Below, piece after piece: positions 1 to 64,000 of a stretch of 64,000 bases of DNA; positions within the stretch are counted from its first letter, which is position 1, and each line of letters starts with the position of its first letter. Under the pieces are notes generated by a model. That model did not search any database, had not been told where the DNA came from, and saw only the letters and a list, made by a program, of their open reading frames with translations. This DNA comes from Leptasterias polaris. Taxonomy: Eukaryota > Echinodermata > Asteroidea > Forcipulatida > Asteriidae. The translations under genes were made by a program, and so were the position numbers. The DNA lies in NCBI GenBank assembly GCA_037783415.1, contig JAZGTN010000149.1, positions 2,869,738-2,933,737 on the forward strand, written 5' to 3'.

Positions 1-158
1 AGTGTTCGGCACATCAGCCGAAAGCCTATTTTGTATCGTTAAGCTATAGATGTTCTGCTCGTCAGCCGAAAACCTATTGTTAGGTGTTCGGCTCGTCAGC
101 CGAAAACCTTTTGTAGTTAGGTGTTCGGCCAACCAGCCGAAAACCTATTGTAATTGTT
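1..158. repeat. Short tandem repeat, about 4 units of ~36 bp
   Basis: Four imperfect copies of a unit containing GTTCGGC...CAGCCGAAAACCT follow one another. Units differ at several positions and the array is cut by the window edge, so its full size is unknown. No coding potential seen. Confidence 0.75.
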
Positions 159-1340
159 AATTTTTTTTTCCCACTTTTCTATGAACCTTCTCTCACAATT
201 TTCGCAAAAACTATAGGTCTTATAGAATTGAAACTTGGCATATACTTGAACCTGAAGATGGCACTTGACGTCATAATAAAGTTATCAGGTGTCGAATTAA
301 CAGGTTTTTAATACTTTTTTGTAAAATATTTGAAAATCTGTAGCAAATCACAAGAAGAAGGCCGGCGGTTGCTTTTTGCGGGATCTTACTAAGGTCATGT
401 CTTTATTATTTAACGGCGTGTGACATCACATGACCTCTGGTGTCTGGTTTAAAAAAAATAGGACCTTTGACGTCACACAACTCAAAAGTGCCCTCTAGCG
501 GCAGGTTGAAAATAGTTCAAAACACACTTTTAGTAGATGTCTCTGGCAAAGTTTATGAGAATCTCTTCAAAACTTAAAAACATAACTAGAGATTCAGTTT
601 GTGTCATGTGACAAAAACAAGGTGTTCATGTGTCACGTGGTATTGCCTTAAAGGTTTACTATTTGAAGTCTTGCGTCTAAAAAGTCACAAGTTTGACTGA
701 GTTAAAACTTGGCATACACTTTATAGATAGACAAGGATAATGACTACGTAACTCTACAGTCACGTAATGATGACATCATCATGTAATTTTTTACTTATTA
801 AACAAAAAATGTGTTACCACTTGTTGCATATTTTTATAACAAAACAAGCTGCTATCAAGTTTTGTTTTGCATAAGGCTCGGAATGTCATTTATCTTTAAA
901 ATATGGACTGACGTCTTCACGACGTCATCATTTGTCACGTAACATTACCATAAAGGTGGTTTTTACGAGATCTACATGTAATCAAGGTGATCAAGGTGAA
1001 ACTCTGCACGTATTCAAGTTGGGATGTGTTACATCCACAAATTTAGGTAACATCACGATGACGTCATTATAATTTATGTCAACATGACTTCACCTTCAAT
1101 ATGCAGTTTTACAAGATCTTTATGCAGAGAAATAAATGCTTGGTCAAGCTGAAACCAAGCTTGCATGAACAAGCTGGTATGTATTACGACCAACATTTTA
1201 ATATCATGCCGAACACCTTGTTTTTGTTATGCAACAAAAATTTAAGTCTAGTTTTTAGTGGAAAAGGGGCTTATTGGGGAAAGGGGGAGGGGGATTTTGG
1301 ATGAGGAAGGAGCGTTAACACTTTCCTGTAAGAATTTTTT
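159..1340. other. Gene-free stretch with degenerate internal repetition
   Basis: No supported gene. Phrases such as AAACTTGGCATA followed by a few T/A bases and TGACGTCAT recur near 225-275, 700-760 and 990-1070, suggesting an old, diverged tandem or dispersed repeat with a period of a few hundred bases. The short open frames here lack any recognisable motif. Confidence 0.4.
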
Positions 1341-1560
1341 TCCGGTGATATGTTGAGCCACTTATTGTGTGTAGAGGGAAGAGTGAAATCATTCATGTAG
1401 CTTTGTGCAAGCAAACCATGAGATGAGACTAAGTGTGACCACAAAAAACATGTTGAGGGTATTTTACATGAACATCGTATAGAAAGTTTTGTTTTAAAAG
1501 ACATGCAAAGAAAATAGTAGGACCGGAATGCACCCAAAATGTTCAAAAAGCTTAAGGTTT
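1341..1560. repeat. Dispersed repeat, copy A (related to 45.1-45.3 kb and 45.90-45.95 kb)
   Basis: The stretch starting TTTTTTTCCGGTGATATGTTGAG and ending AATGTTCAAAAAGCTTA has diverged counterparts inside the nested transposon: 45,110-45,310 matches the second half (TTGTGCAAGCA, GACTAATGTGGCCACAAA, AATGTTCAAAAAAGCTTT) and 45,900-45,950 matches the first half (TTTCCGGTGAT, ATGTTGAGCCACTTTTTG). This is an uncharacterised interspersed family. Confidence 0.6.
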
Positions 1561-2005
1561 ATTTATTCAGTTGAATTATATAGGCGTTCCTTTGTGGGGC
1601 ATACATGTACATGTATCAATGTCTCAATATAAAGTTATGTTTTCACCAGCAGTGATTATATTACATTAGAAGCAATGGACTCATGTACGTAGGAAATGCA
1701 AGGTTCCTCGCTAAACCTTGTATGGTGTCCTTTCTTGAACATAAATACACAACAGTTATATGCAGCATTAACAAGGTACAAACTGATCTGCCTCACAAAT
1801 CTACACGTATTTCCTCCCAACTCTAAAAAAACATTTGTTTTCTTCAAATGAATAATTGACTCTAACATGCCATGGATATTTACCTACATGTAGTATGTTG
1901 ATACATAATGCATAGTAATGCATCATGCAGGCTATAACACACACATTTTATCAGCTTAATTGCATTCTCTTTCAAAACAAAGATGTTCATGTGATTGTGG
2001 CGAGC
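1561..2005. other. Gene-free stretch, nothing recognised
   Basis: AT-rich sequence with short stop-broken frames on both strands. I see no RNA gene, domain or clear repeat boundary in it. Confidence 0.4.
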
Positions 2006-2312
2006 AACCAACCAAGGTCATTACCAAGCAGTGAAGACCGGCTCCCCACACTGTTATTGCCATTAATAAATACCTTTAACGAAGATAAAGGGTAATAATC
2101 ATCAGAATTTGTGATTTTTCTCTCGCCGTTAATTTTGGAAATGTTTCACTCATGTTCAAGAGCCATTTTTTGCTGTTCAACGTTTAGTCCCTTGCACTTA
2201 ATTAACTATAATGGAGATCAATGACTATAATCATTTATGTGCATATTTTGAAGAACCAGACTAATATGCGCTTTTAAAGTAACAGCACCATAAATAGAAA
2301 CACTTTGGTTAA
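2006..2312 (+). repeat. Local duplication, copy 1
   Basis: Starts CCAACCAAGGTCATTACC and ends near ACACTTTGGTTAA. A second, direct copy lies at 3413-3683. The two share long blocks such as GCATATTTTGAAGAACCAG and AACAGCACCATAAATAGAAA with small indels between them. The left end also matches, inverted, 3318-3352, so this is part of a repeat family whose end is CCAACCAAGGTCRTTACC. Confidence 0.75.
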
Positions 2313-2886
2313 AATGATACCATAATATTATAGATATATAATACATTGATCGGACGCGCGTACTTTATACGCAGGTAGTGAACAAGAGGTGTAAAAGTGA
2401 CTAGTGACTTACGTTTAAAACAGTTATAAAACTGAGCTTTCAGTCAATATATGAAATTACATGTTATTTTTCCTAGTCTAGAGTGCATTAATATTTAAGA
2501 CATGACTACTGTAATGACTGTCAATCATTTTAAAGCAACACCAAGCATGTTTGAGATGTGGAATTGACACTTTATCATAATTAATTACCTTCATTTGACC
2601 AATGTGGTCTGCAAAGTGTAAAGTGTTAATTTTTTGGGGGTTAGTGAACCCATGACCTTCTTCCACCTCTGTCAACCTTTCCATATACTTGCTGCCGCTC
2701 AAATAGTGAACACTTCTTTAAAACAATGTTTACGTTCAACACTATACTATAGCTATAAGAGCTCTTGGTGGACGCAGCTATGACAGCTTCTGAGAGAGCC
2801 TAGAGAGTAGAGGAACACTCAGTGCGGCACAAAATGGACTACTTTCGCTTGCTGCGCGCAGGCATGACATGACGTAATGTTATTAT

Positions 2887-3276
2887 ATAGACCGTATCGA
2901 ATATGACGATTGCAGGCTGTTACACACTTGCGTGCGTGTGAGTAGGTAACCACATTCAAACCGGGGACCTATAACAGAAGAGGAAAATAGGTTCACGGTT
3001 GCTATCACAAAGGAAAGCATTGTGGTCCACGGTTGCTATCACAAAGAGTTGAACAAAGGAGGGTCCACGATTGCAGGCTGTTACACACTTGCGTGCGTGT
3101 GCGTGTGCGCATAGAAATCAAACCAAGAACGCTGAGAACATGAAAGCGGCCATATCATAGGACAGACCGTATAAGCGTCTAAACGCGTCTTAGCGTTCCT
3201 GGTTTGATTTCTATGGCACACGCACACGCACACGCTCACAGACGCCATGTTGTGGGTCAAATTCGATACGGTCTAT
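2887..3276. mobile_element. MITE-like palindromic element with TIR ATAGACCGTATCGAAT
   Basis: The ends read ATAGACCGTATCGAAT and its reverse complement. A second, inner inverted match (GCGTGTGCGTGTGC...ATAGAAATCAAACCA near 3095-3125 against 3199-3235) makes much of the element fold on itself. It carries no open frame. No clean target duplication was found. The superfamily is unknown. Confidence 0.65.
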
Positions 3277-3332
3277 TGATCTTCCGGAACGGATAGTACA
3301 CTGGAATGCTAAGCGCGCGACACCGGTCTTCA

Positions 3333-3436
3333 CTGCGTGATAATGACCAGGTGGTGGCTGGCCGCTGTTAATGGACCGAGCCGAAGGCGATTTCCATTAA
3401 CAGCGGCCAGCCACCAACCAAGGTCGTTACCACGAA
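3333..3436. repeat. Hairpin with a 23-bp perfect stem
   Basis: Positions 3353-3375 and 3393-3415 are perfect reverse complements (GGTGGCTGGCCGCTGTTAAT...). Less exact pairing extends outward to about 3333 and 3436. The loop is only 17 bases. The right arm continues into duplication copy 2, so this is probably where two inverted copies of the same repeat end meet. Confidence 0.75.
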
Positions 3437-3683
3437 GTTCCCCTACACGATAATGTCATTAGTACTTTTAACGAAGAAAATAGGTAATAATAATCAGAAA
3501 TGTTAATTTTTATTTGCTAATTTTGGAAATGTTCCACTACATGTTCAAGGGCCATTCTTTAAGCTGTTCAACCTCTGCTTGTCTCCTAGTCCCAAGCACA
3601 TAATTAACTACCCATGTGCATATTTTGAAGAACCAGCTAGCCTATGAGCTTTTAACAGCACCATAAATAGAAACTTTGGTTAA
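3413..3683 (+). repeat. Local duplication, copy 2
   Basis: Direct counterpart of 2006-2312, with the same start (CCAACCAAGGTCGTTACC) and the same run of shared blocks. The 1.1 kb between the copies contains the palindromic element at 2887-3276. Confidence 0.75.
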
Positions 3684-3801
3684 TTGGTGTGCGGCTTTAT
3701 GCTTCGCATTACCTTGGTTTCAACTGCGTACCAGCTACCATAAAAAAGATACACTGTCTGCGCGTTTGCGCATACGCGTGGTATGCGCGTACACGCGGCA
3801 C

Positions 3802-4778
3802 CATCTGTCCTAGCCTTTAGTCAAGGCGCACCGCGGCACCCCCCCCCCCCCCGCCCGTATATCACGCACGAAAAAAGACCAGCGCGTTTGTTGTTTTGCT
3901 ACCGATTTTGGTAGGAGAAATGTATGAATAATGCATTAGCTCGCTTTGGTGTTGGCCAATAAGAAGACACAATTACTTGCGTGACACAGATGCATGAACA
4001 ATGCAGGGAGATTTATACACACGTGTCAACGCACGGCATGCATAACAAGATACATAACTGCCAAGGAATGGCTGCTGTGTGTGCTGAGCCGTGAATGATT
4101 ATCTTAGATAAACAGTGTCCGATTTCCTTTCATATTTTGTGGTTATACTTGGTTGTTTCATTCCAAACCCAAGTAATTATAAAGGCTAAATAAATACTCT
4201 ATCAGTTAAACCATGGCGGTAGGAATTAAACATTGTGTTTTGTGAAAAATATCGCTAAAATCATAAGAAACATGCACGGGAAAATTGTCAGTGGAAACTT
4301 TTCGAGCCTTCAGAGTCAACGTCCGTACAGCAGTACAGGCTAGGTATTCAAATACAGCGTGCTGTCGTTGGGACGCGGGTGGTCTAGTGCACTATCTCCG
4401 GGGGACTTATTTTGGTATGGCGACAGGCTGTTTCGTACTTTGACGGAACGAAACTCGCATTTCTATTTAGAAATAACGACAAAAACTGCTTGGAAATTTT
4501 AGGAAGCAATTGTCAAATCGTACTATTTTATGTTTAACTATTGTCAAATATAAAAAAATATTTGCGAAGCAGTATTACCCATCTCAATATATAGAAGAGT
4601 CCAATATCTAACTGACGGTGATTGGTTACAAGAAATAGCATCATGGTCATGAATAACTTTAGCAAAACGAGTTGATAAAGGCGCTTCGCGGCTTCGCCGC
4701 TCGCGCTGGTCTTTTTTTCGTGCGTGGTATTTGGGTTGGGGTGCCGCGATGCGCCTTGACTAAAGGCTACATCTGTCC
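3802..4778. mobile_element. Non-autonomous TIR transposon (3811-4769) with 9-bp target duplication
   Basis: Both ends carry TAGCCTTTAGTCAAGGCGCA as an inverted repeat, with pairing continuing for about 72 bp through ACGCACGAAAAAA and GACCAGCGCG. The nine bases CATCTGTCC stand immediately outside both ends (3802-3810 and 4770-4778), a perfect target site duplication. No transposase is encoded in the 959 bp. A 9-bp duplication fits the Mutator/MULE group best; that assignment is an inference. Confidence 0.85.
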
Positions 4779-4919
4779 TCGTCAAAATAACCCCCAAGAT
4801 ACGCGCAAATAAACAGCTTTGATAGTTTCCGCACAAAAACAAGCAAGGTGGGTGAAAATATTACTTTTACACAACATTGTGCTTGTTTAGGGGCCGTTTG
4901 TCTGCTAGTTTACAGAGCC

Positions 4920-5326
4920 GGTCCGAATTTCATGGCTCTGCTTACCGTAAGCAAAAAATCGGCGCTTACGGAAGCAGGGAATTCCGCGCTTACGTGAAGC
5001 GTATTTCACGGGTTAACAGGGATTTTTTGCTTGAGTAGCCTACGTTTCTAATAGGCATTCTACGCTTACACAGCTAGCACAGAATTTCGGCGCTTGCTCG
5101 GTAAGCGAAGAATGGTGATCGCAAGCGCCGAATAGATCGATCCATTAAGCCCCGCCTTCTTACGAGTTGACCAATCACAGCCGTAAAACCCGATCACCAT
5201 TAGTGCAAAGATCACCAAACGGCTCAAATAATGATCATATTTCGCGGTTGTGATTAGTCAATGAGAAATGGGCGTGGCTTAATTGATCGGTGTATTCGGC
5301 GGTAACCAGAGCCACGAAATTGGGCC
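4920..5326. mobile_element. MITE with TIR resembling GGGCCCAATTTCRTGGCTCTG
   Basis: The left end GGTCCGAATTTCATGGCTCTG pairs with the right end (reverse complement GGGCCCAATTTCGTGGCTCTG) over about 28 bases, and TTACCG follows on both sides. The inside is rich in CGCTTACG repeats. It is non-coding and no target duplication is visible. Confidence 0.65.
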
Positions 5327-6657
5327 CTGGTCTTTATGACACATGTTAAAACACTCCCACGTGACCAGTCTTCGACCAATCAGAAGGCAAACACTTATTA
5401 TAAAACGCTTGGCTCCAGCCCGATTTATATCACACATGCCTTTGTAAGGTGATTATCAAGTCGCAAATTTTGCTCTAATAACAGAGTGAGTATTTGAAAA
5501 TATTTTACGGTATAGATTTATTACAATATAGCGAAATTAATATATTATTAGTAAAAATTTTAGCTTGGGGATAAGATTATTGAAGCAACATGAAGTGGTG
5601 GAAAATGTACCAGCTTTCACTGCGTCTACTGACGTTATTGTCGATGGTAAACGATGGCACCATGACGTCGTGTGGTGTGCATGTTGTTGGTGACGGCCAT
5701 ACATCAATTCAAGGTGTGGTGTGCATGTTGTTGGTGACGGCCATACATCAATTCAAGAATTGGCGTTGTCAACTTTCCGGGAGAAATGCCGCTTTGATAA
5801 ACCAAAGAGTAAGTAAATAATATTTGTTGTTTATATATGAGAAATAAACTAAACGAGTGTATCATGTGACAACAAGATCGATAATGTTTGTAAAAAAAAC
5901 AAACACAAAAAACGCACGCAAGTTTGTAAAAAAGAAATGTACAATGTAAAAAATTGCTTTTAAAAGTATGTTTTGCAGATCGCTTTATAAGTTAGTGATT
6001 CAGAAAGCTTAATTGTCAATAAATATTGTTGTAACTTTTTGTTAAAGAAGAAAAAAGTAAGGCCTGATAGCCTGACGTTTCGACCCTATAGCAGAGTCTT
6101 TATCTTAGGCTAACAGAAATAAGCCTTTCATTAATAGCCGTCAAGAAAGACTTTGCTAGGGTCGAAAAGTCAGACTCACTATTTTCAGCATTTATAACCT
6201 AGATCTTTTGGGTTGTAAGCAGTTTGCAACAGCTAATTAAATTTTCTCATTGTTCAGACTCTTCAAGCGTTCTTTGTTTGTTTGTTTTTTTGCTCGGTGA
6301 TGGAATTATGTTGTTTACCCTTTTTTGCGACACACGTCAGCAATTTCACAAAGAGCCAAAAACCTGAAAAATCTAGAAAGAAAAACAAAATTCTGGGTGG
6401 TTTCGATTAAGATGATAGGTATCTAACTATCTACAAAGTTATAGGTCTAAAAATCGTATTGTTTCTTAATTACGCTAAAAGTTCATGAAAGACAACAACC
6501 TCGAGAATCTGGAATTCCGTTTTAACGAAGGGCCAAAAACCTTTATGTCACTTTGTGTTTACGCAACCGCGTTGATATATTACAGCTGGCACAGTGCCAA
6601 TCATGAGCGCACATGCTTTTGCGTTTTCACGAAGAGCCAAAAACTTAAAAGACAAGA
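5327..6657 (+). other. Gene-free stretch with one weak exon-like segment (5590-5815)
   Basis: A frame at 5590-5817 opens with a hydrophobic start and ends next to a good donor-like site (AAAGA then GTAAGT at about 5810). Inside it a 42-bp segment is tandemly duplicated (about 5670-5754), which breaks the alternative frame. I recognise no domain. It could be a fragment of an exon or chance. The rest holds nothing I can name. Confidence 0.2.
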
Positions 6658-6817
6658 GGTCGATTTCACAAAACTCTTCCTAACTTAGTACTAGTCCTAG
6701 GCAATGCTATTAACAGATAGGACTAGTCTTAAGACTGGTCCTAACTTAAGACTAGTCCTATTTCTTAGCATTGCCTAGGACTAGTCCTAAGTTAGGAAGA
6801 GTTTTGTGAAATCGACC
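6658..6817. mobile_element. Hairpin MITE, 51-bp near-perfect arms
   Basis: 6658-6708 and 6767-6817 are reverse complements almost base for base, beginning GGTCGATTTCACAAAACTC. The loop itself is made of repeated ACTAGTCCTA/TAGGACTAGT units, so nearly the whole 160 bp folds. It is non-coding. Similar sequences flanked by a fresh duplication were not seen here. Confidence 0.8.
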
Positions 6818-8691
6818 CCTGAACCTCCAAAACCCGGATATTGCGTTTTCACGAAGTATACCATATGGCCAAAACACGCTCAATTTTTGCACAAATTAAG
6901 TCATAGCCAAAAAAACGGTTCAATATTTTAAACGCTTGTTGAAGTGTGCATGATCCAATTCTTTAATTTTCAGCCAAATTAGGCCTTATTCATGTATGTG
7001 GAGAGACATTTAAATTAATAAAGTGTCATCACAATGGTTTCTCAATTTTTACTCTAAGGATATATTACATTTTTGTGTGTTCATTTTTTTTTTTAACAAA
7101 CAAAATTGTCAATAGGCGAACTTTTGTAATGAAAGGTAAAAATGTGTTTTCCCCCAAAAGTTCCACTACAGGAAACGACATTCACTCGGAAAAGTTTAGT
7201 TTAATTCCTTACCTATAGTCGTATCTTTTTTTCTTTCTGGTGGGTGAAACATTGGACCGGTCAAAATCTCATTTAATAGTAAGAATCCATTTTGTAATAA
7301 TTGCTCTTGCATCGCCTTGTTGTAAGTGTAACTCACGGACTACGCGGTCTATTAAAAAGTTCCACTCGGAATTGAAAAGCTTATTTCATGGTCTTTACAG
7401 TGATGTAACAATGAGTTTGATTTGGGCATGTAGAGTCTGTTTCAGCAGAGCACAGAGGAGCAGAGAGCCACACAAACCATGGACGTAGAAATAACACAAA
7501 CCCGCCAAATCTGTATGCAAAGAAGGATGACAATCAAATACTCTCTGATCCGAAGCTACGTTTTAATTTCTTTGAACCAGTCATGAACTAAAAGTTATAT
7601 GTGCTTAAATATCATTTTTCAAAGAACACAATCACATTAAAATCTAGCAGTTTAGTGGGACTTGTATTGAGATAGAAAAGGGCAGAAGAAGATTTGCGGT
7701 TTCCAAGTGTGGGTCAAAGCATTTTTGTTTTCGGGGTGATAACAGCCAATCTGTGCAATGATGGCCCAGCTTGTCACAAATGTACTATAACTTGTGTTAA
7801 GTTTAATTAGGCACATCTTATGGTGCACATCTTATTAAGAATCTCCCCGTCACCCCCATTCTCAACAATGGTTTGATCAAGAAAAGCTAGATTGTAGCAC
7901 GGACCACAGTACATGTACATATCCTTACAACTTTACTGTGATCTTATGTTGACATTTAACCCATTATTATGGTATACACAAAATATTCGGACATTTCGAA
8001 CCATTTCACGAGCCTAAAATACCGGAGTTTTGTCCACCTTCATTAAATTGTGGCAAGGAACATGGGAGATGTTGGAGCATATGGTTGGAGTCAACATTTA
8101 CCTTCGAGAAATAAAAACATGTTTCGGTAAATTTCCCCGCTTTGTCTCGTCCGTTGAAACACTTGCTCTATGGTTGAAACAGCTTGGAAGTTTAAATATC
8201 CCACACGGCTAATAGACTAGAGGTATAAAGTTGATATAAAGGTCTAGAAATTCAACCAGCCAGTAGTGTCTGGGTATAGATGACAACTATGCTTAAAATA
8301 TTCCTTAGGCCACCACCTTTAATTTAAGAGGTGTTGTCATATTTTAAAATTAGCCGAATATGCAAATTAGGGAGGTCAAAGGTCAAACAAGGTCAAAATT
8401 AATACTTTTGAATTTGGCATCAAATTTGACCCCAAGTGGTAGATCTATCCATAAAATATATTTTTATCATCATATCAACATACCAAGCCTGTGAAATTAA
8501 GAGTTAATCTTTTATCTTGTACACAAATGTATAGTACAATGAAAACTAAAAGCGTGATTTTCTCATAATGTGCATATCTTGAGTATACCAAAGTTGTTTG
8601 CACTCCCTATCCCAACAGTGCATATAATTGTTTCAAAAAACTTTTTTTTGTTAAGGTAAATATACAGACCCCATATATAGACCCCATTAAG
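6818..8691. other. Gene-free stretch, nothing recognised
   Basis: Only short open frames without motifs, some poly-T runs and AT-rich sequence. No RNA gene or defined repeat boundary was seen. Confidence 0.4.
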
Positions 8692-8826
8692 GTGCTCTAT
8701 ACGTTTGGTAATTGAAGCCTACTGATGATTGTGTTACTCCCATATAAATGTAGACCCTTTAATGTGGGCGGCTGCACATTTCCATTCTAGTTTTACACAA
8801 GAAAACAATTACCAAACACGGAGTAC
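8692..8826. mobile_element. Small MITE-like inverted repeat
   Basis: GGTGCTCTATACGTTTGGTAATT at the left pairs with AATTACCAAACACGGAGTACC at the right (about 20 of 23 positions). The element is about 135 bp and non-coding. Confidence 0.5.
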
Positions 8827-9540
8827 CGACTAACACATGCTGCAATTGAGTCTTTTGGGGATACTATGGCAATATAATATTGGATCGGACTCAACAATGT
8901 TTTAATTTTTTTCTCAAATATTATCAAATTGTAAACGTATTTTTGTTGTTTGTTTTTTTAAGGGAAAAACATTCAATTCAACCCCTCACTTTGAACAAAT
9001 GTGCATGGTGCAGTACGGCTTGATTTAGAGGACAAAAGCGGTGCTCGATTAAATAATTGGCAGTGTTTTCAGAAAATTGGCTGTCGCTTGCTAAAACGCG
9101 CACCACCACAATGAAATGTCGATCTGACGTTTTCTTTATGCAGTTAATCACCCATGTTTGCAACAATGCATGCAGAACAACTGCACTAAATTCGACCAAG
9201 GTTCACCTCAGCGATTCACCTCGGCGATTGCCCCTTGTGCGCGGTGCCCTAGCCATTCCACTGTATGGGTTGAGTAGTGGTCGGGGAAAGTTCGGCGTCT
9301 TTAGGTAAATTAAACATGGTCTCATGACTAGTTATAATTATATCCTCCTGACCAATGCTCAAATTTTAAAGTAAAATTTAATATTTATTGCTGATGATCG
9401 TGATGTGCTCCTGACCATTGTCAGCTCATTGACAAATGTGACATTGCACCAATAGGGGAACCAAAATGTAGTATTGGGATTCACGACCTTACCCTGGATG
9501 TTATTTCGGGCTCTAATGTTATTATAGCTAGAACCCAGAT
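8827..9540. other. Gene-free stretch, nothing recognised
   Basis: Short frames on both strands overlap at 8978-9308 without any recognisable domain. No RNA gene or repeat boundary was found. Confidence 0.35.
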
Positions 9541-9965
9541 ACTAGATGTGATTTGGGTAATGTAGCAAGACAGTGGATGTGATTTTTATAATTGGCAATT
9601 AACCATGGATGTGATTTGTTACTCAGATTTTATTTGGGCAAGGGCCCAGACACTAGATGTGATTTTGGTAATGCATCCAGACAGTGGATGTGATTTTGGA
9701 TTGGCACAATTAACCATGGATGGGATTTCGGGTTTGGATGTGATTTTGGCGAGGGCCCAGATACTATATAGTATATAGATGTGATTTTGGTGTCGCAACC
9801 AGACAAAGGATGTGATTTTGGCAAGTGGCAATTAACCAAGGATGTGATTTCTGACTCGAATGTGATTTTGGCAAAGGCCTGGACAGTGGATGTGATTTTG
9901 GTAATGCAGCCAGACAGTGGATGTGATTTTGATAATTGATGTGATTTCGATGGTGCGGATGTGAA
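9541..9965. repeat. Degenerate minisatellite based on GGATGTGATTTTGG
   Basis: About twelve copies of a 30-45 bp unit with the core GATGTGATTT(T/C)GG followed by GCAATGCAxCCAGACAxTGG or a GGCAATTAACCA block. Minus-strand frames of 70-120 codons across it are by-products of the repeat, not genes. The same core appears inverted just downstream (AAATCACATCC). Confidence 0.75.
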
Positions 9966-9969
9966 CGGT

Positions 9970-10140
9970 CCTAAAATCACATCCAATTGATTCACTTTTC
10001 CATTTTAGTTGTAAAATCCCATCCAGGCCATTCACATTGTAAAACACTATACCTTGTATTTAACTAATGAATTTTATTGTTTATCAAGTTAAACATAGCT
10101 CAAAATGTCCACAGTATAGCCGACAAGCATCCTTGTCCCA
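9970..10140 (+). repeat. 170-bp direct repeat, copy 1
   Basis: Begins CCTAAAATCACATCCAAT and ends ACAGTATAGCCGACAAGC...CCCA. The second copy at 12,527-12,703 is in the same orientation with only small differences. The 2.4 kb between the copies holds a large foldback. Confidence 0.75.
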
Positions 10141-10814
10141 GAGTTTTTTTTTTTTTTCAATAATAATATACACACTATTGTATTTTTTTTTTCAAAAGCT
10201 AAAACTTTTCATAAAATTGTAATGATTTATTTTTGTTGTTCAGATTTTGTCATGAGATATAATTTAAAACAAAGATTTAATTTCAGAAATAAAAATGTTC
10301 TTCGTTTGACGTGTTTTCTCGTTCGGATACGCGCGAGACTTGCACAGTCTATTGGCAGCGGTGGATACAGGGGGGCGTGGGGGCGCACGCCCCCCCTTTT
10401 GCTTGAGGGAAAAAAAGAAAAAAAGAGACACCATCAAGGAGAAAAATGAGGGAGAGACAAAATTAATGACATAGGCCCTACCTTGTATTTTATTTCAAAA
10501 AACTACTAAAAATCTGTACCTCGTACACTTTGTTTCATTTGTGGACCACTATTATTTCACTGACACTAGTGACAGACATTGTCTCACGTGAATCTTGTGT
10601 ACTGTCTATGTGGAAAGCGTGTTTTTCTCACACACTGAACAGGCCTGGCGCGGGCGTGAAGATCATTCACCCACATCGTGAGTCGACCATGCATGCCACC
10701 TGTGTGTGGGTGTGTGTACGATGTGCAAAGAAGTTTCTGGATGGAAAGTCAGCACTCGCGAGCGCTAAATACAATGTGACTTTTACAATACGAACTTCGG
10801 AAACTAGTGAAGAC

Positions 10815-11840
10815 ATAGCCCCATGAATAGGGATAATCTACTTCGTATCCTTGGCCCAGTGCATCCTTTTTTTCTGTGGCCGATTTAATTTTTAATCCAG
10901 GTTATGAAACGTACCGATCGAATGCTACTGTACTAATTGTAGAAGGCCCTAATGCTGAATTGTTTTTTTTAAACATCACAGATCTTTTGGAAAAATTGTT
11001 TTCTTTTCGAGTCGCGAGTGTGATTTTTTCCCCACTTATTAACTTGCGGGAAAACCATTGTCAGGTTCCCTCAACAATCCACAACAGTTAGACGATCAAC
11101 TGCTGATATTTAATGGGGACCAGACTGATTTAGTCAGCGCGCCGAGCGCAATCAAGGTTTTGTGAAATTCGTGTAATGCTGTGCGCATCTCACGCCCGTC
11201 TGCACAAAGATATAGACCTTTCTTTTGTTGATAAACAAAGTGCGCCGGTTGGCATGGACAGCCGAATGTTGGCAAAACATTCAATCGTGTTAAAAAATGT
11301 TGTGACCAAATTCAACATTTTCTGTAAAGATTCATGAACGGAAATACCTTCCATGATTGGTTGATTTGTTTCCAACAAATTCAACACTATTTTTGAATAT
11401 TTTGTGTAACACTGCAACAAACTGTAATGTGGCAATCTGTTTTTGATTTGCAGTTATGACTTTTCATAGTTTTTCAACCTGGGTTGGCAAAAACTCGGGC
11501 TGTGACGTTGCAAAAGAAAGGTCTATACTATGCTCAGCGCGTTATGTAAATCAGTCTGGTCCCCATATATAGTTTAAATGTTGTGAAATTGTTAAGGGAA
11601 CCCAACTAGGTTCTCGCGCAAGTTGTTAATACAACAAAAAATCTGTGAGGTTTAAAAAAAAAAAAATTAGCATTTGGGCTTTCTACAAGTAGGCCTACAG
11701 TAGCATTCGATCGGTAAGTTTCATAACCCGGATTAAAAACTACATCGGGCACAAAAATAGGATTGCAATGGTGCTTAGGCCCAATTGGCAAGGATACGAA
11801 CGAAGTGGATTGGCCCTACTCATTGGGCTAGTGAAGACAT
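10815..11840. mobile_element. Large foldback element (about 300-bp arms, nested TIR core)
   Basis: The left arm (about 10,815-11,130) and the right arm (about 11,530-11,840) are inverted copies: CTAGTGAAGACATAGC, TTTTTAATCC(A/G)GGTTATGAAAC, CCGATCGAATGCTACTGTA and GGGGACCAGACTGATTTA occur in mirrored order. An inner core, 11,111-11,566, has its own inverted ends (TGGGGACCAGACTGATTTA) and further pairing at AGACCTTTCTTT. It is non-coding. It may be a foldback transposon or one MITE inserted in another. Confidence 0.75.
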
Positions 11841-12526
11841 AGCATCGTATAATCATGGTGTCTCACTCTGTTTGGAAAATCACAGATTTTGTTCGTATTC
11901 AAGAAAGAGGATAAATATCCGTTGTGTTTCTTTCAAACTAGTCATTATCAATTGTGCAGATAGTACAACGATGTAGGGCTCGGGGAGGGGGGGCTAGGCC
12001 TCTAGTAGGCATACCCTCACCTTGTCGTATGTTATTGTTGCTCGATCGCGCTGTCACTGAAGACAAGCACAGCTTGTTATTTTGTGTCACATTCTAATCC
12101 TCAAGTATGTGAAAACTAAATGACAAAGAGACCCTATTGGTTATTTATATTAAAAATTGCACTATCGTTTAACTCACCAACAGTTTTTCCCCCTGAATAA
12201 GTATAAGTTGTAGCCTGCATTTTGATTTTATAACTCAGGATGGCCGATTCAAATCGATGACTCCCAACTCGAAAATATTTTAATAATGATCTTGCAAAAA
12301 CAAAATTGGTTTAAGTGGTCAGATATTGCATGAGATCGTACCACAGAGCATCTAAAATCTAGTTTCGTAGCATTGCGGTCCCCGGAACCGGCCCATGCCG
12401 TTAGGGGTTCGCATTATGCGCTCGTAGGCGCCACAAATTGCATTCACCATTTGCTGCTTGGTAAATTTTCACGCCCCCCCCCCCCCTTTGAAAAATCCTG
12501 GATTCGCCCCTGATTGGCTAAACAGT

Positions 12527-12703
12527 CCTAAAATCACATCCAATCGATTCACTTTTCCTTTAGTTGTTAAATCACATCCAGGCCATTCACATTGTAAAAC
12601 GCTACCTTATTATTTAACAAATGGATTTTATTGTTTATCAAGTTAATAACATATAGCTCAAAAATGTCCACAGTATAGCCGACAAGCTCTTCGTCTTATC
12701 CCA
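12527..12703 (+). repeat. 170-bp direct repeat, copy 2
   Basis: Direct counterpart of 9970-10,140. The bases just before it (a poly-C run and GATTCGCCCCTGATTGG) differ from those before copy 1. Confidence 0.75.
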
Positions 12704-13516
12704 AATAAAAATATTCTTCCTGAACAATACTTTTTTATCCTGTATGTTTTCCCTCAGCCACCCCTTTGCCTTCATCCTACTGTTTGCCGCGCGAAGTACA
12801 CCCAACCCCAATATTATACTATGGCCGTACAAACACCCCAAATTATGCTTCGTACTTGAAGAAAGGGGTGGCAAAGGGTCAGGAGGGCAGGCGACGTTTC
12901 GACCCCACTCGACATCTTTGGCATGCTCACAATTTTATCAAAAGACAACACAACATTGCGTACCGATTTCCACTACCGTTAACGAGCTAATTTTACCCCC
13001 CCCCCCTCTCACCCAACCCCCGTCTACTTCACCCCACATTACAATTTTGCGTCATTTTATGCACAATAATCAGTCCCATCTATAGCGGGTGCTGCGCGAT
13101 CCGATCCTATACGGATACAGCATTTTTTCTGTTAACGATGCTTTGCCTTCTTCCAGCTCACATTTTTTATTTTTTGGACGTGACCTCCTATGTCCCCTTT
13201 ATAATTGTGTTATTTTTATTATTTATTTCATAAATTGATTGCTTACGTTACTCCATGGAGGTAGAAAGTTTTCCTAACTAACTCCATGGTAACTCATTCA
13301 CTGAATAACAACATAAAATTCACAAAGACAATTAGCATTATCGAATATTAGTCGTTACCTGCGTTTAGTGGTATGTAGGCCAAACCCATTCTGAAAATTA
13401 TAACCTCTGATACACTCTCCTTTCCTCCCCCCCTTCCTCACCCAACTTTGTAACATTTTATACGCATCACGGAATCGCACCTATCTAGCGGGTGCCGCGC
13501 GAAGCGTGGCATCTCG
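12704..13516. other. Gene-free stretch with C-rich tracts
   Basis: Contains CCCCCCCCCC tracts and two related GCGGGTGC(T/C)GCGCGA phrases (13,086 and 13,488). Overlapping frames at 12,744-13,085 are low-complexity and not gene-like. Confidence 0.35.
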
Positions 13517-13700
13517 CTAGTATAGAAATATTGACTGCTATGAGGAGCACAGTTAAAATTATAGGCCCAAGGTGATGTCAAAACCATGGCTATGCCCTCA
13601 GCTTCGCTTCGGGCATAGTCGTGGTTTTGACATCACCGAGGGTCTATATTTTTAACTGTGCCCCGAATATTAAGGAGTCAATATTTCTTCTATATACCGA
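13517..13700. mobile_element. Foldback MITE, family with GGCATAGT centre, copy 1
   Basis: The left arm AATATTGACTGCTATGAG...GATGTCAAAACCATGGCTATG pairs with the right arm CATAGTCGTGGTTTTGACATC...GGAGTCAATATTTCTT. Arms are about 75 bases. Non-coding. Confidence 0.7.
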
Positions 13701-13715
13701 AGAAAGGACATCAGT

Positions 13716-13926
13716 TCGCGCCGTGACACGAACGTATACAACGCGTACAGAAGTACACAAGCGACCTATGAATACAGTGTGTTGCGACTGGCGGGCACAG
13801 TCGATTGCTGTGCCCCGGGCACAGTTAATTATGACGTCATCTTGATAGAAAAAGGGGCCCAGCTATTTCAATGACTCCACTTTTAACCAATCAGATTAGA
13901 GGATTATATATGAGGTATATAATAGA
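13716..13926 (+). repeat. Duplicated block, copy 1 (second at 14,461-14,701)
   Basis: GACCTATGAATACAGTGTGTTG, GGCGGGCACAGTCGATTGCT, ATGACGTCATCTTGATAGAAAAAG and ACCAATCAGATTAGAGGATT occur in the same order in both copies. Together with the foldback at each copy's left side this makes two diverged direct copies of one element of roughly 400-650 bp. Confidence 0.7.
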
Positions 13927-14044
13927 ATATAATACCTAGATTGGACGCTCGTACAATACGCAGGTTCTGGCATGAGTGTGGCCATTGGTCACGTGAACAA
14001 GGTTGAAAGTTTAAACGCGCACTAGTGACTTAAGTTTAAACTAG

Positions 14045-14160
14045 TATATAAATATTGACTGCTTTGAGGGGCACAGTTAAAATTATAGGCCCTCGGTGAT
14101 GTCAAAACCATGACTATGCCCGAAGCGAAATTAAGCAGTCAATATTTCTTTTATATACCG
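14045..14160. mobile_element. Foldback MITE, same family, copy 2
   Basis: Carries the left arm seen at 13,517 (AATATTGACTGCTTTGAG, GATGTCAAAACCATGACTATG) but most of the right arm is lost; only AAGCAGTCAATATTTCTT remains to pair. A truncated relative of copy 1. Confidence 0.6.
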
Positions 14161-14460
14161 AATAATATAGATTCTTCTAATCTGATTGGTTAAAAGATTT
14201 CCTGAACATACAAGGCCTACAGCATATTATGCCTTGATTTTGAAATGTAATAAAAGTGTAATATAACTTACCAAAATTTCACCGCGTACTTTATCTGTAG
14301 CTTTGTACTTTTACTATCAGCGGTATCTATGATCTCTCTCAGTCCTTCGTCGTCAACGAGATAAAATCTTGCTTGATTATTACTAGTATTTTCAGCCATT
14401 TTATGCGATATCTAGCTCAGTTTGTCATGTACACAAACAACCCTGACTACGGTGAAACTG

Positions 14461-14701
14461 TTCGCGCTGTGAAACGAACGTACATACGTATACAACGCGT
14501 ACAGACAGTTCTGCAGTACATGCAGTAGTACACAAGCGACCTATGAATACAGTGTGTTGCGCCTGGCGGGCACAGTCGATTGCTATGCCCCGGGCATAGT
14601 TAAATATGACGTCATCTTGATAGAAAAAGGGGGCACAGCTATTTCAATGACTCCGCTTTTAACCAATCAGATTAGAGGATTATATATATGAGGTATATAA
14701 T
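14461..14701 (+). repeat. Duplicated block, copy 2
   Basis: Direct counterpart of 13,716-13,926, with an extra short insertion (TTCTGCAGTACATGCAGTAG) near 14,510. Confidence 0.7.
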
Positions 14702-16379
14702 GCTTTATAAGTACTGCTGAACATCATCATGGTCGGTCTTTTAGTTCGTGACTCCCTTACCACCGTATTGAATTGGCCCTATGTTATTTTAGGGAAGGAA
14801 ATGAGCCTGTTTTAAAAACAGTATAAAAGACCGGCAAAACTCCTAGTTCTGATTGTTACAAACGTTTTTCACTATATTTGTCGTGATACTTACTACGTTC
14901 GCTCATTGTACCTATTTTCTGAGTGACTCCAAAATACGGGATTGTTATCCTCCTGCAAAATTAAAAGGGGATAAACCCCGTTTAGGAAAAACATTTATGT
15001 CAATGTTCGCTTCATAAAATTGCATATGCTTTTACTAATGGGCGACTGCAGATTTGATTATAGGCCTACCACATTATTCATGATAAAGTGTTATGGTGGT
15101 CGCTTTATATGGGAACAAAAGCTGTGTATAATATTATTATTTTATTTGTTCATTTCCATCGATTAAAAAAAAAAAATCAAAGAAAGAAATTATCGTTTTG
15201 TTGTTTGTTTTTTTAAACTTTAGTCCATCCCCCCATAATTTGTGTTGTTACTAGGCCTTCTAGGTTCTTGCATTAGTGGTTTTCTTTCAGAAGCAATCTG
15301 GGATGATTTGTGCCAAGGGGATGGCCTAGGCCTAAGCCATTTCTTTAATATGTAGAGAACAGAATCATACGATGTTATGTAATTAAGGGAATTTGAATAG
15401 CCGGCAGAGAATTCCAGCCGACGACACTGTTTTGTCAATGAATTAATAAAAGGCTTCAAAAACGATTAAATTCATTTTAACCCTATGAAAAATAATCGCC
15501 ATAAAAATAACCGTCAGCCGTTAACGAGAGGCACTTATTGTTCCCTAGGAACTTAGTTATTCAATGACATTACTCACGAAAAAGACGAAAACAGTACAGG
15601 GGGCCTAATATAAGCCCTTGGGTGTCTTTTGAAAATTTGAATTACGATTCAAGTAATTTACTGCTTGTGTCTTGAAATCTAAACACTGTCGTTTCAGCAA
15701 ACTCGGGCGGTGCAGGGACAAGGTGGTTAAATTGTTTGCCTTACTAAACTATATAGGCCTACTTATCTGATTTGAACTATTCCTAACCCTCCGAACTGTA
15801 TTTTACTTAAATGCTTTGTTCTTTACAAAGAAAATCAAACGATGCATGGTCTATAATTATTCACACAGTTAAATTCTCCAATCAATAAGGGCGATGTTCT
15901 GGGGGGCATTTTACATGTATATTAGTGGTCCTTTCTCTATGATTATACAATGGTAATATACAAGTTGGTAAAGAAGTGCATTATACGCAATGGGAGTGTG
16001 CAGGGTGCCAATGTCATTTGTGGTCTTTTATAAAGATTGCCATTTTCTTTCATTTGTTAACTTAAAGAGTAGGCCTAAGTTCGGCGTTCACGCTAACGGA
16101 GTAGACAATTTTCTTTCTGGAACTCAGTAGTTGCTTGGACTAAGGATAAAACTAACATATAAATACCTTGGGCAAGGAAGTCATCAGCCTATTTGGTCAA
16201 ACAGAGTCTAGGTGGAAGATTGTTAATCTTATTTATTGGTCGACTTCATGTGTACAAAATAAAAATGAAGGTCCAACCCCGTTAATACTCAGGAAGTACT
16301 TTACAATAGAAAATGTATATCTCCAATGATAATATTTCTAATGGTAATTTCAATGGTAGTCTACCACAATTTTTTTTCT
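14702..16379. other. Gene-free stretch, nothing recognised
   Basis: AT-rich single-copy-looking sequence without a gene, RNA gene or repeat boundary that I can support. A 79-codon minus frame at 15,220-15,459 has no motif. Confidence 0.35.
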
Positions 16380-18290
16380 GTCTGTATTGTGCCATGAATC
16401 AACACCAGACAATATTCATTCATAGCAACATTTATTTCCAAATTCCCCAATCAACATGAATACACGTAAGCAAAGTGATACAAGCATTATTTTTTAGGAA
16501 TTGGGGGCACAGCCAAATAAGCACAGCTTGTGTTAGGGAGTGCCCATATACACCAAATAAACCTCAAAGAAACAATCACAATAGAGTTAATACAGACAAA
16601 ACAGACAAAGCACAACACACAAAACCAACAAAGACCAGGACAACAAAGACACACAACATTCCATTGGTTTGGTCCTACACTCAAGTAAGAAAGAAAATGA
16701 AAACAAGATTACGGGAACAAAGAAAGTCAATTTTGAAGAAGGTATGACTTAATATTGCGTTGAAAACTAAATAGACTCCGACTATTCCTTAAACTAACGG
16801 GTAATTCATTCCAGTGGAGAGGCCCAGAGTGTCTAATGCTATGTTTAAAGGCAGAGGTCCTAAACTTAAAAAGATGTAAAAGGGAAGAAGACCTAGTATT
16901 GTGGATGTGAACATTATAATTTGGTTGAACCATATTACAAAGTGTTGGGGAAGTTGATTAAAATGGTATTTATAAATAAAAACCAGTTGCTGAAAAACAT
17001 TGATCAAGTTTATAGTAAGGAGATTACAATTTTTGAATAACGTGTTGGTGCTAGCTCGAAAATGACTTTTATAAATTATGCGGATAGCCTTCTTTTGTAA
17101 ATGAACTAAATTACGTAAATTAATGGGAAACCCATTAGCCCAGACAATATTACAGTAAGAAATATAAGGTAAAATTAAGGAACAATAAAGAGTACGCAGA
17201 ATAATACCTGGAAAAACTGATCTGAGACGGCTAATAATACCAATAGATTTAGAAAGTTTGTTACAGACAGCACTGAGATGTGAGGTTTCCAAGTTAACTG
17301 GCTATCAATAACAACACCAAGAAATTTAGTAGAATCAACCTGAGGGATTTGTTCATTACACATGGTAATGTTAAAATTATGAACACGTTTTTTGTTTCTA
17401 TTGCAAAAAATCATAAAGTTGCATTTCTTATAGTTGATAGATAATCTGTTAGCAATGAACCAGTTAGAAAGCTTATTTAAATTAACATTAGCACCCTGAA
17501 ATAATGTAAAAAGGTCCTTGTTTGAACATAACACATTAGTATCGTCTGCATAAAGTATGAGAGAAAACAAGTTAGAGGAATTACAAATATCATTAATGTA
17601 AATAAAAAATAAGAGGGGACCCAATAAACTACCTTGTGGAACGCCGCATGATATTTCAGAAAAATGGGAAGTGGAATTGTCATAAATTGTACATTGGGAA
17701 TGGTTGGATAAATAGCTAGAAAACCATTCAATTGCCACCCCACGAAAGCCATAATGTATTAACTTATCTAGTAAAATGCGATGATTAATTGTATCGAAGG
17801 CCTTCGATAAATCTAAGAAAATACCCGTAGTATACAGATTATCTTCGAAACCATCAATAATTTTGTTAGTTAAATCAATCAAAGCCATAGCAGTAGACCG
17901 ATTACTACGAAACCCATACTGGCCATCATGAAGTAATTTAAACTTATCTAAAAATTTGACCGTCCTGTTGTACATAATTTTTTCAAACAGTTTAGAAAAA
18001 CAAGATAAAACAGAAATAGGGCGGTAATTACTAATGACAGTTGGATCTCCACTTTTAAAGATTGGAGTTACTCTCGCCACTTTTAACTTGTCCGGAAAAA
18101 TACCAGTGGTTAGAGACAAGTTAATAATATAACATAGCGGTACACTAATACTCCTAATATCAAAGCTTTTCATGAATAAAGGATGACAACAGTTCCGTTT
18201 TGCTACATGAAGGTCTCCGAGTGTAACAAGTCGTAGGAATAAGCGTGCCATGAAAATGTTAAACAAAAATCCAACAACCAGCTCTTAAAA
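16380..18290 (-). mobile_element. 5'-truncated non-LTR retrotransposon (CR1/L2 or Jockey-like LINE)
   Basis: On the minus strand a reverse transcriptase frame is followed by about 350 bp of 3' untranslated sequence ending near a poly-T tract at 16,370. The 5' part, with the expected endonuclease, is missing: recognisable RT sequence starts only at about 18,180. Truncation at the 5' end is the usual result of LINE integration. No target duplication was identified. Confidence 0.85.
16727..18266 (-). pseudogene. LINE reverse transcriptase, truncated and frameshifted
   Basis: The frame 18,266-17,175 holds the core RT: the fingers motif with YRPISVL, the catalytic block [14 protein letters not shown], the GVPQGS motif, and YADD as the active-site box, in the order expected. 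After [18 protein letters not shown] the frame is lost near 17,280 and continues in a second frame (to about 16,935) and then a third (16,933-16,727), which ends in the typical tail GPLHWNELPVSLR...FKxxLxxYLL-like stretch. There are therefore at least two frameshifts and no endonuclease: a dead copy. The RT would have copied its own RNA at a nicked target. CR1/L2-type is my best guess; a Jockey-clade relative is possible. Confidence 0.85.
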
Positions 18291-19786
18291 AAACTGCAGC
18301 TACCGACTAACAGCCGTGTATAATGGTTTCCCAGACAACACGCAAACATCCCTTACCAGTTTTAAGCTCCATTTTATCACTCACGAAATAGGGCCTATTC
18401 AGTTTTGAATTTCAAATTGAAACGGTCAAATATTTCCCACTTCACATCTTCTGGGGGGAAAACTGCCAACGTTAATTCATGCAAACATTATGATAAAGAA
18501 TACCCTCTGCCATTTTTTTTGTTGTTGAATTGAATAGGCCTTTAGGCCTGATGATGTAAAACTTTATTCAACTTTCAGTGAAAAAAAATGACTATGCCCT
18601 TGTGATGTTTTTCAAATATTTCCGTATTCAGCGCTTAGGCGGTTAAGTTGAGTTGATGAATCTTGCTTTTTGTTATTTATTCCATTAAATGGGTCTTCAA
18701 AATGTACCACAAACCTGTCAAGAAGTACAGCCTTACTATTTCGATTTGGAGTTGGAAAAGGAGTGCCAAGAAAAACCACTCCTAGAAAAGAGTGAAAATA
18801 AGAAAAAAACTGCCTCTTAAAAAAAGTGAAATTGTGAGTGCAAAAGATAACTCTTTTGCCAACGATAAATGACAGAGGAAAGTTGGTCAATTTAAATCAT
18901 TATTGCTGCATCTGTAGTTAAAGGTAAACCGAATTAAATAATATGAACAAATCATCACTGAAAACGTGAATTTCCTCATAGATGACAATTTGAAAAACAA
19001 AAGTATTGCAAATCAAACAATACATCAAAAATAAATGAAACAAAACTTTCAGTTTCTGTAGTTCAGCGTACCAAGCAGGGTTACTTTTATTATATAAAGT
19101 TTTTCAACAGGAACAATAAATGCCTCAAAACCCATATAGGAACATTAAATGATGAATCTATAATTATATTATTTCGAAGTATAGGGTATAGGGTAATTAA
19201 AGAGGCACTCTCATTGTACGCTTTATATGAAATTGTCAGGACCCTGACAAGCTGAAACACATCTTCGTGTCTTTTGATATTAGTGATAGTATTACATCAA
19301 AATGTCTGAAATTGTTTTGTTAAGTTCAAAATCATGCACAGCGAAACCATGCACAGCAAGACGAAAGTGACACTCTAAGACATTTGGATTGTACATGCTT
19401 GCCAAAAAGTATACAAGAAAATACAGTTGTGTGCGTAGCCAACACAATAAGTATTAAAATAAAAGATTTGTTATTTAAATTACATATCCCCCTAAAATTG
19501 ACATCAAGTAATTAGTAATATAAAGCTGAATAAACTCACTGGTAGTTGTTCTATCAAAGTTGAATCTCCTAAATGCTTGTAACCAGCTAAAAAGTTCATC
19601 GGAAACTGTCTTAATTTTACAGGGATTTTAATCAATAGACAACTTTGGTAATGTGTTTGACAGTTCAGCCTTCAGCAGTAATTAGGGATGCAAATGGCAC
19701 AATAATTAATTATTTTTCTACATCAACTTAATTAAATTGTCATCTTTCCTTTGCTCATTAATGATGACCTATATTTTCTTAAAGAG
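18291..19786. other. Gene-free stretch, nothing recognised
   Basis: AT-rich with only short frames. No RNA gene, domain or repeat boundary could be supported. Confidence 0.35.
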
Positions 19787-20355
19787 GAAGGGAAGTGACC
19801 AATTAAGTTTAGTGCTCATTTTCCCATTTATATAGAGTCCTCATGTGAGTGGAGCAAAAATAACAAGTCTATACTAACCTAACATTAAAATGGTTTAAAA
19901 TGCCATTTTATTCAATACCCTTTCAGTTCAAAAATGTGTCAACATCCAAAACATCATGATGACAACATTCTGAGAAAAATGGACCTCAACATTTTTGGAT
20001 GGGAATGTTTGTTTCAAAGTCCTGACTTTCAACGGAATTTAATCAAAACAACATTGAATGTGACATTTTAACGGTCAAAAATGTCCTCCTTGGAATGTGA
20101 AGATCCCTAAGTTGTTGAATTACAATGACATCGTGTTTTAAATTTCGCCAAGAAAAACGTCAAAACATCACTGTACAAAAATGTGGTGACCTATTTTTTC
20201 TCAGAATGGTGTCATCAAATGTTTTTGATGTCGACGATTTACACCATTTTAATGTGAGGTTAAAAACTTTAAATTGTTTCCCCACTCACATGAGGACTCT
20301 ATCTAATAAATTGGAAGATGAGTACATCACAAAATTGAAATGGTCACCTCCCTTC
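19787..20355. mobile_element. Foldback element with ~285-bp arms
   Basis: The two halves are inverted relatives over their whole length. The ends pair as GAAGGGAAGTGACC against GGTCACCTCCCTTC, then AGAGTCCTCATGTGAGTGG against its exact complement, then TTAAAATGGT and CATTCTGAGAAAAA. The 95-codon plus frame at 20,125-20,412 lies on the right arm and is not a gene. Non-coding foldback MITE of unknown family. Confidence 0.75.
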
Positions 20356-21640
20356 TACAATGATAAACTATTTACTGGCATTGTCCACTTCACCGAGGGT
20401 CAATCTGGTTGAGTATACAGTAAGCTTCCTTCTTTCTAGTTAACGGTTTAACACCTGTCCCAGCCTGTATAGGGAAAACAAAAGAATCAGATTATCACTA
20501 ACAAATTTGCTTATACGAGAATGCGTACAAAGGGGCCTGCAAGCACAATCATATCACAGTACACACTGGGTTCCCAACCCCATCATCTGAAACAATCAGA
20601 ATTTAACACAGAACATGGCAAAGCTGATATCATGCCTTAATTCTGTAAGGCAAAGCTGATTTACTTACCAATGTTTAACTTCCATGTTTTCCTCTTCCAG
20701 ATACTTTCATTCAGTATTCTTTATAGGTAACAGGACTTGACAGCATTTTGAACTTTGTGGATCTGTTTTCTGAACAAATATATAATAGCGTTTTTATAAC
20801 TTGTTTTTATAACTATTATGGACTTATTTTGCACTAATTTTGTAGATGAACCAGACAAATAATGTAATAAAAATTTATAATAGTCCAGTGGGTTGGGGCA
20901 ATGGAGGTGTATATATAAATAAATACTAAACTATGACTAGGTAGTCTAGAGTCTAAGAGGGTATGGCCATGGGTGTTCATGGGCTCTGGAGTCTGATTCT
21001 TAACATGCTGAACTGATCGAATGATTCCTCGAACAGTTTTGTAGTCGATTAATAAAAGTAAACAATGTCCTACTTCTACTTCTACGTGGTACTCGGCAAT
21101 GTCCGTAAGTCCGGATCTGCTGAAGAAGGTCTATCGTCGATTTCGTCGAAATACATCATTACAATTACATGTAATGTAAAACCGTACCATCCGTCGTACA
21201 TGTTTTCTCGTTCAACAATGAACAACCCTGAACGGTTATTAAAATCAAAACACCCAAGTACTAAGCTTACCTTGAACTGTTTCCTAAATTCGTTTGAGCT
21301 TGTCCTCATCATGGAAGGCCCCACACTTTCTTTGGGGTCGTTTTGCAGTCGCGGATCCGGGGGGGGGGGGGGGGGAGGAGGGGGCACGTGCCCCTGGGTA
21401 AAATTTGATTGTTTATTTTAATTTTTTTTCTGTGGTGTCTTTTCCCCCAGCGGCAGAATGGAATTCTTTTTCATCCTATGCCTATCAAATTTGTTTCTTT
21501 CTGCCAAAATGAATCTTTCATGATATGTCACTTGTAATCGCTTAGATTTGAACAATATTTTTGGAATAAATATGCATGAAACCAGATATTGCAGCGACCA
21601 GATCCAAACGCGAGATTTGTGGGATTAACATTTTCTTTGA
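20356..21640. other. Gene-free stretch with a G17 tract
   Basis: A poly-G run of about 17 at 21,359 sits beside GCAGTCGCGGATCCGG. Frames of about 100 codons on both strands across 21,065-21,421 include translated poly-G and show no domain. Confidence 0.35.
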
Positions 21641-22262
21641 GTAAAATTAGAAGATTGGTATGGATCAGAAGAGCTTAAAAAGTGTGTATATTTCTCGGTT
21701 TCAGGCACACAGAGGCTTGTTTTGTTACCCTTCGCCCCTGAACCCCCACCTTCGATGTTACAGAAATGTTTTTCAGTAAATTTAGAAGATTTATATGGGT
21801 TCTAAAAAGAGTGTGTCTATTTCTCTGTTTTAGGCACAAGGAGGCTCGGTTTTTCACCCCTCAAAATGCCAAAAGCTCAAAGCTTCCGGGGGGGGGGGGG
21901 GGGGGCTTTTCCCCCGGACCCCCACCAGGGCTTCGCCCCCCAGACCCCACCATCGATATTACAGAAATGTTTCCAGTAAATTTAAAAGATTTATATATAT
22001 CTGATTTCCAATAAGAGTGTGTCTATTTCTTTGTTTTAGGCACATGGAGGCTTGATTTTTCACCCCTCAAAACGCCAAAAGCTCAGAGCTTCAGGAGGCT
22101 TCGCCCCATGAACCCCACCGCGGGGCTTCTCCCCTGGAGCCCACCAGGGGCCGTAAGGCCGGCCCCTGGACCCCACCCTTTTTGGGTTCACCCTCTAATA
22201 CAAGATCCTGGTTGCGCCGTTGTGCCCCCCGGTTTACAAAATCCTGGATCCGCCCCTGTTGT
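21640..22262. repeat. Three tandem diverged copies of a ~170-200 bp repeat
   Basis: GTGTGT(A/C)TATTTCT...TTTTAGGCACA(C/A/T)...GGAGGCT recurs at about 21,680, 21,810 and 22,016, each followed by TTTTCACCCCTCAAAA-like and CTTCGCCCC..GACCCCACC-like blocks. GC-rich runs with poly-G fill the gaps. The ATATTACAGAAATGTTT phrase begins each new copy. Confidence 0.65.
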
Positions 22263-22935
22263 GTAGCTTCAGGCTTCACGTTTCTTCAGGAAATTTTGCA
22301 ATCTGTAAATGGCGACCGTTGAAACTTTTTTTCAGAGCCTAAAATTGTACGTCAACAATGATTGGCTGTAGCAAACGTGAATTCGTTCTGTGATTGGTTG
22401 ACTGTGATAAACAAAAGTCGCTCCAAAGTTGGGCGGGAATAAAATAGGTTTCTGGTTTTTTTAAGTAAAATCGCTACGGCCAAACAAGTCAAGTTGGTCA
22501 CAAGGGGAGAGGTCGGAATCTTAAAAATTTAAATTAACTTTGAGACAAAATGTAAACACACTTTTAACAGCAAATACTACCAAAGTGAACCCATGTGAAC
22601 TTCATTTTTTCCATAAAATCGAGAATTTGGTTCGAACATCTAATTTAATTCGTATTCATTGAATGATAATTACAAACAGTAATAACATTACACACTGTGG
22701 TCTCTTAAGTGATTCACTTTGTGTGTTTATGATTCGTCACAATGATTAATGGCTCTAGACTCCTTAATACATGAGTAGAATAAATCCCGAAACTGTCTTT
22801 TAAAAATACCCTTTTAAGATTGTAGGTCACTGTGATTGTTTGTTAAAACCGTCGTAAAATTACATTTCCAACGATGTCGATATTAGTCACACATCAAAGT
22901 TATGAGTATGGCTCTATGAAGAAAACGAAGCCAAC
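22263..22935. other. Gene-free stretch before the satellite, nothing recognised
   Basis: No gene, RNA gene or clear repeat. Ends where the first degenerate satellite unit begins. Confidence 0.35.
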
Positions 22936-25900
22936 AATGTGGGATAATATTATCCCTAAATGCAACCTGTTCAAACGAGATAATATTATCCAGTTCCGAG
23001 AGTTGGCCGAGGCTGAATGCGGCATAGTATAATCTCTGAATGCAACCAGTTCTCACGATATAATATTATCCAGGTCCGAGAGTTGGCTAAGGCTGAATGT
23101 GGGATAATATTATCTCTGAATGCAACCAGTTCTCACGAGATAATATTATCCAGGTCCGAGAGTTGGCTAAAGGCTGAATGTGGGATAATATTATCTCTGA
23201 ATGCAACCAGTTCTCACGAGATAATTATTATCCAGGTCCGAGAGTTGGCTAAGGCTGAATGTGGGATAATATTATCTCTGAATGCAACCAGTTCTCACGA
23301 GATAATATTATCCAGGTCCGAGAGTTGGCTAAAGGCTGAATGTGGGATAATATTATCTCTGAATGCAACCAGTTCTCACGAGATAATTATTATCCAGGTC
23401 CGAGAGTTGGCTAAGGCTGAAGATGGGATAATATTATCTCAGTGCAACCAGTTCTCACGAGATAATTATTATCCAGGTCCGAGAGTTGGCTAAGGCTGAA
23501 GATGGGATAATATTATCTCAGTGCAACCAGTTCTCTCGAGATAATATTATCCAGGTCCGAGAGTTGGCTAAGGCTGAATGTGGGATAATATTATCTCTGA
23601 ATGCAACCAGTTCTCACGAGATAATATTATCCAGGTCCGAGAGTTGGCTAAAGGCTGAATGTGGGATAATATTATCTCTGAATGCAACCAGTTCTCACGA
23701 GATAATACTATCCAGGTCCGAGAGTTGACTAAGGCTGAAGATGGGATAATATTATCTCTGAGTGCAACCAGTTCTCACGAGATAATATTATCCAGGTCCG
23801 AGAGTTGGCTAAGGCTGAATGTGGGATAATATTATCTCTGAATGCAACCAGTTCTCACGAGATAATATTATCCAGGTCCGAGAGTTGGCTAAAGGCTGAA
23901 TGTGGGATAATATTATCTCTGAATGCAACCAGTTCTCACGAGATAATACTATCCAGGTCCGAGAGTTGACTAAGGCTGAAGATGGGATAATATTATCTCT
24001 GAGTGCAACCAGTTCTCACGAGATAATATTATCCAGGTCCGAGAGTTGGCTAAGGCTGAATGTGGGATAATATTATCTCTGAGTGCAACCAGTTCTCACG
24101 AGATAATATTATCCAGGTCCGAGAGTTGGCTAAAGGCTGAATGTGGGATAATATTATCTCTGAATGCAACCAGTTCTCACGAGATAATACTATCCAGGTC
24201 CGAGAGTTGACTAAGGCTGAAGATGGGATAATATTATCTCTGAGTGCAACCAGTTCTCACGAGATAATATTATCCAGGTCCGAGAGTTGGCTAAGGCTGA
24301 ATGTGGGATAATATTATCTCTGAATGCAACCAGTTCTCACGAGATAATACTATCCAGGTCCGAGAGTTGGCTAAAGGCTGAATGTGGGATAATATTATCT
24401 CTGAATGCAACCAGTTCTCACGAGATAATACTATCCAGGTCCGAGAGTTGGCAACCAGTTCTCACGAGATAATATTATCCAGGTCCGAGAGTTGGCTAAA
24501 GGCTGAATGTGGGATAATATTATCTCTGAATGCAACCAGTTCTCACGAGATAATATTATCCAGGTCCGAGAGTTGGCTAAGGCTGAAGATGGGATAATAT
24601 TATCTCAGTGCAACCAGTTCTCTCGAGATAATATTATCCAGGTCCGAGAGTTGGCTAAGGATGAATGTGGGATAATATTATCTCTGAATGCAACCAGTTC
24701 TCACGAGATAATATTATCCAGGTCCGAGAGTTGGCTAAGGCTGAATGTGGGATAATATTATCTCTGAATGCAACCAGTTCTCACGAGATAATACTATCCA
24801 GGTCCGAGAGTTGACTAAGGCTGAAGATGGGATAATATTATCTCTGAGTGCAACCAGTTCTCACGAGATAATATTATCCAGGTCCGAGAGTTGGCTAAGG
24901 CTGAATGTGGGATAATATTATCTCTGAATGCAACCAGTTCTCACGAGATAATACTATCCAGGTCCGAGAGTTGGCTAAAGGCTGAATGTGGGATAATATT
25001 ATCTCTGAATGCAACCAGTTCTCACGAGATAATACTATCCAGGTCCGAGAGTTGGCAACCAGTTCTCACGAGATAATATTATCCAGGTCCGAGAGTTGGC
25101 TAAAGGCTGAATGTGGGATAATATTATCTCTGAATGCAACCAGTTCTCACGAGATAATATTATCCAGGTCCGAGAGTTGGCTAAGGCTGAAGATGGGATA
25201 ATATTATCTCAGTGCAACCAGTTCTCTCGAGATAATATTATCCAGGTCCGAGAGTTGGCTAAGGATGAATGTGGGATAATATTATCTCTGAATGCAACCA
25301 GTTCTCACGAGATAATATTATCCAGGTCCGAGAGTTGGCTAAGGCTGAATGTGGGATAATATTATCTCTGAATGCAACCAGTTCTCACGAGATAATACTA
25401 TCCAGGTCCGAGAGTTGGCTAAAGGCTGAATGTGGGATAATATTATCTCTGAATGCAACCAGTTCTCACGAGATAATACTATCCAGGTCCGAGAGTTGGC
25501 AACCAGTTCTCACGAGATAATATTATCCAGGTCCGAGAGTTGTCTAAAGGCTGAATGTGGGATAATATTATCACTGAATGCAACCAGTTCTCACGAGATA
25601 ATATTATCCAGGTCCGAGAGTTGGCTAAGGCTGAAGATGGGATAATATTATCTCAGTGCAACCAGTTCTCACGAGATAATATTATCCAGGTCCGAGAGTT
25701 GGCTAAGGCTGAATGTGGGATAATATTATCTCTGAATGCAACCAGTTCTCACGAGATAATATTATCCAGGTCCGAGAGTTGGCTAAAGGCTGAATGTGGG
25801 ATAATATTATCTCTGAATGCAACCAGTTCTCACGAGATAATATTATCCAGGTCCGAGAGTTGGCTAAAGGCTGAATGTGGGATAATATTATCTCTGAATG

Positions 25901-27968
25901 CAACCAGTTCTCACGAGATAATATTATCCAGGTCCGAGAGTTGGCTAAGGCTGAATGTGGGATAATATTATCTCTGAATGCAACCAGTTCTCTCGAGATA
26001 ATATTATCCAGGTCCGAGAGTTGGCTAAGGCTGAATGTGGGATAATATTATCTCTGAATGCAACCAGTTCTCACGAGATAATATTATCCATTTCCGAGAC
26101 TTGGCTAAGGCTGAATGTGGGATAATATTATCTCTGAATGCAACCAGTTCTCACGAGATAATATTATCCAGGTCCGAGAGTTGGCTAAAGGCTGAATGTG
26201 GGATAATATTATCTCTGAATGCAACCAGTTCTCACGAGATAATATTATCCAGGTCCGAGAGTTGGCTAAAGGCTGAATGTGGGATAATATTATCTCTGAA
26301 TGCAACCAGTTCTCACGAGATAATACTATCCAGGTCCGAGAGTTGGCAACCAGTTCTCACGAGATAATATTATCCAGGTCCGAGAGTTGGCTAAAGGCTG
26401 AATGTGGGATAATATTATCTCTGAATGCAACCAGTTCTCACGAGATAATATTATCCAGGTCCGAGAGTTGGCTAAGGCTGAAGATGGGATAATATTATCT
26501 CAGTGCAACCAGTTCTCTCGAGATAATATTATCCAGGTCCGAGAGTTGGCTAAGGATGAATGTGGGATAATATTATCTCTGAATGCAACCAGTTCTCACG
26601 AGATAATATTATCCAGGTCCGAGAGTTGGCTAAGGCTGAATGTGGGATAATATTATCTCTGAATGCAACCAGTTCTCACGAGATAATACTATCCAGGTCC
26701 GAGAGTTGGCTAAAGGCTGAATGTGGGATAATATTATCTCTGAATGCAACCAGTTCTCACGAGATAATACTATCCAGGTCCGAGAGTTGGCAACCAGTTC
26801 TCACGAGATAATATTATCCAGGTCCGAGAGTTGTCTAAAGGCTGAATGTGGGATAATATTATCACTGAATGCAACCAGTTCTCACGAGATAATATTATCC
26901 AGGTCCGAGAGTTGGCTAAGGCTGAAGATGGGATAATATTATCTCAGTGCAACCAGTTCTCACGAGATAATATTATCCAGGTCCGAGAGTTGGCTAAGGC
27001 TGAATGTGGGATAATATTATCTCTGAATGCAACCAGTTCTCACGAGATAATATTATCCAGGTCCGAGAGTTGGCTAAAGGCTGAATGTGGGATAATATTA
27101 TCTCTGAATGCAACCAGTTCTCACGAGATAATATTATCCAGGTCCGAGAGTTGGCTAAAGGCTGAATGTGGGATAATATTATCTCTGAATGCAACCAGTT
27201 CTCACGAGATAATATTATCCAGGTCCGAGAGTTGGCTAAGGCTGAATGTGGGATAATATTATCTCTGAATGCAACCAGTTCTCTCGAGATAATATTATCC
27301 AGGTCCGAGAGTTGGCTAAGGCTGAATGTGGGATAATATTATCTCTGAATGCAACCAGTTCTCACGAGATAATATTATCCATTTCCGAGACTTGGCTAAG
27401 GCTGAATGTGGGATAATATTATCTCTGAATGCAACCAGTTCTCACGAGATAATATTATCCAGGTCCGAGAGTTGGCTAAAGGCTGAATGTGGGATAATAT
27501 TATCTCTGAATGCAACCAGTTCTCACGAGATAATATTATCCAGGTCCGAGAGTTGGCTAAAGGCTGAATGTGGGATAATATTATCTCTGAATGCAACCAG
27601 TTCTCACGAGATAATATTATCCAGGTCCGAGAGTTGGCTAAAGGCTGAATGTGGGATAATATTATCTCTGAATGCAACCAGTTCTCACGAGATAATACTT
27701 TCCAGGTCCGAGAGTTGGCTAAAGGCTGAAGGTGGGATAATATTATCTCTGAATGCAACCAGTTCTCACGAGATAATACTATCCAGGTCCGAGAGTTGGC
27801 TAAAGGCTGAATGTGGGATAATATTATCTCTGAATGCAACCAGTTCTCACGAGATAATATTATCCAGGTCCGAGAGTTGGCTAAAGGCTGAATGTGGGAT
27901 AATATTATCTCTGAATGCAACCAGTTCTCACGAGATAATATTATCCAGGTCCGAGAGTTGGCTAAGGC
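22936..27968 (+). repeat. Satellite array, about 63 units of 80-81 bp, each with a hairpin
   Basis: The unit runs from GGCTGAATGTGGGATAAT through ATGCAACCAGTTCTCACGAG to TCCAGGTCCGAGAGTTGGCT. Inside every unit GGATAATATTATCTC and its exact reverse complement GAGATAATATTATCC are separated by about 20 bases, so each unit can form a 15-bp stem. The core GATAATATTATC is also palindromic on its own. Units vary between 80 bp (CTAAGG) and 81 bp (CTAAAGG) plus rare shortened ones. Both edges hold the most diverged units. Open frames of up to 217 codons on both strands come from the 81-bp (27-codon) periodicity and stop where an 80-bp unit occurs, so I do not call a gene. Confidence 0.95.
24986..27570 (+). 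repeat. Higher-order duplication inside the satellite (1,291-bp block, twice)
   Basis: The order of variant units repeats with an offset of 1,291 bp: for example starts at 24,986, 25,111, 25,269, 25,430, 25,555 and 26,035 recur at 26,277, 26,402, 26,560, 26,721, 26,846 and 27,326. A smaller 604-bp offset links 24,287-24,755 with 24,891-25,359. Shared rare variants (TTGTCTAAAGG, CCATTTCCGAGACTTGG, the short GTTGGCAACCAG unit) confirm block copying. Confidence 0.9.
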
Positions 27969-28230
27969 TCTCTCTGTAGACTGCAACAATGTTGGATACT
28001 ACTGATTGTTCAATAATAAAAATGAGAGAGAAACATTTCTCGTTTGGAACCAAATTTAATGCAGGAATAAACTCAAAATTTTTACATTAAATTAAGTACC
28101 TGCTTGCAGAATGGCATTATAATTACAAACTACAATAACAATGATAACAAAGTACAGTAAGGGGTCTAAAAGTGTTCAAGTTAATTATTTATACGACGGC
28201 CCAACATTCCAAAAGAACCCACCATGTACA
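27969..28230. other. Spacer between satellite and giant element
   Basis: About 260 bp of AT-rich sequence with no feature that I recognise. Confidence 0.4.
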
Positions 28231-29026
28231 AGTTTATTTATGAATAATTCAAATACAGTCAACTGCTGGGTAAGGTTTCTACACAGCGGTGTGGGGTAAA
28301 CAATTTGACCCAACGTTGTGTTAAGAAAATTACACAACACAGGAGTTAAACAATGCTTGGGTAAAGTTCACAACATTTTGGTGTAAAAAGGGAACATGGT
28401 CGTTAGTTGGGTAAACTTTTACCAAATTAAATTGTGCTAAATTATAACACAGGGTTGTGTTTAAAGTTACCCAAGAATGGGTACATTTTTACACTTTCAA
28501 TGTTGTGCAACAAATTGATCCCTTTTTAATAAATAAAGGGTACAATTTACACCCAATGTTGAGCAATTATTTCTTAAAGTGTATAAAAGGCCTGTTGTCA
28601 AATGGCTAAACGGGCATTTCAGTATGCCAAGATTTTCCCTAAAACGTGAATAAAAAATCTATCAAGGATTTGAACTTAATAAAAACAAAAATCAAAACAT
28701 ATATAAAGCCCTCATATTATTAATTATACTAATCGGCGTTTCAGATGATGTAGGCTATACTTAGTCAATTAAATCATTAAATCATAGCGCTTACAATAAT
28801 TACAATACATATTTATACAGTATAGTGCTTAATACAGTCGACTCCCGTTATTAGGAGCTTGCATTTTACGAGGTTCCGGTTAATACAAGGTTTTTTGCCG
28901 GTCCCGAACTAAACAATGGATACTACGAGCACGGCCACCCAGTTACAATCAACACATCGTTATAACCCTTTTTAACGAAAATAGTAAAACTAAATCAACA
29001 AGAAAATACCTTGAATAGCCCGTGAG
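28231..29026 (+). repeat. Left terminal inverted repeat of the giant element
   Basis: Pairs with 63,352-63,889 in reverse, at roughly 90% identity by eye, from GAATAATTCAAATACAGTC at the outer end through CAACTGCTGGGTAAGG to GAAAATACCTTGAA at the inner end. It holds recurring short motifs, TGGGTAAA with its complement TTTACCCA, and TTGTGTT with AACACAA, as in CACTA subterminal regions. Compared with the right copy it has a 19-base insertion near 28,662 and a 238-bp insertion at 28,739-28,976. Confidence 0.85.
28739..28976 (+). mobile_element. Insertion inside the left TIR, pogo/Tigger-like end
   Basis: Absent from the right TIR copy, where GGCG joins AAAATAGTAAAAC directly. It contains CAGTCGACTCCCGTTATTA followed by repeated CCGGTTAATAC-like phrases, which resemble the terminal repeats of pogo/Tigger elements. 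The opposite end is not recognisable, so it may be a fragment. Confidence 0.45.
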
Positions 29027-29482
29027 ATAAGAATCTAGCTTATTGGATCAAACCATTGTTGAGAATGGGGGTGACAGGAAAAATCCGGCACCATTATGTG
29101 AATAAACAATACACAAATATAAAGTTGATGGTCTTTTTCAGTTAGCATAAAAACTGTACTTGGTAACGAGCAACGGAGAGCTGTTGATAGTATAAAACAT
29201 TGTGAAGTAACGTAGTTTTTGAGAAAGAGGTAATTTCTCACTAAAATAATAAAAGACTTCTGGTCAGAAGCCCTTTATTCCTATCTGAAAGCACACTAAT
29301 TTGTACAACAAGGGTGTTTTTTTCTTTCATCATTTTCTTGCAACTTCAATGACCAATTGAGCACAAATTTTCACAGGTTTGTTATTGTATGCATATGTTG
29401 GGATACACCAAGTGAGAATACTGGTCTTTGACAATTACAAAACGTGTTCAGTGCCTTTAAGGGTACCATTCAAACATAAATA

Positions 29483-32400
29483 CTATGCATATAATTCCTC
29501 ATATTTTGATTTCAGACACCTTAAAACTTCGCTGGGTAGTTTTTTGCACCTGGTAAGGTCAAAGGGCTCTCCAATTATGTCTGACTTACTTATGGTAGTT
29601 CTAAATGAGCCAGAACCCTTCTTACCAGGTGCCCTTACTTTAATCTCACTCCACTTGCTGGTGTAGGTGCCTGTAAACCAGCGAAGCTCCACAGTGTCCC
29701 CATCGATGAGGCTGACCTCTCCTATTTGGGGCCACTCATGAGAGTACTCCTCAAGATTAGTAGCCACCATCTTCCCCACAACCAGCTTGGACGATGTTTT
29801 GGTTGCCACCTTTTTCCCAAGACGAACCTTGCCAAAGAATAAGCATGTAAAGCATGTATATAATATATATTGTTAATTCTCCACTACATTATTGAACTTC
29901 AATGTTACTTTTCAAAAACACCTTTTCTCGCAGGGTCTGTCAACTAAGCTAAAGCAAATAATTATTGTTCCGATTGTGATTTTATGAAAGTAAACTTGTC
30001 CTGCTTATAATAGTTCTGGAAGAACTTGTCCTGCTTAATTGTCTACTACCGCGGAGTAGATTGTGAGCTGGGGGGAGTACCGGTACTACTTTCGTACAGT
30101 GGATCGGGAGACGGAGGATTTGTCGTAACTATCTTCACTATCGCAAAGTGAGATAGGTTAAAAAAGGTTTACCCAACAAATGCTTTTCCTAGAAGCATGA
30201 AGGAAATATTTGTCACACAACTTCAAAGTGAAGAATACCCATGTAGAAATTTACATTTGTATTTGTTCTACTTGCTTGAAGGTTCCCACTTTTTAAATAT
30301 TGTTTTCTTATCTGATAACCTCTTCATCTGAAAAACTTGTAAAGCAACAAAAAAGAAACTCTTGGTCGGCACTGGGAGGGAAACATACCTGATGTGGCTG
30401 GAGACAATCTTCAGGTGGGAAGTCGTCCTCCAATGGAGCCATTGTATCGGCCGATGGTGATCCTGCAGCAGCAATCTTTGCACCAAGAATTGCTGCGATG
30501 GGAGGATGGTGGGGTGCAAGGTTTCCTGTAACGTTTCAGATTAACATGTTTGGTTTAAATCAGTTAAAATTAAAACAGCCAATATCATGACTAAAAGAAC
30601 AAATACTTCAAAAAAGTGTAACAAATTTCTCGTACTGGATGGCATGTTTTGTTCACACTCTGAATTTCATTTGTATAGGGAGGAACTTGGGAGAATTGTT
30701 ACCAAAATACATACCTACATGCTTAGTGACTCAATTGAGATTGATTGATGCATATATGTACCCATTAATTGTTGTTTCAGTATAACTTGCAAATTTGCAA
30801 AAATGGAAACAAAAATCAATAGTTTTGAAGTAGGCCTTCATCATGAAAATATTATTGATGACCTGTTTCTTTTGTCACTAGTATTTTCATTATTATTGTA
30901 CTCAAATATTCAAATATTGTCTTACTTGACTGACGTTCTGTTTCAAAGCCAGAGAGAAGTTCCTGCCACTCAGTAGTCTCACACTCATCAAAGTAGGGCC
31001 TTGCTTTGATGAGGTCTCGCTGCAGTTTATGTATTTGGAGGGGCTCAAAGTCAGGATGGGTTGGTTTAGGATGTTGTGGTGGGTGCTTGAGGAGCAGGTA
31101 AGGCTGAACGCCCGCTGCATAAGAGCATGGAAGCCAAGACTCCCCAGTGCTGCCCCAGTTCTTTGTTTGCATGACTGCCTTACCTGTGGCAGAAAACAAA
31201 AATTTGAAAGGTCTTTGCAAACTAACATGAATAACTAGAGTCCAACAATCAGCGTCCAACAACTCGAGTTTCAATTTGTATGCCATTCTTTTAAAGTGGA
31301 AGAGAAATGCAGTTGAATATTTAGATTTATTATGTTTATGTGATAAATAATGGTTTGAATATTTCATTAACAATCTCCCAATATGCCCAATATCCGAAAA
31401 GCGTGGGGTCAAATCTATTCGTATTTGAAAAGGATGTTTGCTGATAAACCAAGCTGTCGTGCCATAAACGTACATTGTACAATGTATGTTTACCAGACTT
31501 AAATGTTAACCGTCCTGGTGGAGGGGTCTGTATCGTGTCCCAATCCCCTTAAAAAAAGTAAAAAATAATCCGACTGTGCTCTATAAAGACTGTCGATGTC
31601 CACGTTTTGCATAAATTTACAACCGGCCATAAACACTTACCTGTCTCATCCAGCGTGAATTTGAAGACATGCGGCTTACTGTGTTCGGCGACTGGGTTGA
31701 GGTGTGGCAGGAACCATTCTCGGTAGTTGAGGATGTTGACAATCCTTTCGGCTGTGACATTTGGCTTTTGGAAAGCCTTCGGCAGTAGCTTCATAAGGCA
31801 GGACAAGGTGTGTACCTTGTGCCTCAAGAGGGAGGTAGAAAACCTTGAGAACATCTGGTCGATGTCCTCATGGGTATGCCCCACCATCAGGAAGCTGACC
31901 TTGATCTGAATACATCAGACATAAAAAATAAAAAAATAAAAAAGTATAATATAGTAATGCGGAATAACTAAAAATCTCAAAACAATTGTGCATTTTGTGA
32001 TAAAGGCAAGAGATTTGCTGTAAAGGTAAAGTACTTTGCTACAATCATATTTAGATACTGGGCCATCACAGGTTTGTAGGTGGAATAACAAGCAATGGCA
32101 GCCATTTTGAAAATTGCTCATTATGAAAATTGCTCATTGCTCATAAATTATTTTATCATATATTAAATCTCTTCGTATTTGAAAAGTATGTTTACAAACA
32201 TAGTGACGTCATTCTGACAAATCAAGCTGTCGGGTCATAAACGTATATAGTACATTGCTTTGCTGCAGTACTAACAGATTTAGATCCGAGTAGAATACCA
32301 AATAAACATTGTTCAAACCAAAGTAAAAGAAAACAGAGTGTAGAGTAAAAAAGAAATTAACCAACCTTCTTAAATATGCCAAGCTCTACAAGGAGGCAAC

Positions 32401-35400
32401 ACAGGGCCAAAACAAACTTGTTTTTGTTTTCTCGCCCGCAGTTGTCAAGTTGTAGGTAGAGGGTTGGGGGTAGGGCCTGATACTTAAGAAGAGTCTGGAG
32501 CAGCACGTTGATGGTCAGGTTACTGTCATGGGGAATCTCTTTGAAATCAAGGAACACATGGTGACCTCGTCCATGCACAATGACGCCTGTTACGTGTGTT
32601 TGCAACTTCCACATTGACGAAAGTGATTTTGGTATAACCAAAAACCTCGGTAAGCTTGTCGACTTCTGGTCCATGCCATCAATAATGATGGACATGTACC
32701 GCTGTGGTGTTGTCTTTGATTTCTGTATATGTTTGTAATATTTTTGTCTCTCATTGCTGGAAAAGAGAAGAAAAACAAATTCCAACTGTTTGTAATATGG
32801 TTCTGTAGCACATGATGATGTTTGTTTAGCAGCTATTTTGATTGTCTCACATTTCAGAATAAGTAATGAGGTTGTATACAAAATATAGCAATGTTGTTAA
32901 TTTGAAGGGAGAGTGTAAGTTTGGAAATTACTCCAAAAATTAATGGTCATAAAAACTTACTTGGTAAGATGCACTGCAGCTATTGATAAACATTTTGAGA
33001 AACGATTCTGTTTGAAGTAATGTGATTTTCACTGATATCTCAAAAGTGCTATACCATCTTTCGTCATTAAACGTTCACTGGCTAGTTTTATGATATATAC
33101 ATGTAAACAAGCTCACAGTTCCGAATATGAAACGTATACAATCCCTTTAGTATATTGGCTTACTTTTGTAGTTTTAGGTGGCGGTCCCTTCTCTGGTACA
33201 ACTCCCGCCTCTTTGTCTTGTCCAGAGTCTTCTCAATGGATGAGCGAAGTAAGGTGCACTTGTCGCACTTAGCAAATCGATTTTCCTAAAAATTCAAAAA
33301 AGTCACCATGAATAATAAAACTTTTTACTAAATTGCTGAAACACAGTATTGAGCTGACACAAACAGAAGGGTTGTATAATGAACACCACATTGAAACATT
33401 AACTCTGTGTGGAATGTGCAACATGATTTTACCTTTGGGATGGCAATGTATCTAAAATCTGTCCTCCAGTGCCTAAAAAATACTGCCTCCTGACATCCCT
33501 CCTCTCCAATATCCGCCAACTCTCTCTTCATCATGCTGAACACATCCCCCTTTGTCAGGCAGGAAGGAAGGTGTATCTTATTGAAGTCAGGAAGCTTATC
33601 GCCGCACTTGCCAGCATAGTTTTCAAGCCATGTCAATGAACGCGTGGTCTTTACTGAAATTTCACCCTTTCTTAGAAAGCCTGGTGAGGGAAACTTCCTT
33701 GATCCACCTACAAAAACAAGGTTGAGCAAAAACAAAATATTATATTAACAAAGCCATGGTTATACATCAATGAATATCGGAAGGGGGGAAAAAGTCTTTT
33801 TTATCACATGTGCATTATCACATTGTGCTCATTATTTTAGTGCATTTTAGAAAACTGCAAGCCTTGTCGATGAGTTTTCAGTTTTCAGTATTGAACATAG
33901 TAGTTTGAAGGACATTGTACCGAGGGTCTTCATTTATGAAAATCTGGGTTTCACTCTTTGGGAAAATTTTCTGTAATATAAGATTTAAAGTTTCTGATGG
34001 TATGCTAAATTTCATGAAATTGGGCCTCCCCCAACCACTAACTACACCATTGATCTCATAGTACTTTGGAACAATCTGCCTCTTAATATCCGTAACATGT
34101 CATCTATTCATAAGTTCAAAGAGGCTCTCAAAACCCACTTTTTCACAGCCGCTTTTCACTAGATTCACGTGTTTCCTTCCTTGCGCCATGAGCATCACTT
34201 GTGATGGATACCGGCGCATTATAAGTGCTCTTATTATTATTATTATTAGTCAAAACAATATGTCTCACCTTCAAAGCTTTTCTTTATCTGAAAGAACCTT
34301 GTCTTGGTTATTCCATGAACATCTCTCCATGCTGTACAGCAGACCCGTTCAGTACCAATAAGGTATATGTACTCGGTGTACCCATCTCTCTGCTGGTGAT
34401 GATCCAGGAAGTAACTGAGTAACCACTGTCTCTGTGCCTGTCCTGAACGGGCGTCAAATGATGAGCGTGCTGTAGTTCCTGCTGCAATAGCAACTCAACT
34501 CACACATTTCTTGCTACAACACCGCCTTGCCATAACTGTTGCCACAGGAGTGATTCTTGATTTATCTGCAACCATTTAAAAAGAGATTATTTATAAAAAA
34601 GACAATGACAGTTTCCGAGAAGCCAACAGGTAAACAAATCAATCATTTACAACAGATACAAAAGCGAAATATTAAAAACAACCAGGTGTAAATAGTTCTA
34701 TGGTGAGCTCAGTTATTTGAGTTGATTTGTTATCGACAATTTATTCCCTGTAGCTTGTTGACATCACAGGGATTGACCATCTCCCCAGTGCTTGGTCTTA
34801 ATGAAAATGATTGATATGACACTAACTACATTTAAGTTTTCTGGGTGTTCACCTGTTCTGTTTCTGATTGTACATGTAGTGACGTAATCTTCAGCATCAT
34901 CAGATGACTCATCAGTGTCATTGAAATGTACAGCTCCAAATCGAACTTTCTTTCTTTTTCTGATGCTTGTGGTCTCTGTCCTTTGTGTATAGTTCTGATG
35001 CGTCGTTGTAAAGGTGTTTTCTTTATCTGTAAATATAGCACATTTTTGTGAGATTAAAATTTAACATCTCATTTGGATCGAAAGACATGGTCAAAGTGGG
35101 ATCATTTCAATGTAAGCACGTGGTGGTTTTCCAGACCATTCCGTCCGATGGTGTATAGATTGAGTGTAACTTGTCACCTGATGTCATCATCGTGACGTTT
35201 TAACTTTTAGGTACATTTACTAGTTAAGGTATATTTATGTGCCAAGTTGCAATTCTCTGCGAGCTTCGCAAGTATGTGTTCCGTTGCCTAGAGGCCTCAG
35301 TAAGAAGAAGGCGGTTAGTATAACAGATATGTACACATGCAAACTGTTGCTCGGTATAACTATAAGTTGTTACAGACAGGAACACTTTCAAAGTATTGCA

Positions 35401-35555
35401 AACAGACCACAAAGAATGTTGAATTATGCAAACTTAAAGGTTATTACCTGAGTCATCACTTGATAAATGAAGTGTGAAGTATTCAGAAGCTTCATCGTCG
35501 CTTTCCATCTCTGTTAGTAAACATGAGAGTCGCTGATTGTTGTCCTCAATGGCAT
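29483..35555 (-). CDS. DUF7869-type protein, multi-exon, one in-frame stop
   Basis: Ten exons with matching phases: 35,555-35,448; 35,026-34,853; 34,565-34,269; 33,707-33,433; 33,285-33,164; 32,756-32,366; 31,905-31,641; 31,183-30,926; 30,525-30,389; 29,827-29,483 (stop). The first coding exon upstream was not found. About 790 residues are visible. After an acidic start comes a Cys cluster (RCCSKKC), then the QRQWLLSYF and VCCTAWRDVHGI blocks, RHLKLQ, and the DUF7869 core: IIIDGMDQ, LQLDNCGRENKNK and VGHTHEDIDQMFSRF. The spaced acidic residues suggest an RNase H-like fold (inference). The last exon encodes a Tudor/chromo-like barrel (WFTGTYTSKW). In exon 34,565-34,269 the frame meets TGA at 34,497-34,495 (after KKCVS), possibly a CGA-to-TGA change; otherwise intact. 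Function unknown; position suggests a transposon accessory protein. Confidence 0.8.
34010..34250 (+). mobile_element. 3' end of a LINE with (TTA)n tail
   Basis: A short frame (34,067-34,162) reads WNNLPLNIRNMSS...FKEALKTHFF and stops, matching the C-terminal tail of CR1/L2-type ORF2 proteins. A 3' tail GGCGCATTATAAGTGCTC and a TTA microsatellite follow. It lies in an intron of the DUF7869-type gene, opposite strand. Confidence 0.75.
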
Positions 35556-35651
35556 CTATAATAAATTGAGTGTTAAGTAACTTATCAACAGCTTTTGACA
35601 AAGTACTGCCATGTACAAATAATAATAGTATAACACTAGTAACAACATTGC

Positions 35652-36000
35652 GTGTCGTGGCCGAGTGGTTAAGAGCACCGAACTCAAGCTCTGGTGTTTC
35701 TGTTCAGCAGAGTGTGGGTTCGAGTCCCGGTCGTGACACTGAGCAAGACACTTAACTATAATTGCTTCTCTCCACCCAGGGGTAAAATGGGTACCTGTGA
35801 GGGCAGAGATGGTTCTTGTGATGGATTTAGCCTAGTAGCGCATATATTGCAGCACAGGCTGTATATACTCCCCAGGGAGCTGATATGGTTTCAGGATTGA
35901 TAAAAATGGCCCAGTGACCAGGGGTAATAATATGCGCCTCGGAATAGCCTAGCTAGATAGATGGCGCTTTATAAATGCTTGATATTATTATTATTATTAA
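35652..36000 (+). mobile_element. tRNA-derived SINE with (TTA)n tail
   Basis: The head (35,652-35,739) looks like a tRNA gene: A box TGGCCGAGTGG, B box GGTTCGAGTCCC, a long variable region, and an acceptor-like pairing GTGTCGT with CGTGACAC. The anticodon-loop-like CTCAAGC would read CAA (Leu). A tRNA-unrelated body and the tail GGCGCTTTATAAATGCTTG plus TTA repeats follow. The tail resembles that of the LINE end at 34.2 kb, consistent with shared retrotransposition machinery. Not a functional tRNA gene. Confidence 0.85.
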
Positions 36001-36019
36001 CATCAATGCCCTTAAGTGC

Positions 36020-37015
36020 TAGTTCCCAGGAGGAAATTCCCGTTGGGTCCCATTGAATGGGACCCAACGGGACCCCGTTGGGTCCCATTAAATGGAAGCC
36101 AACGGGATCCCATTGGGTCCCATTGAATAGGACCCAACGGGATCCAACGGGATCCCATTGGAATTTGGGCACCTTTTATGTCCCATTGGTAAAGTCCTGT
36201 TGGAATCCCATTGGGTCCCGTTGGGGTCCCGTTAAAGGGGGGTCCCATTGAGGGGTCCCGTTGCGGGGTCCCATCGGAATCCCATTGGGGGTCCCGTTGA
36301 TGGGTCCCATTGGAATCCCATTGGGGTCCCGTTGAGGGGTCCCGTTGAAAAAATTTATTGGGGTCCCGTTGAGGGGTCCCGTTGGAATCCCATTGGGGGA
36401 TCCCGTTGAGGGGTCCCGTTGGAAAACTTATTGGGGTCCCGTTGAGGGGTCCCGTTGAGGGGTCCCATTGGAATCTCATCGGGGTCCCGTTGAGGGGTCC
36501 CATTGGAATCCCATTGGGGTCCCGTTGGAATCCCATTGAGGGGTCCCGTTGGAATCCCATTGGGGTCCCGTTGAGGGGTCCCGTTGGAATTCCATTGGGG
36601 TCCCGTTGGAATCCCATTGGGGTCCCGTTGAGGGGTCCCGTTGGAATCCCATTGGGGTCCCGTTGAGGGGTCCCGTTGGAATCCCATTGGGGTCCCGTTG
36701 GAATCCCATTGAGGGGTCCCGTTGGGGGATCCCGTTGGAATCCCATCGGGGTCCCGTTGAGGGGGTCCCATTGGAATCCCATTGGGGGATCCCGTTGGAA
36801 TCCCATTGGGGTCCCGTTGAGGGGTCCCGTTGAGAGGTCCCGTTGAGGGGTCCCGTTGGAATACCATTGGGGTCCCGTTGAGGGGTCCCGTTGGAATCCC
36901 ATTGGGGTCCCGTTGAGGGGTCCCGTTGGAGTCCCGTTGGGGTCCCATTGAGGTATCCAATTAGAATCCCATTGGGGTCCCGTTGAGGGTCCCATTGGCC
37001 ATTGGGATGTGGTTG
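36020..37015 (+). repeat. Minisatellite with 12-bp period (GGGTCCCGTTGA / GGAATCCCATTG)
   Basis: About 80 units of two alternating 12-mers, GGGTCCCGTTGA and GGAATCCCATTG, with variants. At the left edge (36,040-36,160) units occur in inverted orientation, so GGGTCCCATT...AATGGGACCC palindromes arise. Frames up to 368 codons on the minus strand and others on both strands are a result of the period being divisible by three. It lies between the BEN gene and the DUF7869-type gene. Confidence 0.9.
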
Positions 37016-37842
37016 GCTGGATCCCGGCAGAATCAGGTTGTTGTCCCGGACTGGTGTTTCTTTTGATGTTGTGCGGCTGCAACCCAAATGGAGTCCGATG
37101 TTCAGCTAATGATATCAATAACCCTTATTGAAAATAAACCTCAGTGAAAAAAACGTACACCACTTTACATACATTTCAAATAGTTTTATAATTGAATCAT
37201 TAATGTATAGCACCAAACGTGGCAAGTACATGTGTTCTCGGCATACAAGTAAGTCAAAATACAGAAAACTATAAAAATGTATGCAAACGTACAAAACAGT
37301 TTGGACAAATACGAAATTAAAATTGGGAAATACAAAGGCGGGAATTTTCGAGACAACTTAAGTTAACCGGTTATGAATCCGATTGAAAATTGTGTTTAAA
37401 TGTGCGGGAAAGCTACTGTTCAATACCCCTATGTACATTTCTAATCCCATTCCTGTAACTGGCACATTTTTTGCTGTTGGATATGGTTAATAAATACAAA
37501 TACAAATAGTTTTATAATTGAGTCAAAGTATTGCAGCAAAAGTGGCAAGTACATGTCTGGCAAAGTCAAAATACAGAAAACATCAATTTTTTTTACTAAA
37601 TGCTAATAAACTTTTAAAAAAAAAGAGCGCTATGTGGTGTTGTTAGAATGAAAAGCGCACATCCGATGATATAGAGCCTTTGGACGGCGGCCATGATGGT
37701 TCTATGGTTACATAATTTAAATAAGAAAACCTGCTCGTGGAGAAGCTCTATTACAAACCCACAGTGAAACTTTTGCATTCTGCAATAAATTCACCATACA
37801 GATTGTATTTAGCTGAAACAAATGTAAAACTTATGCTTAAGG

Positions 37843-38037
37843 GGCCGTTTAAAATTGTCAACATTTTCAGTCCTACAAAGAGTAGTGTTTTTTATGATCT
37901 TCTCCCTCACAAATAGTACTAAAAATTTGTCTGTCCGTGCGATGAAATGTCAACATTTTATAGCGCAAGTAAAGCAACCCCCAACCTCCCTTTGTAACTT
38001 CGTATAAATGTGTAAATGTTGACAATTTTGGATGGCC
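37843..38037. mobile_element. MITE with TIR GGCCRTYYAAAATTGTCAACATT
   Basis: GGCCGTTTAAAATTGTCAAC at the left is mirrored by GTTGACAATTTTGGATGGCC at the right. About 195 bp, non-coding, located downstream of the BEN gene. Confidence 0.65.
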
Positions 38038-38333
38038 TCTAAATCGTAAATGCTGGCATCTCCGATAATGATTCAGTGGAAGATAAGTATTTTGGTTTTT
38101 AAACACTAATAGGGTACATGTGAGAAACAAGCCAATAATTTGTGTGGTGATAACTATCGGTACTAAATCTACGAAGGGCTAGTGGTCCTACAAGTACATG
38201 TGCTATTTTCTACAGACAAGGACTTTTTTTTTATCCTCGTTACAAAACTTTATGGAAAATTTGTTTCAAGGATTTGGGGAAATGTGTGTGTTTGTGTTGA
38301 GATATTATTGTTCCCTGTTTTGTTTTGTTATAG

Positions 38334-38339
38334 TTTATT
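38334..38339 (-). terminator. Poly(A) signal AATAAA overlapping the BEN stop codon
   Basis: The last codons read GAA TAA A, so AATAAA contains the stop codon itself. If used, the mRNA would have a very short 3' untranslated region. A downstream signal was not identified. Confidence 0.35.
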
Positions 38340-41300
38340 CTTTTGATTGCTCTTTTGGTCCTAGCTGTCGTCTGATAACCCTATTGATGTCCTGAATTTT
38401 TTCTGTTATATACTTTTTAAACTTTGCGGCTTCAACTGCACGCTCTTCTGCAGGGACACCCCTCTTGATCAGGTGGTACATGAAGCAGTCTGTAAGGTTG
38501 AAACAACACACACCACAATAAGATCACCTTACACTTTACATTGCTTATACATGTATAGCAAACATTCCTTTGCATTTGTGTATTTGCATCATGACAAATG
38601 TGTTTTAATATGCAAACCGTCTAAGGCAGATATGACAACATTGCAATTTGAAAAAAGGATAAATTGCCACGGGCACCGGCTTTTGACAGGAAATTGTATA
38701 ACTTAACACCCAAGCGCTATATAAAATCCGCATTTGAAGCTATGCATTCTAGAAATATGTCAAAATACTGATCATCATTGGCTGAAACAACTACGCCAAA
38801 TGTACAAACTCCAACAAATTGTAAATGTTGGCAATCTGATACGGTGATGTAAAATGAACAATTTATGGTGCAAAGAATGATTTTATAAATCAATACACGG
38901 TACCATGCTCGAAAAATTACTTGCGGCATTTCATTTTGGTTTGCATGGCACAATTACTATGAGGGGAGCAATATGAGCAGATTTTAAAGTCTGGAAACTT
39001 TGCAGAAATGTTAGGGAAATTTTTTGACGGATTCGCCACTTTGTGAAAATGCTGATGTTATATTTATCTGCATGCAAATACTCACCTTTAACAGCTTTTA
39101 GCTTGTCTGGACTGAGGGGAGGTCGTGCTTCCCGCTGGTCCTTTAGACGAGGACAAACCTTTCCTTCCACAGAGCGATCTTTAAGCACTCCTGTCCCCCA
39201 GGTAGCCACAGATAGCCCCTTGGCTAACAGCGAAGGTTTAGCCTGACCTTGGAGACCTTGCCATTGGCTCTTCGTGATTGTAACTCCTGCTCCAATGTCA
39301 ATCTTTAAAGAAAGTACAGTAGTGCATGTGCTCATAATTAATAGTCAAAAGGTACATTTTTAAATCTACCTTTTAAAATCTCAGCGAGTCAAATTCAGTT
39401 TTATCCAGTACCTTTGCATGTATCTTGTTTGATATTACTAAATTTACATGTACTTGTTTCTAGATTCGGTTATCTGGTTATTCTAACCTAAAAACCACAG
39501 AGATGGAGTCATAAACTGCTTATATTTGGTTAGAACCAGATAGAGGACCAGTGATAAACCTTATTTTTCAATTTGGTAAACAGTTTAACATTTCTCCAGT
39601 ACATGTTTTTATATCTGAGGGTAGTGTGTTCTACTAGATGGAGGGGAGGAAAAAACATTTCAGATGCATTATTGTAAAAAACTAAAATAAAAAAACAAAC
39701 GCTGCAATAAATTCGCAAATGTTTAATGGAGTAATGTTGTTTTGCATTAACGAATGAACTAAAAATCTGAAAATGTCATTTTTATCAATAAAAAGGTTTT
39801 ACTGCAGATTCAGATATTGCATACCATCCCATCTTGCTCCGTGTACTTCTGAATCATGGTGTAACATGCATCATCAGTCACAGAAATACATGGACCGGTA
39901 GGCTCTTCAGTCAATGGTCGTGACAAGTGCGTTTTTGAAGAACATCCACCGTCTAAAGTCAAAGCACATATGAATGTGTTTTATACATGCTCTAGCACAA
40001 ATTATGTAAATGCCCCTGTTCCGGTTTTTCCCGCAATAGACCAATCCAGTAATTAAGGTCTCGTTCCCTGTATATTCGCCATAGCTGGGGGCTTCCAGTG
40101 CATGGACTGTGCGTCAATGTTGCTGTAAAAAGCACACAAACATAACATACACAATCCTACAACTTACAAGACGCACTTTTAACAAGTTAAACGTCTCTGT
40201 AAGATTGCGTATGCAAAAGGGGCGTGGATTTAATGCCAATGGATGCGCGCTTTTCATTCTAACAGCAGCGGATATACAGGGAAAGAGACCTTAGTTACCA
40301 GATATGTCTGTACCGGTATGCTTTGTCCCATACCTTTGAGACAAAAGAAGACTTCCTAGAAAAATGTAAGAATTACATTCCTGTTTAATTTTTAGAGGTA
40401 TGGGGCCGTCCATTAAAGGAGTGTGACCAGATCACTTTTTTTTACCCATAACTCCCCGGGACTTACCTTATGGGTCATGAGATTTTTATATCATAACATC
40501 CGTTATATTTTTCTGATGACGAAACTGAAACTCCAGCGCTTCTAGGCCGCATATTTCCGAGGATATCGTCGAAAATCCACCGATTATTTGTAAACTAATT
40601 TTCCAGTATCAACGTTTATCCACTGAAAGCCGACTCGATAGTTTTGTTCAATTTTTTACTGGAAATCGCGAATGTTTTCGGGTTTTTGGGACATGGGAGG
40701 TGTGTATGGGAGTTACTTGATAATATTGGTAAGTTACATCGAAAACTATTTTCCAGAAACTCTGGTCATGCTCCTTTAAGTATGTACGTACGAAATGCCC
40801 ACTTTTTAGACCACCACCCCTTCCGCTCGTACGCAAAATTTGTGACATCACCCATATTTTGTAACAGTGGCTCAAATGCGTCCAAACTATCCCAAAAAGA
40901 ACTTTATTGATCCGCCATTTGCATAAACCTACCATTCAGTTTGTTCAGCAGTTCCTTCTGAAGATTCTTGTTTAAGTATTGGCGACAACATCTTTTTTCA
41001 GTTTCTTCACTTCATCTTGTAACTCCTCTTCATGCTTCTGTAGTTGGCTTACTCTCTTCTTAGCACACCTTAACTGTGAAAGGCACTCGGGTCTGTCACA
41101 AGCTTCCGATGACTGGGAGTGTGATTTTAGCGAAGGAAAGGGCGGTGCTGTGGATTTTTTTGCCAGATTCTGCTTGATAATTTCTTTGAGTGATTTCTGT
41201 TTTGCCAAGCCTTGATCCCGTCTTTTCTCTTTCTGAAAGTTCAAAAAAGTTTAAATTTCCATTGAGGAAACCTACGCAAATGTATGTGAAGTTAGGCAGC

Positions 41301-43486
41301 TGTTCCGTTCTGCAAATACACACAAGTCATTTTGATGTAATTTAATCAATTTGGCCACGTTATGAAATATACTTTTCATATTGTATTGGGTTTTGTTATT
41401 TATGACCGTCCCATTCCTACTAAAATTTCCGACAATGATCTTATTTACTTTGCAGCTTTTCAACTTAATAACAGGGTTATTAATTGGTCAAGCTGACCAA
41501 TGTAAATGAAACAGATTTCCCTGTATGCTTTAAATACATGTACCGGTAGCAGCCAATCACTAAGCCGGACATGGCCAGCGCGACCAAATACATGTATTAC
41601 ACTGAACGCACAGCGTGTACAATCTGTGCGTGCGACATTTAAATGCCCGCAATACACTGCCAAGATTCCTGAATGGCCCAGAAAGGCGACAATTTGTCGC
41701 TGCTTACAGAGCGAAATGGGGCCGATTTCAACAGGGCATCGGGATGCACAAGTACAGGAGTGCGTTAAAGAGGCACTGTTGCAAGAGCTAGGATGTGAGA
41801 GCTAGAAATTAATGGATACCCGATACCTGCCAACTTGCTTGGACCCTACACGTACCGCAACTGTCCCCATTTTTAAAAAGCGATATCGTGGGGTCCAAGT
41901 TACTTCGACTAGAACAGAAATATCTCTAAAACTTAAATGAGGTTAAAGGCACAGGCTCGTCAGCAATGCGCGCCCGCCAAATTCGTGCACGAAACACACA
42001 GCTCCATGCCTTTGCTATAGAGCTGCGTATTGCGTGGCACAAATTTGGTGGGCGCGCATTGCTGACGAGCCTGTGCCTTTAAATGATTCTTACACGGCTA
42101 TTTGCAGTTTGTTTCTGAATCTCTTGTTCCTCATCCTCCGATGATGACATTTCGACACTTGTGTCCAGCACCTTGGGAAAACGAACTCTGGAGGCATCCT
42201 TTTTCTTTTCAAGTTCTTGTCTGGAAGCTGTTCAAAATGAGAAAATCAATCACACTGTCAAATCAAGATACAGCCTGCATAAGCCTATCACATTTTATTA
42301 CAATATATGGTTGTGTGCAAACACACCGGGTGCTTGAAGTTTGCCCAAACATAAGAAATCAATATGCCTGTTACGCCCTACTTTCAAATACTGAAAGTAT
42401 AGGCTTGTTTTTCACTGATATGCTATCAAAAACGTGGCTCCAAACGGATTTTTTAACCAAGTCTTTTTACAAGAAATTGCAATTTTTGGGTAAAATCAAA
42501 ATCTCCGCCCTGACTGTAATACTCTCAAAACTGGAGTACACACAACCTTGAAAACCAAATTTTCCAAGAAAAATCCCGGACCTCGAGTTACTAGATCTAT
42601 TCGATGTTTCAAAATTGTGAGAGCTTCCACGCATGCGTGACCTGTGCACGAACCCCGAAGGAGGGCGCTATTCAAATGAGTCGGGCCGTCTGTTCGTGAC
42701 ACGTCCAGGCCTGTGTCGATGTCGTGTGTGCCTGTGTCACGAACAGACGGCCCGACTCGAATAGCGCCCTCCTTCGGGGTTCGCGCACAGGTCACGCATG
42801 CGTGTCACCATAGTGACGCGTGACGTTCGTGCACGGTCAGTAGCGAAAAACTAGGGTGCGCCCTTGTTTATCTCAAACCATCAGTCATCAAGGTCGGGTG
42901 AGGCATGGCATGCGCAGTCGAGTCTCCGAACTGGCCGGCTTATTAATTTTAAAAATGTTAACACGTTTTGGTGGTTATTAATATTATTAGGCCTATATCC
43001 TCGATCCTCCATATTCTGCGCAACTAACGCTTATATATGAACGCGCGAGGATTGGCCGGCAAACATGAAGGTGATTGCGTAGAAATAGGACCGCTTGGAT
43101 TTAGGGGGTCTGACGATATTATTAATATTACTAGGCTAGAACATGGAGAATACATGTAAGTGGCGACCATAAAACGGACTTCTTAATCATGTGTTAATAA
43201 AAAAAAAAAATATTTGTACGCGTCCAAGTTAGGCCTACTCGGACTAAAGAAGAACTGAGTACCTACCTCCGAGGATCAACACTTGTGCTTTATAATAGTG
43301 CACCTCTTCCCCATCATCATGCCCGTCTACGTCTACATCTGTGTCACCTTCCCACTGCACCAAGTAAACCTTGGTGGAGTCCAAATCTCCGCAGTCTTTT
43401 GGGCAGAAGCTTTTAAAGAAGGAAATCGGGACGATGCCCTTCTCATTATCCTTCAAGTACCTGATGTACGCAAACTTGGCTGCCAT
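38335..43486 (-). CDS. BEN-domain protein, 6 exons, one apparent frameshift
   Basis: Exons with GT-AG borders and agreeing phases: 43,486-43,267; 42,227-42,094; 41,232-40,933; 39,952-39,825; 39,302-39,086; 38,489-38,335 (stop). The product would be about 384 residues. The N-terminus (MAAKFAYIRYL, then VYLVQWEGD and YYKAQVLILGAS) is the domain that often precedes BEN domains in invertebrate proteins. A Lys-rich linker and a Leu/Glu/Lys coiled coil (about residues 180-235) follow. The BEN domain spans about 262-350 (GAGVTITKSQW, KPSLLAKGLSVATWGTGVL, LSPDKLKAVK). BEN domains bind DNA and chromatin factors. In exon 3, frame is lost at 40,973-40,978 (after DVVANT) and regained one base later as LNKNLQKELLNKLN; adding one base makes the phase of the next exon fit. 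This is a true indel or a sequence error. Confidence 0.85.
40413..40779. mobile_element. TTAA-flanked MITE in BEN intron 3
   Basis: TTAA stands directly outside both ends (40,413-40,416 and 40,776-40,779). The ends read AGGAGTGTGACCAGA and, inverted, AGGAGCATGACCAGA. 359 bp, non-coding. TTAA targets are typical of piggyBac and Kolobok elements. Confidence 0.75.
41943..42082. mobile_element. TTAA-flanked palindromic MITE in BEN intron 2
   Basis: TTAA at 41,943-41,946 and 42,079-42,082. The arms AGGCACAGGCTCGTCAGCAA...GCGCGCCC pair over about 38 bp. 132 bp in all. Confidence 0.8.
42462..42545 (+). repeat. Dispersed repeat shared by BEN intron 1 and transposase intron 1
   Basis: GAAATTGCAATT..TGGGTAAAATCAAAATCTC and GTAATACTCTCAAAACT are shared with 52,748-52,850 in the same orientation. 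The second copy has about 20 extra bases in the middle. Confidence 0.65.
42628..42804. mobile_element. Long palindrome (75-bp arms) in BEN intron 1
   Basis: 42,628-42,702 and 42,734-42,804 are near-perfect reverse complements (CACGCATGCGTGACCTGTGC, GGGCGCTATTC, GTCTGTTCGTGACAC). GC-rich, non-coding, MITE-like. Confidence 0.8.
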
Positions 43487-44065
43487 GATGATGATTATCC
43501 ACTTTATTATTATAACACACTATGATGATGATAAAAACCAAACTTCAAAGAAGGCTGTAGGAGAAGTAATAAGTCATGTAAAGAAAGTGTATTATTAAAC
43601 AACGCATGCAAAAATGTGCAATGTCAGCATATCGATCATATCAGCGCACGCGCTCGTACGCCACGTGGCGTAATTAGGCTTGGACGCGCGCCTGAGTTTG
43701 AGCCTATTATTCTTTAAAAAGGAATAAGAATGTCATTGGTCTTAATGACAACAATAAATATAAATATGCATTCCACGTATTTTATACATATTGTATGTAC
43801 TATATGTAGGCTTAATTTAAACGTTTCCCCTACTCGAGCATTTTTGCTTCGCTAAATGCCTGTAGGAGACTGGTTCCCTGTCGTCATATTTACTTCCCCT
43901 CCGTCGTAACATAACAAGAGCAGCGTAGCGTATATGGACAGGGGACCAGTCTAGCATGGCAGATGGCTGACTCGACCGTTCATTCCGCACCACACAAGAC
44001 GTCGTGAATGCATATCACGAACGGTCGAGATGGTTGGATCATGTGCCTAATAAGGGGTTCGGCCC
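43487..44065. promoter_or_regulatory. Presumed divergent promoter region, left half
   Basis: Lies upstream of the BEN start codon. With the nested transposon removed it joins 52,214-52,314, giving about 680 bp between two start codons that point away from each other. No TATA box or binding site was confidently recognised; the call rests on geometry. Confidence 0.4.
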
Positions 44066-44638
44066 TATGGGCGGCCAAAAGGGCCAAAATTAAAGAAAAA
44101 CTCAATCAAAGGACAAACGAACAGTCAAAGGACAAATTCATATAAGAAAGGCATGAGTAAACAAACAAACAAAACATCAAGAGAACAATAACTAAAAAGA
44201 CAGAGTCAAAATCAAACAAAGGTCAAAACCAGAAGAGGACAAATTCACAGAAAGACAAAGTCAAAACCAAAGGACAAAACAAAAAGAAGACAAAATTACA
44301 GAAAGACAAATTATAATCAAATAAAGGACAAACCGACAAGAGGACAACATTACAAAAAGACAAACTCACAATCAAAGGACGAAACGACAAGAGTTCAAAA
44401 TTACAGAAAGACAAACTCACAATCAAAGGACGAAACTGCAAAACGACGTGGGCACGGTCGACGGACTAACGCCAGTCGAATAATACTCATTCCCAGAATC
44501 AAAGGACAAACACACAGCAGCAAAGGACAAAGCCACCACCAAAGGACAAAGCCACCACCAAAGGACGTAGCCATGAAGGACGTTTTCACAAAAGGTCTAA
44601 CTGATGTTGAACGACGAGGGCGCTTTTCAGTGTTGCAC
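44066..44638 (+). repeat. Left TIR of the nested transposon
   Basis: Inverted match to 51,625-52,207. It is built from degenerate units with the core AAAGGACAAA / AGAAAGACAAA, repeated some twenty times. Its inner end carries the start of the transposase frame (ATGAAGGACG...), which here runs into unrelated sequence. Confidence 0.95.
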
Positions 44639-46164
44639 GCATGTGCAAATTCTCCTCCTTTCATTCTCCTCATTCTCCATCGATTTGTTTCGTGAGAATT
44701 GTCAACCTAAGAACACTACTTTATTCCACCGTAGAGCACATGTACTGCACAGGAAGTACTGCACGCACAGACAACGGATTGTCTGTGTGGGAGACCCGAG
44801 ATAAACATGTTGCCTTTTGAGAAAGGGGATGTCCTTGATCATTTTGAGTGAGGGTGTATATAATACATGAGAAGAAACATTGAATGTACACAAAAGAAGC
44901 TCAAATTGAATAACTCTTTCGAGAAAGAACATTTATTTGAACTGAAAAAACTCTGTTAAAATAAACAGAGATTACTATGTACACAAATATGCTTTTGAAC
45001 ACTAAGAAATGTTAAAGTTTGTTGAAATTGAAAGGCATAATATGTAATAACACAAACATGTGAAAGTTTCAGCTCTTTTTGTTATTTCTTTAACGAGAAA
45101 ACAGCATTTATTTTTGTGTGTAGGGGAAAAGCGAATCAAACGTGTAACCTTGTGCAAGCAGACTAAAAGACGAGACTAATGTGGCCACAAACAACATTTT
45201 GATAGTTTTGTATATATAAGCATCATATAGAGTGTTTTTTGGGGGAGGACAAGCACCAAAAATAGTATTACCGGAACGCACTCACAATGTTCAAAAAAGC
45301 TTTAGTTATAGTATTTATAAAGTTCTTGGAAATTAAAGCTTTAAAGAACGTATGAGGCGATATGTGGATAGTTCTTAATAGGGGGAAAAAAAAGGGGGGG
45401 GGGGAAAAAAGGGGTTAAGGGAAAAAAAAGGGGGGGGGAAATGGGGTTAAGTGAAAAAGGCAAAATTAGATGGGGAACATGTGTTGGTGGGGGGTGGGGT
45501 TTGGAGAGGATGGTCTCTGGTAGTAAAACATTCCTGACTGTCTAACCATGGAGGTAATAAACACTCTTGGCAGACCTCCCGCCTCCCTGCACCAAGGCAT
45601 GGTGCCCCCCAAGAAACCGCACGCCTCATTATATATGCAGCAACTTAGGGGATTAAATGTTTAAACAATGGCCAGTACTACACTGCACCATGGGCATCCA
45701 CACAAGACTCCTATCTGCATGGTCTAATTACTGTGTTTTTGGGTGGGAGACAAGTGTCTCTGTATTTAAATACACAGGCAATGGTTACAACAGAGCTAAT
45801 GTTGATGTTTTTATGAAACTCCATGAAGGATTGAGGGGAGTGGGTTTTTGGAAGAAGGGGGGGGGGGTTTTCAAGGGAAGGGGTTGTTAGAATTCACTAA
45901 AAAGAACTTTTTTCCGGTGATAATATGTTGAGCCACTTTTTTGTATACCTTTAATGGTATGGCTCAAAACATATTTTCAGTGCGTTATATAAGCTGCACC
46001 TCATCAGTCACCATTTTGGTTTATGTATCCTTTATTATGAAAGATTTGCAACAAAGAGTGATCAAGGTATAGTTTATTAGAGTAGAAAGATCCAGCGAGA
46101 TTGTTATTTTTTGTTTGTTTTTAGTTTAACGTAGTCTCATCTGGATCCAAACCCTGTTGTTTCT
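44639..46164. other. Interior of nested transposon: dispersed repeats, poly-G tracts
   Basis: Contains diverged relatives of 1341-1560 (45,110-45,310 and 45,900-45,950), the 105-bp repeat at 45,631-45,735, and G-rich tracts near 45,390-45,440 and 45,858. No gene supported. Confidence 0.5.
45631..45735 (+). repeat. 105-bp repeat, inverted copy at 63,896-64,000
   Basis: TATATATGCAGCAACTTAGG through CCATGGGCATCCACACAAG to GGTCTAATTACTGTG matches the complement of the window's last bases almost perfectly. The right copy is cut by the window edge and directly abuts the giant element's right end. Confidence 0.85.
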
Positions 46165-47103
46165 TTAATTTATTGTACCAACCTGTTGTTCTTGGAGTAA
46201 TTCAACCAGGATTTGCAAGTTCTGTTTGTCCATTTCTTTGAGTACGTTTTCTTCGGTTGAATCTTGCAATCTAGCCCGAATTATTTGGTCTTTTATGTTC
46301 TTTTGTCTTTTGTAGGCCAACAGAGGTGGTACAGGGAAGAGTTTGTTAAGGAGATCACTGTCATTTATTAAGTGCCAGTGTTTAAACAGTGCACGTTTGA
46401 GATTAGAGTGGTGTATTTGTGGGAAGAAAGGCAAGATAAAAACAAGGGGCGGATTCGTTTCTTTCTTGATGTTAGGTAATGCACCCAACATTGAAGTCCT
46501 GGGGTCCACGTTAGATTTCGTGAAGCGGGTCAATTCTTCCGTGCTGTATCCACGTTCTATTAGTTTTTCTTTGAAGAAATTGACCTTACTCTCGAAGTCT
46601 TTTTTGTGTGTGCATATGCGTTTGTATCTCGTAACTTCACCCTTAATGACCCCACCAAATACCGACTCAGGGTGTGCAGATTCTCGAGCAAGATATTGGA
46701 ACGTGTCCGTTTTTTTCGTTGCTATTCGAGTATCAAGCTTCCCCTCTTTCTGAAAACGTTCGCCTTTGTAAATTATGAGGTCAAGAAAGGTGATTTGGTT
46801 GTCGGAGATCTCTGAAGTGAACTTCAATGTTGGGTGCAGATTGTTTAACATCTTAATGAAATCCAGCGCTTCATTCTTGTTGCCATTGTAAATTATTAAA
46901 ACATCGTCTCTGTATCTCATGTAAGCCACTATCTCTGGGTTGTTAGGGAGTATAATATCTTTTTCGTATTTGAACAAGGTGATGTCACATATTTCAGGAC
47001 TGCATACACTACCCATTGCCACGCCAATTTTTTGTCTGTAGAACTTGTTATTGAATTCGAAGACGTTTGCGCCCAAGATCAGTTCTAAAAGACATTGCGT
47101 GTG
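46165..47103 (-). pseudogene. Penelope-like element reverse transcriptase, 5'-truncated fragment
   Basis: A frame of about 303 codons (plus a few upstream to about 47,100) holds the C-terminal half of a Penelope-type RT: FEFNNKFYRQKIGVAMGS, then the active-site YMRYRDDVLIIY, then FTSEISDNQITFLDL and LARESAHPESVFGGVIKGE. It continues to the tail AYKRQKNIKDQIIRARL. The N-terminal RT motifs are missing and no GIY-YIG endonuclease follows within the frame, so the copy is partial. Penelope-like elements copy their RNA at chromosome breaks or ends. It lies inside the nested transposon, so it arrived after that family acquired this copy or hitch-hiked with it. Confidence 0.8.
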
Positions 47104-48560
47104 TTTTTTTTTACATTTTACTGTTTAATCTGGCATAATATTTACCCTGGTCAACAACCGTTGTACATGAAAGGACACTTTAATTGTATAAGAAAGCATT
47201 TGGTTTTAGGATACAACTATGTAAACGTTGCAAATTATTATACAAAATGAGTGTTCACGTTTTTGAGAAAAATGCAACTAACGGTTTACATTTTTCAGTC
47301 ATGTTGTTTATATTGTTCTTGATTTTGATGGGCCGAATCTAAATCGGTGGATACTATTTTGTCGAAAATTACAGTACTTCATGTACAAAAATTAACAGGG
47401 GATTGAAAAAAGTATCACCTAGTTGCAAAAAGAAAAGGGTAGATCAATACCAAAGTTAAATCATACAAAATATATATCAAACGGAAAAAGGTAAATTTTA
47501 TTCTTGACAGCATACAACTCACCAATTATTTGACTGAAATATTTTGTTGCGTCTTAACATGATATTGAAATCAATTTTGCCTAATAGATTTCAGATCACA
47601 CATTTCAACAAAAGAGCAGCCACATCAATTAGATGCACAGTTGGTAAACCCCTAATTTGGCAACCATTTGGAAAATGGTGAGAATTTCAAATTTGTGGCT
47701 ATACTTTAACAATGAAAGTTGGTATATTGAAATAACATTGAAACATTATAGGGCTGCCATGAACAGGTTAAATTATTTGTTCCAATTACCCATAAACGAC
47801 TTTTTAAAATGTTGACATTTCAACAGTGTATGACACTATTTCTGACTGTTTATTATGTAAAGCAGGTATAAAATAAATATTCAAGTTGGATATGTTTTGT
47901 TCACTGCTCAATTCCAGACAGCAATTTTCTGACAAGATGATACAGGACCTACATGTACATGTATTGTGTACATGAATGTTTTAAAAGCCTTTCAGTTTTA
48001 CTTCTGGATTTATGTACATGTATGCTATGATGCGAACTGAAATTACATTGTATTATTACCATGAATTGGCAAGCTCATCTCACAAGGAACTATGCAACAC
48101 ACTGTTCTACAATTCATTTCCACTTTCTTTTAAGGAAAAAGGTGATCTAAAATCGATTGGGCCATGTCTAGAAGTATCCAAATTTGTCATGAGATTTTAA
48201 TTGAAATTAAAAAAATTGTCACCAAAAATGTATTGTATGCACCCAAAATAGTTGTCACACAAAAAGGTATAAAGAAAACTCTTTAATGAAATACTGGAAA
48301 ATATGCCCAAGGTGAAAAATCTTACAAAAATCTAGTGAGACTTTCTCTCGTGATCAAAATGGTACCGACATATGATTTTGTGGGTATTGGTCCATATGCT
48401 TAATATTTGTTAAGCAAAACTTTCTGCTTAAACATATTGTCCATGCTCATGATGTGATTTTTGCTCGACAATAAAGTACTTCCAGCGAACAAACATTTAT
48501 AAGAGCATGTTGTTTAACAAATACAATGGGAGACAATGTCAGATTTGGTAGAAAATTGTG
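47104..48560. other. Interior of nested transposon without a gene
   Basis: AT-rich. 47,249-47,350 (GTGTTCACGTTTTTGA...GTTTATATTGTT) resembles 62,439-62,550 in the last intron of the transposase-ParB gene. Otherwise nothing recognised; the 62-codon frame at 48,012 has no motif. Confidence 0.45.
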
Positions 48561-51500
48561 TCATATTGGTTGAATGAGATCATGAAGGATATCTAAGCCT
48601 GTTAAATATGCATTGTCGTCAAACACATCACTGTGGTTGCCATCAGGGATGAACCTCACCTGGTCGTTGAAGTTGTCTATCTGATTGGCAGACAGTGGGC
48701 ATACTGTGTCTGGAACTAAGACAGTGGCATTGTGGTCTTCGTCCACTGGAAATGGGCCATGTGGATCAATGCCATAGTCCTGGGCATCTTCCTGTAAGTA
48801 ATTAACACACCTTTAGAAAATATTTTTAATTCAAATAAAATCATATTTTAATTATTTCAAATGCTCTGCAAACCTCAAAATAATGAATGTCTGTCAAACG
48901 CAGCAAGAATCCAAGACTACCATTACTTAATTAATTAGTTGAATATTAATCTTACTTGAGATTGCATTGCATATCTATTCGACTCACATTCCGAGTGGTT
49001 TACACTTGTACAATGTAGGTGTTTCACTTTGTTGTTATATTTCTAATGTAATAAACTAGTTTGATTTTTGTCTTACTAATTGTGTATTGGTTTATTTATA
49101 GATATTTTTGTTTTGCCATTGGAGACAAGTGGAATAAGGGAGACATTAACAAAAAGGGTAGGCATGTACCTCATTCATGTTTTCAAAGTACTCATTGGAT
49201 AGTGTAGATCCTCTACTGATGTGAAGACCCATCACAAACAATTGTAGAGGGGTTTTGTTACCAGCAGTCCTCAATTTGTGGTTATTCCACATCTCTACAA
49301 AACATTCAATGCAGTGGTTGATTCGTGGTAGAAAAACCTTGTGTAGGCAGAACATGTGTTGGTCATTGTCGGGATCCAAGATGCCTCTTCTCTCGAAGCT
49401 GATGAATAGTTTGTAGAAATTCTTCATAACTTGTTCATGCAAGTCCCGCCACAGGCGTTCGATCCTGGTGTTGTGTACACTGCGACCTGTGATGAAAGAT
49501 CCCCGTCCAGGTCCTCTTAAGGGATGCAGCAGCATAATGGACGCAACTTGTGTGTTCTCCCCCCCATGGTCAGAACGTACCCTCGAAGGAAGCCCCCAAT
49601 TTGACACTGCTTCATTGAAAAGCTGACCAACAGTTGCCGCTGTGTTACTGGTACTGCACTTCAAAAAGACGATTGCCCGACTGTATCCATCAATGCCACC
49701 ATGTGTCACAAAACGCCACCTTGAGAAGAGATAAAAGCATAGCAAAAGTTTAAATTTTCAACCGCAATTCATCAAATCGCAAATGAAATTATGTTTAGTA
49801 ATTTGGGATACGCATTATTTCTAAATGATGAAAGATTTACATTTAATGGAGAAATTGGCCAAGAGTGAACTAAGGGCAACCCGGTTACACTTTGGGTAAG
49901 AGCAGGGGTTCCCCTGGTGCTTCTGGCAGTGGTTGCTGAAAGCGCCACAGCACCTTGTAAACCATTATAAGGTGCTATATAAATTTATCTCATAATTCAC
50001 AAACTTCAAATACATGTCTTAAAAAATAATAAGCGCCTTTAGTACCATATTGGTAGATACGTGCGCTATATCAGACTTCGGTATTATTATTATTATTACA
50101 TCCCAATCATTAATGATCTATTTGAAAGAGTATTTTCTGAAATGTGCATTATAAGCTTGTAAAATTGCAGAGTGTAAAATAAAAGTACTGTAACACATAC
50201 TCTGTACAGCAGATGTAAAAAAAGGAATTCTGTACATAGATAATGCACGTCTTAAACTGAATAAAGCATCTATAGACATCACAACACATTTTTGCAAAGT
50301 GTGATTGCACATGAAATACATATGAGAAAATCACTCAGGAAATAATATAGAAATTAGTCCAAAGGTACATGCATGAATATCTATTACATTATAAAATACG
50401 TCAAAGTATATGATTACTATTATTAATATAATGTTGTTCTCCTCACCTAATGAGTTTATGGTGGCCATCTATATGCCAAAGAGACAATGGAGATGGAACA
50501 GAGTATTGTCTTCTGTGTATAGCAGTAATAGTCCTCAATTCTTGCCGTTGTGGCTCTAAGCGATAAAGACTATCACGTATTCTCTGCCTCTGCACCCTCA
50601 CACCTTGGGAAATGAGGTAGCCATCAACTGTTTTGTATCCTGTATGTAACATGAAAATGGACATCTATAGTCATGAACACAAAATTATCTGCAAACGAAT
50701 GTACATTTCTTTATTTGATTTACTGTACATTTAATCAAGTCCAGGAATCAAACTCAACTCTTTAATTGCATTTCTTTAGCCTCGACCTATACTGTACCCG
50801 ATTCACCATACCTCCCGACCCACAAAGCAAAAACAAGGACATTTGAGAGATGATTACGAATTGAATTGTGTGGTTTTTTTTTACAGCAGAGTAGCAACGG
50901 TGGGGGGGGGGAGGGTTGCCTGGGGAACATATGCCCCTACAAACTTCCAGTGCCCCCCCCCCCCCCAAGGTGCAGGTGCCACCCACCAACGACAAAAAAT
51001 AAATACGTGCATTACAAAACAAGGCACTGCCCCTCCCCCCCCCCCCTCGCTGAAAAACAAGGATCCACCCCATGCCTCCAGTGAAAAAATCCTGGCTACG
51101 CTGCTGTCTTTCAGCAATGTCATGATGGATTGTGCGTTATATTTTTAGGGGATTGGTATACAGGGGAGTTGGTTTTAATTTGATTTGATTTGAGTAAAAT
51201 AAACAAACACCCTCTTAATAAAAAGTGTTTTGTGAGTTATTTTAAGGCCTGGTACAACACTGTAAACAAATGTTATAGGGCTAAGTTCAGTATCACGGCC
51301 ATTTTTTTGACCTTGCGATACTTTTCATCAACAATAATAGTATTAATACAATCGTATGTGATTATATTTTGAGAATTAATAACTTGAAAAGTGGCACTTC
51401 GATACTGCATTTCCCCAAATAATTACCTGCTCTCGGCATGTGATTCAAAACAAATTCCACTCGATCATCTAGTTCACCGTCCTGTATTTCACTGTAGAGT

Positions 51501-51700
51501 TTCCGAATTGAAATACCATATTCTTGCAGACGTCTCTTTATAGTTCGATCGACTCGTCTTCGTAGATTTCTGACAATAACATCGGCTGCATGGACGGCCG
51601 CCATGTTTGCATGCATGATGTTATGTGCAACACTGAAAAGCGCCCTAAAGCGCCCTCGTCGTTCAACATCAGTTAGACCTTTTGTGAAAACGTCCTTCAT
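48561..51700 (-). CDS. IS3EU-like DDE transposase (integrase core), intact, 4 exons
   Basis: Exons 51,700-51,427; 50,639-50,447; 49,719-49,170; 48,791-48,561, all GT-AG with fitting phases, give 415 residues without a break. The N-terminal 91 residues are Arg-rich. Exon 2 carries GYKTVDGYLISQG, a helix-turn-helix-like region, and SLWHIDGHHKL with the first catalytic Asp (about 148). Exon 3 has GGIDGYSRAIVFL, SRVRSDHGGEN (second Asp, about 206) and HNTRIERLWRD (Glu, about 242), a D-D-36-E arrangement typical of integrase cores, then FLPRINHCIECF. Exon 4 is an acidic tail. It would cut and join the element's ends. The start codon and first ~25 codons lie within the right TIR; a Met further in (MAAVHAADV) is an alternative start. 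Confidence 0.9.
49855..50100 (+). mobile_element. SINE-like fragment with (TTA)n tail
   Basis: Ends with GTGCTATATAAATTTA-like and GCGCTATATCAGACTTCGG phrases followed by a TTA microsatellite, like the SINE at 35.65 kb. The tRNA head is not clear, so it may be truncated. It lies in an intron of the IS3EU-like transposase. Confidence 0.45.
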
Positions 51701-52207
51701 GGCTACGTCCTTTGGTGGTGGCTTTGTCCTTTGGTGGTGGCTTTGTCCTTTGCTGCTGTGTGTTTGTCCTTTGATTCTGGGAATGAGTATTATTCGACTG
51801 GCGTTAGTCCGTCGACCGTGCCCACGTCGTTTTGCAGTTTCGTCCTTTGATTGTGAGTTTGTCTTTCTGTAATTTTGAACTCTTGTCGTTTCGTCCTTTG
51901 ATTGTGAGTTTGTCTTTTTGTAATGTTGTCCTCTTGTCGGTTTGTCCTTTATTTGATTATAATTTGTCTTTCTGTAATTTTGTCTTCTTTTTGTTTTGTC
52001 CTTTGGTTTTGACTTTGTCTTTCTGTGAATTTGTCCTCTTCTGGTTTTGACCTTTGTTTGATTTTGACTCTGTCTTTTTAGTTATTGTTCTCTTGATGTT
52101 TTGTTTGTTTGTTTACTCATGCCTTTCTTATATGAATTTGTCCTTTGACTGTTCGTTTGTCCTTTGATTGAGTTTTTCTTTAATTTTGGCCCTTTTGGCC
52201 GCCCATA
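51625..52207 (-). repeat. Right TIR of the nested transposon
   Basis: Inverted match to 44,066-44,638. Contains the transposase start codon at 51,700. An extra copy of a GGGCGCTTT phrase near 51,645-51,655 distinguishes it from the left TIR. Confidence 0.95.
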
Positions 52208-52213
52208 CGGCCC

Positions 52214-52314
52214 AGCCATGCTCATTCGTGTCAATGTTTACGTAGCGTACTGTACTGGTGCACGTTAATACACATTTTGAATTAACATTCATTATTTTTT
52301 AATTTGTAAGAAAG
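52214..52314. promoter_or_regulatory. Presumed divergent promoter region, right half
   Basis: The hundred bases between the nested transposon and the transposase start codon. AT-rich close to the ATG. See the left half at 43,487-44,065. Confidence 0.4.
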
Positions 52315-55300
52315 ATGGCCGATCGTCCGCGATTTCTTAAACGTTATCGAACGTACCTTGAACCTCACACTTCAAATGAGGTTCCTCGCACTTCAAAACA
52401 GAGATGGGCGGTTTTACTGAGCGAGAACCACGAAAACGGGGACAGAGTGAGAGTCGACAGAGACAATGTAATTTATCCGGATACGACTAGTACTAGTACT
52501 AGTAGTACATGTACGTCTCTGATAAATGTGAGTATATGCAACCACTGGCCGGGTGCAGGTTAATACTTCAAGATAGCTTAAAGTACCTGTTTTGTTGTTG
52601 TTTTTTTTTTTCAATTTGTTTTTTGTTTTTTGTTGCTTTTGTTGTTAATTTTTTATTTTGTTAATTTTTTTTTAGGCCGTTACTTTCAGGGTGACGTCAT
52701 TTTTTCTCCTATCCCATTTGCAGCCCCCAAACGGAATCTTTAAGTCTTTTTACTGGAAATTGCAATTATTTTGGTAAAATCAAAATCTCTACACATTCTA
52801 CATACCGGGTACGTGCCCTGGCCGTAATACTCTCAAAACTTGGGTACACACGTTTATTTCTCTCCAATCGATGAAGACACTTGCACCAGACCGCTGATTC
52901 TCGTAAAAATATCAAAACGCTTAAATGCTAGCTTGGTCACGTGTCAGCGTGTTGGTTCGGATGAAGTTCGGGGATCTGTGCTTGATGCGGGCGGCGGGCC
53001 ACAGACACGCGCAGACACGCGTACACGGCCGGGCCTAAACGGCAGAAACGAACGAACACGCCTACGCCCAAACTTCACCCTTTATTATAGCGCCCTCTTT
53101 ATCCTAAAGGTGACCAAGCTAGCATTTCAGCATTTTGCCATTTTTACGAGAATCAGCGGTCTGGTGCAAGTGTCTTCCTCGATTGGAGAGAAATATATAC
53201 ATGTACCCCACTTTATCAATTGGAATGCAATATTTTATTTAGAGTTATGCGTTTTGGGCCCTCAATAGAAAAACCTGCGTAAACAAAATAATCCAAGAAA
53301 TTTGTGTGTTGAAGAGATAGGGTCTTGTGTCCGGAAATAAGTGGGCTCGCGAGCTCTCGTACATTCTCGGTCAACTTAGATAGTCTATTGTTGACCATAT
53401 AATAACCATTCCCGAATGTCCTAAGCTGTCCTATTCTTTCTGCATGTACATTTACTTTACATTTCAGTCATGTATATTGTAATTTGTGTATTGCATTAAC
53501 AGGATATGCAACAAACCAGTGGTGCAATTGTCAATGTGGAAGACTCTTTTCCATGTGCTGCTGCCCAACAACCAAGTGCTGGCAAAAAACCAAATGGAAA
53601 CCGAAACCCAGGTGATGGCACAGACATAAGTGACAACAAAGACCTGAATTATGATGCAAGTCCAGAACATTGCAACTTGGATGAACCTGAACAGTTTGTT
53701 GTCACTTTTCATGAGGTAAGTAGTGCTACCAAACGTCACACGTAAATGACTTTTATCTTTCCTCATTGTTAGTTGCTCACATGCCTTTTTTAACTATGAT
53801 TGATTTGAAGGTTACAGATAACACTAGCAATTCATAAACATCAGGGGATCCTTTACATGAACATGCACACCGAAGCAAATATACACATGTTCTCATTTTA
53901 TTTGGGAGATTGTACGTGTAAGTCATTTGGTATTTAATAAACACATTTAATGCCACAATCATCTATAACCATTACAATTTTGTCTTATTTATCATGCATT
54001 TCCCCAACAATTGTATTTCCTTTCATTGCATTATGATTTTGCACAAAAAAATACATGTATGTTTATCACAAGCACAGTGGCGCATGGAAGCCCACATTTT
54101 TGTGAAAGAAATACATGTACATTGCATAATATCATGGAGTTACTGGTACACCAAAGAAAATACCTATAGTATTTATTTTATGAATATGATAATGTTTTTC
54201 ACCGTCCCTCATTGAAAAATCTTCCAATGTGTTGTTTGGAACAAATGTTTTCCAGTTGTTCAATACTCCTATCTGCACAAAATGTGCACACCCAACTCAT
54301 ATAGTACGGTGTGTAAATATATCACTGACAGCACAGCCACAGAATGTCACAGCTGTACATCTGTGTGTTGTAAAAGACCTGCTTTATGCAGACCTATGTC
54401 AAAGCATAGCCGGCATAAATGCACTAAATGAGATGGATTTCCATGGATTTCCATTCGCCCTCATTTTGCCCGTTAAAGCATTCTGTAATTTAACGCAACG
54501 TAATATCTGCAGAAATAAGACTCGTATATATATTGCATCTGCAGAATATCCACCAAGTTGACTGTGCTAGTAATGATGGTGTTGCAGTGGAAGGACTTGG
54601 CAATTCTGACGAAGGCCCAAGCGACAGTGAAGGCCCTGGTGACATCGATTGGCTGAGTAGCCAGAGTGACGGGGACGGCCCGAGTGACGGCCCGAATGAC
54701 GGCCAGAGTGACGGCCCGAGTGACGTCGACGGCCCGAGTGACGTCGACGGCCCGAGTGACGGGGACGGCCCGAGTGACGGGGACGGCCCGAGTGACGGGG
54801 ACGGCCCGAGTGACGGGGAAGGCCCGAGTGACGGGGAAGGCCCGAGTGACGGGGAAGGCCCGAGTGACGGGGACGGCACGAGTGACGGGGACGGCACGAG
54901 TGACGATGATGATGGTCATCTGAGCAGTGATGATGATGATGGTCACCTGAGCAGTGATGATGATGATGAAGATGGCGGGTTTGATGTTGATGAAGCTTTA
55001 AACAGCCCATTGTGTGCCGGAGTCACAACGACACGTGCTGAGGCCTTGCTGATGATAATGTCATTTGTGATGCGGTATGCACTTTCATCAGTAGCACTTG
55101 TTGGCATGTTAAAGCTAATAAATGAGCTGTTTGGGAGGCCTGTGTTAAAGGCATCAAAGTTTCTTTGTCGAAAAATCTTCCATAACAAATGCCTCAAATT
55201 TATTTTCCATTTTTACTGCCATCATTGTTTCACTCTAGTGGGCACCTACAGAGAAGATAGACCCCACAGTATCCCCTGTCCACAGTGTCAAAGAAATTGT

Positions 55301-58300
55301 TTGCTTAAGAACCTGTCAAACGGCAACTTTTTTGTAACAACTGATTTACAATCTCAGTTTAGGACTTTATTTGAAAACCCGGAAATAGTTAGAAATCTCT
55401 CTTACAGGCATACGCGAAGTAAGGAAATGTACGACGGTATTGAGGACATTTATGATGGTGAAATTTACAAGTTACTTTGCCAGCCTGGACAACCTTTACA
55501 CAGTGATACAAATTTCTCCTACTCCTTTAACACTGATGGCATGCCTGTCTTCAAGTCCTCCAAATACTCTTTGTGGCCTATATATTTGATGTTAAACGAA
55601 CCCCCCCCGAGACTAAGAAGAAATAATCTTATTTTGGCAGGTCTTTGGTTTGGGAAAACAGAGCCGAAAATGAACATATTTTTGAATGAGTTTGTTACAG
55701 AAGCAAATAAACTTGTTACTGAAGGTGTTGTTTGGATGAACAATGGTCAAGCCATTCAAAGCAGGTTGTATGGTATATCATGTAATGTTGATGCACCAGC
55801 GAGAGCTGCAATGCAAAACACTGTCCAATTTAATGGTTACATGGGTTGTGGGTTGTGCTTCCATCCAGGTGTCATTGTCGACAGAACAGTGAAATATCCT
55901 GTCAATGTAATTGATTATAATGACCGTACTGACAATGAAATGTTGCACGATATGGTAATGGCTGTTGAGGAAGGTCGGATTGTTAGGGGAGTAAAAGGGC
56001 CAAGTCCACTCATAAATATGGCACACTTTTCTGTTGTTTGGGGATTCCCTGTCGATTTCATGCATTGTGTTCTCCTAGGTGTGATCAGGCAAATAACATA
56101 TTTGTGGCTTGATTCTCCTGCTGCAAGTCCTTTCTATATTGGCTCGGTTAATACCATTGTTTGTATAGATAATATGCTGATGAAAGTCAAACTTCCAAGT
56201 TTCATCCCACGAACTCAAAGACCCATATCAGAGCGCAAGTACTGGAAAGCAAGTGAATGGTATAGCTGGCTATTGTTTCTCTCTTTACCTTGTCTTGTAA
56301 AAATCCTTCCACATGCGTATTTCATTCACTTGTGCACACTGGTTGAGGCAATATTTTTGCTTCTCCAAAAAAGTATCTCGGAATTTGACGTGAACAGAGC
56401 TGACGTTCTTTTGTATTCTTTTGTTGCAAACACCCAAGTTTTGTATGGACCATCAAATATGACTTTTAATATTCATTCCCTCACCCATTTAGCCAAAAGT
56501 GTAAAGATGTGGGGACCACTTTGGACGCACTCTTGTTTTCCATTTGAAGCAGCAAATGGCAAAATTAAAGCTCTTCTTCACGGCAGTCGTGGTATTGTAA
56601 TGCAAACTTTGTATAACTTTCTGACACTTACAACGCTTCCTACCTTTCAACTTGCTTACAGAATATCTGATCAAAAAAAGGCATTCTGTGAAAACACCCT
56701 CTTCTCCAGTAAATCAGTTCCGTCACAGGTTTTTGGGGAAGTTCAGTTATTTGGAGCTGGTCAAGTGATTCTTTTTACACCCCAGGAAAGACATGCCATT
56801 CAAGAACATGAAGCACTGACATTCAATAGAATGTCGATAAGGGGACTGACATATCATACGGTGGATTATCATAAGTCCACAACTAGAAACAACAACATAT
56901 TTTTAACTGATGATGGGAAAAGTGTTTCTCTCGACATCAGTAATTTTTGTGCTGACAAGGGAGAGCTTGAGCATAAACTCAGTGCCACCCAGGATGCAAT
57001 TGAGTTTTCCATGCTGGCTAACGACATTTTGATAGGTGTTGATGGACAAGACGGTGACCAAGTACAAGGTAAATCATAATCATAATCACGGACCCTACCG
57101 TGGTACAGAGCTAGCTGAGTGTACATGTAAATTCATTGTATTTGGGGTGACCTTCCCTTGTCTGCTGCAAGTCGCATGTATGGGACCCTTGTTGAAAAAA
57201 GCCAAGTCTTCCCAAATTCACATTGTACAACGTGAACACAGAGTGGTTACAGAGTGTCAGGCCCAATGACAAAATAATTGAAACTGACCCCCGGCCCTGT
57301 CGAATCAAACGATGGAAGTCAAGTAAAAGTGACAGCAATTTACATCAGATTGTCAATAAATACTTCAACTAGGACATTGAGCAAATTGTTTAGTCTCTGC
57401 CAGCCACCGTAACAACTCATTTAAATTTCGAAATGTCACAGCTATACAATAATTATTATTATTAATTTTTTTTTTTTACTCACGTAACTTGTCTTTAAAA
57501 CCAATTATAAGATATTACAAAATAGCCGAAGAAGAGAAAGATCTTATCAGTTAGTTACTAAACAATAAATACCCGACGAATAAATTATAACAATTTCAGA
57601 GAGTACTCCTTTGCCAAAGAAGAGGTGTCGACTTTTGAGAAGAACCATTGAACCACCTGCAAAGCGACAGGCTGTAGAGTCATCAGCCGAGTCAGTCGAC
57701 AACATTCTTCGGGCCAAGTGCCTTGGTAAGTGTGATTTTGTTGTAGCTTTAATTACGGACGACTTCAAAAAAACAAAAACAAACAAACATTTGTATACAT
57801 GCACTTAAAAGCCAATACAAACAATGATCATTAAAGACAAATATTATCTTTAATGGATCAATAATCACCCAAATTTACATTTTTTTGTTTTTGTTTTATC
57901 TTGTCCGTTTCAAATGCCTTAAAAATTGAATTAAAGATGCACTGCCCGTGTTTTGGCGGAATTGACGTTCAAACTTTATTTAAATGTCACAAAGTTGGGT
58001 AGAAAATTTATTATCAAACATTTGATACCTTGAACGAAAAAAAAAAATGTCAAGGATAAATGGCAATTAACTAAACACTAAACAAATCTTAAATGCTGAC
58101 CAGTCTTAATGTTTCGCGCACATGTGACACAACTTTTGAATAATTATCGGCACCCGTTTCAAAGACAGAATTTGTATCTTTCCCCGAGGTGGCCACCAAT
58201 TCCCAGATTTGAATATCTTGAATATCATTATGTGGTATGTTTTTTAACATTTGATGGATGAGATTGGCCTTGAAAAATTATATATAATATATTTGAATGT

Positions 58301-61300
58301 TGTATTTTCGTTCAGGAGAGTACCGTGTACCACTCTCTTGCCTGAAGGAGCCCCCATCATATCTCCTCCTCCGGCCTGTTGACCAGAAGCACAAAGAGCG
58401 AATCAAAGAAGGCCTGAAGGACACGAGGACATGCAGCACCGTCCTCCCGGTTTCGCTGCTGGGTGACATATTTGATCCTAACAAGCCCACGGCCTCCCAG
58501 TTTTACACTCTTGGAGGAAACCATCTGGTGTCCGCACTGAAGGAGCTGATGGATGATAAGATGTACCTCGAGCTGAGAACCGTTTATGTAAAGGTATACC
58601 GTGGCCTTCAACGCACCGAGGCGCTTCGGATTGCGTCACTGCATAACGTCGGCACTCATCTAGTGCAGGGGGGGAACCTGTGCCACAACGTGGCACTTTG
58701 TAGAAGGCTGCTGTACCTTCATCAAGGCCGCGACGAAGAACTTGATGCCCCACCGCCTTCTGACGTTTTGTGGAGGGAGAGTTGTGGCATTGCCCTCGGG
58801 AAAAAGTACCCAGTGTGCTCAAAGGTACGGACAAGTTTAAATGATTTTCCATATAAGACACAGGCGCGTTTAAATAATCCCACCCTCAGTTATTTCCATG
58901 ACCGATGTTACCGATAACGGGATTACAACCCCTTCTTAACCATTCGATCAACACGTGTCCTCTATCAGGATGTCCGACAAAATGGTTTGTCCGACAACAT
59001 TGGCCCCAGTTAGGTTGGACCTGAAGATTAAACACTACACACGCAGAAAGAGATTGCATTGTGTAAAGTTGATGTACTTTTGGTAACATATAAGTCGAAA
59101 CCGTGTCAACTATAAATAAGAAGTCTTTCAGCAAAAGCCAATGCAACCTCCATTAACACAAGAGCATCGTTTTTACAGCTAGAACAGCATAATATATCAG
59201 CAAGGTAATTTGCCTATATATGAAGACTTCTGAATAGTAAGACTGTTCTTACTTTGTTTTATTTTAATATCTGCAGGACCTGAAGAGCCTTGAACCGACG
59301 TTCCAGTTGGCCCAATACTCAACGAGGTGTCATGCAAAACTGATGACAATCTTCGAGCAGCATAGCGAGCAGACGGGCCAGTGTCTTAAGCAAACCGTAA
59401 GATTTTCCAATCAAATTAACAAATTTTATTTATTTATTTAAATCTTTGGACAAGCGTATAAGTATACAAGTTACAATTTTTGATATGTCAAGGTCAATTT
59501 TACAGCATTGTTTGACCTGGAGAGACATACATTGGTTTTAACTACGACAACATAAGTATGTTCATACTTTCAAAGCTTACGTGCACAAATTGTCATTCAG
59601 AGACCAGTTATTGTTGTTCCTTTATTTTTGGTAAAACTCTGTTGTTTCTAATAATAATAAGAAACATAAGGGGTAAACCTTATATCATTATTTTATCATA
59701 TACCTTGTTACAGGCCTTCATGAAGTTGCAGGGGCTACCTGAACCAACTCGGTTTGAGTTGTTGTCGGAGGTAGTGAGTGACAGCATGACTGTCAAGGGA
59801 ATGGCGAAGGAGGCCGAAAAAATAAAGAAGCTTCGTGTTGTTCAGAAAGAACTGGTTGAACAACTGTCTTTGCCATCCTGGGAAGATGCTGAGCGACTAT
59901 ACCCTCAACATACACGAGAGCGTGTCCTTCAGCCCTTCTCAGGTACACTAACCCATTTCAAAATAGTCCTTTAAGGAGTCATAAACTCTGAGAGTCACGT
60001 ACTGTTCGCTTCTTAGCTACTTTTATTTTTCCAAAGGACAAATCTGTGATGATCCAGTATCCAAATACACATTAAGTTTTGTAATGATTTACTTGACCTA
60101 TATAGCAAATCTTTTGCCTTTAAAAATGCACAATTGTTTTGAGATTTTAAGGTATGCTATACATTTCTATAATTTAAATGCTGTCACTCATTACAATAAT
60201 GCACAGTTATGTAGAAATTACACAAGTAATACATTAGCATGAGATATGATTTATACTTCTGATTAGAGGTGATATTTACTCATTCGATGCTAAACAAAAT
60301 TCAAAATAATCTGTTACTTTCTTCAAGCATTCAACAAACATCATCTATGCAGCCTCTTCATGACATTTCAAGTGACTTCTCCAAATTGTTAATTTTAATT
60401 GACTTCTCCAAATTGTTAATTTTAATTTTTAAATTCAATGGTTTTGCGCATAAGCACACATTGCTTTTGGAGCATACTTAACAGATGGTAATTGTTATTT
60501 ATTATCGATTCAAGGATGCAACTTCAAACAAGGCATCCCAAGACCCTTTATGGCCTTCGTCAAGGATGCACTGGAGTGGAGGAAAAAATCCCAACTACAA
60601 GCAACTTCCAGTGCCACTGAGACACCTCATTGCATCACTAATGAGGTGTCTCGGGTCGTCTTCCTGTCATCATATGATCAACAAGCTTTGCTGCATGTGG
60701 CAGGGTTTACTGGGATTGTGGCGATCGTAGCAGACATGGAGGTACCATTACATTAAATATATTTTAATAAGTAGTCTTTATGTTGTATTATTGTGGTCCT
60801 ATGAAGAGAATAGCCGCGCATATAAAGTCAATGTCATTCAAAGAAGACATTAAGAGTACATTCACATGTCAAGTTTCAATACAAGAACATGTAATCTGTA
60901 ACACAGATTAACATCGTAAGACAACTACACTGAAAACCACGACCCCCCCCCCCCCCCCACTTCGAAGTTACTACGTCATCTCCTTTTAATAGTGAATAAA
61001 TCACGCAATGTCGATGACAGAGCATTTTCCAACATGGATGTTCAGACCAACTTGGGTAGTGAATGGTCTGGAAGCACCTTATACAATGTTTCTCCCTACT
61101 CAGATTAACAGTCTCTCTGCGGTTGCCATATTTGTATATGATCATACATGTAGCCCCACCTTGATGCATTCATTTCGTATGGTATTTTGCTCTATTGAAA
61201 GTGGGTTTTTGAATACATGAGTCGAACGGTTCAAAGTCCTGCTTTTGTGTGTTTTGCGTAGATTCTTCTTTGTTTTAAGTTCGAAGCAGTAATATCAACT

Positions 61301-62911
61301 GGGATTTAATTGCTAAAACAAGTTTGTGATATACTCGATTTACAGTACTTTGTGTTTTTATCCATTTTAGGAAAGCACAGCAGACTTAGAAGACATCCAG
61401 AAAATGGCTTTGAATTCCGGTCAGCTGGAGGGGAGCATATTCGTCAGAACATCCTCAGACACAATTTCAGGGGTGAGGGGGTTCTTCCATACGAACAAGT
61501 TTCAAGGAGTCACTAACCTCTACAATTTCCAGATGCAAAAGAAAGGTAAATACATATCTTGCCAAATTGACACTCAAAACTAAAAAAGCAAGAACACTAT
61601 TATGTGTCGAATATGTGTTCTAAAATCATGTTTGACGCAACCCGAAACCAGACGTTCAAAACTAAATATTTCAATTATATATTATAATAAATATCAATAT
61701 TGGACTAGTGCATTTTGATTAAGCAAAATAGTATTTGGCAACCAAATTTACATTTTTCAAAGGATTTCTCTTAGGTGTATTTATGCTTCAATGAATGTTC
61801 AAAATATTTTGTTCTAATTGCTCAATTGTTGCAGTAAATATCCTCTTCCTATATTGCCATCAAACCCGCACAAGTTCCCTGTTAATAAATATAGGTTACA
61901 TGTATCTGGGAAATGCTTATGTTCTCTTACTCTTTGAATGCCAGTAATGTCAACCATGGTCAAAGCCGTTTGGAGGAAGGATGGGGCCAGGACAGCTGCA
62001 GGTGACATGCCAGATGTCCTGACAGAAGGAGGCATGCTCGACCACATCTTCAAGGACATCAACCATGGTGACTGGATTATCGACAGAACTAAAAATGGTA
62101 AGTAAATTTTAAAATGTAACAGTTCCTGATTTGCACTGTCCAAGTAAGCAAGTTGAACAATCTAAGATAGAGTTAAATTATTGTGTTTCCAACTTGCAAT
62201 CCAAAAGCTTGCTGATAGTACAATTCTTGTCAGTTTCGTTAAATTGCATTTTCATCGCAATAATAACACCAAGTTCATGACATTTTCAACAAGTTTGTTT
62301 TATATATCGTGTACTATTTTCTCAAACAATGATGCAGATCTTTGCTTCAAAGGTATGATGCATCATTGATTTCGAGACAAATTTAATTCATTCAAATCAC
62401 CTAGTTTTCAAAATGCAACCTTGAAAATACCATCACAATCAGTGTTCACGTTTTTGACAAAACAGCGAATAAGGGTTTTCATTTTATCAGTTACTTTGTG
62501 CCCGTTTATATTGTTGCTTGACTTTGATTGTTGCAATCGAAATCAGCTGCTGTGGGTTGTTTGTGGTCTGACTATTTTCTTGAAGATCACAACATTCCAG
62601 ACGGAATGTTCCAAACAGTTACAAACAGTAATATGTCAGATTGAAAATGATCAAAAAAAAAAATGGTCATTACAAAAGCTGTATCGTCCCTTTAACAAGC
62701 ACGGTTATTTGTACTTCTCTTTTGAACAGGTGAAGCTACCCTTCTTGCAGTGAAAGCTCACGCAAATGTTATCTCCATAATACAGCAAAATGCAACATTG
62801 CAGAGCGAGATGAAATGCAAAGTTACTGCTCTTATGCAGGCAAGGGCAGAAGAGGACATCAATTCGGAGGACAGTGACCTCAGTACATCTCTTGAGGAAG
62901 ACTCTATTTAA
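52315..62911 (+). CDS. CACTA/EnSpm-type transposase fused to ParB/Srx-like domain, 11 exons
   Basis: Exons 52,315-52,527; 53,503-53,715; 54,545-57,068; 57,600-57,725; 58,316-58,824; 59,277-59,396; 59,714-59,942; 60,515-60,741; 61,371-61,545; 61,945-62,097; 62,730-62,911. All borders are GT-AG, phases agree and no stop intervenes: 1,556 residues. Order: a basic N-terminus (MADRPRFLKRYRTYLEP); an acidic repeat (about 180-265); a zinc-ribbon-like CHHC...CPQC (about 365-390); the CACTA transposase core (FNTDGMPVF, GLWFGKTEP, VDFMHCVLLGV, HSLTHL, FEAANG; the D, D and E in these are candidate catalytic residues); a basic PKKRCRLLRR stretch; a ParB/Srx-like domain with YTLGGNH (about 1,090) and RTEALRIASLHN; a long C-terminus without a known domain. 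The joint between exons 3 and 4 is the key inference: the frame meets a stop 11 bases after the donor. Two separate genes remain possible. Confidence 0.75.
52858..53192. mobile_element. MITE with ~80-bp TIRs in transposase intron 1
   Basis: TTCTCTCCAATCGATGAAGA...AGACCGCTGATTCTCG...GCTAGCTTGGTCAC pairs with GTGACCAAGCTAGC...CGAGAATCAGCGGTCT...TTGGAGAGAA. 335 bp, non-coding. Confidence 0.8.
54545..57068 (+). CDS. Exon 3 of the fusion gene: transposase core
   Basis: Listed on its own because it is the most secure part of the gene: 841 codons open from the acceptor at 54,543 to the donor at 57,068. The blocks SKYSLWPIYLMLNE, LILAGLWFGKTEPKMNIFL, VKGPSPL, PVDFMHCVLLGV, FNIHSLTHLAKSVKMWGP and CFPFEAANGKI are the signature of TNP2/DUF4218-type transposases of CACTA elements. 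The exon begins with an acidic, Ser/Gly/Pro-rich segment coded by an 18-bp repeat. Confidence 0.9.
54662..54905 (+). repeat. Coding minisatellite, 18-bp unit GACGGGGACGGCCCGAGT
   Basis: About 13 units encode (D/S)DG(D/E)GP(S/T)-type repeats inside the transposase. GC content is far above the surrounding sequence. All frames on both strands stay open through it, which explains the long shadow frames on the minus strand. Confidence 0.9.
58316..58824 (+). CDS. Exon 5 of the fusion gene: ParB/Srx-like domain
   Basis: The 169 codons read GEYRVPLSCL, then LRPVDQKHKERIKEGL, LPVSLLG, YTLGGNHLVSALKEL, VKVYRGLQRTEALRIASLHN. The order (strand, helix with conserved Leu/Ile, Pro-hydrophobic strand, Gly-Gly-Asn-His turn, helix with Ala-x-x-Leu, strand, EA-x-x-hydrophobic-A helix) is that of the ParB/sulfiredoxin N-terminal fold, where the GGNH turn takes the place of the GERR or GCHR motif that binds nucleotide. 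Whether it hydrolyses CTP or ATP cannot be told. Eukaryotic proteins of this type are little described. Confidence 0.6.
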
Positions 62912-63351
62912 TTTGGACAACACGTGGACATATACATGTACAGTGTACATATACAGTGTACATGTACAGTAAATAATTGTGTGCACAGTGTGTGCATGTA
63001 CCGCAACATAACTCTTTTTAATTAATTTAGTTTGAAAGTCAATGTATAAAATCAATTAACAATTTACATGATTTAAAAAAACGTCTGGGATTTTAACTTG
63101 CCGTTCTGCGTAGCCAACGCGGGATACCAGGGAAATCTTGCTGTTGCATTAAATATTGATCGGGCAAATATTTCAGCTTTTAAGTAGCGTTGCTAATTGC
63201 TCCGCTGCAAGCCTCCTAATCCCACTATTGTCCGGAGTTTTGAATTAACAACCTGCTCGCTGACTTGTGACTCGAGTCTTGTGGGCTAGATTGCTAACAA
63301 CATCGTCCAATTAGCACCTTTATTTATTGTATACAAGCCATAAATAACGAT
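62912..63351. other. Spacer between fusion gene and right TIR
   Basis: Contains a few TACATGTACAGTG-like units at 62,933-63,000. No further gene. A clear AATAAA near the stop was not seen. Confidence 0.4.
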
Positions 63352-63889
63352 ACTCGGGCTGTTCAAGGTATTTTCTTGTTGATTTTGTTTTACTATTTTC
63401 GCCGATTAGTATAATCAATAATATGAGGGCTTTATATATGTTTTGACTTTTGTTTTTATTGATAGATTTTTTATTCACGTTTTAGGGAAAATCTTGGCAT
63501 ACTGAAATGCCCGTTTAGCCATTTGACAACAGGCCTTTTATACACTTTAAGAAATAATTGCTCAACATTGGGTATAATTTGTACCCTTTCGTTATTAAAA
63601 AGGGATCAATTTGTTGCACAACATTGAAAGTGTAAAAATGTACCCATTCTTGGGTAATTTTAAACACAACCTTGTGTTATAATTTAGCACAATTTAATTT
63701 GGTAAAAGTTTACCCAACTAACGACCATGTTCCCTTTTTACACCAAAATTTTGTTTACTTTACCCAAGCATTGTTTTACTCCTGTGTTGTGTAATTTTCT
63801 TAACACAAAGTTGGGTCAAATTGTTTACCCCGCACCGCTGTGTAGAAACCTTACCCAGCAGTTGACTGTATTTTAATTATTCACAAATT
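63352..63889 (-). repeat. Right terminal inverted repeat of the giant element
   Basis: Reverse-oriented partner of 28,231-29,026, running from TTCAAGGTATTTTC at the inner end to GACTGTATTTTAATTATTC at the outer end. It lacks the 238-bp insertion of the left copy. Confidence 0.85.
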
Positions 63890-63895
63890 AACACA

Positions 63896-64000
63896 GTAAT
63901 TAGACCATGCAGATAGGAGTCTTGTGTGGATGCCCATGGTGCAGTGTAGTACTGGCCATTGTTTAAACATTTAATCCCCTAAGTTGCTGCATATATAATG
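63896..64000 (-). repeat. Dispersed repeat flanking the giant element, inverted copy of 45,631-45,735
   Basis: Matches almost base for base in reverse. Truncated by the window end. Similarity to the 45.7-kb copy stops within about 15 bases of the presumed right end of the giant element. Confidence 0.85.

Follow-up and report, generated by a model that had tools for sequence, protein, structure and literature searches.

The window analysed here, a stretch of 64,000 nucleotides from the sea star Leptasterias polaris, contains four gene regions between two inverted repeats, namely a DUF7869 gene, a BEN-like gene, a Transposase_21 (CACTA-type) exon and an accessory gene (Table 1). The preliminary description had spoken of three genes, which is the count obtained if the transposase exon and the accessory reading frame are taken as one gene. 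In agreement with this description, the gene models face outward, and they leave gaps of 457 bp (from 29483) and 441 bp (from 62911) to the repeats. The nested element also contains an open reading frame for a reverse transcriptase (RVT_1, E = 1e-5). Apart from this element, short hairpins and an intronic inverted pair of 122 columns and 77% identity (31964-32077 and 60038-60155), no further inverted pair was found around either the transposase or the DUF7869 gene.

Table 1. Features of the element in the window (positions are those of the window).
Feature	Position	Strand	Basis
True left end, 370-bp unique terminal segment, starting with AACAGCAAATACTACC	22566..22935	+	Aligned whole copies (C163, C17, C64)
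Array of 81-bp units, each with two GATAATATTATC palindromes, within the terminal inverted repeat	22936..27969	+	TRF
Inner part of the left terminal inverted repeat	27970..29026	+	Inverted match to the right arm; joined to the array without a break in C17 and C163
DUF7869 gene, 10-exon model, exon 3 interrupted by a single in-frame TGA (near 34495)	29483..35508	-	PF25273
BEN-like gene of about 6 exons, the third with a frame break (near 40985)	38335..43486	-	Exons read by eye
Nested 8.2-kb element with 571-bp inverted repeats, outside the mobile unit proper	44056..52217		rva_4 integrase, E = 1.8e-71
Transposase_21 (CACTA-type) coding exon	54494..57068	+	PF02992
Accessory gene of 8 exons that continues the frame of the transposase exon	57600..62911	+	GT-AG junctions, single open frame to the stop
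Inner part of the right terminal inverted repeat, broken after 63892	63355..63892	-	Inverted match to the left arm

The assignment of the transposase to the CACTA/EnSpm group is confirmed by its match to PF02992 (E = 5.2e-7, 29.5 bits at a cut-off of 28.6). The protein is 69% identical over 79% to an Acanthaster homologue bearing PF02992. In 46 homologues, 77 columns reach a conservation of at least 90%, and the protein retains 73 of them, including 18 of 19 D/E/H/C columns. The C-terminus of about 80 residues present in homologous transposases was not found within the window, and a candidate 5' exon near 52339-52482 is indicated by one match (36%, E = 0.002). Genome-wide, at least 54 scored transposase matches are present, with 53 of the 686 first candidates scored.

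The accessory protein shows 81% identity over 95% to P0170 of Asterias amurensis. Its proposed relation to ParB received no support from profile searches: P0170 matches no Pfam family at E ≤ 1 and P0171 no ParB family at E ≤ 5, and neither matches an NCBIfam family at E ≤ 5. The best family for P0171, Phage_tail_terminator_7 (E = 0.0034), is below the cut-off. A structure model of the accessory protein, built from 2 sequences, is too poor for a fold to be read (pLDDT 38.7), and comparison of the A2 profile with solved structures returned a single match, to a ribosomal protein (E = 2.2). For the BEN domain, a match to PF10523 was obtained on the joined gene model (E = 0.0027), which at 18.3 bits stays below the cut-off of 23.2. 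The sequence at the frame break of this gene is identical in contigs C265 and C169.

The exons of the DUF7869 gene are clearly recognizable (E = 7e-38 and 2e-31), and its in-frame stop is common to the window, C265 and C169. The predicted structure of a homologue, P0053 (pLDDT 87.4), has an RNase H-like fold and matches DDE recombinases in Foldseek, where ranks 5 and below include unrelated folds (acetyl-CoA carboxylase, ribosomal proteins, Argonautes). In the VIA list, from which the absence of a fold does not exclude that fold, several top rows cover more than one domain and for this reason have an rmsd of 10-18. In the predicted model, the DDE fold is accompanied by a helical part at the N-terminus and a strand-rich domain at the C-terminus. 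D298 and D377 are invariant and E416 nearly so in 50 aligned rows, and all three are kept in the window gene. The DUF7869 protein is a predicted DDE-type recombinase, with D, D and E/D residues on the modelled RNase H-like fold. At E ≤ 0.001 it has 501 homologues, and among the 120 listed, marine invertebrates and unnamed sources predominate. Echinoderms have listed members of both families; the 49 transposase matches listed also include fish, ticks and insects, and the DUF7869 matches listed (the best 120 of 501) molluscs, corals and amphioxus. Since the host ranges among the matches listed differ, the two families look separable. Inspection by eye found no contig of other echinoderms with homologues of both, a comparison that says little because only cluster representatives are listed. 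Viral contigs scanned with P0001 yielded no relative.

The inverted repeats of the preliminary description are real: 28232-28738 matches 63400-63892 (BLAST, 93.9% over 507 columns, E = 0), and a second segment (28976-29022 versus 63355-63401) is 96% identical, while about 240 bp of the left arm (28739-28975) are absent from the right arm. However, the element does not end at 28231 and 63889 as had been proposed. In other copies the left repeat extends to 22566, and 63892 is the point where another repeat, a copy of window positions 45115-45737, breaks into the right arm, 108 bases before the end of the contig. In C265, repeat and array resume at 368779 and continue to the contig end. The repeats of about 550 bp noticed initially are the inner portion of terminal inverted repeats of about 6 kb, which consist, from the outside in, of the 370-bp end beginning with AACAGC, the array of 81-bp units and the inner block. 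Alignments of the whole copies on C163, C17 and C64 begin exactly at 22566 at both ends, in inverted orientation, and the termini of these copies are AACAGCAAATACTACC at both ends and not CACTA or CACTG. At the window locus, where the left flank finishes in TTTT and the right end is unassembled, the element is larger than 41 kb. Full autonomy of the window copy is unlikely, because of the stop in DUF7869, the frame break in the BEN-like gene, the missing transposase C-terminus and the interrupted right end.

Repeated subterminal motifs had been described in the inner repeats, a statement that did not survive exact word counting: the commonest 7-mer in 28232-28600, TGGGTAA, occurs four times, and 200 shuffles gave a mean maximum of 3.65 and a highest value of 8. 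The truly repeated motif sits further outward, in 22936-27969, where the 12-mer GATAATATTATC is present in 105 exact copies. None occurs in the rest of the window, and about 0.001 copies are expected from base composition.

Four other insertion sites were read, two of them whole (C64, and C163/C17, one site on two contigs) and two in part (C36 and C119). At both whole sites the copies have sharp, identical AACAGC ends, lie in different flanks and are bordered by perfect 4-bp target duplications (TTCA and TTGA). Thus, identical inverted ends together with a target duplication, as left by cut-and-paste transposition, are found at two sites beyond the window and establish a mobile unit. The CACTA label given to the whole element holds for its transposase only, as the termini and the length of the duplication differ. 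Movement as a unit is supported for a larger unit than the one claimed, but is demonstrated for the full gene set by no copy, because the copies on C64 and C163/C17 are internally deleted. The 3' part of the accessory gene is present at two of the four other sites and the 3' exon of DUF7869 at one, whereas transposase and BEN-like gene were found at none of the four (two whole, two partly read). At C17/C163 the two ends are again adjoined by the 3' ends of the outer genes, the last DUF7869 exon lying inside the ends as it does in the window; the C64 copy has neither the DUF7869 gene nor the transposase. A single insertion site is thus the only one where transposase and BEN-like gene were seen between such ends (the transposase on C149 and C265, the BEN-like gene also within the C169 match). 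C149, C265 and C169 represent this locus in near-identical copies (99.7% over 18156-64000, 99.9% over 27327-47119).

The 370-bp true end has 15 matches in the genome, those on C65, C233, C102 and C127 being left out of the reading. Reading 20 kb at the solo end on C36 and 8.2 kb at that on C119 revealed no credible match to the gene set, the best E values being 0.44 and 0.43, respectively. The right repeat has 24 genome matches, 10 of which are partial copies of 66-77% identity on other contigs. Two of these ten, on C68 and C6 (10 and 9 kb read), are accompanied by no end and no array, the best tblastn gene match having an E of 0.56. The preliminary description had held that repeats found mostly without the genes would speak against its unit, and this is partly the case, the partial copies on C68 and C6 and the solo ends on C36 and C119 showing no credible gene match where read. 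In the copy maps, matches within satellite arrays and short or overlapping matches were filtered from the printed lists.

Overall, we consider it fairly probable that the locus harbours a giant sea-star cut-and-paste transposon in which the Transposase_21 protein cuts the ends and the BEN-like and/or accessory protein pairs them. Cleavage by the Transposase_21 protein would take place at the AACAGC termini. By analogy with TNPA of maize Spm, the BEN-like and/or accessory protein may bind the GATAATATTATC palindromes and draw the two distant ends together, and smaller derivatives such as the C64 copy would be mobilised in trans. The DUF7869 protein, as a predicted DDE recombinase, may either assist or be the true mover. 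The latter reading appears unlikely to us; in it, both cleavage at AACAGC and joining with a 4-bp stagger would be the work of this protein, leaving the CACTA-type gene the role of cargo or helper. The predicted fold is of the Mu, mariner and integrase kind with D298, D377 and E416 conserved, the AACAGC ends and the 4-bp duplication are unlike those of CACTA elements, the last DUF7869 exon lies within the ends at C163/C17 too, and the two families look separable by host range. On the other hand, the gene carries the in-frame stop in the window, C265 and C169 and is missing from C64, where the transposase is missing too; the reading frame of the accessory gene continues that of the Transposase_21 exon, and no DUF7869 element without Transposase_21 was delimited in this analysis.

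A composite origin by nesting, with separate CACTA-like and DUF7869 elements inside an older satellite-ended element of which only the outer ends are mobile, seems improbable. Nesting is frequent at the locus (44056-52217 and the repeat in the right arm), BEN-like gene and transposase occur at one site only, and the inner block of about 350 bp stands alone at C68 and C6. Nevertheless, no additional inverted pair was found around either gene, the genes face outward with only 441 and 457 bp between them and the repeats, and at C17/C163 the 3' portions of the two outer genes are met again beside both ends. It is very improbable that a CACTA element ends at 28231 and 63889: the similarity of the two window arms stops there and a Transposase_21 gene is present, but the repeats reach 22566 elsewhere, 63892 is an insertion point and no CACTA ends are found there. 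We give hardly any credence to the idea that satellite arrays and segmental duplication mimic a transposon. One locus does occur in near-identical copies on C149, C265 and C169, and arrays could recombine, but two other sites speak against it, with sharp identical ends in differing flanks and perfect target duplications of 4 bp.

Plant CACTA elements create 3-bp target duplications. In maize, one transposon, En/Spm, yields several products, TNPA and TNPD among them, and TNPA binds subterminal repeats and brings the ends together. The transposon favoured here shares the Transposase_21 transposase with CACTA/EnSpm (CMC) elements, including SmTRC1. In contrast to these, it ends in AACAGC instead of CACTA, is flanked by duplications of 4 bp (two independent sites) instead of 2-3 bp, has kilobase palindrome arrays inside its inverted repeats and carries DUF7869 and BEN-like genes. 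The animal CACTA element SmTRC1 has a tandem-repeat region, alternatively spliced transcripts with several products and a 2-bp target duplication in 7 of 14 copies, and it measures 4.5 kb as compared to more than 41 kb here (PMC1636069). The same source also describes maize En/Spm transcripts. The counterpart of CACTA subterminal repeats in the sea-star element is the 81-bp array, which is kilobases long and whose binding by a partner protein is putative. Enlarged EnSpm elements are also known from red algae, with 16-20 kb and 4-5 ORFs in Chondrus, and from Ectocarpus, with up to 15.2 kb and with nested insertions in most giant families (PMC6431247, PMC12477816). The present element differs in its animal host, its larger size and, going by these published descriptions, its gene set. 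The giant Ectocarpus transposon Sola1-1 is described with a ParB-like + DNA methyltransferase accessory protein (PMC12477816) and thus sets a precedent for eukaryotic DNA transposons with an accessory protein of ParB-like type, whereas here ParB is without profile support and profile searches reported no methyltransferase family. In the open-licence literature, we found no account of this gene set in one element and nothing on EnSpm with a BEN domain, on DUF7869 or on CMC-EnSpm in starfish.

Tentatively, the element may represent a new giant animal transposon lineage that has two recombinases, one CACTA-type and one the predicted DUF7869 enzyme, carries self-made satellite-array ends read by its own DNA-binding proteins and seeds genomic satellite DNA. 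DUF7869, a domain of unknown function, gains a candidate role as a DDE recombinase from the structure prediction. For an animal multi-gene DNA transposon exceeding 41 kb, exact ends and target duplications are now available, and a palindromic satellite is linked to transposon ends. Because the satellite is tied to the ends, both the pairing of ends tens of kilobases apart and the origin of some satellites become directly testable.

We demonstrate that the element is a mobile unit with defined ends. The inverted repeats noted in the preliminary description are indeed present in the window. When the right repeat (63355-63892) was used as DNA query against the whole assembly (629.7 Mb in 334 contigs), 24 matches were obtained. 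In the surroundings of the best of these, similarity carries on outward of position 28232 through an array of 81-bp units up to 22566, where it stops sharply. The equivalent stop is found on both sides, in inverted orientation, in the copies on contigs C163, C17 and C64, and AACAGCAAATACTACCAAAGTGAAC is the terminal sequence at all six ends of these three copies. The C64 copy (C64:1830588-1845401) has TTCA on either side and the C163 copy (C163:57065-97808) is flanked by TTGA. The flanks of the C17 copy (C17:40620-64065) are identical to those of the C163 copy in reversed orientation; thus, these two copies represent one site. The earlier assignment to the CACTA group holds for the transposase, but fails for the termini and the length of the target duplication.

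Contig C265 matches window positions 18156-64000 at 99.7% and reaches past the end of the element, and contig C169 matches 27327-47119 at 99.9% and also extends into the left flank. Judged from these alignments, both contigs and the window contig C149 (window at C149:2869738-2933737) represent a single locus. The stretch 16415-18156, present in C149 and missing from the otherwise near-identical C265, is a polymorphic insertion or deletion.

The far edge of the window coincides with the contig end of C149, and the right end proposed previously (63889) turned out not to be an end, as on C265 repeat and array resume beyond it. There, the right repeat is followed by a copy of window 45115-45737 and two more copies of 45115-47119; from C265:368779 the element's repeat recurs over about 203 bases, and the array then continues up to the contig end at 386161. 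The right arm has thus received an insertion. Counting insertions, the C265 element exceeds 69 kb, its right end lying outside the assembled sequence. The full C265 copies of the 2-kb stretch share their final base, 47119, and the roughly 203 bases of repeat are duplicated on either side of its insertion in the right arm.

Coordinates of additional features at the window locus (C265 positions where indicated)
Feature	Position	Details
Reverse-transcriptase ORF	17178-18284	E 1.5e-37; in stretch 16415-18156
Simple satellite, 11/24/35-bp units (GGGGTCCCGTT...)	36012-37124	Between BEN-like and DUF7869 genes
Nested 8.2-kb element	44056-52217	571-bp inverted repeats, 99.8% over 566 bp
2-kb stretch with reverse-transcriptase ORF	45115-47119; C265:358244-358863, 361820-363821, 366782-368784	On C265: two full copies, one partial
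Reverse-transcriptase ORF	46168-47124	RVT_1 E 1e-5; in nested element
rva_4 integrase-core ORF, strong	49149-49757	E 1.8e-71; in nested element

Of the 15 matches to the 370-bp end in the assembly, the window locus accounts for three and C64, C163 and C17 for two apiece; the other six are on C36, C119, C65, C233, C102 and C127. C36 carries the end plus at least 9 kb of array, C119 the end plus 2.5 array units; no credible match to the gene set was found in the 20 kb and 8.2 kb read there, respectively. The C64 copy contains exons 4-9 of the accessory gene. Compared with the window, it shows 28 differences over 3862 noncoding sites, and one synonymous and four nonsynonymous changes without new stops over 359 codons. 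Near their ends, the C17 and C163 copies retain the last three accessory exons on one side and the final DUF7869 exon on the opposite side. The window offers no match for C17:46765-55898; in C163, one arm contains 16.5 kb extra (62632-79182). The C64, C17 and C163 copies are internally deleted derivatives.

Open frames together with splice-site dinucleotides served to derive the gene models. For DUF7869, ten exons lie on the minus strand from 35508 to 29483, and a single in-frame TGA falls in the third. In the BEN-like gene (minus strand, 43486 to 38335, exons by eye), the third exon contains a frame break; the BEN profile match is under the curated cut-off. Several frames are open in the simple satellite between these two genes.

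A single frame runs from the transposase exon (54494-57068) through eight further exons to a stop at 62911; its first part matches Transposase_21, the remainder the accessory homologues P0170, from Asterias amurensis, and P0171. The transposase shows 69% identity over 79% to its Acanthaster planci homologue, the accessory protein 81% over 95% to P0170; these protein neighbours point to a sea star as the source. The N-terminal residues of P0170 are about the same as those closing the window transposase exon, and the first junction thereafter is common to both (by eye); this junction is therefore supported in a second species. As the ~80-residue C-terminus of homologous transposases had no match in the window (tblastn, E<=0.01), the transposase frame here apparently continues into the accessory protein. 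By eye, the end of the transposase frame (56911-57068) resembles the N-terminal sequence of P0171, a free accessory protein; this suggests that a deletion fused two formerly separate genes.

Scoring 53 of 686 first candidates gave 54 transposase matches in the genome, among which only C149 and C265 hold intact members of this subfamily. The next-nearest scored is C58:2230813-2232308 (67-72%, with stops), followed by copies at 51-53%. With 53 of 686 candidates scored, C58 alone accounts for 26 of the 54 Transposase_21 matches, a striking concentration.

The inner repeat block 28232-28583 occurs alone at C68:2046476-2046854 and C6:5205832-5206187 (~72% identity), where the sequence read contains neither ends nor array; it is perhaps an older dispersed repeat incorporated into the terminal repeats. 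In the array, with units of 80-81 bp, GATAATATTATC occurs 105 times between 22936 and 27969 and nowhere else in the window, against about 0.001 expected from base composition; with up to one mismatch there are 120 sites, every one within the same interval. We infer that a protein encoded by the element reads this array.
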